A DNA stretch of 62,756 nucleotides from Pseudonocardia sp. Its GTDB lineage: Bacteria; Actinomycetota; Actinomycetes; Mycobacteriales; Pseudonocardiaceae. The notes beneath the pieces were generated by a model. It saw only the letters and a program-made list of their open reading frames with translations. It ran no database searches and was not told the origin of the DNA. This document shows, piece after piece, positions 1 through 62,756 of the stretch (position 1 is its first letter; the number at the start of each line of letters is the position of its first letter). The stretch spans positions 1-62,756 of the forward strand of contig JAJCYC010000081.1 of assembly GCA_029263115.1 (NCBI GenBank), read 5' to 3'. A program made the translations under genes and the position numbers.

Positions 1-85
1 CTTCCGCCCCCCGCCGCGCCCCCGCCCACCGCCCCGCGGGCCCCCCCCCCCCCCGGGGCCGGGGCGGCCCCCCCGGCCGGGGCTG
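1..85. other. low-complexity G/C tract at window edge
   Basis: Almost pure runs of C and G, including a stretch of about fifteen C. It resembles poor-quality sequence at a contig end more than coding DNA. The reading frame of the neighbouring minus-strand gene stays open through it, but the residues it would encode are only Gly, Arg, Ala and Pro. Treat any reading of these bases with caution. Confidence 0.5.
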
Positions 86-320
86 AGGTCGCCGCGTGGT
101 CGTGCTCCGCGACCGGAGTGATGACGATCCCGGGGATCCTCACCGAGGGGTCGGGCTGCTCCGCCGTCGGGGCGAACGTCGCGAGCTCCCGCTCGGCCGA
201 TGACGGGACCAGCACGCTCACCGCGGCCGTCCCGAACGAGGCCGCGGCCAGCAACAGGACCAGCGGCCCGCCGACCCGCGACCACCGGGTGCTCGGCCGG
301 TCCTCCGGCAACCCGCTCAC
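1..320 (-). CDS. membrane-anchored secreted protein, N-terminal part (DUF3105-like)
   Basis: The GTG start at 320 overlaps the stop of the Lnt-like gene by 4 bp (GTGA), so the two genes are probably translated together. The first ~15 residues are charged, followed by one hydrophobic segment (residues ~16-40) and then an exported part. That part contains DPSVRIPGIVI, which resembles the opening of the DUF3105 domain, and a His/Asp cluster (EHDHAA). The rest lies beyond the window and the last ~85 bases fall in the low-complexity tract. The DUF3105 assignment rests on a short match and is tentative; a membrane-anchored extracytoplasmic protein is safer. Confidence 0.45.
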   Translation of the reverse strand, partial: MSGLPEDRPSTRWSRVGGPLVLLLAAASFGTAAVSVLVPSSAERELATFAPTAEQPDPSVRIPGIVITPVAEHDHAATSAPAGGAAPAPGGGGARGAVGGGAAGGG

Positions 321-1684
321 CGCGCCCTCCGCAGGAGGGCCGGCGCGATCAGTGCCAGCAGCGCCAGGGCCAGCACGGGGAGGTCACCGGCGCTGGCGTA
401 GGGCGTCAGCCCGGTGCGCAGCGGCACGGTCTCGCGCAGCAGCGCCGGGTCGCCGAGCCGGCTCTGCGCGACCACCCGGCCGTCGGGGGTGACCACGACC
501 GAGTAGCCCGTCGGCGCGGACTGCACCACCGTGCGACCGAACTCGAGCGCGCGCATCCGGGCTCCCGCCACCTCGATGGCCGGCACGTCCTCGGTCACGT
601 ACGAGGCGGCGTTCGTCGGGACCAGCACGATCTCACTACCGGCCGTGACGGCCTCGCGGACGCGGTCGGCGAAGAGCACCTCGTAGGAGATGACGACGCC
701 GAGACGCCCGACGGGGGACTCCAGCACGGCGGTGCCCTCGCCGGCGATCGCGTCGCGGGGCACGAGCGCGGTGAGGTCGGTGACGCGTTCGAGCAGCTCC
801 CGGCCGGGGATGTACTCCCCGAACGGGACGCGGTGCTCCTTCTCGTAGCGGCCCAGGATCGCGCCGTTGGGCCCCCACAGGACAGCAGCGTTGCGGAAGG
901 CGGCTCCCTGGTTCTCCGCCACCCCGACGACGACGGGCGCGTCCAGGCGCCGGGCCACCTCCGCGGCGCGGACGTCACCCGCCGATCCCACGACCGTGCC
1001 GTCGGCGCTGATCACGGTCTCCGGGAACAGCACGAGGTCCGGGGAGCCGGTGATCTGCTCGGCCACGGCGAACTGCCGGTCGGTGGTGTCGCCGGGGTCG
1101 GTGAACACCGCGCGCAGGCCCCGCGGCCCGCCGCCCTGCACCACCGCGACGTCCAGGTCCCCGGCGTGGTCGGTCCGTACCGCGGCGCCGGCCGCGACCG
1201 GGAGCCCGGCGACGACCACAGCGACTCCCACGGCGACGAGCCGGGCCCGGATGCGGGTGAGCACCAGCGCGGCGAGCCCGACCCCCGCCGTCGCGGCCAC
1301 GGCCGTGACAAGCAGTGACCCGCCGACCGGTGCGGCGAGCGCGAACGGCCCGTCGAGCTGGCCGTGCACCAGTGCGGGGAGCGGGAAGCCGTCGAAGGGG
1401 AATCGGGTCTGGGCGGCGTCGAGCAGCACCAGCCCGGCCGGCACCGCCCACCAGCCACCCGCCCAGCGGCCGGTCCTGGCGCTGGGCACCACCCCGACCG
1501 CGACGGCCAGCATGATCGTCTCCACAGCGCCGATCGCGACGTACCCCGCGACGGCGAAGCCGCTGAGCCAGCCCAGCGTGGTGCCGTACAGGACCGCGCC
1601 GGTGAGCGCGCCGAGCACCAGCCGGGTCCGCAGCGCCCGCCCATACAACGCGACCGTGAGCAGGGCCACCCCGAGGGGAAGCAT
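317..1684 (-). CDS. lnt: apolipoprotein N-acyltransferase-like protein (C-N hydrolase domain), active-site Cys replaced by Ser
   Basis: Family role: transfer of a third acyl chain to the N-terminal Cys of membrane lipoproteins. The 455 residues comprise several membrane helices (residues 1-~170) and a C-N hydrolase domain (~175-425). The Glu (FPETVIS) and Lys (YEKEHRVPFGEY) of the catalytic triad are present. Where the third member, Cys, is expected the sequence reads VVISYEVLF, codon TCC, so Ser. The ATG at 1684 removes the first helix of the family. A GTG at about 1761 in another frame encodes a matching helix (VAVVLAAAAGGIWAL), and one indel near 1715-1730 would join it to RGWWPMLPLGVALL. 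The gene is translationally coupled to the secreted protein downstream. Family assignment is firm; activity with Ser is not. Confidence 0.85.
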   Translation of the reverse strand: MLPLGVALLTVALYGRALRTRLVLGALTGAVLYGTTLGWLSGFAVAGYVAIGAVETIMLAVAVGVVPSARTGRWAGGWWAVPAGLVLLDAAQTRFPFDGFPLPALVHGQLDGPFALAAPVGGSLLVTAVAATAGVGLAALVLTRIRARLVAVGVAVVVAGLPVAAGAAVRTDHAGDLDVAVVQGGGPRGLRAVFTDPGDTTDRQFAVAEQITGSPDLVLFPETVISADGTVVGSAGDVRAAEVARRLDAPVVVGVAENQGAAFRNAAVLWGPNGAILGRYEKEHRVPFGEYIPGRELLERVTDLTALVPRDAIAGEGTAVLESPVGRLGVVISYEVLFADRVREAVTAGSEIVLVPTNAASYVTEDVPAIEVAGARMRALEFGRTVVQSAPTGYSVVVTPDGRVVAQSRLGDPALLRETVPLRTGLTPYASAGDLPVLALALLALIAPALLRRAR

Positions 1685-1846
1685 CGGCCACCAGCCGCGC
1701 GGCGCAGCGCCCAGATCCCGCCCGCGGCGGCAGCCAGCACGACGGCCACGCGCAGCGACACACCCTCGGTGGACGTGGGCGGGGGTTGCAGATCCGCGCG
1801 GATGACGTGCTCCTCTCGGCCCGGAGCGGCCCGGCGGACCACGTTC

Positions 1847-1865
1847 CTACTATGCCGCGTAGAAG
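1847..1865. promoter_or_regulatory. weak CTACT-type palindrome upstream of lnt
   Basis: CTACT, nine bases, then AGAAG, about 90 bp upstream of the GTG proposed for lnt. It is an imperfect copy of the CTACT-N9-AGTAG sites at 38,536, 55,894 and 61,395. One half-site differs at one position, so it could be chance. Confidence 0.3.
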
Positions 1866-2054
1866 TTCGGTCGCCCGACGCGGGTTCGAACTCATCGCCC
1901 ACCAGTGTCGTACGCCCGTGCGGCGAGGGTGCGGGCTCGGGGAGGACCACGGCCGGCCCCGACGATCAGCTTCTGAGCGCTGCTGACCTGGTGCCCACCG
2001 TCCGCCACGCCGCGACCAGCAGGAGGAAGCGGGCGACGCCGAGCAGTCATGGGA

Positions 2055-2390
2055 TTAGACGACGGCGAAGGCACGGGGCGTCGCGCCGGACGCCGACACC
2101 GGCACCGAGATCGCTACGCCCTCGGCGACCGTGAGCGCGGTCAGCACGGCCACGGCGGCGTGGTGGGCCAGCCGCGCGCGGCGTGTCCTGGGCACGACGC
2201 CGCTCGACCAGAGGGGCAGCAGTCCGAGGACCGGCCCGACATGGCAGAGGGCTAGCGCGATCTGCAGGGCTTCGGAACCCCGCACGGGGTGCGGGTAGAC
2301 GCTGGCTGCCCCGCTCGCTCCCGCCAGGTAGCCGGCGAGTGCGGTCCCCAGGACGCCACACGTGACGCAGACGGCGGCGGCTACGTCCAC
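2055..2390 (-). CDS. small membrane protein, unrecognised
   Basis: The frame encodes about 111 residues from a GTG at 2390, with roughly three hydrophobic segments and Gly/Ala-rich turns, ending in TPRAFAVV. The frame stays open to an ATG at 2498, but the extra 36 residues are Arg/His-rich and look like read-through, so the inner start is preferred. It lies downstream of another small membrane-protein gene on the same strand with a gap of about 200 bp. No family was recognised. Confidence 0.45.
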   Translation of the reverse strand: MDVAAAVCVTCGVLGTALAGYLAGASGAASVYPHPVRGSEALQIALALCHVGPVLGLLPLWSSGVVPRTRRARLAHHAAVAVLTALTVAEGVAISVPVSASGATPRAFAVV

Positions 2391-2604
2391 CCGACCGCCA
2401 CCGCGCAAGAGCGCAGTCGCGCTAGCATCGTGCCTCCTCGGGGGCCGGTGACACCGGCCGCGGTGGCCCATCGGGCGGTCCGTCTCGGGTCCATCCATGC
2501 TCCTCGTTCACTCGGGTCGGTGTGGGTGCCGGTGGGTCGCCGACGTCGAACGGCGAGCTGAACCCGATCAGGTAGACCGCCAGGCGTTGTCTGGCGTAGC
2601 GGCG

Positions 2605-3012
2605 TCAGGCGTCGCCGGTCACGAGGGCGGCAACCACCAGCGCGGTACGCGCCAGTCCCAGCGGCGGGCCGAACGGCAGCGCGAACCCGATCCAGAACAC
2701 GAGCTCGACCGGTAGCAGCGCCAGCGTCAGCCACGGGGCGGCCGGGGCGTCGCGCCAGAGCAGCACACCGACCCCGACCTCGGCGACGCACACGGCCACG
2801 AAGCCGAGCAGCAGCGCGGCACTCGTCGGCCATCCCCAGCGCTCGAACGACCCGCCGCCGTAGGTCGGGAAGCCGAGGAAAGTCCACACCTCGCCGGTGC
2901 GCGCGTAGAACCACGCGCCGTACGCGCCCGGGAGGCCGAAGCCCAGCCCGAGTACGAGCGAGCAGGCAGCCGCCGCGGTCATCGCGCGCCCCGGTTCAGC
3001 TCGGCCGCTCAC
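2605..3012 (-). CDS. four-helix membrane protein, unrecognised
   Basis: This is a 135-residue protein with four hydrophobic segments separated by short loops, including FPTYGGGSFERWGW after the first helix. It starts at GTG 3012, overlapping the end of the SRPBCC-hemerythrin gene by 17 bp, or at ATG 2982, which removes ten residues. It is the last tightly linked gene of an operon led by two membrane-protein genes and divergent from a MarR regulator. The pattern resembles a small DoxX-like or quinone-linked membrane protein, but no motif settles this. Confidence 0.6.
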   Translation of the reverse strand: MSGRAEPGRAMTAAAACSLVLGLGFGLPGAYGAWFYARTGEVWTFLGFPTYGGGSFERWGWPTSAALLLGFVAVCVAEVGVGVLLWRDAPAAPWLTLALLPVELVFWIGFALPFGPPLGLARTALVVAALVTGDA

Positions 3013-4081
3013 CGCGGACGGCCGTGATGTAGGTGCGGTAGCGGCGCCTGCCGAACAGCCGCCAGAGCACCTTCACCGGCAGCGGCAGGTCCTCCAGGAA
3101 CATCGCGGCCTCGGCCGGCGTCGCGACCTCCAGCATCTGCCCGAGCGCGATCCACCGCTGGGCCGGTGTGAACTTCTCGAAGCCGCGCTCGCCGACGTCC
3201 TGCCATTCGCCCGGGGCGAGGTGCCGGTCGATCAGGGGCACCACGAGCTGCTCCTCCTCGTCGAGATGTTCGTCGAGGACGACGAGGAACTCGCCGATGC
3301 GGTCGGCGAGCGCCGCGGACGTGGACGGTGCCGGATCCACGCGCCACGCCGACCGCGCCGCGCGCACCTCGGACACCGACCCGTCGATCCGCTGGTGCTG
3401 CGCCTCCATCCGCTCCACCAGTGGGGCGTCGCGGCCGACGCGGTCGAGCAGCGTCGGCCAGATCAGGTCGTCCTCGGTGGTGAGGTGCATTTGCAGGCTG
3501 TCGAGCAGGAACCCGAGGTGGTCGGCGACCGCGCCTACTCGGGCCGCATCGCCGGCCGGTACCTCCGGCAGTAGAGCCCGCACCTCGGCGAGCTGGCGCC
3601 GGAAGATCCGGTGGATGATCGGCATCTCGCGGGCCGCCGGTCCCGGGACGACACCCGCGCGCCGCTCCACCGCTTCTCGCAGACGCGTCATGTTGGCCTT
3701 CTCCTGCCGGCGCGTCATCACCACGAACAGCGGGAACACCAGCCGGAACCACCCGCGCGGGCGCGTGTCGAACCGGACGCGCAGGAGCGACCCGCCGTCG
3801 ACCGAATCGACGCTGCCGGTGAACGTCACGGCGATCGGCCCACCGTTGTCGTGCACCCATCGCCGCGGCCGATCGAACTCCAGGCACTCGACTTCGATCG
3901 CCGACGGCGCTCCCTTCCAGCGGGCGAGGAACTTCGTGCCGACGCCCACCGCGCCGTCGGTCAGCTTCTTCACCGACGCCGCGGTGGGGTTCCACTCGAC
4001 CTCGTTACGGATGTCGACGCAGTAGTCGAAGAGTTCCTCGGGCGTGCAGGCGACCACGGTCTGATTCGCGATGACGACCAC
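2996..4081 (-). CDS. SRPBCC (polyketide cyclase-like) domain fused to a hemerythrin-like domain
   Basis: The 361-residue protein has two domains. Residues ~1-145 read as an SRPBCC ligand-binding fold (FDYCVDIRNEVEWNP near the start, later VTFTGSVDSVDGGSLLRVRFD). Residues ~160-320 form a hemerythrin-type four-helix bundle with spaced His and acidic ligands: HLGFLLDSLQMHLTTEDD, EAQHQRIDG and LDEHLDEEEQ. Such bundles bind a di-iron centre for oxygen or NO sensing or storage. The GTG start at 4081 is preceded by GGAG at 7 nt. The gene sits 31 bp after a membrane-protein gene in an operon divergent from marR. The domains are clear; the substrate is unknown. Confidence 0.8.
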   Translation of the reverse strand: MVVIANQTVVACTPEELFDYCVDIRNEVEWNPTAASVKKLTDGAVGVGTKFLARWKGAPSAIEVECLEFDRPRRWVHDNGGPIAVTFTGSVDSVDGGSLLRVRFDTRPRGWFRLVFPLFVVMTRRQEKANMTRLREAVERRAGVVPGPAAREMPIIHRIFRRQLAEVRALLPEVPAGDAARVGAVADHLGFLLDSLQMHLTTEDDLIWPTLLDRVGRDAPLVERMEAQHQRIDGSVSEVRAARSAWRVDPAPSTSAALADRIGEFLVVLDEHLDEEEQLVVPLIDRHLAPGEWQDVGERGFEKFTPAQRWIALGQMLEVATPAEAAMFLEDLPLPVKVLWRLFGRRRYRTYITAVRGERPS

Positions 4082-4112
4082 GGTGGTGCTCCTTCCTCGT
4101 TCCTGTCGACGC

Positions 4113-4781
4113 TCAGGTGACGCGGCGGCTCCTCAGCGGTTCGACGCTCGACGACACGGCGCGCCGGTGGGGGATCGAACAGCCGAGGGCGAGCACGGCG
4201 TACAGGGACCCCGCCAGCACCGCTGCCCAGGCTCCCCGGGGGTCGGTGAGAGACAGCGGAGGATTGGTCATCCCCGGAATCGTTGCGGCAAGGGCGGCCG
4301 CGAAACCGACGCCGGCGACACCGCACGCGACCCTCGGCCATCGGCGACCGCGTCCGGACAACCCGTATCCGCCCACGATGCCCATCAGCCCGACCGCGAT
4401 CGCCCCGCCGCCCATGCCGGTCGTCACGAGCGTGGTGACCGCGCCGGGCATCAGCATGGGTGCGGCGGCGAGGGTCAGCGGCGCGAGAGCCAGCCACCGC
4501 CACCCGCGCGGCGGCCCGGACCGCCGCAGGTGCTCGGCCCATCCCAGCAGCCCGCCGGTGACCGCGCCGGGGAGGAGGAGTGCGCCGAACGTCCCGCCCC
4601 AGCTGAAGGTCGACCCGGCCCCCACGAGTTCGACCATGTAGCCACGGAGTGCGGCCGACCAGGCCAGTCCGCAGACCGCGCCCCCGGTGACCCAGGTCCA
4701 TGGTGATGAGCCGCCGTGCGGATGGCTGGTGGCCATATCCGCGACAGGTTCCGCCGTGCCGGCGAACGCGCGCCTGCCCAT
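4113..4781 (-). CDS. multi-pass membrane protein, unrecognised
   Basis: About 222 residues with six or so hydrophobic segments and Gly-rich loops. The ATG at 4781 shares one base with the stop of the upstream gene (TGATG), a classic re-initiation arrangement. The frame continues upstream, but that part is antisense shadow, so the overlap fixes the start. A second possible start 15 codons in (MATSHPHGG) follows a charged stretch. No family was recognised; together with its upstream partner it may form a two-component membrane complex. Confidence 0.6.
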   Translation of the reverse strand: MGRRAFAGTAEPVADMATSHPHGGSSPWTWVTGGAVCGLAWSAALRGYMVELVGAGSTFSWGGTFGALLLPGAVTGGLLGWAEHLRRSGPPRGWRWLALAPLTLAAAPMLMPGAVTTLVTTGMGGGAIAVGLMGIVGGYGLSGRGRRWPRVACGVAGVGFAAALAATIPGMTNPPLSLTDPRGAWAAVLAGSLYAVLALGCSIPHRRAVSSSVEPLRSRRVT

Positions 4782-5422
4782 CACATGTCGGCCTTCCACA
4801 GCGCGTACCCGAGGACCGCGAAGAGCAGCATCCAGGTCGTGATCGCGAGCCGCGCGAGCACGAACGGTCCCATGAGAGCAGGCAACATCGGCACGAACAC
4901 GAAGATGCCGGCGACCAGCACCACGAGTCCGCGCCATCCTGTCCAGCGTCCCCTGCGACGCACGGCGATGCCGGCCAGGACCAGCCCCACCCCGACCGCG
5001 ATGGTGGAGACGCCGTAGAGCGCGTCGAGAAGGCCGGTGCCGTCGCCGGGGTAGGTCGAGTCGCGTGCGGTGATGGCGATCAGTTCGGTGACCGCGAGCA
5101 GCCCCATTCCCGCCGCGGCGAGGCCGGTGCCCCAGCGGGCGCTCCGGCCCGGCGCCATGGTCTGCGCCCGGGCGAGTGCCGCGATGCCGGCGAGCAGTCC
5201 GAGGTGCTGGACGAAGAACCAGACCTGGACGACGGTGAAACCGCCCGCCGTGAGTGGGTAGCTGAACATCTCCTCGGACACCTGGCCCGGGTACACGGCC
5301 AACAGGATGCCGCTGGCGGCTCCGAGGATTCCCGCCGCCATGCAGACCGCACCGGCGCGGCTCACCCATACGGGAACCGAGGTGACAGGAAACGTGCCCG
5401 ACTCGACATGCGTCATGGTCAT
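4781..5422 (-). CDS. multi-pass membrane protein, first gene of MarR-flanked operon
   Basis: 213 residues, starting MTMTHVESG, with about six membrane segments. The ATG at 5422 has GGAG six bases upstream; the longer frame to 5530 would run into the marR promoter and is rejected. The gene heads an operon that continues with a second membrane protein, the SRPBCC-hemerythrin fusion and a four-helix protein. It is transcribed away from marR, whose product probably controls it through the palindrome between them. No signature residues for a transporter family were seen. Confidence 0.65.
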   Translation of the reverse strand: MTMTHVESGTFPVTSVPVWVSRAGAVCMAAGILGAASGILLAVYPGQVSEEMFSYPLTAGGFTVVQVWFFVQHLGLLAGIAALARAQTMAPGRSARWGTGLAAAGMGLLAVTELIAITARDSTYPGDGTGLLDALYGVSTIAVGVGLVLAGIAVRRRGRWTGWRGLVVLVAGIFVFVPMLPALMGPFVLARLAITTWMLLFAVLGYALWKADM

Positions 5423-5467
5423 CACTCCACTGGCCCCGGCCAGCAACCCGCTGGCGCGGTCGTCGCA

Positions 5468-5489
5468 AATGCTAAGGTAGCCTTCATAC
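5468..5489. promoter_or_regulatory. inverted repeat in the marR divergent promoter
   Basis: The core AAGG-TAG-CCTT (5474-5484) is a perfect inverted repeat, with flanking ATG and CAT extending the symmetry. It lies between the membrane-protein operon (start 5422) and the MarR gene (start 5511). This is the expected place and size for a MarR-family dimer site that represses both directions. Confidence 0.5.
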
Positions 5490-5510
5490 TTTGTGGACGG
5501 GGAGTTGTCA

Positions 5511-5936
5511 ATGGAGGAGCGGTTGAACACGGTGTCGATGCTGGGCCAGGCCTACAGCCTGCTGGGCTTCCAGATCGTGGAGGGCGTGGTCGGTGCCGGT
5601 TTCCCGCAGAAGCCCAAGCACTCCGCCGTGTTCGCTCAGATATCTCTTGACGGCTCGAGGCTCACCGAGCTCGCGCGCAAGGCGAACATGACCCCGCAGT
5701 CCATGGGTGAACTCGTCGACGAGCTCGTCGACATGGGGTACGTCGTGCGTCGTCGCGACCCCGGCGACGGCCGGGCCAAACTGATCGTTCTCACCGAGCG
5801 CGGCAGGGACGCCGTAGCGGCCGGACGTCAGACGATCGAGGGCATCGAGGAGAAGGTGACCGACATCCTGGGCGAGCGCGGGCACCGGGAGCTCCGAGCG
5901 CTGCTGTCGAAGCTGCTTGATGCCACGGATGCCTGA
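5511..5936 (+). CDS. MarR-family transcriptional regulator
   Basis: A 141-residue winged-helix repressor. The recognition region reads LTELARKANMTPQSMGELVDELVDMGYVVRRRDPGDGRAK, with the usual DPGDGRAK wing, followed by an LTERGRDAV dimerisation helix. ATG 5511 follows GGGGAG by six bases; an in-frame GTG at 5493 lies inside the probable operator. MarR proteins usually release DNA on binding a small aromatic or oxidised ligand. The divergent operon of membrane proteins and a hemerythrin-like fusion is the obvious target. Confidence 0.85.
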   Translation: MEERLNTVSMLGQAYSLLGFQIVEGVVGAGFPQKPKHSAVFAQISLDGSRLTELARKANMTPQSMGELVDELVDMGYVVRRRDPGDGRAKLIVLTERGRDAVAAGRQTIEGIEEKVTDILGERGHRELRALLSKLLDATDA

Positions 5937-6008
5937 GGGCGCGCCAACCTCCGAGGACCCGCAGTTCCCGGCACCCGCCGGCGCAGGTGCCTTCCGTGGC
6001 CCTGGGAC

Positions 6009-7075
6009 TCAGCCGAGCTTCTCGGCGAGCCAACTCGCGTCCTCGCCCACCCACCCGAGTAGCGCCGAACCCCGGGTGTGCAGCCACGGCAGCCCCAGCA
6101 CTCCGAGGCCCGGCACCGGGCTGACGCCGCGGCGGTGCAGCGGCCAGCCGTCCGCGCCGACCGCTTCGGCGGGCAACCAGGTGTAGTCGGGTCGGTATCC
6201 AGTGGCCCAGACCACCGCGTCCACCTGCTCCCGGTCGCCGCCCGTGAGGGACACGGTGTCACCGTCGACCGCAGTGAGCCGTCCGGCGAGGCGCACGCCG
6301 CGCCGGGCGACCTCCGGCAGCCGTGTGCCGATCAGCGCCTCCTTCGTGTCCAGGCGCCTGCCGAGCCGCGACTCGACCGTGACGTCCATGACGAGGGTGC
6401 GGGTGAGCCAGTAGAAGAGGTCCCGGCCCGCAAGGCTCTGGGGCAGGCTGGGCTGCCGGGTGCCGACCGCCAGCGTGACGTCGTGCGTCTCCGCGAGCTC
6501 GGTGGCGCTCTGGGCGCCCGAGTTCCCGGCTCCGACGACGACCACCCGGCCGGCCGGGAGCTGGGCCGGGTTGCGGTACTCGCCCGAGTGCAGCTGCACC
6601 ACCCGCGCCGCGAGGTCGGCGCCACGACGGGGCACGGCGGGCACCTGGAACGGCCCGGTTGCGGCCACCACACGGCCGGCCTGCACGCTGCCCCGGTTCG
6701 TCGTCAGAAGAACCCCCCACCGGCGGGATCGCGGATCAGCCGTTCCACGCAGGTGCCGGAGCGCACCGGCAGGTCGAATCGGATCGCGTACCGCCTCAGG
6801 TAGTCGGCGACGTCGTCCTTTCCGGGATAGGCGTCGGGAGGTCCGGGGAACGGCAGCCCGGGCAGCGCGGTGTGGTGGGCCGGGGTGAACAGGCGAAGTG
6901 AGTCCCAGCGGGAGTCCCAGCTGGCCCCGACGTCATCGGCGGCGTCGAGGATGACGAAGTCCTTCGCGCCCCGCAGCCCTTGCCGGGTCAGCGCCTGTCC
7001 CATCGCCAGGCCGGCCTGACCGCCGCCGAGCACAGCTAGGTCGACCTGCTCGGGTTCTGAATCGGGCTCGTTCAC
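6009..7075 (-). CDS. flavin-containing monooxygenase-like oxidoreductase (CzcO type), frameshifted
   Basis: Two open frames join into one protein of about 355 residues. The first (7075-6704, GTG start) has the FAD-binding GGGQAGLAMGQAL and ends at a premature stop. The second (to 6009) has the NADP-binding VVVGAGNSGAQSATEL and the ATGY motif of the family. The break is at a run of six G on the minus strand (6713-6718): one extra G restores GVLLTTNRGSVQAG followed by GRVVAATG. The family oxidises small molecules using NADPH and O2. The start overlaps the preceding oxidoreductase remnant by 4 bp (GTGA). The defect may be an assembly error in a homopolymer. Confidence 0.75.
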
Positions 7076-7330
7076 GGTCGTCCTCCGGCCGGCTGCTTGT
7101 GGTCTGCGTCATCGGGTGTCATGACGCCTCCAGGATGGGGTGGTGGCCCGACCAGGCCGTCGGGGTCGATCTCGGCGCGCACTGCCCGATGCCGGCGGAG
7201 CGCGACGTCGTCGAATAGGCGGTCGGCGTCGATTGAATGTTCAGTGAAGCTGAGATACGGCGCGGACGCCAGGGCTGCACCGCCGTGAGGACGGCGGAGC
7301 CGGGCGCTAACCGCCCGTTGTGCGCTCTCG
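7072..7330 (-). pseudogene. 3' remnant of a berberine-bridge-type FAD oxidoreductase
   Basis: The last ~75 residues of this frame (APYLSFTEHS, then ADRLFDD, then RHRAVRAEIDPDGLV) resemble the conserved C-terminus of FAD_binding_4/BBE oxidoreductases, where a Leu-Phe and an RxxAVxxxxDPxGLF motif close the domain. Nothing recognisable of the FAD domain lies upstream; from about 7330 the frame is Arg/Pro-rich shadow and then meets a plus-strand gene. The stop overlaps the flavoprotein start, so the two were probably once an operon. The match is short. Confidence 0.4.
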
Positions 7331-7517
7331 GGCGCCGCGCCGCTGTCGAAGGGCAGACGTGGCGGCCGTCGTAGGCGCAGCGGCGGTGGGGCGTAGCCGC
7401 GGAGCAGGTCTGGCACCGTTTGGCCATGATCGGCGGGCGGGCGGGCGTGCCGCCAGCTTCGTGGCTGCGACATGCCGGTCGCCGGGCGGGAGGAGCCCGC
7501 GCAGGTAGCGTCGAGGT

Positions 7518-8408
7518 ATGGGCTCAGCCGAGGGAAACACGCTGGCCGGGTCGGGCTGTTTCGACGCGCGGTGCCACCCGCCCGGGTCGAACCAGCCCGC
7601 CCCGACGTGTCCGCCGAACCCAGCGCTCGGGCATCCCGACCCGAAGGCCCACGGCAGGCCCGGGCCGGTCGACGGCGCACCGCCGCCCGCCGGGTTGGAC
7701 ACGCGGCCACCCGGGCGACCGCAGCGCCGCCACCGCTGGGGCCTCGGCGCCTTCCTGCTCGCCGAGCTGGTGTTCCTCGGCGTCTCGGCCCTGGTCGCCC
7801 CGCTTGTTGCGGGGGAGAACCCGAGCGCGGTCGCGCTGGGCACGGCCCTCGCGGTGCCGACCGTGCTCGCCGCGGCGGTAGCGCTGCTCATCACCCGGCT
7901 GCGCGGCAACGGTCCCAAGGTCGACCTCGGCCTGGTGTGGTCGAGGCGCGACCTCGAGATCGGCCTGGCGTTCGGGGTCGGGGGCCTGGTCCTCGGGCTC
8001 GTCGCGACCGCGGTGTTCGTCGCGATCGTCGGGCCGGACGTGACGTCTGCGGTGGGCGACCTCTTCGGCGGTCAGCGTGCTGCACCTGCCGCCGCCGTGC
8101 TGATCATGCTGATCGTCGTTCTTGTGGCGCCGGTCTGCGAGGAGATCCTCTACCGCGGCATGCTGTGGGGTGCGCTGGAGAAACTGGGCGCGGGGCGCTG
8201 GGTGGCCTTCGGTCTCGTGACCGTGATCTTCTCGTTGGCGCACTTCGAGATCACACGCATGCCGCTGCTGTTGGTCATCTCGATTCCTCTCGGCCTCGCC
8301 CGGTTGTACACCGGGCGGTTGCTGGCCAGCATCGTGGCCCATCAGATCAACAATCTGCTGCCCGGGATCGCGCTGTATCTCCTACTGACAGGCGCCGTTC
8401 CGGTGTGA
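7518..8408 (+). CDS. CPBP-family intramembrane metalloprotease
   Basis: 296 residues: a Pro-rich cytoplasmic tail (~1-70) and about seven membrane helices. The CPBP/CAAX protease motifs are present in order: EEILYRG (~208), HFE in a later helix (~248) and an HQ/NN pair (AHQINNLLPG, ~273). The Glu and His residues place a metal in the membrane. In bacteria the family processes membrane peptides or proteins; no partner is evident here. The ATG at 7518 is taken because it is the first in frame, though the tail is long and a start nearer the first helix is possible. Confidence 0.85.
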   Translation: MGSAEGNTLAGSGCFDARCHPPGSNQPAPTCPPNPALGHPDPKAHGRPGPVDGAPPPAGLDTRPPGRPQRRHRWGLGAFLLAELVFLGVSALVAPLVAGENPSAVALGTALAVPTVLAAAVALLITRLRGNGPKVDLGLVWSRRDLEIGLAFGVGGLVLGLVATAVFVAIVGPDVTSAVGDLFGGQRAAPAAAVLIMLIVVLVAPVCEEILYRGMLWGALEKLGAGRWVAFGLVTVIFSLAHFEITRMPLLLVISIPLGLARLYTGRLLASIVAHQINNLLPGIALYLLLTGAVPV

Positions 8409-8734
8409 CACCGAGCCGTGGTGAAACGCATCGGTGCGCACCAGTACCACTCCGGTCAGGTCGCCGAGCCGCGCGGCTCTGGGCACGGCAGGCCGCTGGA
8501 GCTCACCGATCCCGGCGGGCTCACCCAGGAATCGCGCCGCAACACAGCTCACCCAGTCCACCTCGGGGATGAAGTCCCGCGTGCAGCGCGGCCGCCGCAT
8601 GCTCCGGGGAGGTTAGCGGTTGGCGCCAGGTCATCCTCGACAGGCGCGGCGGGCTGAGCGACGTCGAGATCAGGTCGTCCGGGTCATGCTGACCTGCGCG
8701 TCGATGCCGAACTGACACCTTCTACGCTGAGTAG
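8409..8734. other. intergenic region without a convincing gene
   Basis: 326 bp between the CPBP gene and the CopD-CtaG gene. A 72-codon minus-strand frame (8600-8382) runs across it and into the CPBP gene, but no family is recognisable and it lacks a clear ribosome site. The right end holds the TCTAC-N5-GTAGA palindrome that touches the next start codon. Confidence 0.4.
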
Positions 8735-8735
8735 A
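8721..8735. promoter_or_regulatory. TCTAC-N5-GTAGA palindrome at the start of copD-ctaG
   Basis: The perfect inverted repeat TCTAC-GCTGA-GTAGA ends on the A of the ATG at 8735. No Shine-Dalgarno is seen between it and the ATG, so the transcript may be leaderless with the operator over its start. The same TCTAC-N5-GTAGA form occurs at 61,378-61,392 before ctaD. Confidence 0.4.
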
Positions 8736-10693
8736 TGCCCCAGCAGTCGGCTGTGTCCTCTCTGCCCGGAGAACGGCGGCCCGGGGTGTTGCCGGTCGTC
8801 GTCGTGGGCTCGGTGGCGGGTCTGCTCGTGGCGGGGGGGATCGCCGGGGCATCTGGCCTGTCGATCAGCGCGGCGCTCGGGCTCCCCGACCCCGGTGCGC
8901 TCACGACCCTCGGCCTTCCGATCGTGCGTGTCGTGGCCGACATCGCGGCCGCGTTGACGGTCGGCTGCCTGCTGCTGGCGTCGGTTCTGGTGCCGCCGCA
9001 GGTGAACGGGTATCTCGATGTCGCCGGCTACCGGTCTGTTCGCGTCGCGGCGGCCTGCGCCGGGGTATGGGCCGGCGCCGCGCTGCTCATGGTGCCGTTG
9101 ACGGTGTCCGAGGCCGTGGGTCGTCCCCTGCAGGACGTGCTTGCACCGGCGCCATTGCTGGCCGCGGTCCCGCTGCTGTCCACCTCCGGCGCATGGTTGT
9201 TGACGGCCGTCGTGGCACTGCTCGTCGCCTCCGGATGCCGGGCGTCCCTGAGCTGGGGCTGGTCGACGGTCCTGCTGGTGGTGGCCATCGCGGGTCTGCT
9301 GCCGGTGGCGGCCTCGGGACATTCCGCGGTGGGTGGATCTCATGACATCGCCACCGACAGCCTGATGGTGCACGTCGCCGCCGCTGCCCTCTGGGTCGGC
9401 GGGCTCGTCGCCGTGCTCGCCCTCGCCGTCTCGCCGGCATCCGGGCGGCTCGCTACCGCGCTCCCGCGGTTCTCCACCATCGCGTTGTGGTGCTGGGCGC
9501 TGATGGCGTTGTCCGGTGTGGTGAGCCTCGGTGTACGTGTCCCACTCACCGCCGACTCCCTGTTCTCGGCGTACGGGTCGCTCGCGGTGGCGAAGATCGG
9601 CGCACTCCTGGTGCTCGGGATGATCGGCCTGGTACATCGGCGCCGGACGGTGGGGCCGGCGAGTCGGGGAGAGCGCGGGGCGCTACTGCGGCTCGGTGGG
9701 GTGGAGGTCGTCCTGATGCTCGCCACGATCGGACTGGCCGTCGGCTTGGGTCGTACCCCGCCCCCACAGGCCGAGCCGGGCCCACCGTCGCGCACCGAGG
9801 AGACGCTCGGTTACTCGTTGACCGAAGCACCAGGGTTCGGCTTCCTGCTCGATGCCCGCCTGGACCTCGTGTTCGCGTTGCTCGTCACGGCCCTGTTCGG
9901 TGGCTACGTCGCCGGCCTGCGCGGTGCACGCGCCGGCGGAGTCATCTGGCCGTGGACACGTACCTCCGCGTGGGTTTCGGGTTGCGTCGTGATCCTCGTG
10001 GCGACTTCGTCGGGGATCGGGCGCTACGGGGCGGCCATGCTCAGCGTCGGGGTCGTGTCGCAGGTGCTGTTGTCCGTAGTGGCACCGATCCTGCTGGTGG
10101 CCGGCGCGCCACTGGGGCTGGCCCGCGCAGCGCTACCGCGACAGGACCCGCGCGGCGGCCCGAGCCCACGAGGAAGCCTGGAGTGGGTACTGCGCCGCCC
10201 GACCGTCGCGATCCTGCGGCAGCCCGTTCCCGCGGTCGCCGTGTTCGTCGGGGGACAGGCGGCGTTGCACCTGTTCGGGTGGCTGGACCTGCTGCTGCCC
10301 ACCCAGACGGGCCGCTTGGCTGTCGACGCGTTCCTGTTGCTCGCCGGTTGCCTGCTGGCGGCCGCACTGACTGGCGAGGCGCCGCGCGCGGCGCTGCGAT
10401 GGGGGCTCGCCGCGGTGGTCGCCGCCGGATCGATCGGCGTCGGCGCCCCCCTGCTCACGCGCTCCGCGCCGATCGCCGAGGAGTACTTCCGCGGCCTGGC
10501 GCTGCCGTGGGTACCCGACCTGCTTACCGAGCAGCAGACCGCAGGTACAGCCTGGCTCTTCGGGCAGCTCGCGCTGCTTCCGCTGCTGATCATCTGGCTG
10601 CGCGACGGTAGCGGACACCCGGATCGCTCCGCCGTCCCATCCGGATCCGTCCGCAGCACCCGTGCCCCGGCAACGACCGGGGGCGAGCGTTGA
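8735..10693 (+). CDS. CopD/CtaG fusion: copper import and cytochrome oxidase assembly membrane protein
   Basis: 652 residues with about fifteen hydrophobic segments. Residues ~1-340 match the CopD copper-resistance domain (the GHSAVGGSHD and HVAAAALWVGG His-bearing loops). Residues ~370-630 match the caa3_CtaG domain (ARLDLVFALLVTALFGGY, later HLFGW, then EEYFRGLALPWVPDLLTEQQTAG). The fusion is typical of actinobacteria and is thought to move copper across the membrane for the CuA/CuB sites of aa3 oxidase. It overlaps the next gene (lspA) by 4 bp. A CTAC/GTAG palindrome touches its start. The frame is intact throughout. Confidence 0.9.
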   Translation: MPQQSAVSSLPGERRPGVLPVVVVGSVAGLLVAGGIAGASGLSISAALGLPDPGALTTLGLPIVRVVADIAAALTVGCLLLASVLVPPQVNGYLDVAGYRSVRVAAACAGVWAGAALLMVPLTVSEAVGRPLQDVLAPAPLLAAVPLLSTSGAWLLTAVVALLVASGCRASLSWGWSTVLLVVAIAGLLPVAASGHSAVGGSHDIATDSLMVHVAAAALWVGGLVAVLALAVSPASGRLATALPRFSTIALWCWALMALSGVVSLGVRVPLTADSLFSAYGSLAVAKIGALLVLGMIGLVHRRRTVGPASRGERGALLRLGGVEVVLMLATIGLAVGLGRTPPPQAEPGPPSRTEETLGYSLTEAPGFGFLLDARLDLVFALLVTALFGGYVAGLRGARAGGVIWPWTRTSAWVSGCVVILVATSSGIGRYGAAMLSVGVVSQVLLSVVAPILLVAGAPLGLARAALPRQDPRGGPSPRGSLEWVLRRPTVAILRQPVPAVAVFVGGQAALHLFGWLDLLLPTQTGRLAVDAFLLLAGCLLAAALTGEAPRAALRWGLAAVVAAGSIGVGAPLLTRSAPIAEEYFRGLALPWVPDLLTEQQTAGTAWLFGQLALLPLLIIWLRDGSGHPDRSAVPSGSVRSTRAPATTGGER

Positions 10694-11186
10694 CCGGCTC
10701 GCGAACGACCTGGCCGGTGCTGGCGGCCACAGGGTTGATCGTCGTGGTGATCGACCAGCTCAGCAAGATCGCTGCGTTGCGGGCCTCGCCGACCCGATCC
10801 CGGTGCTGCCCGGGGTGGCTCTCAGGTTGTCTTTAAACACCGGTGCGGCGTTCAGCATGGGCACCGGCGTGACGCCCGTCTTCATACTGATCGCGTCATT
10901 CGTGGTGGCCTGGATCGTGTTCCGGGGCCACCGGATCGCAACCCGCAGCTGGTCGGTCGTCGCCGGTCTGATCGGCGGAGGCGCGGCGGGGAACCTCGTC
11001 GACCGGCTCTTCCGCTCGCCCAGCGTGGCGCGCGGCGCCGTCGTCGACTTCATCGACGTGGCGTGGTTCGCCTCGTTCAACGTCGCCGACGTCGCTCTCA
11101 CGTGCGGAGCGGCCGTGGCGGTCCTGCTCGCGTGGCGCGGTGTGCCGCTGCTCCGCACGTCCGGACCGCAGCACGCGAGGCCGTAG
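10690..11186 (+). CDS. lspA: signal peptidase II (prolipoprotein peptidase), frameshifted near the N-terminus
   Basis: LspA cleaves the signal peptide of lipidated prolipoproteins in the membrane. A TTG at 10,690 overlaps the CopD-CtaG stop and gives the first helix (WPVLAATGLIVVVIDQLSKIAAL). The rest is in another frame from about 10,775: LADPIPVLPG, LNTGAAFSMG, then the catalytic Asp motifs GGAAGNLVDRLF and VVDFIDVAWFASFNVADVAL. Both active-site Asp are present. One indel at 10,770-10,785 separates the halves; without it no full-length enzyme is made. Its position after CopD-CtaG suggests a specialised copy for copper-linked lipoproteins, which is inference. Confidence 0.8.
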
Positions 11187-11403
11187 GGGTCGAGCCGGTC
11201 GGCGTCGCTCATGGTACGACCACGTCCCAGCTCACCACAGGTCTCAAGCATTGCTGCGCCGCGAGCTGTCGGCGCGCCGGCCGAGGCCGAGGCTGCGCGC
11301 GACCGGTCCCGCTGCGTTCGATTCCGACTCGACCTCGACGACTCCGTTCCCCGTGTCCGAGTGCCGGGCCCAGTGGGGTGTGACGGGCGCTCGACGCCCT
11401 GGC

Positions 11404-12114
11404 TCAGGCTCTCCGGTGCCAGTGGGTGCGGCGGTGGAGGTCCTCGACGATCGCGGGACCCGAACCCGCGCCCAGTGGGGTCAGGTACTGGCGCGACCAC
11501 GGGCCGATCCGCACGTACCGCATCGATGCGACGGGCGCGAACCCCACCTTGAGCACCGCCCGCGTGGACGGGACGTTGGTGTCGAGGACGTTAGTGACGA
11601 CAGACCGCACACCCTCCCGCTCGAGATCGTCGAACAGCGTCATCCAGACGCCGCCCGCGAGGCCGCGACCGCGGAAGTCCGGTGCGGTGATCGAGTCCTC
11701 GAGCGTGCGGACGGCGGGTGGAAGGTTCAGCCACTCGCCCGGCATGGAGTTGATCGGGGATCGTCCGGCGTAGAGCCAGCAGCAGAACGCCGGCTTCCCG
11801 TCCATGAGCAGCACCCATGGCGCGCCACCCGCTGATCGGCGACGGCGCGCCACATCGGCGCTCTGCGACCCGATGGCATTGAGGAGGTCGAACGCGTCGT
11901 CGTCGGTGGCGAGCACGAGATCTCCGTGCACGGCCGGGACCCGTGGACGCTCCTTGTCCAGGAGCACCTCGAACCACGTCGAGACCTCGTCCTGGTAGGC
12001 GGCATCTTTCACCATCCGGCAGGCGGCCCGCGCCGCGCCGGCGATCCCGTGCTTGTCGACCGCTGCGGCGAGACGGCCACCGCGTCCCGCGAGCCGAAGA
12101 CCGAGCCCGCGCAT
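11404..12114 (-). CDS. GNAT-family N-acetyltransferase
   Basis: 236 residues from an ATG at 12,114 (MRGLGLRLAGRGGR); the frame extends to 12,285 but the added 57 residues are Arg/Pro-rich read-through. The acetyl-CoA loop is APDFRGRGLAGGVWMTLF (~145-162), followed by TNVLDTNVPSTRAVLKVGF, the usual final strand-helix of the fold. The N-terminal ~90 residues are helical and unassigned. The gene converges on lspA, with a 217-bp gap that shows no gene. Substrate unknown. Confidence 0.8.
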   Translation of the reverse strand: MRGLGLRLAGRGGRLAAAVDKHGIAGAARAACRMVKDAAYQDEVSTWFEVLLDKERPRVPAVHGDLVLATDDDAFDLLNAIGSQSADVARRRRSAGGAPWVLLMDGKPAFCCWLYAGRSPINSMPGEWLNLPPAVRTLEDSITAPDFRGRGLAGGVWMTLFDDLEREGVRSVVTNVLDTNVPSTRAVLKVGFAPVASMRYVRIGPWSRQYLTPLGAGSGPAIVEDLHRRTHWHRRA

Positions 12115-12321
12115 CAACGCAGGCTCCGGCCGCAGGCGATGGCGGGGACCCGCCGGACGGGCCCGGCGGGCGGGTCGGCCACCGCGGTGGACGGACTGCG
12201 GTGAGACCGCGATCGTGGCAGGGGAACCGACGCTGAACGAGGCGCGGGGGCGGGCGTGGTGCTGGGCACGGCGAACTCCACTCACATCAAGGGCGCACTG
12301 CGCCGCCGGATGGGAGCGCAG

Positions 12322-12891
12322 TCAGGCGGGGGCGAGAGTGAGGGGCGGCGCCCGCAGCCGTATCCGCTGCCCGGTGCCGCGCCGCACGCGGCGTCGATGG
12401 CTCAGGTCAGGATTCGGAAGGGAGCTCGGCGTTGTTCTCTCGTCTCGTCGCGAGAAGGGCCTGACGAGCGTGCACGGCTGCCAGCGGCAGCATTGACGCA
12501 GCAGTGGCTCGGCACTGATGACGGCCATGATGATCACCGCTGCCACGAGCAGCTGCGTCAGGGTGGTGGGCGCGTCCGCCAGTGCATGTGGGGCGAGCGC
12601 GGTGCCGGATCCGTGAGGCACGGTGGGGATCAGCGTCAGGGTGGCGTGGAGTACCGGCTGGCTGAGCAGAGCAACGGTCGCTGCCGCGTTCATGCTGCGT
12701 CCCCGTTCGGGCGCGCGCAGCCTCAGGACACCGAGCACGAGGGCCAGCGGGCCCAGCGCCACCGTGTGCGCCGCATCACCGCCTGCGATGACATCGACCC
12801 CGACCGCGACCACGCCGGCGAGCACGGCCGCACCGGCGGTCGACGCTGGGTCGGACCACGCTGGTCGCACGGCGAACGCTCCTTCTTCCAC
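12322..12891 (-). CDS. four-helix membrane protein, QPVLHA family (paralogue 1)
   Basis: 189 residues with four hydrophobic segments: VAVGVDVIAG, a helix after AAHTVALG, SQPVLHATL, and ISAEPLLRQ at the end of the fourth. The conserved points of the family are all present: Asp in helix 1, AH before helix 2, QPVLHA in helix 3 and AE-P in helix 4. The C-terminal 60 residues are basic and unlike the other copies. Three further copies lie at 26,932, 32,536 and 33,266. I do not recognise the family. The membrane His and Asp suggest metal or haem binding, by inference only. Confidence 0.6.
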   Translation of the reverse strand: MEEGAFAVRPAWSDPASTAGAAVLAGVVAVGVDVIAGGDAAHTVALGPLALVLGVLRLRAPERGRSMNAAATVALLSQPVLHATLTLIPTVPHGSGTALAPHALADAPTTLTQLLVAAVIIMAVISAEPLLRQCCRWQPCTLVRPFSRRDERTTPSSLPNPDLSHRRRVRRGTGQRIRLRAPPLTLAPA

Positions 12892-13115
12892 TGACGGTGA
12901 CGGCGACAGTACTCATCCGGGCAACGTGGTCGCACACCGAGCGTCACCGGTCGGGTACTCGGGCAGTCTGTTCGGATCGTCGCCGATCGAGAGCGGGGAG
13001 CCCATGAGCCTGACGCAGCGCGGCGTTGACACGCGTGCCCGCATGCGCGGAATCTTGGGAATGCGATGGCCGTCGCTTTGCCGAACGCTAACCCGTACGG
13101 GCGCATGCTTCTCCC

Positions 13116-14125
13116 GTGTTGCTGATCACCGGCCCGTCGGAGAGTTCGTCGCGCGTCCGGGGCACCGCGATCGGTTTGCCGGGCGCGGAAGCGCGCAGCG
13201 TGGCCGCGTTGGCCGTGCTGCTCGCTTCTGATCAGAACGGTTCTCCAGCGTGGGCGGCGCGTTCGCGCGTGGTCGGGTCCGGCGGCATCGCCGGCTCTGG
13301 ATCGACGCCGCCCGCGCCCGCGATCTCCCGTCCCGCCTGGTCGGGGAGGCTGGCCTGCAGATCACCCTGAACCACGGGGAGGCTGGTGAGCGGCTCGTCC
13401 TCGACGTGAGCGACTCCGGGTACACGCTGGACGAGGCCACCGCGGTCGGTGACTCGGATACCGAGACGTTGATCTACGACTTGATCGCCGAGGCGGGTGT
13501 CCCGGTCGTGCCCTACCGCCCGTTCACCATAGCCACGCTGTCGGCTGCCGCGAGGTTCCTCGACGGCGCCCCCGGCTCCTGCGTGGTCAAGCCGCTCGAG
13601 GAGTCCGTTCTCCGCATCGGGGCGACGTCCGATGTTCGCGACGCCCGCGCCCTCCGGATCACAGCCGCAACTGCGGCAGCGGCAGTTGTCGCCGGGGAGG
13701 TTCGTGATGGCCGCGGTCGGTCCCGATCCCGACTCGGTCGATTGGTCGCGGGTCTGCGTGATCTGAGCGGCGTTCCGCTGGTGATCCGGCACAAGGTGCC
13801 GGGCGAGGTGTACCGGCTGCTCTACCTGGACGGCGAGCTCATCGATGCCGTGCAGAGGACTGGTGGGATGGCGGCCTCGGGCGAGGTCTGTCGTCCGGCT
13901 CGGCACCTGGTGGGCCCGAGCATCGTCGAGCTCGGCGCCCGTGCCGCCGCCGTTGTCGGCGACCGCTTGATCGGCGTCGACGTCGTCACCGGTCAGGGAC
14001 CCGACCATCCGAGCGGTTGCGTGCTGGAGATCGACAGGATTCCGAGGTTGGGGTTGCACGACCACGGCATGCCCGGCGCAGTGGATGCAGCGCGGTTGGT
14101 GTTGGAGAAGCTCGCGCAGGGGTGA
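13116..14125 (+). CDS. ATP-grasp family protein, probable frameshift in the N-terminal third
   Basis: The main frame (GTG 13,250 to 14,125, 291 residues) carries ATP-grasp features: YDLIAEAGVPVVPYRPF before the first strand, CVVKPLEESVLRIG as the ATP-binding Lys strand, then FRLLYLDGE-like YRLLYLDGELIDAVQR and a final LEIDRIPRLG. An upstream frame from GTG 13,116 starts VLLITGPSESSSRVRG, the usual opening strand of this family, and an indel before about 13,250 would join them. These enzymes ligate a carboxylate to an amine using ATP. The substrate cannot be named. It converges on the deacetylase gene with a 2-bp gap. Confidence 0.65.
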
Positions 14126-14127
14126 CC

Positions 14128-15044
14128 TCAGGCATGCCGGGCCGGCGAGCAGAGCACGCCCGGCAGGGCCGACATCGCGGCCACCACCTCGGGAGTGTGG
14201 TCGCCGAACACCCCGGCCCGGACGATGTTCATAGGGTCCTCATGACTCCGCGCGTTGACCCCGCCGTAGAAGCTGAACGCGCGCCGGACGCCCAGCTCGG
14301 TGAGCTCCGCCCGGCTGGTCTCATCGAAGCTGGTGCGGGCGCCCACCGGGTAGCTGAACAGGTCCACCGGCCCGGCGAGCTCCTCGCGCATCCGCCGTAC
14401 CGACCCGGCGATCTCCTGGTGCTGGCGCGCGGCGCTGAGGGTGGCGAGGACCGGGTGGGTGACGCTGTGCGCACCGACCTCCATCCCCAGCCGCTCCAGG
14501 CCGCGCACCGCGTCCCAGTCCATCCACTGGTCGGCGGCCCGTTCCGCGGCAAGGCGGGGCCGGCCGGTCCACCCGGCCAGATCGTCGAGGAACTCCTCTC
14601 CCGCATCGGCCGCGAGCATCTTGTAGGCGGTGTTGACCCGCCTACGGAACCGGGTGGGGTCGACGGCCGCGGGCAGGCCCGCCGGCAGCCATCGGGACGG
14701 CGGCAGGTCGAGGCAGTCGCCGCCGGTGAGCCAGGCGATCTCGTCCCACCAGGCGTGACGGGGGTGGTCGACGAAGCCGGTGGTGATGAAGAAGGACCCG
14801 CGGAGCCCGCGCGTGGCCAGGATCTCCGCGGCCTGCGCCTGATCGCGGTAGCCGTCGTCCAGGGTGATGGCGACGCGGCGGGCGGGCCCGCCGGTCTGCC
14901 AGTCGTCGCTGCCGGCCGCCACGATCTCGAAGCGGTCGGCGAGCAGGTCGACGTGCCGGTGCGGTGCAGCTGAACAGGTCGGGATCATCCGCCGGCTCGG
15001 GGCGGCCGATGCGGTGGTAGTTCAGAACCAGCAGTCCCCGCCAG
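14128..15044 (-). pseudogene. polysaccharide deacetylase, main part, split by an insertion sequence
   Basis: NodB-type deacetylase removing N- or O-acetyl groups from cell-surface polysaccharide. Seen here: LVLNYHRIG near the broken 5' end, AITLDDGYRDQ with the metal-binding Asp pair, HSVTHPVLATLS with the two His, and FSYPVGARTSFD. Two defects exist. An insertion sequence separates these bases from the first 22 codons, now at 21,080-21,147. An indel near 14,955-14,975 shifts the frame between PDLFSCT and HRHVDLLADRFEIV. The original order was apparently MFS gene, then this gene. It should be non-functional unless both changes are reversed. Confidence 0.75.
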
Positions 15045-15049
15045 CTCAG
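15045..15049. repeat. target-site duplication CTCAG, left copy
   Basis: CTCAG directly abuts the left inverted terminal repeat. The same five bases follow the right repeat at 21,080-21,084. Removing the element and one copy joins the two parts of the deacetylase gene in frame (…CGC CTG AGC TGG…), which supports a true 5-bp duplication. Confidence 0.8.
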
Positions 15050-15064
15050 CTTGATCTTTAACCT
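15050..15064 (+). repeat. left terminal inverted repeat of the insertion sequence
   Basis: CTTGATCTTTAACCT, perfectly matched in inverse orientation at 21,065-21,079. Its A/T content stands out against very GC-rich surroundings. In the right copy the stop codon of the transposase (21,069-21,071) lies inside the repeat. Confidence 0.85.
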
Positions 15065-15187
15065 GCCGACGCCGTGATCGAAGCGTTCGTGCTGGTGCTG
15101 CGGCGTGTCGCTGGGACAGGGCGCGGCCACCGCTTGATCCTCTTCGGGTTCCTCTCACAGAGCTCGAAGACGAAAGCGGTGGCCGCG

Positions 15188-16273
15188 ATGACGAGTGTGA
15201 CTCATGCCGGGGCTGCCGGGCCGGTCGACATCCCGGTCCGGCGGGGTGATCTCGCCCGGTTCCGGGAGGAGTTCTACGGGTCGTTGACCGCGCGGGCGGA
15301 CGCGTTGTTCGAGCTGACCGAGGCGATCCTGTGCGCCGATGGGCCGGTTCGCTCGTTGGTCGAGCTGACCTTGGTGGCCGAGCACCGCCGCGGGCACGGC
15401 GCGATGTATGACGCGCTCGCCCACGGCCGGGTCGAGCCCGAACGGCTCCGGCGGTCGCTGGCCGCGCTGGCGTTGCCCCGGGCGGTGGACGGGCGGATCG
15501 TGCTCGCCATCGACGTGTCGCCGTGGTTGCGGTCCGACGCTCCGACCAGCGCCGAGAGGTTGTTCTGCCACGTCCACGGCCGCGGCCGCAACAACGCGCA
15601 GATGATCCCGGGCTGGCCGTACTCGTTCGTCGCTGCCCTGGAAGCCGGGCGCACGTCGTGGACCGCGCTGCTCGACGCGGTCCGGATCGGCCCCGCCGAC
15701 GACGCCACCACCATCACCGCCGCCCAGCTGCGCGCGCTCGTCGAGCGCCTCATCGCCGCAGGCCAGTGGCAGACCGGGGACCTGCCGATCCTGATCGTCG
15801 CCGACTCCGGCTACGACATCACCCGCCTGGCGTTCGTGCTGGCCGACCTGCCCGTCGAGCTGCTGGGCCGCATCCGCTCCGACCGCGTTCTGCGCGGCCC
15901 GCGCACCCTGCGGGCGGCCGCGGCGACCGGACGCCCGCGCCGGCACGGCCCGGAGTTCACCCTGTCGGCACCCGACACGTGGTGGGCCCCCATCCACACC
16001 ACCACCACCGACACCCACCGCTACGGTCGCGCGAGCGCCACGGCCTGGGACGGGCTCTACCCACGCCTGGGCCACCGCGGGGCGTGGGTCGACCATCCCG
16101 GCGAGCTGCCCATCGTCGCCGGCACCCTGATCCGGCTGCAGGTCGAGCGCCTCCCGGGCGATCACGCCCCGAAACCGGTCTGGCTGTGGTCCTCGGTCAC
16201 CGGGGCGACCGTCGGCGACGTGGACCGGTGGTGGCAGTCGTTCCTGCGACGGTTCGATCTCGAACACACCTTC
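15188..16273 (+). pseudogene. DDE-type transposase, 5' part (362 codons; NF041680-like)
   Basis: Starts ATG 15,188 (MTSVTHAG); the frame opens earlier but this start matches the family. Family-like segments are FREEFYGSLTARADALFELTEA, LAIDVSPWLR, CHVHGRGRNNAQMIPGWPYS and ILIVADSGYD, with acidic residues suited to a DDE catalytic centre. The frame reads to RRFDLEHTF, then enters the inserted element and stops at 16,324. The sequence RLFKQTLGW at 20,715 continues it exactly in frame, giving 480 residues when joined. Inactive while interrupted. Confidence 0.8.
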
Positions 16274-16406
16274 CTTCTCCGGGGGTCGCGTCCCCTGTTG
16301 CGTGACGTCGCTCGATCCGGGTGATCTTGCCGGTGGGGCGGTGGTTCTCCGTGGGTGTCGCGCTCGTGGCTGGTAGTCGTAGCCGACTATCGACCTGAGA
16401 GCGAGA

Positions 16407-17597
16407 ATGAAGATGCGGGCGTTCCCGGTGAGGTTGCCGTCCGGGCAGCGGTACTGGACGGTGCTGGACGAGGGTCTGCAGGTCGTGTCGGTCGCTGATG
16501 GGTTCCTGCGGCATCAGCGGTTCGGCCGCGACGGCGCGGAGTCCACGACGAAGGCCTACGCGCACGCGATCGCGTTGTTCCTGCGCTGGTGCGCGCGGAC
16601 CGGCCGCGGCTGGCAGGCCGGGGTTGAGCAGTTCGGCCTGTTCATGGTGTGGCTGGCCCATGCCGGGCCGGCGGCCTCGGGTGCCGAGGCCGCCGAGGCC
16701 GGGTCGGCGGTGGTGCTGGCCGGGCCGGGCGCGGCGCCGGCGCGCTGTCCGGCGCGGATCAACGGGGTGCTGACCGCGGTGCGGGGCATGGTGGTGCACG
16801 CGGTCGCCGCCGGGCAGGCGCCGGCGGGTCTGGTCGGGGTGCTCTACGAGGTCGCCGACGATCGGGATCTTCCCGACGTGGCGCGGGGCGAGGACGGTCG
16901 GATGGCGTGGCGGATGCGGGCCCGGCACCGGCTGCGGGAACCCGAGACGCCGGTGGACCGGGCCAGCGACGCCGAGATCGTGGCGTTGCTGCGCGGGTGC
17001 CGTTCGGCGCGGGACCGGTTGGTCGTGTTGGTGATGGCGCGGGCCGGGTTGCGTCGCGGCGAGTTGTGCGGGCTGCGCCGCGGTGATGTTCACCTGCTGG
17101 CTGACTCGCGCGCGCTGGGGTGCGAGGTCACCCGCGCGCATCTGCACGTGGTGCGCCGCGATGACAACCCGAACGGGGCGTGGGCGAAGTCGCGCCGCCA
17201 GCGGGTGGTGCCGCTGGACTTCCTGACCGTGCAGGCGTTCGACACCTACGAGTTCGAGCGGATGCGGGTCTCGGCGGCCGCGGGCAGCGACTTCGTGTTC
17301 GTGAACCTGTTCCGCGCCCCGATCGGCGCGCCGATGCGCCCGGACGCGGTCGGGGAGCTGCTCGCGGCGGCCTCGCGGCGGGCCGGGCTGGACCCCGCGA
17401 TCCGTGCGCACCAGCTGCGGCACGCCTTCGCCTCCAACGTCGCCGATGCCGGCGGCGGTATCGATGTGGTCGCTGACCTGCTCGGGCACGCCTGCGTGTC
17501 CTCCTCGCAGGTGTATTCCCATCCCGACCCGTCCCGGCTACGCGCCGCGGTGGACGCGGTGCCCAGCCCGCGGGAGCAGGCCGGGGTGACCCGGTGA
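16407..17597 (+). CDS. tnpA: tyrosine recombinase, TnpA-like
   Basis: 396 residues. An N-terminal SAM-like DNA-binding domain (~40-110) precedes the catalytic domain (~180-385). The catalytic residues are visible: Arg in ARAGLRRGELCGLRRGD, HQLRH, the His of LLGHA and the nucleophile in QVYSHPDPSRL. It cuts and rejoins DNA at the element ends together with TnpB. The ATG at 16,407 is preceded by GAGAGCGAG. An imperfect inverted repeat (GTAGTCG…CGACTATC, ~16,375) lies just upstream and may be a recombinase or repressor site. Its stop overlaps the tnpB start by 4 bp. Confidence 0.9.
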   Translation: MKMRAFPVRLPSGQRYWTVLDEGLQVVSVADGFLRHQRFGRDGAESTTKAYAHAIALFLRWCARTGRGWQAGVEQFGLFMVWLAHAGPAASGAEAAEAGSAVVLAGPGAAPARCPARINGVLTAVRGMVVHAVAAGQAPAGLVGVLYEVADDRDLPDVARGEDGRMAWRMRARHRLREPETPVDRASDAEIVALLRGCRSARDRLVVLVMARAGLRRGELCGLRRGDVHLLADSRALGCEVTRAHLHVVRRDDNPNGAWAKSRRQRVVPLDFLTVQAFDTYEFERMRVSAAAGSDFVFVNLFRAPIGAPMRPDAVGELLAAASRRAGLDPAIRAHQLRHAFASNVADAGGGIDVVADLLGHACVSSSQVYSHPDPSRLRAAVDAVPSPREQAGVTR

Positions 17598-20001
17598 CCG
17601 GCGCGGCGACGGCCCTGACGGCCATGGCGACGGCCGTATCGCCGGCCCCGCTCACCGGCGAGCGCGCGGCGCACGTGTTCGGCGACATCGGTGTCCTCGA
17701 CGAGCAGGCGGTCCGGCTGGCCGTGCTCGTCGACCCACGGTTCCTGGCCGAGTGCGGCTGGGAACCGGCCGGCCAGATTCTGGCCCCGCCAGCGGATCAC
17801 CCGCAGCTCGGGTGGACGCCACCGGTCGGCCCGGCCCGGGCGGCCGTGACGGGCTGCGTGGTGCCGGGCTGCTCGCGACCGCCGGGCTCGCACGGGCTGT
17901 GCCGCGCGCACCGGTCGCGCCAGATGCTGCGCGGGATCTCGGTGGACGAGTTCGCCGCCGACCCGGCACGCCGCGCCCTGGCCCGGTTCGGCCCCTGCCT
18001 GGTCACCGCCTGTCCCCGCGACCGCTCCGGCGGGCGCGTCGCCTACTGCGAACCGCACCAGATCAGGTGGACCCGCGACCGCAGGGCCGACCCCGGGTCC
18101 GACGAGGCCCGCTGGCGGCGCACCACCTCCCCGGTCGTGGTCACCGGCCAGCTGAGCCTGGCCGGGATGCCACCGCTGATCACCGCCCAGGTGCTCTACG
18201 GCCTGCAACAGCGCACCCGGTCCGGAGCCACACCCGCGTGCAGATGCTGCGGATGGTCGTGGAAGACCTGCGCCACGCGCAGGCCGACTCCGTGCACGCC
18301 ACTGCCCGGCGGCCCGGGGCGGAGCGGGAGAAGCGCACGCTGCTGACCGCGCTGGCCCGCCACGCCGCACTCGCGCTCGGCGACCCGGAAACCGAGAAGG
18401 CCAAGGACGTGTGGGAGCTGGCGGTGTTCGGGCTGCGCGGACGACTGAACTTCACCGCGATTTCCCAGCCCTGGCTGCGCGAGGCGGCCAAGCGGTGGGC
18501 CGCAGACGAGCTACCGCGCCGGCGCGGTGACGGCGCCGCCAGCGTGCTGCGCAGCCTGCTCGCCGGCGTGGTGCGCCTGTCGCAGAGCCTGCGCGGCAGC
18601 CGCACCGACCACGGCGAGCACCCGGCCCTGCTCGGGCGCGGCGACATCGAATCGTTCCTGCACCGGATGAGCTACCTGGTCTCGACCGGCGAGTGCAGCC
18701 CCGAGCTTCGGGCCAAGACCTGCCGGGATGTCAAGCGGATCCTCGGCCGGATACGCGCGCTCGGGCTGACCCGCCCCGGCGGCCCCGCCGCCGGGCTGGG
18801 CTGCGACTTCACCCTCGCCTGCGGCGACATCCCGGCCGAACCCGAACGCGGCGATCCCTGCCGCGACCTGCCAGCGGCGATCATGGCGCAGCTGTGTGAG
18901 CAGCTACCGGTGCTGCAACGCGGACCGTCGGGCCGCGAGATCCGGGTCGCGGTCGAGCTGCTCATGGACACCGGACGGCGACCCGCCGAGATCCTGCGCC
19001 TGCCCTTCGACTGCCTGACCCGCGACCCGGACGGGGCGGCCGTGCTGATCTATGACAACCACAAGCGGGACCGCCGCGAGCGCCGGCTGCCGATCAGCCA
19101 GGCCACCGCCGCAGTGATCACCACCCAGCAGCAGCGAGTCCGGGAACGTTTCCCCGACACCCCGCTCGCCGAACTGGTCCTGCTCCCGTCCCCGCACGCC
19201 AACCCCACCGGGGCCAAGTCGCTCAGCGGTGGCCTGCTCGACCTGCGCCACCGCGACTGGGTCGACCAGCTCCCGGTCCTGCGCCGCGAGGACGGCACCG
19301 AGTTCGACCGGGCCAAGATCGTGCCCTACGCCTATCGGCACACCTACGCCCAACGCCACGCCGACGCCGGGATCGCCGTCGACGTGCTGTCCAAGCTCCT
19401 TGATCACCGCACCCTCGAGGTCACCCGCCGGTACTACCGGGTCGGGGAGCAGCGTCGCCGCGCCGCCGTCGACACGGTGACCGCGCACAGCTTCGACCGG
19501 CACGGCAACCGGCTCTGGCGCGACGCCCACGCTCTGCTGGACTCCGAGCACGCCCGCTACGCGGTCGGCGACGTCGCTGTCCCCTACGGCCGCTGCACCG
19601 AGCCATCCAACGTGAAAGCCGGCGGTGGGGCCTGCCCCGTGCGGTTCCGCTGCGCCGGTTGCGACCACTTCCGCACCGACGTCTCGCACCTGCCCGAGCT
19701 GACCGGCTACCTCGACGACCTGCTGCGCACCCGCGAACGGCTCGCCGCCACCATCGACGGGATCGACGAGTGGGCCCGTGCCGACGCCACCCCCAGCACC
19801 GAGGAGATCACCCGAATCCGACGGCTGATCCACCGCATCAACGGTGACATCGCCGGCCTCGAGGCGCTCGAACGAGCCCAGATCGACGACGCCGTCGCCG
19901 TGGTCCGCCGGCACCGCGCCGCCCACACCGTTGCGCTCGGCCTGCCCACCGTCCGGGCCGCCGCACCCGCCCCCCTGACCGCGCCGGAGGCCACCGCGTG
20001 A
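17594..20001 (+). CDS. tnpB: large tyrosine recombinase, TnpB-like, with one frameshift
   Basis: About 800 residues once joined. The first part (GTG 17,594) has a Cys/His-rich region (GCVVPGCSRPPGSHGLCRAH), probably a zinc-binding module. The frame breaks near 18,228: VLYGLQQRTRSGA in one frame continues as HTRVQMLRMVVEDLR in the next. The catalytic domain follows: DTGRRPAEILRLPFDC, YAYRHTYAQRH, LLDHRTLEVTRRYYRV. A second cluster (GRCTEPSNVKAGGGACP, then RCAGCDHF) and a helical tail complete it. Size and layout match Tn554 TnpB. The single missing base could be a sequencing error, since everything else is intact. Confidence 0.85.
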
Positions 20002-20591
20002 ACACCAGCACCGTCACCGACGAGCACACCGGCGCCTCCGCGGCAGCGCCCAACAGGCGAGTCCAGCCCATGCTCGACGGCCGCAACGCCGACAGCGCCC
20101 GCCGTCGCCGGCGCGTCCTGGCCGCGCTCGACCGCAGGACCGCCGAGGGCGCCGAGATCAGTGTGTCCGCGATCGCCCGGGCCGCCGGGGTCGACCGCAG
20201 CTTCCTCTACCGCCACCGCGACCTGCTCGAGAAGATCCATGCCCTGGCCGCCGAGCCCCCAGCCACCAGCGAGCGCCCCGGCCCGGCGGTCACCCGAGCC
20301 TCGCTGCAGGCCGACCTGCTTGCCGCCCACGAACGCGCCGCCCGGCTCCACGGCCGAGTCCAGCACCTCGAACGCCGACTCTCCGACGCGCTCGGCGAGC
20401 GCGCCTGGCACGCCTCCGGGCTCGGCGCCCCCGCCGACATCGACGCCCTCCACCAGCAGATCACCCGGCTCGAGCAGCAGGTCATCGACCTGGGCCTGCA
20501 GCTCGCCGAACGCGACGCCGACCTCGCCGCCGCCCGCGCCACCAACCGCGAGTTCATGGCCCGCATCAACGCTTCCCACCCCACCAGGTGA
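19998..20591 (+). CDS. tnpC: TnpC-like accessory protein (DUF6262 type)
   Basis: 197 residues from GTG 19,998, which overlaps the tnpB stop by 4 bp. The N-terminal third has a helix-turn-helix resembling TetR proteins (ISVSAIARAAGVDRSFLYRHRDLLEKI). The rest is a long coiled coil (HLERRLSDALGER, then LHQQITRLEQQVIDLGLQLAERDADLAAA). In Tn554 the third protein affects frequency and orientation of insertion. Position, overlap and architecture support the assignment. Confidence 0.8.
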   Translation: MNTSTVTDEHTGASAAAPNRRVQPMLDGRNADSARRRRRVLAALDRRTAEGAEISVSAIARAAGVDRSFLYRHRDLLEKIHALAAEPPATSERPGPAVTRASLQADLLAAHERAARLHGRVQHLERRLSDALGERAWHASGLGAPADIDALHQQITRLEQQVIDLGLQLAERDADLAAARATNREFMARINASHPTR

Positions 20592-20714
20592 ACCCCCGCG
20601 AGCCCACTTGCACCACACCCGTCGCGCTCGCTAGCGTTCCCCGCATCAGCATCTGAGCTGCGCAAACGCGGAGAATCTGCCTTCGCGACAGGGTCTCACC
20701 CCTGGAGAAGCATC
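20592..20714. other. noncoding right end of the Tn554-like element
   Basis: About 120 bp between the tnpC stop and the resumption of the interrupted transposase. It should hold recombinase-binding sites for the right end. No clear long repeat with the left end (16,274-16,406) was found by eye. Confidence 0.5.
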
Positions 20715-21071
20715 CGGCTGTTCAAGCAGACACTCGGCTGGACCGCGCCGAAGATCCGTACTCCGGCCGCGGCGGACCGCTGGACCTGGCTGATCATCGC
20801 CGCGCACACCCAGCTACGGCTGGCCCGCCCCCTCACGGTCGATCTCCGCCGCCCCTGGGAGAGACCCGCCGACCCGGCCCGACTGACCCCGGCCCGGGTC
20901 CGTCGCGGGTTTCGCCACCTCCGAGCGAACACCAGCCGCCCCGCCGCCGCACCGAAACCCAGCCGACCCGGCCCCGGGCGGCCATCCGGCTCCCGCAATC
21001 GACACCGCGCCACCCGCCACGACGTCGGCAAACACGCCGCCACGGCTACAAGCAGCGCCGCCCGAGGTTAA
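20715..21071 (+). pseudogene. DDE-type transposase, 3' part (118 codons)
   Basis: Continues the frame of the 5' part: RLFKQTLGWTAPKIRTP, then DRWTWLIIAAHTQLRLAR, then a basic Pro-rich tail ending at TAA 21,069-21,071 inside the right terminal repeat. WTWLIIAAHTQLRLAR matches the conserved C-terminal segment of NF041680-type transposases. It has no start of its own and is not expected to be translated separately. Confidence 0.8.
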
Positions 21072-21084
21072 AGATCAAGCTCAG
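21065..21084. repeat. right terminal inverted repeat and right CTCAG duplication
   Basis: The inverted repeat occupies 21,065-21,079 and the duplication 21,080-21,084. Together with the left end they define the outer insertion sequence. Confidence 0.85.
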
Positions 21085-21147
21085 GCGGGCGAGCCGGTCG
21101 AGCCGGGTGGCTGTCAGGAGCCGGGCAACTGCGGCCGCACGGGACAT
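21080..21147 (-). pseudogene. polysaccharide deacetylase, first 22 codons, separated by the insertion
   Basis: From ATG 21,147 the frame reads MSRAAAVARLLTATRLDRLARL and then meets the target duplication. Joined to 15,044 across the element it continues S-WRGLLVLNYHRIG with no frame change. The 5' end of the deacetylase therefore lies here, 6 kb from its body. The true MFS stop is about 60 bp upstream. Confidence 0.75.
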
Positions 21148-21207
21148 CACACGCTGACTGTGTCATGGGCAGGTCTCGTTCCGACCGGACCCATCCTGCG
21201 GTCTCTG

Positions 21208-22467
21208 TCAACGGTCGGCCGCGGCCGGTGACGGTGTCGTCCCGCCTGGCCGCGACCGACCGTAGGAGCGGTCAGCGGTGCGCGCTGCCGTCCAAGGCGA
21301 CGCTGTCGGGCTGTGGCGCAGCGGCGGATCCGGTCGGTGGGATGCATGGCGGAGCAGGGTGGCGGCCAGGATGGCGCCGACCGCTGCGATGACCGCCGGG
21401 TGACGGCACCGGCGTTGAGGCCGCTGGAGATGGCATCGCGGGCCGCAGCCAGTAGCGGCGCGCTGAGGTCGCCGGGGAGTTGCCCGGCGGCGGCAACGGC
21501 ATTGTCGAGGCTCTCCCGGGCGGTGGCGTCGGCGTCCGCGGGCAGGCCGGTGGGCAGGGTGGTGGCGATCCGACTGGTGTAGACGGCCGCGCCGATGCTG
21601 CCGATGATCGCGACACCGAGTGAGATGCCGAGGTCGTTGACGGTGGATGCGAGCCCGCCGGCTGCTCCGGCCTTCTCCGGGGGCACGGAACCGACGACCA
21701 TGTCGGTGGTCAGAGCCATGGAGGGAGCCACGGCGGGGTAGAGGACGACGAAGCCGGCGATGAGCAAGGGCAGGCGGTGGCGGCGTCGACCTGGGTGAAC
21801 ATCAGGTACCCGAGGACCTGGATGGCGAGGCCGGTGGCGATCACGTTGCCGGGGCGGAAGCGGCGGGCAATGATCGGCGAGCTGGTGGCGACGACGATCA
21901 GCACCAGCGCCGCAGGCAGGATCGCGAACCCGGTCTGGATCGGGGAGAGTCCCTTCACCAGCTGCAGGAACTGGGTGAACATCAGGTACACCCCGCCCAG
22001 CCCGGTGGCCGAGAGGATGAACACTCCCAGAGCGCCGCTGACGGTGCGGTTGCGGAACAGGCGCACGTCGAGCCCCTCCCTGCGCCGTCGAGCGCAGCTG
22101 GCGCAACACGAACCAGATCCGGAATCCGATACCGATCGCGATGGATCCCGCGGAGTTGGCGGGCGCCGCTCCGGTGGCGAGGGACTTGATGCCATAGATC
22201 AGCGGCAGGAGCGTGGCCAGCAGCAGCAGCGCGCTGAAGATGTCGAGCCTGGTCGACTGCCCGCCGTGGTGGCGCGGCAGCAGCAGGGGTGCGCCGATCA
22301 CGACGACAGCCATGACCGGGACGGCGACCAGGGACGTCGCGCGCCAGGGCCAGCAACAGGACGGTCAGCATCATGAACAGTAGCAGGGACGGCAGGACCA
22401 GCAGGCCCAACGCCATCCACTCCCTGCGCCCGGCGAGTGGCTCGGCCGGGCTGGTTGCCGAGGACAT
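21208..22467 (-). pseudogene. DHA2/EmrB-QacA-type MFS drug exporter, internally deleted and frameshifted
   Basis: The start is ATG 22,467 with GGAG at 5 nt, followed by REWMALGLLVLPSLLLFMMLTVLLLAL, the first helix of 14-helix MFS exporters. The next recognisable sequence, SLVAVPVMAVVVIGAPLLLP, belongs some 130 residues later in this family, so helices 2-5 are missing. Further segments in three frames follow: LFRNRTVSGALG, then PIQTGFAILPAALVLIVV, then TTDMVVGSVPPEKAGAAGGL with NDLGISLGVAIIGS, then VIAAVGAILAATLLRHAS. At least three frame changes occur. The large deletion cannot be a simple base-calling error. It would have been the first gene of an operon with the deacetylase. Confidence 0.75.
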
Positions 22468-22654
22468 CGGCACTCCTCTCCTCGTCGTCGTCCGAACGCG
22501 CGTGCGCGCCGGTGACGGCAGTGGATCGTGCTGATACCCTAACGGGGTTGCGGTTTGTGCCGGACGGGGCGAGGGTATCGACGGTCAACGCCGGGTGATG
22601 AGCTGCGCGCCGCCGTCGATCGGGGCATCCGCTCCACGTGGCGAGGCAGGCAGC

Positions 22655-22689
22655 GCCCACGGTCGTCGCCGTGGGCGGCGACCGTGGGC
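22655..22689 (-). terminator. strong hairpin after copA
   Basis: A perfect 11-bp stem, GCCCACGGTCG / CGACCGTGGGC, with a 13-nt loop, 13 bp beyond the copA stop. It lacks a U-run, as is common in high-GC actinomycetes. It probably ends the csoR-copA transcript. Confidence 0.6.
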
Positions 22690-22701
22690 GGCGGCGTTCG
22701 G

Positions 22702-25020
22702 TCAGTGGGCGGCAGCGGTCTCCCTGTCGCGAGCCAGCGGTGCCGGGCCGGTGGCGTCGATCGCGCGGGATCGGAAGCGTCGCAGTCGCAGGCTGTTGGC
22801 GACCACGAACGCCGAGCTGAGCGCCATCGCGGCGCCGGCGATCATCGGGTTGAGCAGTCCCACCGCGGCCAGGGGCAGGGCGGCGACGTTGTAGGCGAAC
22901 GCCCAGAACAGGTTGCCCTTGATCGTTCCCAGCGTGCTCCTCGCCAGGCGGATCGCGTCGGGCACCGCGCGCAGGTCCCCGCGGACCAGTGTGATGTCGC
23001 CGGCCTCGATGGCGACGTCGGCGCCGGTGCCCATGGCCAGGCCGAGGTCGGCCTGGGCGAGCGCGGCGGCATCGTTCACCCCGTCGCCGACCATGGCGAC
23101 GACCCTGCCCTGGTCCTGCAGCCGTCTCACGACGTCGAGCTTGTCGGCGGGCAGCACCTCGGCGATCACGGTGTCGGGTCCCGGGTCGATCCCGACCTGC
23201 TCGCCAACGGCACGTGCGGTCGCCGAGTTGTCCCCGGTGAGCAGGATCGGGGTCAGGCCAAGGTCACGCAGCTGTGCGATGGCCTGGGCGGAGGTGGGCT
23301 TGACGGTGTCGGCGACGACGAGCACGGCGCGCGGGGCCCCGTCCCAGGCGACGGCCACCGCCGTGCGCCCGTCGGCGTCGGCGGCCGCCTTGGCCGCGGC
23401 CAGGTCGGCGGTCAGGGGCTGGCTCCACCGCTCCAGCAGCGCCGGGCGCCCGACGAGCACGGCATGGCCGTCGACCACACCCTGCACGCCCAGTCCCGGC
23501 ACGTTGACGAAGTCCTCGACCGCGGGCAGCGCGCCGATCCTCTCGGTCGCGCCGCGGGCGACGGCGGTGGCGATCGGGTGTTCGGAGGCGTTCTCCAGCG
23601 CCCCGGCGAGCCGCAGGACCTGGTGCTCGTCGACCCCGTCCGCGTGCACCGCGACGAGCGACATCTGCCCGGTCGTGACGGTGCCGGTCTTGTCGAGCAC
23701 GACGGTGTCGATGCGCCGGGTGGACTCCAGCACCTCCGGGCCCTTGATGAGGATGCCCATCTGCTCGCCGCGGCCGGTGCCGACGAGCAGCGCGGTCGGC
23801 GTGGCGAGGCCCAGCGCGCAGGGGCAGGCGATGATCAGCACGGCGACGGCGGCGGTGAACGCGGCGGCTGCGCCGGCCCCGGTGCCCAGCCAGAAGCCCA
23901 GCGTCATGGCGGCCAGCGCGATGACGATCGGCACGAACACCCCGGATATCCGGTCGGCCAGGCGCTGGACCTCGGCCTTGCCGTTCTGGGCGTCCTCGAC
24001 CAGGCGCGCCATCTGGGCGAGTTGGGTGTCGGTACCGATCCGGGTGGCGCGCACCACGAGCCGCCCGCCCGCGTTGACCGTCGCGCCGGTGACGGTGTCC
24101 CCGGCCGACACCTCGACCGGGACGGACTCGCCGGTCAGCATGGAGGCGTCCACCGCGGAGCTGCCCTCCTCGACGACCCCGTCGGTGGCGATCTTCTCCC
24201 CGGGCCGCACGACGAACCGGTCACCGACGGCGAGCTGTTCGGTGGGGATCCGCGCCTCGGTCCCGTTGCGGAGCACCGCGACGTCCTTGGCCCCGAGCTC
24301 GAGCAGCGCGCGCAGCGCGGCACCGGCGCGGCGCTTGGACCGTGCCTCGAAGTAGCGTCCGGCGAGGATGAAGGTCGTGACGCCCGCGGCGACCTCCAGG
24401 TAGATGTTCGCGGCGCCGTCACCGCGGGCGATGGTCAGCTCGAAGGCGTGGGTCATCCCCGGCTCGCCCGCGGTGCCGAACAGCAGCGCCCACAGCGACC
24501 AGCCGAACGCGGCCAGCACACCGACCGAGATCAAGGTGTCCATGGTGGCCGCGGCGTGGCGCAGGTTGGCCAGCGCGGCGCGGTGGAACGGCCACGCCGC
24601 CCACACCACGACCGGCCCGGCCAGCGCCAGGGAGATCCACTGCCAGTAGGTGAACTGCAGGGCCGGGACCATCGCCATCGCGACGATCGGGACCGACAGG
24701 ACGGTGCTGGTGACCAGCCGGTCGCGCAGCGACCGCGTCGGGTCCGCGTCGACGGCCGCGTCGGCGTCGGCCACCGGCGGGCGGGGCAGCTCGGCGCGGT
24801 AGCCGGCCGCCTCGACCTGCGCCACGAGCGCGGCGGGGTCGACGCCGTCGGGGGCGGTGACCCGGGCCTTCTCGGTGGCGTAGTTGACCGTGGCGGTGAC
24901 GCCGTCGAGCTTGTTGAGCTTGCGCTCGATCCGGTTCGCGCACGACGCGCAGGTCATCCCGCTGATCGCGAGCTCGATGTCGGTGACGGGGGCGCCCTCG
25001 GGCGCGCTGGTGGTGCTCAT
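22702..25020 (-). CDS. copA: copper-exporting P1B-type ATPase
   Basis: 772 residues. An N-terminal HMA domain with MTCASC (~22-27), the first membrane helices, the actuator TGES loop ([12 protein letters not shown]), the CPC ion motif in CPCALG (~398), the phosphorylation site DKTGT (~440), an HP locus motif in [10 protein letters not shown], and GDGVND (~644). It pumps Cu(I) out of the cytoplasm using ATP. The ATG at 25,020 has GGAGGAG four bases upstream; the longer frame to 25,683 is shadow. It is the last gene of csoR-copZ-copC-like-copA and is completely intact. The MNxxS-type final helices fit Cu(I) specificity. Confidence 0.95.
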
Positions 25021-25040
25021 AGTCTCCTCCTTCGCCCGAA

Positions 25041-26053
25041 TCAGTGGCCGTGACCGTCGGCGTCGCGCGCCGGGGCGGTGTCGGGCGGGTCGGCGTGGGA
25101 CGGGACTGCGGACGGGTCTGCGGGCCCGGTGGGCACGGTGAGCTCCGCGGTGCGCACGACGCCGTCGTGCCGGAAGTCCAGGAACAGCCGGTAGCTGCCC
25201 GCGGTGGGCACCTCGGCGACGAACTCGACCTGCGGGCCGGCCGGGGTGGCGCCGCCCGGCGCGCCTGCGTCGATGCTCGCTCCGCCTGCGCTCGCCTCGG
25301 CGGGGTGCACGTGCAGGTAGGCCAGATCGCCCTCGCGCAGTGCGACCAGGTGCCCGTAGGCGGCCAGGTAGGGCTGCAGATCGGTCACCGGTGCACCGCC
25401 CCGGCTCACGGTCAGCGTGACCGCAGATGCCTGACCGGCGACCAGGTCGCCGGACAGCTCGACGGTGTAGCCGTCGACCTGCGCGGTGCGGCTCGGGGCG
25501 TGCGTGACCGGCTCGAACACGCCGGGCGCGGCGAGGTCGACGCCGAGGGTGGTGGCCTCGCCGCCGGTGGGGGTGAGTCGGCGAAGGCCCGGTAGGAGCC
25601 GGCCGATGCCGCCGTGAACGGGACCGACCAGGTGCCGTCGGGCGCCATCTCGGGGTGGACGTGCTGGAAGTCGGTGGTGTCACGGCGCACGACGATCAGG
25701 TGCATCCGCTTGTCGTGCTCGACGTCGAACGCGGTGACCGGGGCCCCGTCGGGACCGGTGATGGCGAACGAGAAGGTGTCGGGCGTGGTCGGGGTGAGCG
25801 TCGGGTCGGTGGGCGTGAGGGTGTAGCCGCCCCTGCTCGACGCCAGCCCCGCGGGCTGGTCTGCGGTCTCCGGGACGGTGCCGCCGTGGGTGTCCCCGTG
25901 TCCGGCGCTCCCAGCGCCGGGCGCACCGTGCCCGGCCGCGTCCGCGGTGGCGAGGGTGGTGAGGGGACCGACAGCGGAGCCGGTCGCGAACGCTCCTGCG
26001 ACGGCCACGGCGAGCGCCGCACCGTAGGCGGAGAGCTTCGCGCTTACGTTCAT
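25041..26053 (-). CDS. secreted copper-associated protein with His/Met-rich β-domains (CopC-like), one frameshift
   Basis: About 335 residues across two frames. ATG 26,053 begins a signal peptide ([19 protein letters not shown]) and a His-rich stretch ([18 protein letters not shown]). A β-sandwich repeat follows, with [20 protein letters not shown] and HVHPEM. A second repeat in the next frame has [19 protein letters not shown] and [12 protein letters not shown]; the tail ends DADGHGH. One base is missing near 25,570, between YRAFADS and TPTGGEAT. The protein lies between copZ and copA, so a role in extracytoplasmic copper binding is likely. The HVHP repeats suit Cu(II). Confidence 0.7.
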
Positions 26054-26098
26054 GGTCCGTTCCCTGGTCGGGCGGCAGCGGATGCTGCCGAGTGGTGG

Positions 26099-26308
26099 CT
26101 ACGCGGCCGAGAGGTGGTAGCCGGCCTCCTCGACGGCGGCCCGGACGCGCGCCTCGTCGACCGGCGCGGTGCTGGTGACGGTGACCGCGCCGGTGGGCAG
26201 GTCGACCGCGACGTCGGTGACGCCCTCGAGCTCGCTGACCTCCTCGGTGACCGAGGCGACGCAGTGCTCACACGTCATCCCGGAGACGGTGTAGGTGGTC
26301 TGCCTCAT
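26099..26308 (-). CDS. copZ: copper chaperone, HMA domain
   Basis: A 69-residue single HMA domain: YTVSGMTCEHCVASV with Cys13 and Cys16 as the copper ligands, then a βαββαβ pattern. It carries Cu(I) in the cytoplasm and hands it to CopA or CsoR. It sits 31 bp after csoR and 45 bp before the secreted copper protein, all in one direction. The length is normal for the family. Confidence 0.93.
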   Translation of the reverse strand: MRQTTYTVSGMTCEHCVASVTEEVSELEGVTDVAVDLPTGAVTVTSTAPVDEARVRAAVEEAGYHLSAA

Positions 26309-26339
26309 GACGTGCCGCCATCCTTACTGGTGTGGGTGT

Positions 26340-26621
26340 TCAGGACCTGACGAGGCGGGCGATCGCGGCGCTGGCCTCGGCGACCTTCTCGTCGGCGATG
26401 GCCCCGCCCTCGGCCACGGCCTGGGTGACGCAGTGCTTGAGGTGCTCGTCGAGCAGTCCCAGCGCCACGGCCTCCAGCGCCTTGGTGACGGCCGAGACCT
26501 GGGTGAGGACGTCGATGCAGTACTTGTCGTCCTCGATCATCTTCGCGATGCCGCGCACCTGACCCTCGATGCGGCGCATCCGCTTGAGGTAGGCATCCTT
26601 GTCGCCTGCGTAGCCGTTCAT
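26340..26621 (-). CDS. csoR: copper-sensing repressor CsoR
   Basis: A 93-residue four-helix repressor. The Cu(I) ligands of the family are present: Cys35 (DKYCIDVL), His60 and Cys64 (EHLKHCV). KRMRRIEGQVRGI is the basic DNA-binding face. The ATG at 26,621 starts MNGYAGDKDAYL; the longer frame extends through the operator and is rejected. Cu(I) binding releases it from the pseudo-palindrome at 26,649-26,665. It heads the operon with copZ, the copC-like gene and copA. Confidence 0.95.
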   Translation of the reverse strand: MNGYAGDKDAYLKRMRRIEGQVRGIAKMIEDDKYCIDVLTQVSAVTKALEAVALGLLDEHLKHCVTQAVAEGGAIADEKVAEASAAIARLVRS

Positions 26622-26648
26622 GTCGGTCCTCTCGCCGGTGACAGAAAC

Positions 26649-26665
26649 ATACTCTAGGGGGGTAT
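26649..26665. promoter_or_regulatory. CsoR operator upstream of csoR
   Basis: ATACTCTAGGGGGGTAT, an interrupted palindrome with outer ATAC/GTAT and a G-rich centre, matching known CsoR boxes. It lies 28 bp before the csoR start, in the promoter position. A close relative occurs at 55,085. Confidence 0.8.
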
Positions 26666-26931
26666 AGCACACAACCCGGGACGCGGTCATCGGTGCCGCG
26701 GCCGTTCGGCGCGGAGGATCAGGGAAGCGGCTCCGACCGCCCTGCTTCGTCCGGTGAGGGACGACAGCCGGCGGCGCGATAGTCGCCTTCAGCTCGTCCA
26801 TGTACGGACGGGCGCATCCGAAGTCTCGCCAACAACGACGCAGGTTCTGCTCGCCGCCCACCTGCGCCGTTCGGCGACCGAGGTGGCGCACCGGCGACAC
26901 CACTCGACGCCTCCGTCCGTACCCTGGACGG

Positions 26932-27489
26932 GTGCGAGCGAGCCGAGGCGAGAACCAGGGCCGCACCCTGCTCGTGGCGGCGGTCTTCCTGGCGGTCGTC
27001 GTCGCCGTGGTGTCTGACCTTGCCGCGGGGGAGGCCGCGCTGCACGTCGCGTCGCTGGGCCTGGTCATCGGGGCGATGGCGGTGCTGCGAGTGTGGCTGG
27101 CCGGGCGTGACCGGGGGCTGCTGCAGGTCCTGAGCGGATGCGTCGTCGCGCAGCCGGCCGTGCACGCTGCCGTCAAGCTCGTGCCGCATGCGCCTCTGGA
27201 CCACGGGATCGGATCCGACATCGGTCGAGCCGATGTCGCGGTCACCGCTACGCAGCTCGTGATCGCTCTGTTGATCGTGGCCACAGTGTCCTTCGCCGAG
27301 CAGTTCTTGGCTCTGGTGTCCGGCGTCATCCGGGTCTGGGTGCTGCGGCTGCAGCTGACGGTTCCGAGCACCGGGCCCGATGCGCGCACCTGCCGACGGA
27401 CCCCGGAGCGGGCCCAGCTGTCGAGCCGCTACCGGCCGGTCGCCATGCGCAAGCGGGGCCCGCCGCACACGCAGGCCGCGGCGGCCTGA
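26932..27489 (+). CDS. four-helix membrane protein, QPVLHA family (paralogue 2)
   Basis: 185 residues from GTG 26,932 (VRASRGENQG). The four helices carry the family points: AVVSDLAAG, ALHVASLG, VVAQPAVHAAVKLVPH and SFAEQFLAL. It has QPAVHA where the others have QPVLHA. The C-terminal 50 residues are basic. No ribosome site is obvious, so the transcript may be leaderless. It lies divergent from csoR, about 270 bp away, which puts this copy directly beside the copper operon. Confidence 0.65.
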   Translation: MRASRGENQGRTLLVAAVFLAVVVAVVSDLAAGEAALHVASLGLVIGAMAVLRVWLAGRDRGLLQVLSGCVVAQPAVHAAVKLVPHAPLDHGIGSDIGRADVAVTATQLVIALLIVATVSFAEQFLALVSGVIRVWVLRLQLTVPSTGPDARTCRRTPERAQLSSRYRPVAMRKRGPPHTQAAAA

Positions 27490-27704
27490 GCAACTTCCGC
27501 CCCGCGCCCGACGGATCCGTCCTCACCGCGAACGACCTCACGGTCGGCGGCCGCCACCCCTGACGCGAGCGCTCCCGCGCCGCGGCCCTGTGCCGCGCCG
27601 TGGTCTCGACACTGCCCGCGCGCACACCGCTGGAGACCCATGCGCGAACCACCCCGACCGATCTGTGCCGCCCTCGTACCCGACCCCGGAAGGGCGGGAC
27701 AGCC

Positions 27705-29642
27705 GTGTGCGGACTGCTGACCCTGCTCGCTGCGGCCGGGGACGCGCCCGAGAGTGCGGCCGCGGTGTCCGACGCCATGGGCTGCTCCATGCACCGGGGC
27801 CCGGACGAGGGCGGCGCCTGGCACGACGACGACATCGCGTTCGGCTTCCGGCGCCTGTCGATCATCGATGTGGAGCACTCGCACCAGCCGATGCGGTGGG
27901 GTCCGGCCGATGACCCCGGGCGCTACACGGTCGTCTTCAACGGCGAGATCTACAACTATCCCGAGTTGCGCGCCGAGCTCACTCGCCAGCGCGGAGCGAG
28001 GTTCGCCACCGACGGCGACACCGAGGTGCTCGTCGCCGCCTACCATCACTGGGGTGCGGCGGTGGTGGAGCGGCTGCGCGGGATGTTCGCGTTCCTCATC
28101 TGGGACAGCCGTGAGCGGGGGCTGTTCGGGGCCAGGGACCCGTTCGGGATCAAGCCGCTGTTCTACGCCGAGGGCCCCGCGGGCATCGCCTTCGCGAGCG
28201 AGAAGAAGAGCCTGCTCGCCCTGGCCCCGGAACTCGGGCTCGCCGCCGACGGCGGCGACCTCGACGACGCGGCCCTGCAGTACTACCTCACGCTGCAGTA
28301 CGTTCCTGAGCCCGCGACCCTGCACCGCGCGATCCGGCGGATCGAGTCGGGCACCCGGTTCACCGTGCGCCCGGGCGGCGAGGTGGACCAGGAGCGCTAC
28401 TTCCGACCGGTCCTGCACGGGGGAACAGGTTCGGGCCCGGCGGTTCACGAGAGGCTCGCGGGCGTGTTGCGCGACTCGGTGGCCGTGCACATGCGCGCGG
28501 ACGTGCCGGTCGGGGCCTTCCTCTCCGGTGGCATCGATTCGACCGCCATCGTCGCGTTGGCCCGCAGGCACAACCCGGACCTGATCACGTTCACCGCGGG
28601 ATTCGAACGGGCCGCCTACTCGGAGGTGGACGTGGCCGCAGAGACCGCGGCGGCCCTGGGGGTGCGGCACGTGGTCCGGACGGTGTCGGCGCAGGAGATG
28701 ATGGACGCGTTGCCGCTGATCGTCTGGTACCTCGACGACCCGGTGGCCGACCCGGCGCTGGTGCCGCTGTGGTTCGTGGCCCGCGAGGCCGCCCGGCACG
28801 TCAAGGTCGTGCTGTCGGGTGAGGGCGCCGACGAGCTGTTCGGCGGCTACACGATCTACGGCGAGCCGGCGTCGCTGGCGCCGTTCGAGCGGCTGCCGGG
28901 GACGGTGCGTGCGCTCCTGGGCCGGATGTCGGCGCGGCTGCCCGACGGGCTGCGCGGCAAGGACCTGCTCCGGCGTGGAGGCCTCCCGCTGGAGCAGCGC
29001 TACTACGGCAACGCCCGCGTTTTCCGACCCGACCAGCTGGCTACGGTGCTGCGCCGACACGATCCCGACCGGCCGATCTCCGAGGTGACCGGGCCGCACT
29101 ACCGCGACTCGGCCGAGTGGGACCCGGTGTCGCGGATGCAGCACGTGGACCTGTTCACCTGGTTGCGCGGCGACATCCTGGTCAAGGCCGACAAGATGAC
29201 AATGGCGAACTCACTGGAGCTGCGGGTGCCGTTCCTGGACCCGGAGGTGTTCGCGTTCGCGTCGGGGCTGCCGCTCGCGGAGAAGCTGGCCCACGGCACC
29301 ACCAAGTACGCGCTGCGCCGCGCCCTGGACGGGATCGTCCCACCGCATGTGCTGCACCGGCGAAAGCTCGGCTTCCCGGTGCCGATTAGGCACTGGCTCC
29401 GCGCGGAGATGTATGACTGGGCCAGGGCGGTCGTGGCGGACTCCGGGGCCGGGCACCTGATCGACCTGACGGCCGTGGGCCGGATGCTCGACGCGCACCG
29501 CACCGGTCCCGTCGACCACAGCCGCCGCCTCTGGGCGGTGCTGGTGTTCCTGCTGTGGCACGGGATCTTCGTCGAACACCGGATCCGGCCGACGGTCCCG
29601 GACGCGTCGTCGGTCCGGCCATCGGACTCCGGTTCGCGATGA
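27705..29642 (+). CDS. asnB: glutamine-hydrolysing asparagine synthetase
   Basis: 645 residues. GTG 27,705 places Cys immediately after the initiator (CGLLTLL), the nucleophile of class II glutamine amidotransferases. The amidotransferase domain (~1-215) has MHRGPDEGG, VFNGEIYNY and GMFAFLIWD. The synthetase domain (~235-600) has the ATP-pyrophosphatase loop AFLSGGIDSTAIVAL and LSGEGADELFGGY. It makes Asn from Asp, ATP and Gln, although many such actinobacterial proteins amidate other carboxylates. It stands alone, converging on a serine hydrolase gene across a strong hairpin. Confidence 0.9.
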   Translation: MCGLLTLLAAAGDAPESAAAVSDAMGCSMHRGPDEGGAWHDDDIAFGFRRLSIIDVEHSHQPMRWGPADDPGRYTVVFNGEIYNYPELRAELTRQRGARFATDGDTEVLVAAYHHWGAAVVERLRGMFAFLIWDSRERGLFGARDPFGIKPLFYAEGPAGIAFASEKKSLLALAPELGLAADGGDLDDAALQYYLTLQYVPEPATLHRAIRRIESGTRFTVRPGGEVDQERYFRPVLHGGTGSGPAVHERLAGVLRDSVAVHMRADVPVGAFLSGGIDSTAIVALARRHNPDLITFTAGFERAAYSEVDVAAETAAALGVRHVVRTVSAQEMMDALPLIVWYLDDPVADPALVPLWFVAREAARHVKVVLSGEGADELFGGYTIYGEPASLAPFERLPGTVRALLGRMSARLPDGLRGKDLLRRGGLPLEQRYYGNARVFRPDQLATVLRRHDPDRPISEVTGPHYRDSAEWDPVSRMQHVDLFTWLRGDILVKADKMTMANSLELRVPFLDPEVFAFASGLPLAEKLAHGTTKYALRRALDGIVPPHVLHRRKLGFPVPIRHWLRAEMYDWARAVVADSGAGHLIDLTAVGRMLDAHRTGPVDHSRRLWAVLVFLLWHGIFVEHRIRPTVPDASSVRPSDSGSR

Positions 29643-29658
29643 CGACGTGTGGCGGCGG

Positions 29659-29688
29659 GGCGGTCCTCACCCGCGGGTGAGCACCGCC
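29659..29688. terminator. bidirectional hairpin between asnB and serine hydrolase
   Basis: A 16-bp perfect palindrome, CTCACCCGCGGGTGAG, extended after one mismatch by GGCGGT/ACCGCC, so 30 bases fold with a single C-C mismatch. It overlaps the last codons of the minus-strand gene and lies 17 bp after asnB. Its symmetry suits termination in both directions. Confidence 0.6.
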
Positions 29689-30593
29689 AAAGCGGCGTCG
29701 GCCACGGCCGTCAGTTCCGCTCGAGCCGCGCTCCACCCCGGCGCCCGCGGGACCCGGCTCAGCAGGACCACGATGAAACGTTGCTCGGCGTTCACCGCGC
29801 CGGCGCTGTGCAGGTAGTACTGGCCGGAGAAGCAGCACATCCATCCCTGTTTGGCGATGGTGTCGAGCCCGCCCGCCGCTTCCACGTCCGGCGCGAGCAG
29901 TGCGAAGGCCTGGTCGAACCCGTCATGCGCGATCGCCGGCGCCGCGGCCAGGAACGCCACGATCAGGTCGCGATCCCCGGACGGCATCTCCTCCAGAACG
30001 TGGCGGTAGACGCGGACCATGTCCGTGGCCGACGTCGACATCTCGCCCCACTGCGTCGTGTCGTCCGGAGCCGAGGTGGCCGTGAGGTCGAGCCGAGCGC
30101 TCACCCGCGCCGCCGCGCCGGCCCCGTCGAACTTGACCCAGAGCACGTTCATGGCACCGTCGTCGCTCGGGCCCAGGGCGCGGCGGATGAGGTCGATATC
30201 CTCGTCGGACACGGCGAGCCCAGTCGACCGCCTGCGCTCTAGGATGTCGACGGCAACGATCACCTTGGCTACCGACGCCGTGTAGAACGGCTCGGAGCCC
30301 CGCGAACCGACGGCGATCTCGCCCGTGGCCCGGTCCAGCACGGCGACGCCGAGCTGGGTCGAGGGTGCGGCGGCGTCCTGCGCCGCACTCACCGCGCTCT
30401 GGGCGATGACCGACGGCGCCGAGGTGGCCGACGGCGGGCTGCTGCTCACTGTCGGCGTGCTGCTGCCCTCCGAGGCCTCCGCGACCAGGTCCGCGGCGCA
30501 CCCGGTCACCGAAAGAATCGCCAACGACATCGTCGCGACCATCCGACGGGTGTGGCCGGCTCCGCCAGTCCGCACCGGCTGGCTCCTGCGCAA
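29667..30593 (-). CDS. lipoprotein serine hydrolase (β-lactamase-like fold)
   Basis: 308 residues. TTG 30,593 follows GGAAGGA by seven bases and gives a basic n-region, a hydrophobic segment and a lipobox (LSVTGC). A Ser/Thr/Pro-rich linker precedes the hydrolase domain, which holds SVAK, the nucleophile-Lys pair of penicillin-recognising enzymes. Later motifs are less standard: PSDDGAMN at the SxN place and KQGWM at the KTG place. Function may be as a penicillin-binding-like or cell-wall protein rather than a true β-lactamase. Anchoring at the membrane surface is likely. Confidence 0.75.
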   Translation of the reverse strand: MRRSQPVRTGGAGHTRRMVATMSLAILSVTGCAADLVAEASEGSSTPTVSSSPPSATSAPSVIAQSAVSAAQDAAAPSTQLGVAVLDRATGEIAVGSRGSEPFYTASVAKVIVAVDILERRRSTGLAVSDEDIDLIRRALGPSDDGAMNVLWVKFDGAGAAARVSARLDLTATSAPDDTTQWGEMSTSATDMVRVYRHVLEEMPSGDRDLIVAFLAAAPAIAHDGFDQAFALLAPDVEAAGGLDTIAKQGWMCCFSGQYYLHSAGAVNAEQRFIVVLLSRVPRAPGWSAARAELTAVADAALAVLTRG

Positions 30594-30658
30594 GGAGACG
30601 TCCTTCCGTTGCGGCGGATCGCGGGCGCTGCCGGGGCAAATCTACCCGGTCGATCCGG

Positions 30659-31687
30659 TCACGCCGCGACCGCCCGCGGTTTCGTCGGGGTGATCCCGAG
30701 GTGGAAGTGGTCCTGGTGGACGTCGTCGGTGAAGAAGCCGGTCCCGGGTGGGACGATCGGACCGCCGACCTCAGTGGCCCCTGCTCGCCCGGCCGCCGCC
30801 ATGAACTCGGCGATCACCGGATCGTTGCGAGGGATCTCGACCACCAGACGTCCGTCGATCGCCCGGACGTCGACGGCCCGTCCCACTGTGTGGTTCGACA
30901 GCCGGGTGGTCGGGAAGACGGTACCGGGATGGCCGGACACGAGGACCTGCACGTCCAGGTCGCGAGTGCGGCCGAGTTGGTCGAGCACGGACAGGATGGG
31001 GTCGCCCACGCGGCGGTCGGCGATGTCTGTTCGGCCGGGCTCGGGGATGCGGATGCGCGGATTGTCCAGGACCGCGCGGCCCAGGTCGGTGGGCCCGCCG
31101 GGGCGAGCTGGCGCGTACTCGGGTCGCGGCGGGTCGATGACCGAGGTGACCTGCCAGTCGCCGTCGGGGCCCGGTCGCAGCCGGATGTCGAGCAGGATCT
31201 CCCTGGTCCGCTCATCCTCGTCGGTGCGCAACCACTGACGGGCCAGGACCATCACGCTCGCTGCGCTGTCGGTCAACCCCCCGTACTGGGGGTAGACGAT
31301 CGTCGTGACGGCCTCCCGCGCAGGCACGTCGAGCAGCGGAGCAGCGGTGGCGGCCATCTCCGGCGCGTACCCGGCCGCCACGACGCGCGAGCGTCCGTCG
31401 CTGGCGCCGGACGCTCCCCAGGTCCCCACCCGCTGTACGAATCGGGAGGCGGCCTCCTTGACCTGGCCGTTCATGTCCCCGGCAGCAGCGACGAAGCCGT
31501 CGGTCACCGGGAACGGAGGGGCCGCCGCGTTCGCCGACGGCGAGGGGGCCTCCGTGCCGGATGCCGCGACGGTCCCCGGTGGGTCGACCGGGCGACCAGG
31601 GACGCCTGCGACAAGGGCGGTGATGCCCATGGACAGTACGGCGGCGACGGCGAAACCCGCGACCGCGACGCGTAGTGCGAACCGCAA
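30659..31687 (-). CDS. exported M15/D,D-carboxypeptidase-like protein
   Basis: 342 residues from TTG 31,687, with GGAGAG seven bases upstream; the longer frame upstream is shadow. A signal anchor (FALRVAVAGFAVAAVLSMGITALVAG) precedes an extracytoplasmic part. The C-terminal ~140 residues carry VLVSGHPG, LSNHTVGRAVDVRAIDG and DDVHQDHFHLG, His/Asp motifs like those of M15 peptidases and extensin-like proteins that bind zinc. The start lies one base after the stop of the upstream GNAT gene, so they are co-translated. Action on peptidoglycan is likely; the exact bond is unknown. Confidence 0.7.
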   Translation of the reverse strand: MRFALRVAVAGFAVAAVLSMGITALVAGVPGRPVDPPGTVAASGTEAPSPSANAAAPPFPVTDGFVAAAGDMNGQVKEAASRFVQRVGTWGASGASDGRSRVVAAGYAPEMAATAAPLLDVPAREAVTTIVYPQYGGLTDSAASVMVLARQWLRTDEDERTREILLDIRLRPGPDGDWQVTSVIDPPRPEYAPARPGGPTDLGRAVLDNPRIRIPEPGRTDIADRRVGDPILSVLDQLGRTRDLDVQVLVSGHPGTVFPTTRLSNHTVGRAVDVRAIDGRLVVEIPRNDPVIAEFMAAAGRAGATEVGGPIVPPGTGFFTDDVHQDHFHLGITPTKPRAVAA

Positions 31688-31688
31688 C

Positions 31689-32396
31689 TCAGCTCTCCTC
31701 CGGTGCGTCGGTCCACCGCACGAACCGCTGCACGGTGCGGCCGTCGCGGGTGTGGATGCGCCGCAGTGCGGTCCATCCCGTGCGCCGGTAGAACTCGACC
31801 GACCCGGCGGAGCCCACGTCGGTGACGAGCTCGATCCGCCGCACGTCAGCCCTGGCGCAACGGTCGATGAACTCGTTGGTGAGCACGCGCCCGGAGCCGG
31901 TGCGACGCAGGGCGGGGGCCACCGCAACCGCGGTGAGCTCGGCCACCGCGGCCGTCCCGACCGCGCCGGGCGGTACCGACGGCGTGTGGCGAGGCGCACG
32001 CAGGCCCCGCAGGTAAGGCCGGAGGCGGGTGCGCAGGAAGCTGGCCAGGACGCGCGGCCGCAGGACGAGTGCACCGGCGGCGCGAACGATCAATCGGGTC
32101 CGGTAGCGGGTAAGCAGCTCGTGGCGATACGCTTCCCGGTCGAGTGCGCCGATCAGGAACCCTGCGATGCCCTGCTCGCCTTCCTGCCCCGGCCCGTCGA
32201 CGACGAGCGCGAGGGCGTGCGGGCTGTCCAGGTAAGCGCGGTGCCAGCAAGCGACGAAGTGGTGGCCCAGCCGGGGGAACAGGCCTACCGGCAGGTTCTG
32301 AACGTGCAGCTGTGCCATGGCGGGGATGTCGGCAGGGGCCGCTTCGCGCACGAGGACCGGCGCAGGGACCCTGGTCTGGACCGCGCGTGGCCGCAT
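31689..32396 (-). CDS. GNAT-family N-acetyltransferase
   Basis: 235 residues from ATG 32,396 (MRPRAVQTRVP). The fold is intact: an N-terminal APADIPAMAQLHVQNLP strand-helix, a central GIAGFLIG strand, an acetyl-CoA loop around VAPALRRTGSGRVLTNEFI and the C-terminal SAGSVEFYRRTGW. An insertion of about 40 residues between the central strands is basic and may cover the active site. It directly precedes the exported M15-like gene. Substrate unknown. Confidence 0.8.
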   Translation of the reverse strand: MRPRAVQTRVPAPVLVREAAPADIPAMAQLHVQNLPVGLFPRLGHHFVACWHRAYLDSPHALALVVDGPGQEGEQGIAGFLIGALDREAYRHELLTRYRTRLIVRAAGALVLRPRVLASFLRTRLRPYLRGLRAPRHTPSVPPGAVGTAAVAELTAVAVAPALRRTGSGRVLTNEFIDRCARADVRRIELVTDVGSAGSVEFYRRTGWTALRRIHTRDGRTVQRFVRWTDAPEES

Positions 32397-32535
32397 GGCC
32401 GGAGTCGGACGGAGAACGGTGTCGGAAAGCGGATCTCGCGGATGGGGCAAAGGATGCACGGGCAACTCCACGGGTGATGCCCGGTGGGGCCGACCGGGCT
32501 GCGAACCGCCCGACGCGCCCTGGAAGGGCCGGTCG

Positions 32536-33084
32536 TCAGACGGCGGGAACGTGACCGGTCGCGGGTGGTCCCCGCCGGTAAAGAGGACCGAGAGGAGCCC
32601 AGCGCTGGCCGGGCGTAGCCCGGACCGCACCGACCGGGGCTCCGGCGACCCGAGGCTTGGCACCGAGATCGAGCAGCCGCAGCCAGCGACGGACGGCACG
32701 TCGCACGTCGCACGTGTGCAGGAGCTGCTCGGCGCACGCCACCGCCACCACGATCGCCGCCGCGACCACGACCGGTAACACCGAGACCGACGTCTCCTGG
32801 ACAGCGTGACCAACCGTTCCGGCCGGTACCGAGGATTCGAAGGCCCTGGTCGTTGCGTGCAGGACCGGCTGGGCGACGAACGTGGCAGTGACCGTCGCGA
32901 ACAGCGCGCGGTAGCGCCCGGCGAAGCGGATCCGCATCAGCGCGACCAGTACGCCGACCATGGCCAAGGACGTCGTGTGCAGAGGGTGCCCGCCGACGAA
33001 GACGTCCGACACGACTGCGACCGCCGTGGCGAGCGATGCGGCGATTGCGACGGCCACCGGGCGTCGGCTCAGGTCAGGGTGCAT
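32536..33084 (-). CDS. four-helix membrane protein, QPVLHA family (paralogue 3)
   Basis: 182 residues from ATG 33,084 (MHPDLSRRPVAV). The family landmarks are clear: AVAVVSDVFVGGHPLHTTSLA, AGRYRALFATVTATFVAQPVLHA, a loop with GHAVQETS, and ACAEQLLHT. A basic tail of ~55 residues follows. It is divergent from paralogue 4, with 181 bp between their starts, and the two are very alike over the helices, so a local duplication with inversion is likely. Confidence 0.7.
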   Translation of the reverse strand: MHPDLSRRPVAVAIAASLATAVAVVSDVFVGGHPLHTTSLAMVGVLVALMRIRFAGRYRALFATVTATFVAQPVLHATTRAFESSVPAGTVGHAVQETSVSVLPVVVAAAIVVAVACAEQLLHTCDVRRAVRRWLRLLDLGAKPRVAGAPVGAVRATPGQRWAPLGPLYRRGPPATGHVPAV

Positions 33085-33265
33085 GCGGTCACCTCCTGGC
33101 CGGACACGCACTTTCGGCTCGACGAACATGCCGACCGTATCGCGAACCGTGGATCCACCGCAGCCTCACCCCGATCTCGCCCCTGGGGTGCTTGGATCGG
33201 ACCAGGCTGTTCGGACTGAGCACGGTCCTGTGGACGACAATCAGCGGTGAGGGAGGCGACACCAG

Positions 33266-33823
33266 ATGGGCGGTTCCGTCGACGTCTCCGCAGCTCGCCG
33301 GACCGCGACGGTCCTCGCCGCCGCAGTGACGGCGGTGGTGGCTCTCGGCGCGGACCTGTTCGCCAGCCGGCACCCGATGCACACGGTGACCCTCGCCCTG
33401 GTCGTCGGCGTCGTCGCCCTGACCCGGGTGGCGGTGCTCGGCCGGCACCGGTGCTTGTTCGCCGCGGTGAGCGGCGCGGTGGTGGCGCAGCCCGTCCTGC
33501 ACGCCGCGATGAAGGTGTTCCCCGCCGCAGCGGATCGCGTGCCGGGTGCGACGCACGCCGTCGACGAGGCCTCCATCACCGTCCTGCACGTCCTCTTGAC
33601 CGCGGTGGTCGTGGTCGCCGTCGCGGGAGCCGAGCAGCTCCTGCTCCTGGCTGGCATCCGGCAACCGTGCGCGTCCTGGCTCCGGCCTCTCGACCTCTCA
33701 ACTTCCCGGCTACCGCGCAGCGCGCCACCCCTGCCGGAGGGGGCTCCCGCGCCCCGCTGGTCCTGCGTGGCACACCTGCCCCGGCGCGGCCCGCCGGCGA
33801 CGCGGGCATCTCTCGCCACATGA
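33266..33823 (+). CDS. four-helix membrane protein, QPVLHA family (paralogue 4)
   Basis: 185 residues from ATG 33,266 (MGGSVDVSAARR). Landmarks: ALGADLFASRHPMHTVTLA, LGRHRCLFAAVSGAVVAQPVLHAAMKVFP, THAVDEAS and AGAEQLLLLAG. The conserved Asp, the two His of the first half, the His of the loop and the Glu-Gln of helix 4 match paralogue 3 position by position. The C-terminal tail is Pro/Arg-rich. It precedes the Lgt-like gene by 195 bp. Confidence 0.7.
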   Translation: MGGSVDVSAARRTATVLAAAVTAVVALGADLFASRHPMHTVTLALVVGVVALTRVAVLGRHRCLFAAVSGAVVAQPVLHAAMKVFPAAADRVPGATHAVDEASITVLHVLLTAVVVVAVAGAEQLLLLAGIRQPCASWLRPLDLSTSRLPRSAPPLPEGAPAPRWSCVAHLPRRGPPATRASLAT

Positions 33824-34017
33824 CGGTCCACGCTCACCCAGTCCCGTAGCGGCACCAGCGAGCGTGTCGTGTCGGACGGCCACCGCCCGTCGGTCTCGGC
33901 TGGCGCCGACCCCAACCTCCCCACGGCCCTCGGCTGTCCCTGCCGACGCCGTGCCCCCGCTGCGCCCGATCGGCGCACCCCTGAACCCGGCTGCGCCGGT
34001 GAAGGAGATCTGAACCA

Positions 34018-35343
34018 ATGAGCCGTGAACAACGGCGTCGCGCCGAGCGTGAACAGCGCCGGCGCGCCCGCAACACGAACGCCACCACCACTACGACCAC
34101 CACCGCCGCCGCCCCGCGACGACCCGTCGACCCTCCGGCGATCCAGTCGGTGCTGCAGGAACTCGAGCGCCGCGACCAGACCGGCAAGATCTCCACGGCA
34201 GCGGTCGGCGCGAAGCGGGACTCGGTCGATCAGGCTCCCGCTGCGACGCCGCGGGCGACGACGAGCGCATCGCTGGAGACGACGCCGGCGACCTGCGGCC
34301 AGTTCGACGAGCTCGAGCCGAAGGCGATCGGTATGAGTTACACCTTCGAGGCCCCGGCCGACGGCGAACCTTTCCCGATGCAGGTCCGGTTCGAGGGCCG
34401 GCGAACCGACGTGTCCGGCGAGCCGACGGCGGCGGACCGGTTCAGCCTCGTCGAGACCGTCGATCCGGTACGACCGGGCACCGGACGGCTCACCCTGACC
34501 CGGCGCGTCGAGAACCTGGCGCCGGGGGAGTGGACGGTGTCAGCGTGGCCGGTGCCCGAAATCGGCACACCGGCCGGGCGGCCGCTGCCGGCCCGGGCCG
34601 AGGCGTCCGGGACCACCGGGTTCGCCCCGATCATCCGGGTACGCGCGCCCGGCGTGCTCCTGGGGGCGTGGCCGGGGATGGTCGCCCTTGGCGCGGTCGT
34701 CGCGCTGACCGTGCTGGGCCTGCTGGCCGCCTCCGCCGGGCACCCGGTCGTGCCGGTCCTGCTGCTGGCGTTCGTTGCGTGCCTGGTCGGGGTCCTGGGC
34801 GCCCGCATGTACTACCGGGTCGAGCGGCTGTTCCGCCGCCGCGCCGGCGCGGGGGTGCAGGGGATGTGCATCCAGGGTTTCGTGCTGGCCGCGGTAGGGA
34901 CGGTAGTCGTGGGGGCGATTCCGCTGGGCGTGCCGCTCGGCGGGTTGCTCGACGCCACCGCGCCCGGGCTGCTGTTCGGGACGGCGATCGGCCGGGTGGG
35001 GTGCTTCCTGGGAGGATGCTGCGCCGGACGGCCCACGAGTTCGCCGTTCGGGTTGTGGTCCTCCGACCGACGCCTGGGTGTCCGCCGGATCCCGACGCAG
35101 CTCGTCGAGTCGGTGATTTCCTTGACGATCGGGCTGGCGGCGCTCCTCGTCGTCGTGTCGGGGCCGACGACGGTCCCCCCGGGCGGGGTCTTCGCGGCCG
35201 CGATGGCCGCGTTCGTCCTGGGACGGCAGCTGGTGTTCCCGCTACGTGCGATGCCCCGCAACACCAGCTACGGGCGGGTGCTCGCCATCACGGTCTCGGC
35301 GGTCGTGCTGATCGGGGTCGTCGCCGCGGCGGTGCTCGGCTGA
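34018..35343 (+). CDS. Lgt-family (prolipoprotein diacylglyceryl transferase-like) membrane protein with an N-terminal β-domain
   Basis: 441 residues. Residues ~1-90 are basic then Thr/Ala-rich and probably disordered. Residues ~95-205 look like a β-sandwich (MSYTFEAPADGEPFPMQV, later GEWTVSAWPVPEIG). The membrane part (~215-440) has TAIGRVGCFLGGCCAGRP, FGLWSSDRR and RRIPTQLVESV, the pattern of Lgt-like proteins (R-x-GCF-x-x-GCC-x-GRP, then H/R-P-T-Q-L-x-E). Typical Lgt has no such N-terminal extension. True Lgt transfers diacylglycerol to prolipoproteins; whether this fusion does is not shown. ATG 34,018 follows GGAG by nine bases. Confidence 0.75.
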   Translation: MSREQRRRAEREQRRRARNTNATTTTTTTAAAPRRPVDPPAIQSVLQELERRDQTGKISTAAVGAKRDSVDQAPAATPRATTSASLETTPATCGQFDELEPKAIGMSYTFEAPADGEPFPMQVRFEGRRTDVSGEPTAADRFSLVETVDPVRPGTGRLTLTRRVENLAPGEWTVSAWPVPEIGTPAGRPLPARAEASGTTGFAPIIRVRAPGVLLGAWPGMVALGAVVALTVLGLLAASAGHPVVPVLLLAFVACLVGVLGARMYYRVERLFRRRAGAGVQGMCIQGFVLAAVGTVVVGAIPLGVPLGGLLDATAPGLLFGTAIGRVGCFLGGCCAGRPTSSPFGLWSSDRRLGVRRIPTQLVESVISLTIGLAALLVVVSGPTTVPPGGVFAAAMAAFVLGRQLVFPLRAMPRNTSYGRVLAITVSAVVLIGVVAAAVLG

Positions 35344-35351
35344 TCGGGCGG

Positions 35352-36872
35352 TCAGGCCCGGCGACCCGGGTGTGCCATGGCGGGTCGCAACGGCACCCGG
35401 CCGACCCGCACGCGGTCCACCGATCGGCCGGCTCCGACGGGCACCGCAGGCCGGGGAGCCTCTCGACCGGGTGCGACGGGCGCCGGGCCGGAGCCCGCCA
35501 CGTGGAGCCCGGGCCCGGGTGCGACCGGGGCGTCGTGGTGGGCCTTGACCTGAGGCGTCCAGGTCGGGCCGGGGTTGCCGGGTCGGGCCCGGTGTCGTCC
35601 GCCGCGGGTGGCGAGTTCGGGTTCGGCGGGCAGCATCCCGCGGCGGCGCAGCGCGCGCAGTGCGACCGCGCACGCACCGCCGATCCCGGCCAGCACCACC
35701 CATGGGACGGCCGGGAGCCCGGCGTCCCGCGCGGCGCCGAGCACCCAGCCGGTGCCGAGGTTGCCCAGCAGGATCCCGACCCCGCACACCGTGTTGTAGA
35801 GCCCGTAGTGCGTGGCGACGAGGCGGTCGCCGGACAGCGCGACGATGGTGTCCATCTCGAACGGGAACACGATCGCGGTGCCGAGCGCGAGCACGGCCGC
35901 GGCGACGAGCAGGGCGGTGACGCCGAGGACGGAGGCGGCCAGGCTGTCGGCCGCGACCGGTACCGCTTCGGCTACGGCCAGCGGCAGGAACGCCCCGGCC
36001 AGGACCAACAGCCCGCCGGTGATGGACCGGCCCGGCCCCCACCGGGCCCGACACCATGCCGTCACCCGCAGTTGTCCGACGATAGTGACCAGTCCGGACA
36101 CGGCGAAGACCGCGGCCACCACCGATGTCGCGGCGAGATCGCTGGCCACGACGAGCCGGGCCTGCAACGGCAGCGCCAGGTACACCTGGAACGACAGCAC
36201 GTAGGACCCGGCCATGGCGGCGGAGAACAGCATGAACGACCGGTTGCCCAGGATGCCCCGCCACTGGGTGGTCACCGACCCGCCGGTACCGGACGGGGTG
36301 CCGCCGCGCTGTGGCAGCGCCCGGATCTGCAGCACGGTGAGCACCGCGAACACCCCGGCGGCGACCAGGCAGGTGAGGCTGAAGTTGATCCCGGTCAGGG
36401 CGAGTCCGATCAGCGGTCCGGACAGGATCCCGGTCTGGTAGAACACGCTGAACAGGGCGAAGGCCTCGACCCGGCGTTCCCCGGCGTCCTGGGCCAGGTA
36501 TGCGCGGACGGCCGGGTTGAACAGCGCACCGGCGAACCCGGTCGCCGCGGACGCCGCGATCAGCGCGGGAACCGAGTCGACCAGGCCCAGCAGGACGAAA
36601 CCTGCGGTGCGCAGCGCGCACCCGGCGACGATCAGCGGCTTGTAACCGAACCGGTCGGCCAGGCTCCCGCCGATCAGGAACATGCCCTGCTGGGAGAAGT
36701 TGCGCACGCCCAGGATCAGCCCGACCAGCCACGTCGCAAGGCCGAGCGTTCCGGACAGGTGGGCGGCGAGGTAGGGGATGAGCATGTAGAAGCCGATGTT
36801 GATGGTCAGCTGGTTGAGCAGCAGCAGCTGCACCGGCCGGGGGAACGACCGGTATTGGGCCAGGGTGTGCAT
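35352..36872 (-). CDS. MFS transporter, 12 helices
   Basis: 506 residues with about twelve helices, then a Pro/Arg-rich tail of ~85 residues. The MFS A-motif lies in loop 2-3 (GGSLADRFGYKPLI). The ATG at 36,872 shares one base with the stop of the PLP-enzyme gene (TGATG), so the two are translationally coupled. Pairs of a cysteine-synthase-like enzyme and an MFS exporter usually make and export a small amino-acid-derived metabolite or its building block. The substrate is inferred only from that context. Confidence 0.85.
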   Translation of the reverse strand: MHTLAQYRSFPRPVQLLLLNQLTINIGFYMLIPYLAAHLSGTLGLATWLVGLILGVRNFSQQGMFLIGGSLADRFGYKPLIVAGCALRTAGFVLLGLVDSVPALIAASAATGFAGALFNPAVRAYLAQDAGERRVEAFALFSVFYQTGILSGPLIGLALTGINFSLTCLVAAGVFAVLTVLQIRALPQRGGTPSGTGGSVTTQWRGILGNRSFMLFSAAMAGSYVLSFQVYLALPLQARLVVASDLAATSVVAAVFAVSGLVTIVGQLRVTAWCRARWGPGRSITGGLLVLAGAFLPLAVAEAVPVAADSLAASVLGVTALLVAAAVLALGTAIVFPFEMDTIVALSGDRLVATHYGLYNTVCGVGILLGNLGTGWVLGAARDAGLPAVPWVVLAGIGGACAVALRALRRRGMLPAEPELATRGGRHRARPGNPGPTWTPQVKAHHDAPVAPGPGLHVAGSGPAPVAPGREAPRPAVPVGAGRSVDRVRVGRVPLRPAMAHPGRRA

Positions 36873-37987
36873 CAGACCGTCGCGACCTGCACAGTGGCCA
36901 CGGCGGTCGGGTCGACGACGGTGGTGCAGCGCGTCCAGCGTGACACCTCGCGCGCGCCGGGATGGGCGAGCTCGTCCGGGTCGGGGGCAGGTGGCCGGTC
37001 GAGCAGGTCGTGGAGCCGGCAGAAGTCGTCGTTGTAGACGGTGTCGAAGTAGCGCTGTGGACCGTCGGGGAACACGGCGGCGACCCGGACGTCAGCCGGT
37101 GCCGTGCGGGCCACCCAGCCGGCGACGAGCCCGACCGCGCCGACGCTCCAGCCGCCGCTGGCGTAGCTGGTCGCGGCGAGCTCGCGGCAGGCCCAGACGG
37201 CTTCGGCGGGTGCGACCCAGTGCACCTCGTCGAAGGCGTCGTAGTCGACGTTGCCCGGATAGATGCTCGACCCCAGACCGCGCATCAGTCGGCTCCGTGC
37301 TGGCTGGCCGAAGATCGTCGAGCCGACAGTGTCCACCCCGACCAGACGCAGGTCGGGCAGGTGCTTGCGTAGCACGGCCGAGATGCCTGCCGAGTGCCCG
37401 CCCGTGCCGACGGAGCAGACCAGGACGTCGATGTGGCCGAGCTGGTCGAGCAGTTCGTGGGCGAGCGGCGCGTAGGCAGCCATGTTGTCCGGGTTGTGGT
37501 ATTGGTCGGGGCAGTACGAGCCCGGCTCCCCGGCGAGGATGCGGCGTACCGCCCGGCGGCGGGCCTCCTGCCATCCGCCGGGTGCGCACGGCTGCTCGAC
37601 GGTGTGCACGGTCGCACCGTAGGCGCGCAGCAGGCGGTGCATGAGTGGTTCCATGCCAGGGTCGCTGACCAGCGTCACCGGGTGGCCGTAGGCGATGCCG
37701 GCCAGCGCAAGTCCCAGCCCCAGCGTGCCGCTGGTGGACTCCACGATCCGGGCGCCGTCGGTGAGCTCACCCCGTTCGCGGGCCCTGCGGACCATGTGCA
37801 GTGCGGGGCGATCCTTGATCCCGCCGGGGTTGAATCCCTCCAGCTTGGCCCAGAACCCGCGACCGGCCGGAACGAAGGGGTGATCGATCCGGATCACCGG
37901 CGTGCCACCGACGACCATCGGCAGCCGGGGGGTCAGGTGGTCGGACGCGGGGTAGGGGAGCGTTCGGGGAGCAGCAGGAAGCGTCAT
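36872..37987 (-). CDS. PLP-dependent cysteine synthase-family enzyme
   Basis: 371 residues. The PLP Lys lies in [11 protein letters not shown] (~60), followed by the SGTLGLGLA loop and the phosphate-binding [10 protein letters not shown] (fold type II). The C-terminal ~50 residues exceed the usual ~310-330 of O-acetylserine sulfhydrylases and include a Cys-bearing CRLHDLL stretch. Typical substrates are O-acetylserine or O-phosphoserine with sulfide or another amine. In siderophore clusters relatives make diaminopropionate. It is coupled to the MFS gene and preceded by a leader region, which hints at control by an amino acid. Confidence 0.85.
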
Positions 37988-38073
37988 CGAGGGATCTCCT
38001 GGGGAGCGCCACGCTCGAGGTCGAGCGCAGGCGGAAGGGATCGAGCACGGACGTCAGGGGCGACCGTGCCCGA

Positions 38074-38448
38074 TCAGGTCCGGGAGATCCCGAGACACGC
38101 CAGCAACGTCCGACCGGCGACCGGCGGACCTCGGGTTCCCGTGACCCGCACGGTGCGTAGGCCGACCGCCGACCGAGCGATCCCGTAGTCGCCGAGTGGC
38201 GACGCGGCGCCGTCCGGTGCCGCACCGTCGTCGCGTCGCGTCGAGTCGGTGACCGCCTCATCGGATGCGGGCGCGCTGTGGGCGCACACCGGTTCGTGAG
38301 CGTCAGAAGCGGTGCTGACCACCGCGTTCTGGCTTTCCATCACGGCCGCAGCCGCGCTGCATGAGCCCAAGAGCGCACCCGTGACCAGCAGAATCCCCAG
38401 CAGCACTGCCGCTGGGGAACCGGTCCAGTTGGGCTTGTTGGTACGCAC
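38074..38448 (-). CDS. small putative lipoprotein, or leader ORF of the PLP operon
   Basis: The 124 residues from GTG 38,448 start VRTNKPNWTGSP, have one hydrophobic segment (AAVLLGILLVTGALLGSC) with a plausible lipobox Cys, then an Ala/Ser/Asp-rich exported part and the tail TLLACLGISRT. No Shine-Dalgarno is visible. Its 3' end lies 86 bp before the PLP-enzyme start on the same strand. It may be a genuine small lipoprotein, or its end may be a short leader peptide. No family was recognised. Confidence 0.4.
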   Translation of the reverse strand: MRTNKPNWTGSPAAVLLGILLVTGALLGSCSAAAAVMESQNAVVSTASDAHEPVCAHSAPASDEAVTDSTRRDDGAAPDGAASPLGDYGIARSAVGLRTVRVTGTRGPPVAGRTLLACLGISRT

Positions 38449-38535
38449 AGTGATCGGACCGTAACAGAATGCAGACGGTAGAACGATCACCCCCAAGGGG
38501 TCTCGGTCGAGGCGAACCCGGGTGCATCCCGGCAT

Positions 38536-38554
38536 CTACTAAGGGGCATAGTAG
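38536..38554. promoter_or_regulatory. CTACT-N9-AGTAG palindrome before ccmA
   Basis: A perfect 5+5 inverted repeat (CTACT-AAGGGGCAT-AGTAG), 34 bp upstream of the ccmA ATG. Identical half-sites with the same spacing lie before ccdA and ctaD. It is a likely dimeric repressor site, possibly for the BlaI-type protein encoded at 60,812-61,183. Confidence 0.6.
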
Positions 38555-38588
38555 GTGGCTCAGTGTTCACCGACCGGAGACAGGACAG

Positions 38589-39314
38589 ATGCCCCAGATC
38601 GGGAAGGCCGCACCGGCTTACCGTCGCGTCGTGGCGGGGATCCTTGGCTCGCCCGGCGGGTCCGCGGAGGTGGCCCGGCTCGAGGACGTCACTGTGGCAG
38701 TGCATCGCACACCGGTCCTGCACGGACTGGACCTGCGGCTCGCCGCGGGCGAGGTCCTCGGCGTGCTGGGGGCGAACGGGTCGGGCAAGACGACGCTGCT
38801 CCAGGTGCTAGCCACGCTCGTCGCCCCCTCCGCCGGTCGCGGGCAGGTACTGGGTTCCGAACTCGGAACTCCCGGCACCGCGACCGCCCGGCGACGGATC
38901 GCGCTGGTGGGGCATGTCCCCGCGCTGTACGGGCCGCTGACGCTGGCCGAGAACCTGCGGTTCGTCGCCCGGCTCAGCGGCCGGGACGAGCAGGCCGCCA
39001 ACGGGGCGCTGGCCGCGGTGGGCCTCGGCGGCGCGGCGAGACGTCGGGCGGAGAGCTGCTCGCAGGGCATGCAGCGCCGGGCCGATCTCGCGCGGGTGCT
39101 GCTCGCCGAGCCGTCGCTGCTGCTGCTCGACGAGGTCCACGCCGGTCTCGATCGCGACGCCGTCCCGCTGGTCGACGCGGTCGTGGCCCGAGTGCGGGCT
39201 CGGGGCGGCGCGGCCGTGCTCGTCTCCCACGAGCCCGACCGCCTCGTCGGACTGGTCGACCGGCTGGTCCGTATCGTCGACGGGCGCGCTGAACCGGTGG
39301 GGGACTTCCCGTGA
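38589..39314 (+). CDS. ccmA: haem exporter ABC ATPase CcmA
   Basis: 241 residues from ATG 38,589. Walker A is GANGSGKTTLLQ, the ABC signature is degenerate as SQGMQRRADLARVLL, and Walker B is LLLLDEVHAGLD followed by SHEP. With CcmB and CcmC it forms the ABC module that releases haem-loaded CcmE. It is the first gene of a run in which nearly every stop overlaps the next start. The CTACT palindrome sits in its promoter. Confidence 0.9.
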   Translation: MPQIGKAAPAYRRVVAGILGSPGGSAEVARLEDVTVAVHRTPVLHGLDLRLAAGEVLGVLGANGSGKTTLLQVLATLVAPSAGRGQVLGSELGTPGTATARRRIALVGHVPALYGPLTLAENLRFVARLSGRDEQAANGALAAVGLGGAARRRAESCSQGMQRRADLARVLLAEPSLLLLDEVHAGLDRDAVPLVDAVVARVRARGGAAVLVSHEPDRLVGLVDRLVRIVDGRAEPVGDFP

Positions 39315-39991
39315 CGGCCGCGACGGTTTCCCCGCTCGGCCTGTGCCTGGTCCTGGCGCGTAAGGACCTGCGCCTGGAACGGCGGGCGGGCGAGGCGCTG
39401 CTGGTCACCGCGCCGTTCGGCGCGACCGCGCTGCTGCTGGCCCCGCTGGCCGTGGGGACCGACACGCCGCTGCTGCGCGAGCTCGGCCCGGCCCTGTACT
39501 GGCTGGTGGTGCTGCTGTTCGGGGTGCTCGTGACGCTGCGGGCCAGCGCCGTCGACGGGCCGGCGCAGGTCGCGATGCTGCGCCTCGCGGGGGTGGGTGC
39601 GCGGGTGCGCCTGGCCGGCCGCACGCTGGCCAACGGCGTGCTGTTGCTGGGGTTCCAGCTGCTGCTCGCGCCGGTCGCGGTGCTGCTCTACGACCCGGAC
39701 CTGACCGGCTGGCCGTGGCTGCTGCCGGTGTTCGTGCTGGTGGCCGCGGGGCTCGCGGTTCTGGGTGCGCTGGCCGACGCGCTGGCCGCCGGGCTCGCCG
39801 GTCGCACCGCGCTGGGGCCCCTGCTGGTGGCTCCGCTCGCCGTACCCCTGCTGATCGGGGCGACAGGTGTGCTGCAGGCGGCCCGCTACGGCCGCCCGCC
39901 CTGGCCGTGGTTGCTGCTCCTCGCCACCGTCGATCTCGTCGCCGCACTGCTCGCCGCGTGGTGCGCCCCCCACCTGGAGGACCGGACATGA
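39311..39991 (+). CDS. ccmB: haem exporter membrane subunit CcmB
   Basis: 226 residues, GTG 39,311 overlapping ccmA by 4 bp. Six membrane segments with the family's RKDLRLERRAGEALL opening, the FGATALLLAPLA first helix and the LGPLLVAPLAVPLLIGAT segment near the end. It is the membrane partner of CcmA. Length is normal. Its stop overlaps ccmC (ATGA). Confidence 0.9.
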   Translation: MTAATVSPLGLCLVLARKDLRLERRAGEALLVTAPFGATALLLAPLAVGTDTPLLRELGPALYWLVVLLFGVLVTLRASAVDGPAQVAMLRLAGVGARVRLAGRTLANGVLLLGFQLLLAPVAVLLYDPDLTGWPWLLPVFVLVAAGLAVLGALADALAAGLAGRTALGPLLVAPLAVPLLIGATGVLQAARYGRPPWPWLLLLATVDLVAALLAAWCAPHLEDRT

Positions 39992-40749
39992 CAGCGCCCC
40001 CCACCGCCTCGCCCGGCGCAGCATCCATCGGACCGGTGTTCGGCCGCCGGCTGCCGATCGCCGCCGGTGTTGCAGGCGTCGTCGGACTCATCGCCGCGAT
40101 GGTCTCCCCGCCCGACTTCGTGCAGGGCGAGCTCGTCCGCCTCATGTATATCCACGTGCCCGCCGCGTGGACGGCCTACCTCAGCTTCGCGGTGACACTG
40201 GGGGCGAGCATCGGCTGGTTGTGGCGCCGCCGCCCCGGCCTGGACCGGATGGCCGCGGCGAGTGCCGAGGTCGGCGTCTTCTTCACCGGGCTGGCCATCG
40301 CGCTGGGCTCGATCTGGGGGAAGCCGACCTGGGGGGTGTGGTGGACCTGGGACGCACGGCTCGTCACCACCGCGCTGCTGTTCTTCGTCTACCTCGGCTA
40401 CCTGGCGCTGCGCCGGGCCATCCCCGACCCGCTGGTCCGCGCCCGCCGCTCGGCTGTGTTCGGGGTGGCGGCCTTCGCGCAGGTGCCGCTGGTCCACTTC
40501 TCGGTCCTCTGGTGGCGCACCCTGCACCAACCACCCACGGTGCTGCGCCCCGGCGACCCGTCGATCGACCACACGATGCTCGCCGCGCTGCTGCTCAACC
40601 TGGTGGCGTTCACCCTGCTGTGGGCGCTGCTCGTCCGGGCCCGCGCCCGCATCGCCGCGGCACAGGACCGGATCGACGAGGCCGAGCCGACGCGGCCGCT
40701 CGCGGGTGACGCGGTGTCGGCGCCCCGGCTGGAGGCCTCGGATGTCTGA
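39988..40749 (+). CDS. ccmC: haem delivery protein CcmC
   Basis: 253 residues from ATG 39,988. Six helices with the tryptophan-rich WWD motif WGVWWTWDARLVTT (~115-128). Conserved His lie in IHVPAAW and VHFSVLWWRTLHQP on the outer face. It presents haem to CcmE. The tail (~220-253) is charged and unlike other families. It overlaps both neighbours. Confidence 0.92.
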   Translation: MTAPPTASPGAASIGPVFGRRLPIAAGVAGVVGLIAAMVSPPDFVQGELVRLMYIHVPAAWTAYLSFAVTLGASIGWLWRRRPGLDRMAAASAEVGVFFTGLAIALGSIWGKPTWGVWWTWDARLVTTALLFFVYLGYLALRRAIPDPLVRARRSAVFGVAAFAQVPLVHFSVLWWRTLHQPPTVLRPGDPSIDHTMLAALLLNLVAFTLLWALLVRARARIAAAQDRIDEAEPTRPLAGDAVSAPRLEASDV

Positions 40750-40858
40750 GTGGGCGTGGGTGGCGCTGGGCTACGGGACCTCGGTGGTCGCGCTGGTCGG
40801 CTACGTCGTGGTGCTGGCGCGCCGGGCGACGGCACTGCGCCGCCGGGACCCGTCGTGA
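40742..40858 (+). CDS. ccmD: CcmD, small single-helix subunit
   Basis: 38 residues: MSEWAWVALGYGTSVVAL, one helix, then a basic RRATALRRRDPS tail. It overlaps ccmC by 8 bp and ccmE by 4 bp. Size, topology and position match CcmD, which helps release haem-CcmE from the ABC complex. Confidence 0.8.
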   Translation: MSEWAWVALGYGTSVVALVGYVVVLARRATALRRRDPS

Positions 40859-41289
40859 GCAGCCCGACCCGGATGGGCCTGTCCCGCTACCGGCTGTTGG
40901 CGGTCGCCGCGGTCGGGGTGCTGGCCGTGCTGCTGGGCCTGCTGCTGTTCGGCAATCTCAACCGCAACCTCGTGTACTACCTGGACCCGGCCGAGGCGCT
41001 CGCGCAGCAGGCGGACTACGGCGACGGCCGCCGCTTCCAGCTCGGTGGCCTCGTCGAGGAGGGCAGCGTCACGACGACCGCCGACGGCGTCCGCTTCACG
41101 GTCACCTCCACCGCAGGCCCGGACGGCACGACGATCCCGGTCGAGTACCGCGGCTCTCCGGCGCAGCTCTTCGGCGCCGGCATCGGCGTCGTGCTCGAAG
41201 GCTTCTGGCGCGGGCCGGTGTTCGCCTCGGACACGATGAAGGTCAAGCACGACGAGAACTACCGGCCCCCGGAAAGCGAGTCGACGTGA
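40855..41289 (+). CDS. ccmE: haem chaperone CcmE
   Basis: 144 residues from GTG 40,855, membrane-anchored by residues ~12-34, then an OB-fold β-barrel. The haem-attaching His is His132 in KVKHDENYRPPE, and the nearby Tyr is Tyr136, as in canonical CcmE. It ferries haem from CcmC to CcmF. Overlaps the next gene by 4 bp. Confidence 0.92.
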   Translation: MSSPTRMGLSRYRLLAVAAVGVLAVLLGLLLFGNLNRNLVYYLDPAEALAQQADYGDGRRFQLGGLVEEGSVTTTADGVRFTVTSTAGPDGTTIPVEYRGSPAQLFGAGIGVVLEGFWRGPVFASDTMKVKHDENYRPPESEST

Positions 41290-43268
41290 CGACGGCGGTT
41301 CCCGCGGCGGGGTGGGCGGGCGCGTTGCTCGGCCTGGCCGGTTCGATCGTGCTCGCCGTGCTCGGGCTGCGGGCCCAGCGCCGGCCCGGCGCCGTGCGCC
41401 ACCAGCAGCTCCGCGCCGCGGTGTGGTGCATGCTCGGCGGTGCGGTGCTGGCGATGACGGCGCTGGAGGTGGCACTGCTGACCGACAACTTCGCGATGTC
41501 CTACGTCGCGGAGACGCACTCCCGCGCCACCCCGCTGCTGTTCACCATCACCAGCGCCTGGGCCGCCCTCGACGGCAGCATGGTGCTCTGGACGCTGATC
41601 CTCGCCGGGTACACCGCTGTTGTGCTGCGTCAGGTGCCCGGCACCGACGACCGGCTCGGCACCGGCGCGCTGGGGGTGCTCGGCCTGGTCGCGGCGTTCT
41701 TCTTCGGTACCGTGGTGCTGGCCGCCAACCCCTTCGAGATCCTGGCGAACCCGCCCGCCGACGGCCCGGGGCCCAACCCGATCCTGGCCGACCACATCAT
41801 GGTCGCCCTGCACCCGCCGATGCTCTACCTGGGCTATGTCGGGTTCACCGTCCCGTTCGCGTTCGCGATGTCGGCGCTGCTGCTGCGCGAGGGCGGCGTC
41901 GAGTGGCTGCGTCGTACCCGGCGGGCGAACCTGGTGGCCTGGAGCTTCTTGACCGGAGGGCTCGTGCTCGGTGCCTGGTGGGCCTACGAGGTGCTGGGCT
42001 GGGGCGGGTACTGGGCGTGGGACCCGGTGGAGAACGCCGCGCTCATCCCGTGGCTGGTGGCCACCGCGTTCATCCACTCATCGGTGGTCCAGGTCCGCCG
42101 CGGCATGCTGCAGGCGTGGAACTTCGTGCTGGTCCTGGCCACGTTCGCGCTGACCATCCTGGGCACGTTCCTCACCCGGTCCTCGGTGGTGGTGTCGGTG
42201 CACAGCTTCAGCCAGTCGCCGATCGGGCCGGCGCTGCTGGCGTTCTTCGTCCTCGTCGTCGTCGCCGGGTTCACGCTGATCGTGCTGCGCGCCGAGCGGG
42301 TCGCGTCGCTGTCGCGTCCCGAGTCGCTCGCTAGCCGGGAGGGCGCGTTCCTGGTCAACAACCTGCTGCTGAGCCTGCTCGCGTTCGTCGTGCTGCTCGG
42401 CACCACCTACCCGATCCTCGTCGAGGCCGTCGTCGGGCAGCAGGTCTCGGTCGGGCGGCCGTTCTTCGACCGGATGGCGGTGCCGCTGGGGTTCGCGCTG
42501 CTGCTCGCCATGGGGATCGGCCCGGTCACGCCCTACCGGCGGGCGAGCGGCACGCTGCTGTGGGAGCGGATGCGGGGGCCGCTGCTGGCGGCCAGCGCGG
42601 CCGCGGCGGCCGTCACGCTGGCCGGGGTGCGCTCACCCGGGGTGGTCGCCGTGGTCGGGATCGCCACTTGGATCGCCGCGTCCACGCTGCGCCAGCTCGT
42701 CGTCGGCGCGCCCGCCCGCACGCCCGCCGGGGTGCTGCGCATGGTGCGCGGGCAGCGCGGCTTCTGGGGCGGGCAGCTCGCGCACCTCGGGGTGGCGCTC
42801 GCCGCCGTGGTCATCGCGGTGTCCGGTGACCTCGCCGAACGGGCCACGGTGACCCTCGACCGCGGGCAGTCCGCCGGGTTCGCCGGCTACACCGTCACCT
42901 TCGAGCGCAGCGAGCAGCACCAGCAGCCCGACCGGCTGGTCACCGACGCGCACATCGTGCTGCGTTCGGGCACCGACGTGGTCCGGGTCGCCGAGCCGCG
43001 GCTCAACTCGTTCCCGGGCCGGCCGCAGGCGGTCGGCAACCCGTCGGTCTGGTCGGCCCTGGGCCAGGACGTCTACGTGGCGCTGGGCAGCCTCGACCCG
43101 GAGCGGGTCACGCTCAACCTGTACCGCTTCCCGCTGATGGTGTGGCTGTGGGTCGCCGGAGGGCTCGTCGCGGCGGGCGGTTTCTGGGCGCTGGGCGGAC
43201 CGCGCCGGCGCACCCCCGTCGAGACCTCCGGTGAACAGCCTCTGGAGAAGGTGGGTTCCGATGGGTGA
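41286..43268 (+). CDS. ccmF: cytochrome c haem lyase subunit CcmF
   Basis: 660 residues, about fifteen helices. The WWD motif is WGGYWAWDPVENAALIPWL (~238-256), flanked by His loops (DHIMVALHPPMLYLGY; FIHSSVVQVRRGMLQAWN). FLTRSSVVVSVHSF is the family's strongest block. A large C-terminal outer loop follows (~515-625). It ligates haem to the CxxCH Cys of apocytochrome c. GTG/ATG overlaps on both sides; intact. Confidence 0.95.
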   Translation: MTTAVPAAGWAGALLGLAGSIVLAVLGLRAQRRPGAVRHQQLRAAVWCMLGGAVLAMTALEVALLTDNFAMSYVAETHSRATPLLFTITSAWAALDGSMVLWTLILAGYTAVVLRQVPGTDDRLGTGALGVLGLVAAFFFGTVVLAANPFEILANPPADGPGPNPILADHIMVALHPPMLYLGYVGFTVPFAFAMSALLLREGGVEWLRRTRRANLVAWSFLTGGLVLGAWWAYEVLGWGGYWAWDPVENAALIPWLVATAFIHSSVVQVRRGMLQAWNFVLVLATFALTILGTFLTRSSVVVSVHSFSQSPIGPALLAFFVLVVVAGFTLIVLRAERVASLSRPESLASREGAFLVNNLLLSLLAFVVLLGTTYPILVEAVVGQQVSVGRPFFDRMAVPLGFALLLAMGIGPVTPYRRASGTLLWERMRGPLLAASAAAAAVTLAGVRSPGVVAVVGIATWIAASTLRQLVVGAPARTPAGVLRMVRGQRGFWGGQLAHLGVALAAVVIAVSGDLAERATVTLDRGQSAGFAGYTVTFERSEQHQQPDRLVTDAHIVLRSGTDVVRVAEPRLNSFPGRPQAVGNPSVWSALGQDVYVALGSLDPERVTLNLYRFPLMVWLWVAGGLVAAGGFWALGGPRRRTPVETSGEQPLEKVGSDG

Positions 43269-43755
43269 GCGCCGCCGAACCGCCTCCGTCGTCATCGCGC
43301 TCGCCGTCCTCGGCCTGCTCGCGGTCACGGTTGTGGCGCTGCTGACCGCGACCCGGCCGGCCCCCGACCGCGCCCAGGACCTCGCCGAGCGGCTGCGCTG
43401 CCCGGTGTGCAAGAGCGTGTCCATCGCGGAGTCACAGTCCGACACCGCGGTCGCGATGCGCGGGGTCGTCGCCGAACAGGTCGCGGCCGGGCGCAGCGAC
43501 CCGGAGATCGTCGACTACTTCCGGGCCCGCTACGGCGACTGGGTGCTGTTCGACCCGCCCGCCGCCGGGGCCACCCTCGCGTTGTGGCTGGTACCGGCGG
43601 CGGTGACCGTGCTCGGGACCGGCGTGGTGCTGCACCGGATGCGGCAGGGGCCGGCTGGGTCCCCACCCGCGTTGAGCGCGGAGGAGCGGGAGCGTGTCGC
43701 GGCCGCGGTCGCCCGGGCCCGCGTGGCCGGAGTCGGGGAGGACGACCAACCGTGA
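43261..43755 (+). CDS. ccmH: cytochrome c maturation thiol protein CcmH
   Basis: 164 residues from ATG 43,261, overlapping ccmF by 8 bp. A signal anchor (~8-30) precedes LRCPVC (Cys47, Cys50), which reduces the haem-binding Cys of apocytochrome. A second helix (~105-125) anchors it, and an acidic tail follows. Length matches CcmH/CycL. Confidence 0.92.
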   Translation: MGERRRTASVVIALAVLGLLAVTVVALLTATRPAPDRAQDLAERLRCPVCKSVSIAESQSDTAVAMRGVVAEQVAAGRSDPEIVDYFRARYGDWVLFDPPAAGATLALWLVPAAVTVLGTGVVLHRMRQGPAGSPPALSAEERERVAAAVARARVAGVGEDDQP

Positions 43756-44537
43756 GCATTCCTGACGAGCGGCTGCGCCAGGTGGCCGACCAGGCGGTGC
43801 GCGACATCGTCGAACTGGACCGGCAGGTCGACTGCGGGGAGATCGATGCAGCCGACGCCGGACCGCTGCGTGCCGGATACGAAGCCCGCGCCGCGCAGTC
43901 CCTCGGGGCGCTGGGTACGGCCGATCCGCCTGCCCCCGCGCGACCTCCCGCCCCGCGCGCGTGGTCGCTGGCCTACCTGCTGGCCGGCGTCGTCGCGGTG
44001 GTGGCCACGCTGGTCCTGCTACCGGCCTCGCTGATCGACCGGCCGGTCGGCGGGTTCGTCACCGGGAATGAGGCGGTTCAGGGTGCCGCTCCGGCGCTGG
44101 ACCCGTCGGCAACCGTCACCGATGCGCAGCTGGAAGAGGTGGTGGCGGCCAACCCCGGCGTCGTCGGGATGCGGCTGGCCCTGGCCGACCGCTACGTGGC
44201 GCAGGGTGATTTCGGCCCCGCGATGCGCCACTACCTCGACGCGCTGCGCCGGGAGCCGGGCAACGCCGAGGCGCACGCCCACCTCGGGTGGCTGCTGCTG
44301 CAGATCGGCCGACCACAGGACGGGCTGGAGTCGGTGGACCGGGCGCTCGCCCTGGACCCATCGCTCGACGACGCGCTGTGGTTCCGGGCGAACATCGCCC
44401 TCGACGGGCTCGACGACCCCTCCTCCGCGCTGGTGTCGCTGCAGGAGCTGGGCGGGCGCGAGCTGGCCCCGGCGGTCCGCGCGCAGGTCGAGGGGCTCGC
44501 CGCGACCGCGCAGCAGCGACTCGGGAGCGCCGGATGA
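43752..44537 (+). CDS. CcmI/CycH-like TPR protein
   Basis: 261 residues from GTG 43,752. A helical N-terminus (~1-60), one membrane helix (WSLAYLLAGVVAVVATLVLLP, ~75-95) and TPR repeats outside (MRLALADRYVAQGDFGPAMRHYLDALRREP; AHAHLGWLLLQIGRPQDGLESVDRALALDP). CcmI-type TPR domains hold the apocytochrome C-terminus for CcmF/H. Its place between ccmH and a ccmG-like gene fits. Confidence 0.8.
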   Translation: MSIPDERLRQVADQAVRDIVELDRQVDCGEIDAADAGPLRAGYEARAAQSLGALGTADPPAPARPPAPRAWSLAYLLAGVVAVVATLVLLPASLIDRPVGGFVTGNEAVQGAAPALDPSATVTDAQLEEVVAANPGVVGMRLALADRYVAQGDFGPAMRHYLDALRREPGNAEAHAHLGWLLLQIGRPQDGLESVDRALALDPSLDDALWFRANIALDGLDDPSSALVSLQELGGRELAPAVRAQVEGLAATAQQRLGSAG

Positions 44538-45175
44538 GCGACACCCTGACCCCGGTGCCGTCGCGGCGCCGGGTGCTGCGCGCCGTCGCGGTCGCCGTGG
44601 TGCTCGTCGCCATCGGGATCGGCGCGCTGTTCGGGTCGCGGCTCACCGTCGACCCGACGCTGGTGCAGAGCCCGCTGATCGGCCGCCCGGTCCCCGACCT
44701 CACCCTGCCGGCGCTGGAGGGTCCCGGGGAGGTCTCGCTGGCCGCGCTGCGCGGGCAGGTCGTGGTGGTCAACTTCTGGGCGTCGTGGTGCGTCGCGTGC
44801 CGCGAGGAGCACGCCGCGCTCGTGGCCGCGGCCGACCAGTACCAAGACGCCGGCCTCACCATCGTCGGCATCGACTACCAGGACGGCACGTCCTCCGCGG
44901 TCGACTTCCTCGACGAGCTCGGGCGCGGAGGGGACAACTACCTGTACGTCAGCGATGTGGGCTCCCGGGCCGCGCTGGAGTTCGGCCTGTTCGGGGTGCC
45001 CGAGACGTTCGTCGTCGATCGCGCGGGCACCATCGTCGCCAAGATCACCGGCGGGACGACCTACCCGCTGCTGGCCGGGACATTGGACGCCGTGATCGCC
45101 GGGGAGCAACCCGGGGCGCGGACAGGGGGCCCGGTCCAGCCCGCGCCCGGTGCACCCCTCGTGGGAGGACGATGA
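44534..45175 (+). CDS. ccmG: thiol-disulfide oxidoreductase, CcmG/ResA type
   Basis: 213 residues from ATG 44,534. A membrane anchor (~14-36) and a thioredoxin domain with WCVAC (Cys86, Cys89), the Glu-rich EEH after it, and the cis-Pro in GVPETFVVD. CcmG reduces CcmH or the apocytochrome directly, taking electrons from CcdA (55,136). The tail is Gly/Pro-rich. Overlaps both neighbours by 4 bp. Confidence 0.88.
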   Translation: MSDTLTPVPSRRRVLRAVAVAVVLVAIGIGALFGSRLTVDPTLVQSPLIGRPVPDLTLPALEGPGEVSLAALRGQVVVVNFWASWCVACREEHAALVAAADQYQDAGLTIVGIDYQDGTSSAVDFLDELGRGGDNYLYVSDVGSRAALEFGLFGVPETFVVDRAGTIVAKITGGTTYPLLAGTLDAVIAGEQPGARTGGPVQPAPGAPLVGGR

Positions 45176-45861
45176 TGCGCACGCTGCTCCGCTCGGCCGA
45201 GTTCCGCTCGACGATCGTGGTGATGCTGCTCGCCGTCGCCGGCGTGGTGGCGCTGTGGCCCCGCGGCTCGGCGCCCGCCGTGCAGCCGGGACAACCGGCC
45301 GCCGCCGTCGCCCCGTGGGACGTGGACGGGCCCGGGTCGATGGCCGCGCCGGTCGGACCGGAGGTGGACATGCTGCGGGCATCGGCCGCGCTGGACCCCT
45401 GCCCGGCCCCGCAGCCGGACGCCCCGCAGCCCAGCGGGCCACTCCGCGGTATCACGGTGCCGTGCCTCGGTGCCCCGGGCGAGGTCGACCGCGCCGCGAC
45501 ACTGGCCGGTCGACCGGCCCTGCTCAACGTGTGGGCCTCGTGGTGCGCCCCGTGTCGCGCGGAGATCCCGGTGCTCGACGAGTACGCCGGCCGGCCCGAC
45601 GCGATACCCGTGATCGGCATCGACGTGCGCGACGACGCCGCGGCGGCGCTGCGCCTGATGGCCGATCTGGGCGCACGCTATCCATCGGTCGTCGACACCC
45701 GCGGCGAGCTGTGGCGGGCACTCGAGGTGCCGCTCGTCATCCCGACCACCTATGTCATCGCGGCGGACGGATCGCTGCAGCGGGTGAATCCGCCCACCGT
45801 CTTCGCCGATCCCGACGAGGTGGCGGCCACGGTGCAGCGCTACCTGTCCGACCCGTCGTGA
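45172..45861 (+). CDS. second TlpA/ResA-family thioredoxin
   Basis: 229 residues; ATG 45,172 or 45,175 after GGGAGG. Membrane anchor (~11-30), a linker with an extra CPAP (~76) and VPCLG, then a thioredoxin domain with WCAPC (Cys125, Cys128) and cis-Pro in LVIPTTYVI. It differs from the upstream copy and may serve as a CuA/Sco-like reductant or a second Ccm reductant. It ends the operon. Confidence 0.85.
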   Translation: MMRTLLRSAEFRSTIVVMLLAVAGVVALWPRGSAPAVQPGQPAAAVAPWDVDGPGSMAAPVGPEVDMLRASAALDPCPAPQPDAPQPSGPLRGITVPCLGAPGEVDRAATLAGRPALLNVWASWCAPCRAEIPVLDEYAGRPDAIPVIGIDVRDDAAAALRLMADLGARYPSVVDTRGELWRALEVPLVIPTTYVIAADGSLQRVNPPTVFADPDEVAATVQRYLSDPS

Positions 45862-45898
45862 ACGGGTGGATCGCAACGGGTTGCGGACGATCCGGTGC

Positions 45899-45915
45899 CC
45901 CGCCGGACAGGCGGG
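45899..45915 (+). terminator. hairpin after the ccm operon
   Basis: CCCGCC-GGACA-GGCGGG, six perfect pairs and a 5-nt loop, about 40 bp after the last stop. A smaller hairpin, GCAAC…GTTGC, lies between. No U-run follows. Confidence 0.4.
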
Positions 45916-46162
45916 CGCGCGGCGCGGCGAACGGCTGCGTGCACGGAACGTGTCGCGCATGGGTGACCGCGACCGCCGTTCGGCTACCGAACAGGCCCGG
46001 TGGCCTCCTTGTTGGTGACGACGGGTGAGCAGCGGGTCCGTCGTGACTAGCGTTCTGACACGAACATCACGTTCTGGCAACAGAGAACAGTCGGCCGATC
46101 CCCAGCGGTCGTCCCCGGGTCGCGACCGATGTCGAGGCCCGGGATCCCGAGAGGAAAAGGTT
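45916..46162. other. intergenic region upstream of the M23 gene
   Basis: About 250 bp without a supported gene. Two GCGTTCTGAC/ACGTTCTGGC-like direct repeats (~46,050-46,077) separated by about 20 bp could be protein sites. A riboswitch of the c-di-AMP type, common before actinobacterial cell-wall hydrolases, was looked for but no matching core was seen. Confidence 0.35.
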
Positions 46163-47065
46163 GTGGCACGGCACCGCTCCCCCCAGAGCCGGCGCACACA
46201 CCTCAGGCTCCCGCTGCCGGCCACGGTGCCGGCGGGAGCCGGTGGTGCGTACCGGCACCCCGTACCCCGGCCGATCGGCTCGGCGCTGCCCGGCCGTTTC
46301 GCGGCCGCCGCCGTGGCCGGCAGCGTCCTCGCATCCGCCGGTCAGATGGCGCTGGCCGAGGCGCTCCCCTCTGCCCTGGACGGGGCGAACGTGCTCCGGG
46401 TCGGTATTGGTGAGCTGATCGGGCCCGGGACGGCATCAGCGTCGGCGGCGCTCGCACCGGCCGGTGTACCGCAGGTGCCGGCCGTCGCGCCGGTGGTGGT
46501 CGAGCCGCAGGTCGTCGGCGCCGCGGACCTGCTGAAGGCGGTCGAGCTCGACCGCATCGCCGTCGAGCAGGCCCGTGCCGCGGAGGAGGCCCGTGCCGCG
46601 GAGGAGGCCCGTCTGGCGGAGGAGGCCCGGCACGCGGAGGAGGATCGGGCGGCTGCGGAGTCGGCGATCATCAGCGGCGGTGGGGGCGTGCAGATGATGG
46701 TGGGCCGCATCACCTCCGGATTCGGGCCCCGTTGGGACGCCCAGCACAAGGGCCTCGACATCGCGGCGCCGATCGGCACCCCGATCCGCGTCCCGCTCGA
46801 CGGCACCGTGATCGACTCCGGACCGGCCAGCGGCTTCGGGCTGTGGGTGCGGGTGCGGCACGCCGACGGCACGATCACGCTCTACGGGCACATCGACCGC
46901 ACGCTGGTCGAGGTGGGCCAGCAGGTGTCGGCGGGCGAGATCATCGCTGAGGTCGGCAACCGTGGCCAGTCCACCGGGCCGCACCTGCACTTCGAGGTCA
47001 TCACCCCGAGCGGCAACATCAACCCGACCCCGTGGCTGGCGGAACGCGGGATCGGCGTCACCTGA
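46163..47065 (+). CDS. M23-family peptidoglycan endopeptidase
   Basis: 300 residues from GTG 46,163 with GAGGAAAAG upstream. A basic N-terminus (~1-40), one hydrophobic signal segment (GRFAAAAVAGSVLASAGQMA), then a helical region of EEAR(A/L/H) repeats (~135-165). The C-terminal lysostaphin-like domain has the zinc ligands in HKGLDIAAPIG and HLHFEV. It cuts peptide cross-links in peptidoglycan outside the cell. The repeat helix probably spaces the catalytic domain from the membrane. Single gene with its own promoter. Confidence 0.88.
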   Translation: MARHRSPQSRRTHLRLPLPATVPAGAGGAYRHPVPRPIGSALPGRFAAAAVAGSVLASAGQMALAEALPSALDGANVLRVGIGELIGPGTASASAALAPAGVPQVPAVAPVVVEPQVVGAADLLKAVELDRIAVEQARAAEEARAAEEARLAEEARHAEEDRAAAESAIISGGGGVQMMVGRITSGFGPRWDAQHKGLDIAAPIGTPIRVPLDGTVIDSGPASGFGLWVRVRHADGTITLYGHIDRTLVEVGQQVSAGEIIAEVGNRGQSTGPHLHFEVITPSGNINPTPWLAERGIGVT

Positions 47066-47220
47066 CTTCGGCCAGCGACCCGTCGGATCCCCGGAACCAC
47101 CGTGGAGGTCGTCCGTGGGTTCCACATGAGCGACTCTTGTGTGTTGAGTTAGTCGACTCTATCCTCTTGTATCGTGATGTCTATCGATACCGTTAGTCAC
47201 GGTTGGGGCCACGGGTCGTG
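47066..47220. promoter_or_regulatory. AT-richer promoter region of the multicopper oxidase cassette
   Basis: 155 bp. Around 47,140-47,205 the A/T content rises sharply. It holds AGTCGACT inside a GAGT…ACTC frame (~47,146) and TATCGATA (~47,184), both perfect palindromes, but no CsoR or CTACT box. A distinct regulator is likely. Confidence 0.4.
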
Positions 47221-48253
47221 ACGTCCCGACGCAGGTTCCTGACCGGCGCCGGGGCGGCGCTCACCGGCGCCGCAGGGGTGGCCTTGGCCGGCACAGCCGG
47301 GGCTGGACAGAGTCCGCCCGCTCCCGAGCCCGGCATGTCGGGCATGGGGCACGGCCGGCGGCGTCAACGGCCCGATGTTCGCGCAGGGCGCGACCGTGGA
47401 CCATGAGGCGAACGGGTTCGACCCCACCGACATCCTGCGCGACTTCGACATGGGCCAGACCTCGACGCTGCCCGACGGGCGGACGATGCGGGAGTGGTCG
47501 ATCACCGCGGTCGACAAGGAGGTCGAGGTCGCCCCGGGAGTGCTCTTCCCGGCGTGGACGCTCAACGGCCGCATCCCCGGGCCGACGCTGCGCTGCACCG
47601 AGGGCGACCGGCTGCGGGTGCGGTTCACCAACACCTCCGAGCATCCGCACACCCTGCACTTCCACGGCATCCATCCGGCCGACATGGACGGTGTCCCGAT
47701 GGTCGGGCGCGGCGTGATCTCCCCGGGCGAGGAGTTCGTCTATGAGTTCGACGCCGAACCGTTCGGGTTGCACCTGTTCCACTGCAATGTGGCTCCGCTG
47801 GCCGAGCACATCTCCCGTGGCATGTACGGCACGTTCATCGTCGACCCCCCGGGAGGGCGCCCGCCTGCCGACGAGATGGTCATGGTGATGCACGGCTACA
47901 ACACCACTTTCGACGCCGAAGCAACCAGCTCTACGCCGTCAACGGCATCCCGTTCCACTACATGAACGAGCCGGTGCGGGTGCGGCGCGTGGAGCTGGTG
48001 CGGGTCTACCTGGTCAACATCCTGGAGTACGACCCGATCAACAAGCTTCCATCTGCACGGCAACTTCTTCAACTACTACCCGACCGGCACCAGCCTGACG
48101 CCGGTCGAGTTCACCGACGTGATCATGCAGGCCCAGGGCCAGCGCGGCATCTGCGAGATCCGGTTCCCCACCGCGGGGATGTTCATGTTCCACGCCCACA
48201 AGACCGAGTTCGCCGATCTCGGCTGGATGGGCTTCTTCGAGGTGACCCCGTGA
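47221..48253 (+). CDS. two-domain multicopper oxidase/nitrite-reductase-like protein, Tat-exported, with three frameshifts
   Basis: About 345 residues in three frames. GTG 47,221 begins a Tat signal ([16 protein letters not shown]). Domain 1 has [15 protein letters not shown] and the type-1 copper region [18 protein letters not shown]. Domain 2 has [15 protein letters not shown], then [14 protein letters not shown] and [19 protein letters not shown]. Copper ligands are all visible once frames are joined. Breaks are near 47,360, 47,925 (one G missing before AACCAG) and 48,050. Its stop overlaps the ZIP gene by 4 bp. It would oxidise Cu(I) or a reductant outside the cell. Confidence 0.75.
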
Positions 48254-49566
48254 CCGAAAGTGCCGACTCCAGGACCGCCGGCCCGCAGGACCGCGAACCC
48301 GACCCCCGGGACACCGAACAGGTCACCGCCAGAACCGCCGAGGCGGGCGGCGGCCCGGGGTCGCGAGCCGGCGACGGGAACGGAACGGCCGGCCGCGCGG
48401 CGCGGGTACCGCTGTGGGTGCTCGGCGTGGCGGTCACGGCCGTGATCGGCCTCGTGCTGGGCGTGCTGGCCGTGTTCGGCGCCGGGACGCTGCCCGAGCG
48501 GGCCGGACCGCCCATCGAGGAGCTGAGCGTCGAGCGCACCGTGCTCTCGCCCGGCACGATCGAGATGACGGTGCGCAACATCGGACCGGACCCGGTGCAG
48601 GTCAGTCAGATCTTCGTCAATGGCGTCTACGTCGGGTTCACCGGGTGCGGCGAGCCGCTGGAACGGCTCAGCACCACCGTCCTGACCCTGGACTACCCGT
48701 GGTCGGACGGCACGCCCTACACCGTCTCGATGCTGACCTCGACCGGGCTGGTGATCGAACACGGGATCGCCGCCGGGGTGACCACCCCACCCGCGGACGC
48801 CGACTTCTTCGGCCGGATGGTGCTGATCGGGACCTATATCGGCATCATCCCGGTGCTGCTGGGGATGCTGTTCCTCCCGGTACTGCGCCAGGCGCGCGGC
48901 CGGTCGGTCAAGATCCTGCTGGCACTCAGCGTCGGCGTGCTGGTCTTCCTGGCCGTCGACGCCACGTTCGAGGGGTTCGAGCTGGCCGAGGGCGGCGCCG
49001 TGTTCGGCGGCGGGTTGCTGGTCATCCTGGGGGCCGCGTTCGCCTACCTGGCGCTGATGGGTGTGGATCGCCGGCTGCGCACCCGCACCGCGGCCGCCCG
49101 CCGCGACGACGCGGTGGGCGGGATGCGGCTGGCGCTGCTGATCGCCATCGGGATCGGGCTGCACAACATGGCCGAGGGCCTGGTGATCGGTTCGGCCTAC
49201 GCCGTCGGCGTGCTCGCCCTGGGCGCGGCGCTGATCATCGGGTTCGTCATCAACAACGTCACCGAGGGCGTCGCGATCGTCGCGCCGCTGGCCGACCGGC
49301 GACCGTCGTGGCTCGCGCTGCTCGGGCTCGGGCTCGTCGCCGGCGCCCCGGCCATCCTCGGCGCGGTGATCGGCGGAGCGGTGAACAACCCGGCCTTGGC
49401 CGCGGTGCTCTTCGGCCTCGGGGTGGGCGCCATCCTGCAGGTCGTCGTGCCGATCCTGCCCAGCCTGCGCGAACGCGGCACCCGCACGTTCGACGCCCGC
49501 GTCCTCGGGGGCCTCGCACTGGGGGTGCTGCTCATGTACGGGACGAGCCTGTTCTCGGCGGCATGA
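48250..49566 (+). CDS. ZIP-family metal transporter with a large exported N-terminal domain
   Basis: 438 residues from GTG 48,250. Residues ~1-55 are hydrophilic, then one helix ([23 protein letters not shown]), an exported β-rich domain (~80-185) and about eight membrane helices. The ZIP metal site is clear: [14 protein letters not shown] and [17 protein letters not shown] proteins usually import Zn, Fe or Mn. Coupling to a multicopper oxidase suggests uptake of a metal oxidised by it, as inference. The exported domain is unusual for ZIP. Confidence 0.85.
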
Positions 49567-50042
49567 CCGCCGTGACGGACGCCATGCCCGGGACCGCCAC
49601 CGACCGAGCCGCCGACGGCGCGGCAGGCCCGGCGGACGACCACAACAGGCCGGGCCTCAGCAGGCGGACCGCCCTGCTCGGGATGTGTGCGACCGGTGCC
49701 GCCGCGATGGCCGGATGCGCCACCGGCCGAGCCGAGACCACCGCGGCGGCACCCGGCACGCCGGTGGCATCGACGTCCGACATCCCCGTCGGCGGCGGGA
49801 GGATCTTCGCCGAGTACGACCTGGTCGTCACCCAACCCACGGCGGGGACGTTCGCGGCCTTCTCCGCAACCTGCACCCACCAGAGCTGCACCGTCGCGAC
49901 GGTGGAAGGCGGGGACATCGTCTGCCCGTGCCACGGCAGCAGGTTCGCGATCACCGACGGCACGGTCACCACCGGCCCGGCCACCCTCCCGCTGCCCGCG
50001 CAGGCGATCGACGTGACCGGCACGTCGATCAGTAGCGCCTGA
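49563..50042 (+). CDS. Rieske [2Fe-2S] lipoprotein
   Basis: 159 residues from ATG 49,563, overlapping the ZIP gene by 4 bp. A Tat-like [19 protein letters not shown] signal ends in a lipobox Cys (~52). The Rieske cluster motif is CTHQSC (Cys104, His106) and CPCHGS (Cys121, His124), with Cys109 and Cys123 for the disulfide. It is an electron-transfer protein on the outer face of the membrane. With MCO and ZIP it forms a three-gene cassette. Confidence 0.9.
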
Positions 50043-50120
50043 ACCGGCGCTGGTGGAGGTCGAGCGGCCACAGAGGGCGGCCGGAGCAGCAGACCCGACG
50101 CCGGCAGGGGAGCAGCCGGT

Positions 50121-50600
50121 TCAGGCGGCGCATCGCATCTGGAGTACCCGGGTGGTCGTCACCACGAGCACGAGCGTGCCGATCGACTCGACGACCAGCG
50201 TCGTCACGACCAGCTCGCCGCCCAACTGCTGTCGGATTCCGAACAGGCCGACGGTCAGCGCGAGCACCAGCGCGAGCAGCGTGCCCGCCATGAACAGCAG
50301 GCCCAGCGCGCTTGCCAGTACTCGAAGGAACCACCGCCGGGCCGCGAGGATCGCCACCGCCAGGACCAGCCCGCCGATCGCGTTCAGCACGAAAAGCACC
50401 CCGATCAGGCCGCCGGACCCGGTGAAGCGGAGGTAGAGATGGATCCCACCCATTGCCAGGAGCAGGACGGAGCTCAGGGCCTGCCATACGATCAGAGAGC
50501 GGCGCCGCCTGTGGCGAGCGCTGCCTGGATCGCGCCAACCCGCATCCTGGGACTGCGAGGTCACGTCGGTCGCCCCTTCCGAGGGCTCAGGCCCATTCAT
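50121..50600 (-). CDS. four-helix membrane protein, last gene of the second CsoR-box operon
   Basis: 159 residues from ATG 50,600 (MNGPEPSEGATDVTS). A basic cytoplasmic N-terminus (ARHRRRRSLIVW) and four helices, with GGIHLYLRF in the first and GLFGIRQQLGGELV before the last. The upstream frame to 50,909 is shadow. It follows the ferric reductase-like gene by 14 bp. The His in helix 1 could bind haem or metal. No family recognised. Confidence 0.65.
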   Translation of the reverse strand: MNGPEPSEGATDVTSQSQDAGWRDPGSARHRRRRSLIVWQALSSVLLLAMGGIHLYLRFTGSGGLIGVLFVLNAIGGLVLAVAILAARRWFLRVLASALGLLFMAGTLLALVLALTVGLFGIRQQLGGELVVTTLVVESIGTLVLVVTTTRVLQMRCAA

Positions 50601-50614
50601 CGGTCCGGGGCGGC

Positions 50615-51385
50615 TCACCGCTGGTTCGACGGGGCGCCTGCCCGCCGCCTGCGCACCGTCGCGACGAAGGCCGCCCCCTGCAGCGCCAGAACCAGCGTCC
50701 CGAGAATCACCAGCGGGAACCGGAACCAGTTCGGCGGCGGCGGGTCCCGGTGGAACGACAGAGTGTAGTGCAGGAACAGGAAGTAGCCCGAGTGCAGGAC
50801 GGAGAGGTAGAAGGCGGTATAGGCGCCGGTGTGCAGCCACTTCCAGCCGGCCGGGCCCAGCCGGCGCACCGCCCGGTCGGTGGAGGTGGCGGCGAGCGCC
50901 AGCAGCCACAGCACCGCAACCAGACCCACGAGGTTGGCCAGCCCGAATCCCGGTTCCATCCGGGCCTCGCGTCCCAGCTGTGGCACGAACTCATAGCCGA
51001 GGAACCGCTGCAGATCCCATCGGACCCATCCGTTGAGGATCAGCAGCGTGTGCACCAACGCCGTGGTGGCCGCCCAGATCCCGATTTGCCGGCGCCAGGG
51101 GAGCATCCGCCCGACCGCGGTGGAGAACCGCGCCGCGGGTCCGAGGGCGAGCACGACATAAAGCAACACGATCGCCGCGTCACCGAAGGCTCGCCACAGC
51201 CGCATCTCCGGGTCCCACTCCGGGCGGCTTGCCCAGAACATGGCGACTAGCAGGGCGGTCGCCAGCATCAGCCAGCAGTGCCGGACGAGGCCAGCCCGCG
51301 GTCGGGGGCCGGAGGCCGGCCGGCCGGCCCCCCTGCCGCGCAGGGGCAGGCTCGGGGCGGCCGCAGCCGATCGGGAGGGGTTCAT
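50615..51385 (-). CDS. ferric reductase-like transmembrane protein
   Basis: 256 residues from ATG 51,385. About six helices with spaced His in the pattern of b-haem ferric reductases: ALVHTLLILNGW (helix 3), WLHTGAYTAFYLSVLHSGYF (helix 5). LLYVVLALGPAARF and RRQIGIWA also match the family. There is no flavin or NAD domain, so it may work like YedZ/MsrQ with a partner. It is in the operon with the multicopper oxidase. Confidence 0.8.
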   Translation of the reverse strand: MNPSRSAAAAPSLPLRGRGAGRPASGPRPRAGLVRHCWLMLATALLVAMFWASRPEWDPEMRLWRAFGDAAIVLLYVVLALGPAARFSTAVGRMLPWRRQIGIWAATTALVHTLLILNGWVRWDLQRFLGYEFVPQLGREARMEPGFGLANLVGLVAVLWLLALAATSTDRAVRRLGPAGWKWLHTGAYTAFYLSVLHSGYFLFLHYTLSFHRDPPPPNWFRFPLVILGTLVLALQGAAFVATVRRRRAGAPSNQR

Positions 51386-51436
51386 CAGCACCGTCCAGGG
51401 GAGAAGGGGATTGTGCGTGGGCAGTTCGGCCGGGGC

Positions 51437-51934
51437 TCACGGGCCCGGCACCGTCTGGTCGTCGACCTCGGGAGGCGCTCCCTGCCTGCCCCGCGCCCGG
51501 CGGACCGCTCGACCCGCCGCGGCGGTCGCCACCAGCAGCAGCAGTCCCGTCGTGGAGATCGCCAGCGTGGCGGGTGCGGCGGGTCCGCCACCCTGGACGG
51601 CGGAGCGCACGATCAGCCCGAACGCCACGAGCACCGTGCCGGCCATCGCCACGCCCAGGTGCACCAGCACCCGCCGGTGGGCCTCGGAGCCGGCGGGGAT
51701 CGGCGCGGCGGCGACCATCCCGGCGATGCCGGCGACCACCGCCCCGACGAGGCCGAGACCGGTCGACCAGGTGGCGATGCGCACGAGGCCGGGGTCGCCG
51801 GTGAACCGGGAGGCGACGTCCAGGACCGGTGCCGCCGTCCAGCAGGCGGTCGGTGCGAGCACCAGCGAGGCATGCACACTTCTGCGGCGGGCTGCGTCGC
51901 CAGGTGTCGAGGGGAGGCCGGGATGCTCATCCAC
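51437..51934 (-). CDS. DUF2231-like four-helix membrane protein
   Basis: 165 residues. ATG 51,934 overlaps the upstream VanZ-like gene by 8 bp. Four helices; SVHASLVLAPTACWTAAPVLD in the first resembles the HP..hf..ul pattern of DUF2231, and AHRRVLVHLGVAM in the third adds His residues that may bind haem. Such proteins are often near redox enzymes. The assignment is moderate. Confidence 0.6.
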   Translation of the reverse strand: MDEHPGLPSTPGDAARRRSVHASLVLAPTACWTAAPVLDVASRFTGDPGLVRIATWSTGLGLVGAVVAGIAGMVAAAPIPAGSEAHRRVLVHLGVAMAGTVLVAFGLIVRSAVQGGGPAAPATLAISTTGLLLLVATAAAGRAVRRARGRQGAPPEVDDQTVPGP

Positions 51935-52445
51935 GACGCGCTCCGTCCGACCGCTGCCACGATCGGACCGCGACCGCTCCGGCCGCGACCCCGACGAGGC
52001 CCCCGGCGACGTTGAGGACGTAGTCGGCCGCGCTGCACACGCGCCCGGGAACGACGAGCTGGGCGGCCTCGATCAGCCCCGGCAGCACGAGCACGACCAT
52101 CAGCGGTGGCAGCGTCCGGCGCATACCCAGGACCAGCGTCAGGCCCAGCGGCACGAACAGCGCAGCGTTGAGGAAGCTCTCGAGATCGTGTCCAGCCTCT
52201 GACAGCACGTAACCCAGATCGAGTCCGCCCAGCGAGGCGCAGCCCGGGATCGATGCGCGGTCGGCAGCAACCAGCGTCAGCGCGGCGGTCGCCGCCAGGC
52301 ATGCGCCGGCGAGCAGGACGGGCAGCGGTCGCCAGCCGGTCCGGACGACCAGCGGTCGCCACAGGACCACGACCACCGCCACGCCGACGAGCAGCACCAC
52401 GACCGTCGACGTGGAGACAGGGACGACGTGCAACACCGACGTCAC
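51927..52445 (-). CDS. VanZ-like membrane protein
   Basis: 172 residues from GTG 52,445, overlapping the multicopper oxidase stop by 4 bp. Five helices with the family's LNAALFVPLGLTLVLGMRR and GLIEAAQLVVPGRVCSAADYVLNVAGGLVG blocks (N-x-x-x-F-x-P-x-G; E-x-x-Q; D-x-x-x-N-x-x-G). VanZ proteins confer low-level teicoplanin resistance in some bacteria, but most are of unknown role. Here it lies in a copper-oxidase operon. Confidence 0.8.
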   Translation of the reverse strand: MTSVLHVVPVSTSTVVVLLVGVAVVVVLWRPLVVRTGWRPLPVLLAGACLAATAALTLVAADRASIPGCASLGGLDLGYVLSEAGHDLESFLNAALFVPLGLTLVLGMRRTLPPLMVVLVLPGLIEAAQLVVPGRVCSAADYVLNVAGGLVGVAAGAVAVRSWQRSDGARRG

Positions 52446-53989
52446 CTCGGGACCCCCGGCCGAACCGTGGTCGGCACGGCTACCTGCTCCACGTAGGAGA
52501 CGACCGTCATCATGCCGGCCTCCCCGTGGTAGACGTTGTGGCAGTGGGTCAGCCACTGCCCCGGGTTGTCGGCGTCGAAGTCGACCTCCACCGCCTGCCC
52601 GGGCAGCACGACCGCGGTGTCCTTGCGCGGCCCGACGCCGGCGGCGGTGCGCATCTGGAACGTGTGCCCGTGCACGTGCATTGGATGGAACATCGTGGTG
52701 GTGTTCTCGAACCTCAGCCGTACCCGCTGCGCCGCCCGTACCGGCAGCCCGCGGCCCGGGTCGTAGGTCTCGCCGTTGATCGTCCAGGTGTAGCCCGGCT
52801 CCGGACCGCCGAGCACCATGTCGTGCACCACGTCGGGCTCCCGGCCGGGCAGGGTCACGGACTCGGCTGCCGGGATGTCGTTGACCAGGGTCGCCGGGCG
52901 GGCCGCCAGGGCGACCGCGGCCGTCGTCACGTCCGGGGCGGGCCCCTGGCCGGGTTGCAGCAGCACCTGCGTGATGCCGTCCTTGCCCTCGGCGAGTCCG
53001 ATCAGCGGTACCGCGACGTCCGGCATGTCGATCATCGAGTCGACGCGCTCGCCCATGCCCAGCAGGACCGCTTCGGCCTGCGTGGGGACGACCGGGAACC
53101 CGTCGGTGTGGGTGATGGTCATCGGGGTACCGGGCACGCCCACGCGGAACGCGGTGTCCCCGCCGGCGTTGATCAGGCGCAGCCGGATGCGGCGCCCCGG
53201 TCGGGTCCGGTGCGACCGCGCGGCCTCGGCGGTGCGGCCGTTCGCCAGGAAGAACGGGTACATGACGTCGCCCGCGTCGCCGCCCAGTAGCTCCGAGCGG
53301 GGCATCGCCATCCCGCCCATGTCCATCCCGCCCATCCCGACGGCGAGCAGGTCGGCCAGCACCCGGTCGGGGTCCCGGCCGGTGCCGTCGAGCCAGTCGT
53401 CGAACACGACGACCAGCTCCTCGTCGTAGCCTCCCGGTTCATCCGGGTCCTCGACGATCAGCGGCGCGTAGAGACCACGGTCGAGCTGCGTGCCGACGTG
53501 CGGGTGGAACCAGTAGGTGCCGGCGTCGGGCACGGTGAACTCGTAGCCGAACCCGGCGCCGGCCGCGATCTCGGGCTGGGTGAGGCCGGGGACGCCGTCC
53601 ATGTCGTTGCGCAGCGCCAGGCCGTGCCAGTGCACCGTGGTCGGCTGGGGCAGGTCGTTGCGCAGCTCGACGCGCAGCAGGTCGCCGCGCCGGACCCGGA
53701 TCTCCGGCCCCGGCAGCTCGCCGCCGTAGGTCCACGTCGAGACGGCTCGCCCGCCGAGATCGACCTGGCCGGTGACCGCGGCGAGCCGGACGTCGACGGC
53801 CTGCTGCCCGGCGGCTCGGCGGGCCCGTTCCAGCTCGGCGACCGCCGCCGAGCCCGCGCCGACCGCGGTGGTCCGCGGTCCCGGCCCGGCCGCGCATCCG
53901 GCCACCAGGCCGACGCCCAGACCTCCGGTGACGGCCAGGAACCGGCGGCGGCCCAGCAGCAGTGGCCCGCTCACTCGACGAGGATCCAC
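52442..53989 (-). CDS. three-domain multicopper oxidase (laccase/CueO type), Tat-exported
   Basis: 515 residues from GTG 53,989. A Tat signal (GRRRFLAVTGGLGVGLVAGC) with a possible lipobox Cys. All four copper motifs are present: HWHG, WFHPH, HPMHVHGHTF and HCHNVYHGEAGM, so type 1, 2 and 3 centres should form. A Met-rich loop (GMGGMDMGGMAMP) is typical of cuprous oxidases. It would turn Cu(I) into less toxic Cu(II) outside the cell. It is 4 bp after the membrane protein that starts the operon and has no frameshift. Confidence 0.92.
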   Translation of the reverse strand: MDPRRVSGPLLLGRRRFLAVTGGLGVGLVAGCAAGPGPRTTAVGAGSAAVAELERARRAAGQQAVDVRLAAVTGQVDLGGRAVSTWTYGGELPGPEIRVRRGDLLRVELRNDLPQPTTVHWHGLALRNDMDGVPGLTQPEIAAGAGFGYEFTVPDAGTYWFHPHVGTQLDRGLYAPLIVEDPDEPGGYDEELVVVFDDWLDGTGRDPDRVLADLLAVGMGGMDMGGMAMPRSELLGGDAGDVMYPFFLANGRTAEAARSHRTRPGRRIRLRLINAGGDTAFRVGVPGTPMTITHTDGFPVVPTQAEAVLLGMGERVDSMIDMPDVAVPLIGLAEGKDGITQVLLQPGQGPAPDVTTAAVALAARPATLVNDIPAAESVTLPGREPDVVHDMVLGGPEPGYTWTINGETYDPGRGLPVRAAQRVRLRFENTTTMFHPMHVHGHTFQMRTAAGVGPRKDTAVVLPGQAVEVDFDADNPGQWLTHCHNVYHGEAGMMTVVSYVEQVAVPTTVRPGVPR

Positions 53990-53993
53990 GTGC

Positions 53994-55073
53994 TCACGAC
54001 CCCGCGCCACGGTCGGGGATCCAGCCGACGACCACCCCGAGCGCCGCGGCAACCAAAGCAGACAGGCCGACGACCCCGGACCAGAGCTCGACCGGCCAGC
54101 GCACCCCTTCGGTGATCGCCAGGGCGACGAGCTGAGCGGGCCACAGCAGCAGCGGCACCGTGGCCGCCAGCGCCGGCAGCAGCAACGTCTGGGGCAGGCG
54201 AGAACGCTCGACGCCGGCCATGGCCACCTCGACCCCGACCGCGGCGACGGTGACCGCAGCGGCCACCGCCACGCCGTACGTGCTGAAGCCACCCACCGCG
54301 ACCGACAGCCAGGCCACGACCCCGACCGTTAGCACGACCGCCCCGTGAGGGCGCCGACCGATTCGCTGGGCAAGCAGCAGGGGGGCGACAAGCAGCACGG
54401 TGGTCACCAGGTAGCCGGCCAGCCCGGCGACGGCGGACAGCTCAGCCGCCTCATGCCCGGGCGCGCCCTCCGGGATGCGGGTCACCTCCTGAGCAGCCGC
54501 TGGCCCAGTGAACACCGAGACGTAGAGCAGGAAGAACGCGCCCAGCGCGGCGACCAGGGTCAGCGACAGCATCGCCGGCAGCTCGGTGGACACGCCCGGG
54601 CCACCCTCGGCGACCGGCCGCGCCCAGTCGGCCCTCAGTGCCGCGGTCAGGGCCAGCGCCCCGCCGGTCAGCAGCACCAGGTGCGTGGGGCTGACCAGGG
54701 CGTCGATTCCGGTCTCCACCCCGAACACGACGTGCCACACCATGTCGCCCACCCCGCCCAGCCCGAACAGCAGCACGCCGAGCGCGGCGACCGGATAGCC
54801 GACCGGGAGCGCCCTGCTCCATGGCAGGCCTAGCCGGCGACCCCGCAGGGCGAGGACCCCGAGCCACACCGCGCCTGCGGCGAACCCGCTGTAGAGGACC
54901 CCGTGCCACGGGGTGAAGAACGTCTCCAAGCCGGGAAGATTCAGGTGGGCCCAGCCATCGACGAACAGTCCGAGGATCAACCAGATGTCGAATGCAGTGG
55001 TGGCCAGGTCGTCGCGGGTGGACGTGGTCAGGCGCTCAGGCCGCTCTATCGTTGCTTCCAGGGCGGTCGTCAT
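53994..55073 (-). CDS. nine-to-ten-helix membrane protein, first gene of CsoR-box operon
   Basis: 359 residues from ATG 55,073 with GGAG six bases upstream. Helices carry FVDGWAHLNLPGLETFFTPWHG, GDMVWHVVFGVETGIDALVSPTHL and other His/Trp pairs, suggesting a metal- or haem-binding membrane protein. The Asp/His patterns recall proteins seen beside multicopper oxidases in actinobacteria, without an assigned function. The upstream CsoR-like box makes copper control likely. Confidence 0.7.
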   Translation of the reverse strand: MTTALEATIERPERLTTSTRDDLATTAFDIWLILGLFVDGWAHLNLPGLETFFTPWHGVLYSGFAAGAVWLGVLALRGRRLGLPWSRALPVGYPVAALGVLLFGLGGVGDMVWHVVFGVETGIDALVSPTHLVLLTGGALALTAALRADWARPVAEGGPGVSTELPAMLSLTLVAALGAFFLLYVSVFTGPAAAQEVTRIPEGAPGHEAAELSAVAGLAGYLVTTVLLVAPLLLAQRIGRRPHGAVVLTVGVVAWLSVAVGGFSTYGVAVAAAVTVAAVGVEVAMAGVERSRLPQTLLLPALAATVPLLLWPAQLVALAITEGVRWPVELWSGVVGLSALVAAALGVVVGWIPDRGAGS

Positions 55074-55084
55074 GATCCGCTCCA

Positions 55085-55101
55085 ATACCTAGGGGGGGTA
55101 C
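55085..55101. promoter_or_regulatory. CsoR-like box before the multicopper oxidase operon
   Basis: ATACCTAGGGGGGGTAC, the same layout as the box before csoR (outer ATAC/GTA, central TAG and G-run). It lies 12 bp upstream of the first start codon of the operon 55,073-50,121. Confidence 0.7.
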
Positions 55102-55135
55102 TTGTGCGTCCGGTCGTCGCACCCTGTCAAGCGGT

Positions 55136-55870
55136 TCAGATCGGCGGCCACCCGATCCGGGCGTAGAGCGCGAGCAGCGAGCTCATCAGCACCGTCCAGC
55201 CGCCGGTCATCATCAGCACCCCGGTGGCGACCATGGCGATCCCCCCGCCGACCTCGATGCGGCGGGCGTGTCTGCGCAGCACGCCGAACCGGTCACGGCC
55301 GCGGACCATCCCGGCGGCGAGGACGAGGAACGGCACGCCCAGGCCGACCGCGTAGGCCGCCAGCAGCAGGGCGCCCCGAGCGGGGTCGGCCGAGCTCGCG
55401 GCCATCGTGAGTATCGACGCCAGTACCGGACCGACGCACGGCGTCCAGCCGAATGCGAACGCTGCCCCCAGGGGGAAGGCGCTGGCGGGCCCGGCCCCGA
55501 TCCGCGCGAGCGGAAGGCGGGCCTCGCGCTGGAGCGCCGGCACCCGGAGCGCCCCCGCCATCGTCAGGCCCAGCACGACGACCACCGCGCCGCCCACCCG
55601 GGTGACGGTGTCGGTGTTCTGGCGCAGCGCCAGGCCGATGGCCGACGCCGTGGCTCCGAGCGCGGTGAACACAGCGGTGAACCCGGCCACGAACAGCAGC
55701 GCCCCAACCTGTACCCGCCTTCGGCCTGCGGCATCGCCGCCCTTCTCGACCGGACCGGACAGTCCGGACACGTACGACACATAGCCGGGCAGCAGGGGAA
55801 GCACGCAGGGCGAGCTGAACGACACGGCGCCCGCAACCATCGCGAGCGATATCAGGGCGAACTGCTCCAT
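55136..55870 (-). CDS. ccdA: CcdA/DsbD-type thiol electron transporter
   Basis: 244 residues, six helices. ATG 55,870 has GGAGG eight bases upstream. Cys in SFSSPCVLPLLPGY (helix 1) and GWTPCVGPVLAS (helix 4) are the membrane Cys pair that carries electrons from cytoplasmic thioredoxin to CcmG and other exported thiols. Frame intact. A CTACT palindrome lies 24 bp upstream, the same as before ccmA, so the two should be co-regulated. Confidence 0.92.
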   Translation of the reverse strand: MEQFALISLAMVAGAVSFSSPCVLPLLPGYVSYVSGLSGPVEKGGDAAGRRRVQVGALLFVAGFTAVFTALGATASAIGLALRQNTDTVTRVGGAVVVVLGLTMAGALRVPALQREARLPLARIGAGPASAFPLGAAFAFGWTPCVGPVLASILTMAASSADPARGALLLAAYAVGLGVPFLVLAAGMVRGRDRFGVLRRHARRIEVGGGIAMVATGVLMMTGGWTVLMSSLLALYARIGWPPI

Positions 55871-55893
55871 CGGGAGTGCCTCCGTCCACCAAC

Positions 55894-55912
55894 CTACTGC
55901 GACCGATAGTAG
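55894..55912. promoter_or_regulatory. CTACT-N9-AGTAG palindrome before ccdA
   Basis: CTACT-GCGACCGAT-AGTAG, perfect half-sites, 24 bp upstream of the ccdA start. Confidence 0.6.
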
Positions 55913-56051
55913 ATCAGTCGGCGAGGTGGGTCTGTGGCACACCCGGTCCGCATCGGCAGCATTCGACGCGAGCCCGTGCGGGGCTGTGTAGCGGCTCGGT
56001 CGAACGCCCACCACCCGGGCGCTGACCCGGTGTGGTGCTCCGATCTAGCGT

Positions 56052-56475
56052 TCACCCCGGCCTCGCTGCCGGCTCCGGCCACGTGGTCCGGGAAGTCCCA
56101 AGTTGTTCGATCACGAGGCGATGCCGATCGGGGTCGGTAGCCTCGAACTCTCCCACCGAACCGGCCGGCCGGATCAACGGACCGACGCACACGCCGTCCG
56201 CGGCCAGCCTTCGGTGCGTGGCCCGGACGTCGCTGGTGGGTAGCCGCACCGGCGGCGCGGGCGAAAACGTGGCCGTTGTCCGCCGGCGGGGTGTGTTCCA
56301 GTACCAGTTCGACACGACCGCAGCGCAGGAGCACCCACCCGTCGTCGGCTTCGCGTACCTCACCGTTCAGTCCGAGGTAGAAGTCCAGCGAACGGCGCAT
56401 GTCCGTGACGCGGAGCTGCGGCCGGTCGGCGCAGGAGTTCGAGTCGCTGACGTTCCTCGGGGCGGGTGTCGACAT
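56052..56475 (-). CDS. VOC/glyoxalase-family protein, one frameshift
   Basis: About 140 residues. ATG 56,475 has GGAGG five bases upstream; the N-terminal half reads LRVTDMRRSLDFYLGLNG and GWVLLRCGRVELVLEHTP. From about 56,270 the second half is in the next frame (RATHRRLAADGVCVGPL, then GEFEATDPDRHRLVIEQ), the usual C-terminal βαβββ module with the metal Glu. VOC proteins act on small molecules through a metal or bind antibiotics. One indel splits it. Confidence 0.7.
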
Positions 56476-56616
56476 GGTCGGTAACCTCCGCTGTCCCGTC
56501 GCTGGTTCGTGCGGGTTCTTCGGGTGGAACGGCAGGGCGGTTTCCGCCGGAACCCGGCGCCCGTGGCACCCGCGTCGACGCAGGGAGCGCAAGGGTAGGG
56601 GAGCACGCTCCGGGAT

Positions 56617-56635
56617 CTACTACCCCCGTACGTAG
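56617..56635. promoter_or_regulatory. near-match CTACT-N9-CGTAG palindrome
   Basis: CTACT-ACCCCCGTA-CGTAG; read as CTAC-N11-GTAG it is perfect and has the same spacing as the other sites. It lies between the divergent VOC gene and the L,D-transpeptidase gene (80 bp before its ATG). Confidence 0.45.
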
Positions 56636-56714
56636 CCAATGTGGTGACGTTCGGTAGCGTCTTGTCACGCCCCGCATTCGCGCTGGGCGCCACTTCTCGC
56701 GAACCTGGGGACTC

Positions 56715-57203
56715 ATGGAAATGCGCGGACATGTCACGACCGGCCGGATGAGACGGGTCGCGCAGTGCGTCGCGGCCACCGCGGTGGCCGGCGCCGCAGC
56801 ACTGCTCGTCAGCGGTCCCGCGACGGCGGCGCCCAGCCCGGCGATCGTGCCCGGCACTCCGTGCACGACCACCGCGCGCGCGTGTGTGGACCTCGCCGCG
56901 GCCACCGCGTGGCTGATCGCCGACGGCGTGGTGAGCTACGGGCCAGTGCCGATCGCCTCCGGCGCACCCGGAGCGGAGACGCCGAAGGGTGCGACGGTGG
57001 TGGACTGGAAGAGCCGTTACCACCACAGCCGGGAGTTCGGCGGGGTGGCCATGCACTACGCCGTGTTCTTCGCCCCCGGCGGGATCGCGTTCCACGAGGG
57101 ACCGATCGACCACCCGTCGGCCGGCTGTGTCCGACTGGAGACCGAGGCCGCCTCACGGTTCTTCGACACCCTGGCCGTCGGCGACGAAGTCCAGGTCCGC
57201 TGA
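56715..57203 (+). CDS. L,D-transpeptidase (YkuD fold), exported
   Basis: 162 residues. A signal peptide (RVAQCVAATAVAGAAALLVSG, then ATAAPS) precedes a short catalytic domain with AMHYAVFFAPGGIAFHEG and HPSAGCVRL; the Cys of SAGC is the nucleophile and the His lies two turns before. It makes or trims 3-3 cross-links in peptidoglycan. The domain is smaller than mycobacterial Ldt proteins and has no Ig-like modules. A BlaI-type control site upstream would fit a cell-wall enzyme. Confidence 0.85.
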   Translation: MEMRGHVTTGRMRRVAQCVAATAVAGAAALLVSGPATAAPSPAIVPGTPCTTTARACVDLAAATAWLIADGVVSYGPVPIASGAPGAETPKGATVVDWKSRYHHSREFGGVAMHYAVFFAPGGIAFHEGPIDHPSAGCVRLETEAASRFFDTLAVGDEVQVR

Positions 57204-57279
57204 CAAGAACGGTGTGCCGCCTTCGTGAGGTGACTGCGACATCTTGGCAACTGCAGACCCCTGGCTGCACACTGATGCC

Positions 57280-58428
57280 ATGACCGCCGAGATGTCCCTG
57301 GCCGGACCGTCAGCGATGCAAGGCTGGAGCGGGCGCGACCGCCTCGCGATCCTCGGGATGGCGGCGTTCGTCCTCCTGCTCAACGTGGTCGGGTGGGGTG
57401 TTCTCGTCCTCGCCGTGGCCCCGCAGAACCTGGTTCTCGGCAACGCGGGCGTGTTCGGTGTCGGTCTGGGCGTCACGGCCTTCCTGCTCGGGGTGCGGCA
57501 CGCCTTCGACGCCGACCACATCGCTGCGGTCGACAACACCACACGCAAGCTCGTCGGGGAGGGCCGAGCGGCTCTGGGCTGCGGCTTCTGGTTCTCGCTC
57601 GGGCACTCCAGCGTGGTATTCGGGCTGTCGCTGCTGCTGGCGCTGGGTGTCCGAGCGCTCGCCGGTCCCGTGGCCGACGAGAACTCCCCGCTCCAGCAGA
57701 CCCTCGGGCTGGTCGGGACCATCGTCGCCGGGGTGTTCCTCATCCTCATCGGGCTGATGAACCTGGTCGCGGTGGTCGGCATCGGCCGGGTCTTCCGGGA
57801 CATGCGCCACGGAGGGCTGGACGAGGCCGAGCTCGAACGCCGCCTCAACAGCCGCGGCTTCCTTGCCCGCCTTCTCAGTCGGGTGATGAGGCGGGTCAGC
57901 AAGCCGTGGCACATGTATCCAGTCGGGCTGCTCATGGGGCTCGGGTTCGACACCGCGACCCAGGTGGCGCTGTTGGTGCTTGCCGCGGGCACGGCCGCGT
58001 TCACGCTGCCCTGGTATGCGATCCTGGTCCTGCCGGTGCTCTTCGCCGCAGGCATGAGCATCTTCGACACCGCCGACGGGGTCTTCATGGCCCGGGCGTA
58101 CGGCTGGGCGTTCCTCAAGCCGGTGCGCAAGGTGTTCTACAACCTCACGGTCACCGTGCTCTCGGTGGTGGTGGCGCTGGTCGTCGGTGTGATCGTGCTG
58201 GTGGGACTGCTCGTCGAGAAGCTGGTTGTGGAGACCGGGCCGCTGGCCGGGCTCGGTGGCCTCGAACTGGACCTGGTCGGCTACATCGTCGTCGGGCTGT
58301 TCGTCGCGACCTGGCTCATCGCGGTCGCGGTGTGGAAGTTCGGGCGGGTCGAAGAGCGGTGGTCGTCCGCCCCGCCGATCACCGGCGCAGCGGACGTACC
58401 AACGTCAACCGGCACGACGAAGATCTGA
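57280..58428 (+). CDS. nickel/cobalt transporter, NiCoT (HoxN/NixA) family
   Basis: 382 residues, eight helices, ATG 57,280. The signature H-x4-D-H is RHAFDADHIAAVDN (His74, Asp79, His80); further blocks are GFWFSLGHSSVVF, LGFDTATQVALL and AAGMSIFDTADGVFM. It imports Ni2+ and/or Co2+ at high affinity by a secondary mechanism. It converges on the remnant cbtA, 12 bp away. It may have replaced the CbtAB system as the cobalt source. Confidence 0.92.
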   Translation: MTAEMSLAGPSAMQGWSGRDRLAILGMAAFVLLLNVVGWGVLVLAVAPQNLVLGNAGVFGVGLGVTAFLLGVRHAFDADHIAAVDNTTRKLVGEGRAALGCGFWFSLGHSSVVFGLSLLLALGVRALAGPVADENSPLQQTLGLVGTIVAGVFLILIGLMNLVAVVGIGRVFRDMRHGGLDEAELERRLNSRGFLARLLSRVMRRVSKPWHMYPVGLLMGLGFDTATQVALLVLAAGTAAFTLPWYAILVLPVLFAAGMSIFDTADGVFMARAYGWAFLKPVRKVFYNLTVTVLSVVVALVVGVIVLVGLLVEKLVVETGPLAGLGGLELDLVGYIVVGLFVATWLIAVAVWKFGRVEERWSSAPPITGAADVPTSTGTTKI

Positions 58429-58440
58429 CCGGCGGTTGGA

Positions 58441-58812
58441 CTACGGGTTCGCCACAGCGCGAGCCGAGTTCTCGGTCGCCCGCTGCAGAGACGAAGCCGG
58501 TCGCAGCGATCGCCGCCGCGGTCGACCGCGGCCCGAGCCGTCCGACCCGTCCGACGCATAGGCCAGTCCGACCACCCCGCCGATCGCCACGCCGTAGATC
58601 ATCGCGGCGACCCCCAGGCCCAGAGTGCTCTGAATCCCCCTACTGACGAGCGGTGCCTCGGCTGATACGTCACCAGCGGCGGCGGCGGTTTGCTCCTCGT
58701 AGGCGATGGCGGCCTCGACAGCGTCCTCCCCGAACAGGTAGGCGAACACGAAATACGCCAACCCGCCGACGAGCCCGGCAGCCAGACCACGGACCAGTAG
58801 TTTCCTCACCAC
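58441..58812 (-). pseudogene. cbtA: CbtA cobalt transporter subunit, truncated
   Basis: From GTG 58,812 (VVRKLLVRGLAAGLVGGLAYFVFAYLFGEDAVEAAI) the first two to three helices of CbtA are clear, with GVAIGGVVGLAYA. After that the frame is Arg/Ser-rich; a different frame gives AIAATGFVSAA, the next CbtA block, and then the sequence stops matching. About 100 C-terminal residues, including the usual PFLKYP block, are missing. The gene ends against the NiCoT gene. CbtA normally forms the channel with CbtB. Confidence 0.65.
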
Positions 58813-58828
58813 GGCCGACGCCCCGCGG

Positions 58829-59038
58829 TCAGTGGCACGGGAACCCGAGGAGGTGGCGGCCGTCATGGACGAACTCGTGCACCATGCTGCCCGTGATCAG
58901 CGACGTGGCGCCCTGGTCCATCCCTACCAGGTAAAGCAAGGACAGCAGGATGAACCCGGCGAAGACTGCCCAGGGCAGGACCTCGTCGAGCGGGACGACG
59001 GCCGGAGCAGGAGCGGAAAGCGTTGCGGCCTGAGCCAT
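58829..59038 (-). CDS. cbtB: CbtB, cobalt-linked small membrane protein
   Basis: 69 residues from ATG 59,038 with GGAG upstream (the longer frame to 59,086 is rejected). One helix (VLPWAVFAGFILLSLLYLVG) and a His-rich exported tail: HEFVHDGRHLLGFPCH, the family's metal-binding end. It is the first gene after the TGAACA palindrome, and cbtA follows it. Confidence 0.88.
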   Translation of the reverse strand: MAQAATLSAPAPAVVPLDEVLPWAVFAGFILLSLLYLVGMDQGATSLITGSMVHEFVHDGRHLLGFPCH

Positions 59039-59087
59039 GATCGGATCTCCTCGGCTCAGTGATGACGTCTGCAGCGTCTGACACATA

Positions 59088-59101
59088 TGAACAACTGTTC
59101 A
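59088..59101. promoter_or_regulatory. TGAACA-AC-TGTTCA palindrome before cbtB
   Basis: A perfect 6-2-6 inverted repeat 50 bp upstream of cbtB and 69 bp upstream of the phosphatase gene. TGAACA/TGTTCA half-sites are typical of ArsR/SmtB metal sensors. No such regulator is encoded in the window. Confidence 0.6.
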
Positions 59102-59169
59102 AGTGGAAGAGTGTGGAGGCCGGGGCGCGACCAGGTCAAGCGCCGCCCGAGTGTCTGTGAGGAGGATCG

Positions 59170-59787
59170 ATGAGCAGCAGGATCACGCTGGTGTCCCATG
59201 CGCCCACGTTGGCCACGAACTCGGCGGCGTTCGCTGACGACGAGCCACTCGATGCCCGCGGAGCCAGCCAGGCCGCGGCCGCGCGCGGTCGCCTGCTGCG
59301 GGCCGTCCGGGTCCTCTGCTCGTCGGCGCCGCCCTGCCGGCAGACCGCGGAGGCGTTGGCGCTGGATGCCGTGGTCGATCCGGTGCTGGCCGAATGGAAT
59401 CTCGGGCGATGGCGGGGTCGGACCCTCGACGAGGTCGCCGCGGTTGAGCGGGACGCCGTGGCGGCCTGGCTGTCGGATCCGGCGGCGGCGCCGCACGGAG
59501 GCGAGTCACAGGTCGCGCTGCTGGCCCGGATCGCCGCGTGGCTCGACTCCGTGCCTCGTGACGGTCATACCGTCGCGATCACGCACGCCGCCGTCGTCCG
59601 AGCGGCCGTGCTCGCCGTCCTCCACGCGGCACCTGCCGGCTTCTGGCGCGTCGACATCGCCCCACTGACGGCCACCGAGTTCCGCGGAGGACCGGGCCGA
59701 TGGACGATGCGGTCCACCGGCACGCGCCTCGTCCCGACCGGCGGCGAAGGCGATGGCGAACACCGGCTCCCGACCCGGCGGTCGTGA
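59170..59787 (+). CDS. histidine phosphatase-family protein (CobC-like context)
   Basis: 205 residues from ATG 59,170 with GAGGAG upstream. The active-site start reads LVSHAPTLAT, where RHG is usual: His is kept and Arg replaced by Ser, as in a subset near cobalt genes. CSSAPPCRQTAEAL and the second His in VAITHAAVVRAAV follow; EWNLGRWRGRTLDEV is the phosphatase-like middle. Neighbouring cbtB suggests α-ribazole phosphatase or a cobalt-related role. The replaced Arg lowers certainty about activity. Confidence 0.78.
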   Translation: MSSRITLVSHAPTLATNSAAFADDEPLDARGASQAAAARGRLLRAVRVLCSSAPPCRQTAEALALDAVVDPVLAEWNLGRWRGRTLDEVAAVERDAVAAWLSDPAAAPHGGESQVALLARIAAWLDSVPRDGHTVAITHAAVVRAAVLAVLHAAPAGFWRVDIAPLTATEFRGGPGRWTMRSTGTRLVPTGGEGDGEHRLPTRRS

Positions 59788-59849
59788 GGCCCGATCGAAC
59801 TGCATGCGTGCCTCCGCAATCGGCGGCGCCCGAAGCACTCTTGCCTGGT

Positions 59850-60815
59850 TCAGACCGACAGGAGCAGACCCGCGCACCAGGCGATGCCGGACGTCGCCGA
59901 TGTCGCAGCCAGGACCGGGGTGGCAAGAAGTACGCTGATGAGAAGAGCGGAGGCGGCCCACGCGGAGCGAACCTGGATGACCGACGCACGGCCGAGCAGC
60001 CGACCGGCGCGCTCAGTGACCCCGGATGCCGCAGCCGCGAGTGCCCGTTGTGGTGGCGTGGGCGGGCCTGCAAGCGCGAGCAGTGCGGTGACCAGCGTTC
60101 GGGCGTCGTGCCGACGTGCGGCGTTGTCGTCGGCCCACATCTCGACCAGGCGACCGAGCGCCGTCGGACCCGCGGTGAACAGGGGCAGTGGCGGCATCGC
60201 CTTCGCCAGGGCCTGTGCGAATCCCAGGATCAGATGGTGGCGGCCCGAGAGGTGGGCGTGCTCGTGGGCGAGCACCGCGCGCAACTCGAGGTCGGTCAAC
60301 GCGGCGAGCGCGGGCTCGCTCACGACGATCGCGGACGGACGACCGGCCACCGAGTAGACGATCTTGTCCGGAACATCGACGACCACGATCCCCAGCCGCC
60401 GGTCGAGTCGCCCCACGAGACGCGCAGCGCACGCGTGTGCCAGTGTTCGGCGCCGGCTCCGCCACAGCGCTGCGCCACCGCGAACACCGATCACCGCCAC
60501 ACCGGCACTGGCGGACGCGAACACGACCAGGACGCCCCAGCGGGCCGGCGTCCCGTGCGCGCCGAGCGCGGCCGCGCAAACCGCGCTGATGCACCGCTGA
60601 GCGACGTGTCGGACGACATCTGAGCCGATCACGGCGCGACTGAAGAGGACGACCGCGCCCACCCACGAGCCGGTAGCGCTGGCCAGAGCGCACAACCACA
60701 GCACGACCCCCGACCGGGGTGCTGCATTTGCGCCGCGCGTTACGCGGAAGATGACCCGTGGGGCGAGCACGGCGACGACCAATCCGTAGATGGCCAGGCA
60801 CAGCGCCTCGCTCAT
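59850..60815 (-). CDS. M56-family membrane metalloprotease (BlaR1-like, without sensor domain)
   Basis: 321 residues. Three to four helices and a zinc-protease core: [15 protein letters not shown] (HExxH) and [13 protein letters not shown] with the third ligand Glu. ATG 60,815 overlaps the BlaI-type gene by 4 bp. There is no C-terminal penicillin-binding domain, as in mycobacterial Rv1845c. Such proteases probably cleave or control the partner repressor after a membrane signal. Confidence 0.88.
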
Positions 60816-61183
60816 GGCTCACGCCCCTCGGAGTGTCGCTGCAACAGCTCCTGCAGCTGCTCCGCATCTTCGACGCTCATCCGCTCGACGAAGCGGCTCA
60901 GGATCGCGATGGAGTCGCCCCCGTCGACCAACGCCTCGCGCATCACCTCAGCGCTGTACTCGGCGCGGGTCGCGGTGGGGTAGTAGCGGTGAGCCTTGCC
61001 TTCCGGTTGCCGGGTCAGTCGCCCCTTGCGGTAGAGGTTGTGGATCGTGCTCATGACCGTCGTGTAGGCGATGGTACGGCCGGTGCGCAGTCGCTCGAAC
61101 ACCTCACGGACCGTCGCCCCGTCGGGGGCGGTCCACAGTTCTTGCATGATCGCGCTCTCAAGCTCGCCGAACCCGCGCACCAT
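60812..61183 (-). CDS. blaI: BlaI/MecI/CopY-family repressor
   Basis: 123 residues; ATG at about 61,183 or the GTG one codon later, after GGGGAGG. The winged helix reads [46 protein letters not shown] and [14 protein letters not shown], typical of BlaI. A C-terminal dimerisation helix follows ([14 protein letters not shown]). It is divergent from ctaD across the region that holds CTACT/GTAG palindromes. Known BlaI proteins bind TAC/GTA-rich dyads. Confidence 0.9.
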
Positions 61184-61465
61184 GCCTCCCCAACCCGCCG
61201 AGGATCGAGCATAGGGGACCTTCTGCTGCAGTCCGCGGACACTCACGCCCAACGGGTTCAGGTAGAGGCCCCGAGGTCATCGCGAGGTCGCGTCTGCGCC
61301 CGAATCCGCGGCGCCCGGGCCGGCGCCTCGCCGCGACTGCCTCGCTCGGCCAACCACTGCTCATGGCCCCGTAGCGGCTCTACGGTGCGTAGAGCTACTA
61401 TTCGGCCCAGTAGATTCGTTGAGATGTCGGGAAGCAGCACGCCCGGCTCGTGGCTGGAGGCCCCT
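61184..61465. promoter_or_regulatory. shared blaI-ctaD promoter region with CTAC/GTAG palindromes
   Basis: About 280 bp. Two palindromes lie almost end to end: CTCTAC-GGTGC-GTAGAG (61,377-61,393) and CTACT-ATTCGGCCC-AGTAG (61,395-61,413), about 52 bp before the ctaD GTG. No further copy lies nearer blaI. The longer site matches those at ccmA and ccdA; the shorter matches copD-ctaG. Confidence 0.6.
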
Positions 61466-62756
61466 GTGACAGCCGTTGCCCCGAAGCCGATCGCGTCGCG
61501 CCCGTACCCGGCGCGGCGGACCGGCAAGGGATCCACGTTCCTGAAGATGATCAGGACCACGGACCCCAAGGACATCGCGATCCTGTACATCGTCACGTCG
61601 TTCGGCTTCTTCCTGGCCGGCGGGGCGATGGCGCTGCTGATGCGCGGCGAGCTGGCCGTGCCGGGGCAGCAGTTCCTGTCCAACGAGCAGTACAACCAGC
61701 TGTTCACCATGCACGGCACGATCATGCTGCTGCTCTACGCCACGCCGATCCTGTTCGGGTTCGCCAACTACATCGTGCCGCTGCAGATCGGCGCGCCCGA
61801 CGTCGCATTCCCGCGGCTCAACGCGTTCTCCTACTGGCTGTTCCTGTTCGGCGGCCTGACGGTGATCTCCGGGTTCCTGACGCCGGGCGGTGCGGCCGAC
61901 TTCGGCTGGTTCGCCTACACCCCGCTGTCCAGCGCGACGTACTCCCCGGGTGTCGGGGGCGATCTGTGGATCGTCGGGCTGATCGTCTCCGGTCTGGGCA
62001 CGATCCTGGGTGGCGTCAACTTCATCACCACGATCGTCTGCATGCGCGCACCCGGCATGACGATGTTCCGGATGCCGATCTTCACCTGGAACATCTTCGT
62101 CACAGCGCTGCTGGTGCTCATCGCGTTCCCGGTGCTGACGGCGGCCCTGTTCGGGCTGCTGGCTGACCGGCGCCTCGGCGCGCACGTGTTCGACCCGGCC
62201 AACGGCGGAGCGATTCTCTGGCAGCACCTGTTCTGGTTCTTCGGCCATCCGGAGGTCTACATCGTGGCGCTGCCGTTCTTCGGCATCGTCTCGGAGATCT
62301 TCCCGGTGTTCAGCCGCAAGCCGGTGTTCGGCTACAAGACGCTGATCTACGCGACGATCGCCATCGCGGTGCTGTCGGTGGCGGTGTGGGCGCACCACAT
62401 GTACGCCACCGGCGGGGTGCTGCTGGCGTTCTTCTCCTTCACCACGTTCCTCATCGCGATCCCCACGGGTATCAAGTTCGTCAACTGGATCGGCACGATG
62501 TGGAAGGGCAAGATCACGTTCGAGACGCCGATGCTGTTCGCGGTCGGCTTCCTGGCCACGTTCCTGTTCGGCGGGCTCACCGGCGTGCTGCTCGCTTCGC
62601 CGCCGCTGGACTTCAACGTCTCGGACACCTACTTCGTGGTGGCGCACTTCCACTACGTGCTGTTCGGCACGATCGTGTTCGCCACCTACGCCGGCATCTA
62701 CTTCTGGTTCCCGAAGATGACCGGCCGGATGATGGACGAGACGCTGGGCAAGTTCC
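61466..62756 (+). CDS. ctaD: cytochrome c oxidase subunit I (aa3), N-terminal 430 residues
   Basis: GTG 61,466 with GGAGG five bases upstream. About ten of twelve helices are inside the window. [13 protein letters not shown] (low-spin haem a His), [26 protein letters not shown] (CuB His and the cross-linked Tyr), WAHHMYATG (two CuB His) and [11 protein letters not shown] (haem a3 and a His) are present, so the catalytic core is complete. It reduces O2 to water and pumps protons. The gene runs off the right edge. Divergent from blaI. Confidence 0.97.

Follow-up and report, generated by a model that had tools for sequence, protein, structure and literature searches.

In S. aureus, BlaI-BlaR1 and MecI-MecR1 have TAC/GTA dyads as operators, and within the same superfamily the CopY/TcrY repressors carry a cysteine hook. 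S. aureus BlaR1 is described (PMC9834060) as an Nout-Cout protein in which EL1, the loop between TM2 and TM3, touches the sensor domain; its cut in BlaI falls at Asn101-Phe102. The same source calls it unclear how the signal reaches M56 proteases devoid of a sensor domain, that of M. tuberculosis among them. The locus examined here encodes a BlaI-M56 pair of this sensor-less kind next to a series of dyads. Taking everything together, we consider it rather probable that a BlaR1-like, copper/thiol-sensing BlaI-M56 switch acts over these operators.

Operators and genes of the window

The window, i.e. the whole stretch of 62,756 nt that was analysed, contains the following sites and genes.

1847..1865: variant operator CTACTATGCCGCGTAGAAG, 162 bp before lnt, one mismatch, PWM 18.8
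38536..38554, strand not applicable: operator CTACTAAGGGGCATAGTAG, perfect 6+6 dyad, 35 bp before the predicted ccmA start
55894..55912, strand not applicable: operator CTACTGCGACCGATAGTAG, 24 bp before ccdA
56617..56635: doubtful operator CTACTACCCCCGTACGTAG, 112 bp before the L,D-transpeptidase gene, one mismatch, PWM 9.8
61395..61413: operator CTACTATTCGGCCCAGTAG, between divergent blaI and ctaD, 56 bp before ctaD
317..1684, minus: apolipoprotein N-acyltransferase-like gene (lnt), PF00795 CN_hydrolase
38589..45175, plus: System I cytochrome c maturation, with ccmA, ccmB, ccmC, ccmE, ccmF, an ORF at 43261, a TPR-like ORF and a thioredoxin-like gene
55136..55870, minus: CcdA/DsbD-TM thiol transporter, PF02683, 5.1e-18
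56748..57203, plus: L,D-transpeptidase (YkuD), PF03734
59850..60815, minus: M56/BlaR1-type membrane metalloprotease, 321 aa, HEHAH, from hydropathy, model and alignment
60812..61183, minus: BlaI-family repressor, 123 aa, no cysteine, PF03965, 2.1e-22
61469..62756, plus: ctaD, aa3 oxidase subunit I, truncated by the contig end, 429 aa present, PF00115, 3.1e-147

In the maturation cluster, ccmA is named by a TIGR01189 match, ccmF and the thioredoxin-like gene by Pfam, and three others we take to be ccmB, ccmC and ccmE from their position and from what we recall of such clusters; the ORF at 43752 has only weak TPR matches, below cut-off. The name lnt is taken from annotated lnt of plasmids, to which such proteins are weakly similar (33-35%). 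The ctaD gene, with GTG as likely start, falls below the NF050116 cut-off because it is truncated, and contig C329 overlaps its end. We looked for a sole, relocated ctaD: one copy is assembled in this genome, and its downstream flank differs from the flank common to genomes G122 and G004. The gene that comes next to ctaD in these two genomes is present here as a fragment cut off by the end of contig C354, so a second, unassembled ctaD may exist.

A pattern search finds perfect CTACT-N9-AGTAG at exactly 38536, 55894 and 61395, thus recovering the three equally spaced dyads that the sequence-only reading had placed before ccmA, ccdA and ctaD; the last one lies upstream of the divergent blaI as well, at 212 bp. 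That three perfect promoter copies would hardly arise by chance is borne out by 150 Markov-simulated windows, none of which holds a perfect copy, and all three sites fall in the 9.7% of the window that makes up the 100 bp before predicted starts. The looser CTAC-N11-GTAG occurs 4 times against a mean of 0.09 (maximum 1) in the same number of Markov windows, and 13 matches with up to two mismatches compare with a mean of 3.31 in 100 shuffles, of which none reached 13. The three dyads are taken in by a wider operator, about CTACTA-N7-TAGTAG with a TAC-N11-GTA core. The two imperfect sites fared differently from what had been thought. The 56617 site, formerly a near match, does not exceed at PWM 9.8 the best chance matches in the reversed window (11.8); it is similar to a variant before 6 of the 18 other listed blaI genes of the window's BlaI class, and as an operator it is doubtful. 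The 1847 site, formerly the weaker one, reaches 18.8, and other lnt genes are preceded by such a site as well (see below).

The case for the operator is one of placement and conservation, not of number. Genome-wide, the dyad is not in excess over its reversed pattern (7 vs 13), nor are the looser form (10 vs 46) or the dyad with two mismatches (23 vs 400), TACTA-N7-TAGTA being the only form to exceed its reversal in its own genome (7 vs 2). In the family scan, likewise, the reversed pattern is commoner than the dyad in most genomes.

Placement and recurrence before orthologous genes

Sites scattered inside genes, the outcome on which the sequence-only reading would have foundered, are not what the fetched loci display. 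In the window and 60 loci, most of them fetched for a site or a blaI, all 102 CTACTA-N7-TAGTAG-type sites are intergenic though ~82% of the sequence is predicted coding, as judged with our own gene caller (margins of 40 bp for ORFs and 15 bp for tblastn matches) and with near-identical contexts taken once; the reversed pattern gives 2 sites in all in this set. As a class the sites are intergenic, close before starts and recurrent before orthologs, some having no named gene start within 400 bp by our gene prediction. Similarly, in plasmid regions of Mycolicibacterium, Rhodococcus and Tsukamurella, 16/16 TACTA-N7-TAGTA sites lie outside the genes listed in an incomplete gene table, and are near NlpC/P60, M23, rhodanese, Lgt-type, TlpA and blaI genes; one plasmid M23 gene has its site at +210. 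A Pseudonocardia plasmid carrying a BlaI of the type encoded on contig C83 of this genome has no site in 32 kb. Across the phylum, sites occur in 27 of 396 genomes, scattered. Among the open-access literature matches listed, we found no report of the operator, the regulon or the cysteine pair described below.

Recurrence was scored with a matrix built from 99 sites, the window sites being held out and scores >=12 counted as positive; many of the orthologous sites so scored had also served to train it, and the near-identical genome pairs G084/G106 and G090/G128 are each counted twice. In three of four close ccmA orthologs with upstream sequence (G041, G090, G128) a site with a score of 21-22 lies 63-88 bp before the gene, and the fourth (G037) scores 10.7. 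A site precedes 3/4 close ccdA orthologs, and lnt genes of the window's type in other loci have one at -184 to -200 in 4/5 cases, against none of the four C346-type lnt genes. For ctaD, sites are present in 5/5 copies beside copper or blaI genes and in 0/29 other loci, the latter being those returned by the search rather than all ctaD matches. Three of the five (one in G041, those of G084 and G106) were fetched after a perfect site was already known there; the second G041 copy and that of G127 were chosen without such knowledge, G127 counting as an island by its csoR-like neighbour only. Elsewhere on the islands, operators precede 11/18 multicopper oxidase, 6/12 c230-type ccdA and 4/13 csoR genes, and at the same threshold none directly precedes CopA (0/8), nor YkuD (0/4), M23 (0/1), NicO (0/4) or CcmG-like thioredoxin (0/5) genes; the labels CsoR, CopZ, CopA, DUF305, Lgt, ArsR and c230 thioredoxin were assigned by eye.

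The protease, its cysteine pair and the proposed switch

By hydropathy and model, the HEXXH domain of the window protease lies between TM3 and TM4. The protein ends a few residues after TM4 and so carries no penicillin-binding C-terminal sensor domain. In Pfam it matches M48, not M56, and the M56 match of the C83 protease is below cut-off; its first fold match is BlaR1 (prob 0.99 but E 0.064). It has two cysteines, Cys75 in EL1 and Cys314 after TM4, which hydropathy and a basic stretch place probably both outside the membrane. Their equivalents are found in 48/48 island-type M56 proteins, i.e. best matches to three island references over >75% of length, one of which (L152) looks frameshifted near its end, against 0/17 other M56, i.e. 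the C17 protein and 16 picked from weaker BlaI matches, six of these 16 having a Cys in the last 25 residues in a different column. Shorter M56 matches were left out of the 48, among them the Micrococcales L066, which ends without Cys, and L067. At residues 312-321 the AF2 model is weak and yields no Cys-Cys distance. In position, the two cysteines correspond to the EL1 loop and the sensor of BlaR1.

In the proposed switch, dimeric BlaI-family repressors encoded with M56 proteases would sit on CTACTA-N7-TAGTAG operators, a binding mode that we infer, and would keep ccm, ccdA, ctaD and lnt turned down; on sister islands they would also hold down multicopper oxidase, csoR, ccdA-type and blaI genes. 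The M56 partner would be a BlaR1-like Nout-Cout protease lacking the penicillin-binding sensor, with one invariant cysteine in the extracellular EL1 loop and another immediately beyond the final TM helix, on the outer side of the membrane. An external copper or thiol/disulfide change, supposedly read at this pair, would release the cytosolic HEXXH domain to cut BlaI at Phe98. Cleavage would free all operators together, so that copper detoxification and cytochrome/oxidase building, encoded on gene islands of soil actinobacteria and on plasmids, would be turned on in step. It is gene content that suggests copper as the signal, and the regulon resembles a set for copper, thiol-redox and envelope functions outside the cytoplasm, with ccm and ctaD included. 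More tentatively, and as a claim nearly as probable as its contrary, we suggest a new class of BlaR1-like receptor, in which an extracytoplasmic Cys pair (EL1 and TM4 C-terminus) replaces the beta-lactam sensor, reads copper/thiol-redox state and switches, by BlaI proteolysis, a horizontally spread regulon including cytochrome c maturation and ctaD.

BlaI could also read the operators while M56 senses envelope, or beta-lactam/peptidoglycan, damage, in the manner of S. aureus or of what has been proposed for M. tuberculosis, and the copper genes merely co-travel; we regard this as unlikely. Genes for peptidoglycan enzymes (L,D-transpeptidase, M23, NlpC/P60) and lnt do occur on islands and plasmids, and the BlaR1 homologue of M. 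tuberculosis is also without sensor domain, PknB being suggested as substitute (PMC9834060). However, window-type M56 has no penicillin-binding domain, its two invariant cysteines are missing in all 17 other M56, and the operators favour multicopper oxidase and c230-type ccdA (11/18 and 6/12) over YkuD and M23 (0/4 and 0/1).

Candidate readers of the operator and comparison with known systems

The shared operator had been ascribed to a BlaI-M56 pair, and indirect evidence upholds this: proximity, co-occurrence and sites at blaI promoters. Among the matches listed in the family scan, comprising 75 sites in 31 genomes (its table sums to at least 79 sites in 34 genomes), 36 have a blaI gene no more than 2 kb away, where 0.14 would be expected, and 65 have one within 20 kb (1.28 expected), distances that a missing blaI would lengthen; ten lie within 250 bp, all on the promoter side, 17-225 bp before blaI. 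C83-type BlaI, defined by a best E <=1.1e-32 (49 genomes, counted by eye), occurs in 30/34 genomes with sites vs 19/116 without (Fisher p 1.4e-14, relatedness ignored and own genome included), so that 19 of the 49 have no perfect site.

This genome has four BlaI genes and its cleanest palindromes cluster around the one on C83, not around that of the window, which is thus one of four candidate readers. A site precedes blaI itself in 21/43 loci of the C83 type, 3/17 of the window's type and 3/20 of the C230 type, distant relatives included; none was found at the C230 and C17 blaI loci. For neither of the two proteins most closely related to the window BlaI, L064 and L065, does a TAC-N11-GTA dyad lie within 260 bp upstream of blaI, though in L064 a variant site heads the gene run that includes blaI. 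The window BlaI is a full-length Penicillinase_R protein (PF03965, 80.1 bits vs cut-off 22.6, residues 6-115), whose closest solved structure by sequence (4.1e-18) is PDB 2g9w, a 'conserved hypothetical protein' that we take to be M. tuberculosis BlaI (Rv1846c). Its Phe98 aligns with a Phe in the cleavage region of MecI and is kept in 52/52 island-type and 17/17 other BlaI; 47/52 island-type BlaI are without Cys.

That the dyads belong to a different regulator on the same islands, e.g. an unlinked TetR or MarR, seems to us quite improbable. For seven of the 75 listed sites, among them those that this genome has on C346 and C24, the list gives no blaI on the contig concerned, but C24 and C346 are short contigs, ten sites directly precede blaI, the TAC/GTA dyad has BlaI-like operator geometry, and the co-occurrence mentioned above, relatedness aside, is strong.

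The respiratory-chain switch of the sequence-only reading, in which the chief task of BlaI is the timing of cytochrome c maturation and of aa3 oxidase assembly, survives in part. Its sites at ccmA, ccdA and ctaD stand and, like the one at lnt, recur in other genera, complex I genes lie on the contig adjoining the window, and M. tuberculosis BlaI is reported to regulate the ATP synthase operon (PMC5874750, PMC7924339, PMC12565901). Its scope is too limited, since the operators also take in genes for multicopper oxidase, CcdA and BlaI: on other islands most sites precede copper, thiol or unnamed genes or blaI, and the 20 kb of C329 with nuo genes hold no operator scoring >=12. We therefore give it little credit as the main role. 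Direct copper sensing of the CopY type by the window BlaI was rejected, as this protein, having no cysteine, cannot bind Cu(I) in that manner and scores 27.3 bits against a TIGR02698 (CopY/TcrY) cut-off of 121.95.

If the proposed copper/thiol switch is true, copper stress, thiol chemistry and aerobic respiration would come under one control. The invariant cysteine pair offers two residues to mutate in a sensor-less M56, and with the operator the members of the regulon can be picked out in the sequences of actinobacteria and of their plasmids.

Among known systems, CopY/TcrY shares with the islands the superfamily and copper gene targets. M. tuberculosis BlaI and its M56 partner are likewise actinobacterial, with a protease without sensor domain and a reported multi-gene regulon including ATP synthase genes; in contrast to the islands, no copper or cytochrome c regulon is mentioned for them in the passages cited. 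The other BlaI-M56 pairs of the same bacterial family (n=17) share fold family, HEXXH and the Phe98 position, whereas they have Arg49 in 17/17 (mostly Asn, 40/52, in island BlaI), a protease with neither Cys and, in 3/17, a TACGAC-N5-GTAGTA twin operator. S. aureus BlaI-BlaR1 and MecI-MecR1 likewise combine a small winged-helix repressor, with Phe in the cleavage region, and an M56 membrane protease with HEXXH. The window protease differs from theirs in having two probably outward cysteines instead of a penicillin sensor, and the operators in their core sequence and in serving many targets rather than one divergon.

The dyads and a wider operator

From the sequence alone, three perfect CTACT-N9-AGTAG dyads had been placed before ccmA, ccdA and ctaD and proposed to tie these genes to a BlaI-type repressor and an M56 protease, both encoded beside ctaD. 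All three are present, at 38,536, 55,894 and 61,395, and Pfam and NCBIfam back the gene family assignments in the window:

ccmA dyad: 35 bp upstream of the ccmA start at 38589
ccdA dyad: 24 bp upstream of the ccdA start at 55870, minus strand
ctaD dyad: 56 bp upstream of the ctaD GTG at 61469, and 212 bp upstream of the divergent blaI

None of 150 simulated windows contained any copy of the perfect dyad, and CTAC-N11-GTAG occurs four times in the window versus a mean of 0.09 in simulated ones (n=150). A second perfect inverted repeat, CTCTACG-GTG-CGTAGAG (61378-61394), directly abuts the ctaD operator.

The operator is wider than this dyad. In the whole genome (5.1 Mb, 377 contigs), TACTA-N7-TAGTA is found seven times, versus two for the reversed pattern taken as control:

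one copy before ccmA
four copies on contig C83, around a second blaI-M56 pair
one copy on contig C346, between rhodanese and multicopper oxidase genes
one copy on contig C24

Other forms of the pattern show no excess over the reversed one in this genome, and the 6+6 form does not exceed its control in most of the genomes scanned across the family, so the case does not rest on copy number. Placement speaks for an operator: instead of being scattered inside genes, all 102 sites in the window and 60 fetched loci (about 82% predicted coding) are intergenic by our own gene calls, and the reversed pattern gives two sites in total there, one within a gene. Deposited annotation of four plasmid regions served as a check on these calls. 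In three of them, 16/16 TACTA-N7-TAGTA copies fall outside the genes listed in an incomplete gene table; of three weaker TACT-N9-AGTA matches, one is within ripA. The fourth region, from Pseudonocardia autotrophica, gave no site. CTACTA-N7-TAGTAG is present in 34 of 150 genomes of the same family, our own included. This form, often as CTACTAT..GTAGTAG, also occurs once or twice per genome in several genera of f26, a distant family with genomes of about 2 Mb.

An asymmetric form, CTACTA-N7-TAGAAG, precedes lnt in the window and on contig C329, as well as, on contig C230, a gene pair labelled by eye as ArsR/P-type-ATPase-like. On that contig (L032:4675, 14755), asymmetric CTACTATGC-N3-GTAGAAG sites stand before this pair and before a 595-aa protein. 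The dyad at 56617 ends in CGTACGTAG, which likewise closes dyads before blaI of the window's or C230 class in four loci (L147, L148, L151, L236), with near forms in L146 and L150; close forms included, such dyads precede 6 of 18 other listed blaI genes. The 56617 site, a doubtful candidate, may be a real operator, and CGTACGTAG-ending dyads are perhaps a separate operator class for the window and C230 BlaI types.

Sites before orthologous genes

A weight matrix was built from 99 sites, none of them in the window, and scores of at least 12 were counted as sites; the maximum was 6.1 in 54 control upstream regions and 11.8 in the reversed window. Sites are found in three of four close orthologs of ccmA (the fourth scores 10.7), in three of four close orthologs of the window's ccdA type and in 4/5 lnt of the window's type, a single site being shared by a divergent ccmA/ccdA pair in three genomes (G041, G090, G128). 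No site precedes lnt of the C346 type (0/4) or YkuD (0/4). Five ctaD copies near such genes (two in G041, one each in G084, G106 and G127) score 22-27, 25-91 bp upstream, three of them having been fetched because a perfect site was already seen there. None of 29 ctaD loci from the search reaches 12 (best 2.9), and two of these 29, from the same-genus genomes G122 and G004, score below 0. The window ctaD shares 96% identity with the single match in G122, and its flanks are unlike those common to G122 and G004.

Contig C329 continues the window ctaD, with an overlap of about 124 bases at the C329 end; lnt, DUF305-like and complex I genes all lie on this contig. Of the complex I genes (L203:10963-16049), NuoM and NuoN pass the NCBIfam cut-offs, and NuoL and NuoK do not; no operator scoring at least 12 was found in L203.

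Elsewhere, sites of at least 12 precede a gene for a small membrane protein whose C83 copy has CPVC (11/12), multicopper oxidase (11/18), c230-type ccdA (6/12), csoR (4/13), DUF305 (3/16) and blaI of the C83 (21/43), window (3/17) and C230 (3/20) types, and none precedes CopA (0/8). Relatives of C83 BlaI occur in 103 plasmid records, chiefly from Rhodococcus, Streptomyces, Gordonia and Mycolicibacterium; three of the four inspected regions hold a multicopper oxidase, and neighbours include TlpA- or DsbA-type and lnt or lgt genes. A blaI-M56 pair on Rhodococcus plasmid pRB29 has, about 1.8 kb away, an isolated gene (L236:28264-28557) annotated as NADH-quinone oxidoreductase subunit A. Judging by gene content, the regulon would best be summed up as copper, thiol and envelope functions of the extracytoplasmic space, together with cytochrome c maturation and oxidase.

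The BlaI-M56 pair and its cysteines

The proposed tie to BlaI and M56 has indirect support. In its favour, blaI lies within 2 kb of 36 of 75 listed sites (0.14 expected) and within 20 kb of 65 (1.28 expected); it lies within 250 bp of ten, always with the site on its promoter side (10/10). C83-type BlaI is found in 30/34 site-bearing genomes versus 19/116 without a site (p 1.4e-14). Against it, the perfect site is absent from 19 of 49 genomes holding C83-type BlaI. The C230 and C17 blaI loci of our own genome, searched for the site, gave none.

In the presumed recognition helix, island BlaI (those of the gene islands) carry Asp48 in 46/52 and Asn49 in 40/52, the window protein having His48-Asn49, and Arg49 is found in 17/17 other BlaI. 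Three of these 17 have a twin TACGAC-N5-GTAGTA operator differing from the island one, at -89 and -70 (L250, L254 and L255, from G042, G118 and G075).

The window M56 (321 aa, HEHAH) ends soon after its fourth TM helix. Among 65 aligned M56, two cysteine columns are filled in 48/48 island-type proteins and 0/17 others: Cys75, between TM2 and TM3, and Cys314, right after TM4. A basic stretch following TM3 agrees with a protease domain on the cytosolic side, and therefore both cysteines should, from the sequence, face outward. For S. aureus BlaR1, PMC9834060 places both termini outside, has EL1 (between TM2 and TM3) touching the sensor domain, which comes after the last TM helix, and puts BlaI cleavage before Phe102. 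In an AF2 model of the window M56, made with nine sequences (mean pLDDT 80.9), Cys75 sits on a helix spanning residues 66-87, and residues 312-321 are unreliable. BlaR1 ranks first among the PDB matches (prob 0.99, E 0.064), none of which reaches E 0.001, a consistent but weak fit to a BlaR1-like reading.

We propose that BlaI would bind these operators and repress the genes, and that a copper or thiol signal would act at the M56 cysteine pair, both cysteines lying outside, with BlaI cut at Phe98. Sensing by BlaI itself in the manner of CopY is unlikely, since 47/52 island BlaI have no Cys.

Relation to known systems

No report of the operator, the regulon or the cysteine pair was found in an open-access literature search. 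The solved structure nearest to the window BlaI is 2g9w, which we take to be M. tuberculosis BlaI. BlaI-M56 switches are already known, and ATP synthase genes are reportedly under M. tuberculosis BlaI, according to PMC5874750, PMC7924339 and PMC12565901.
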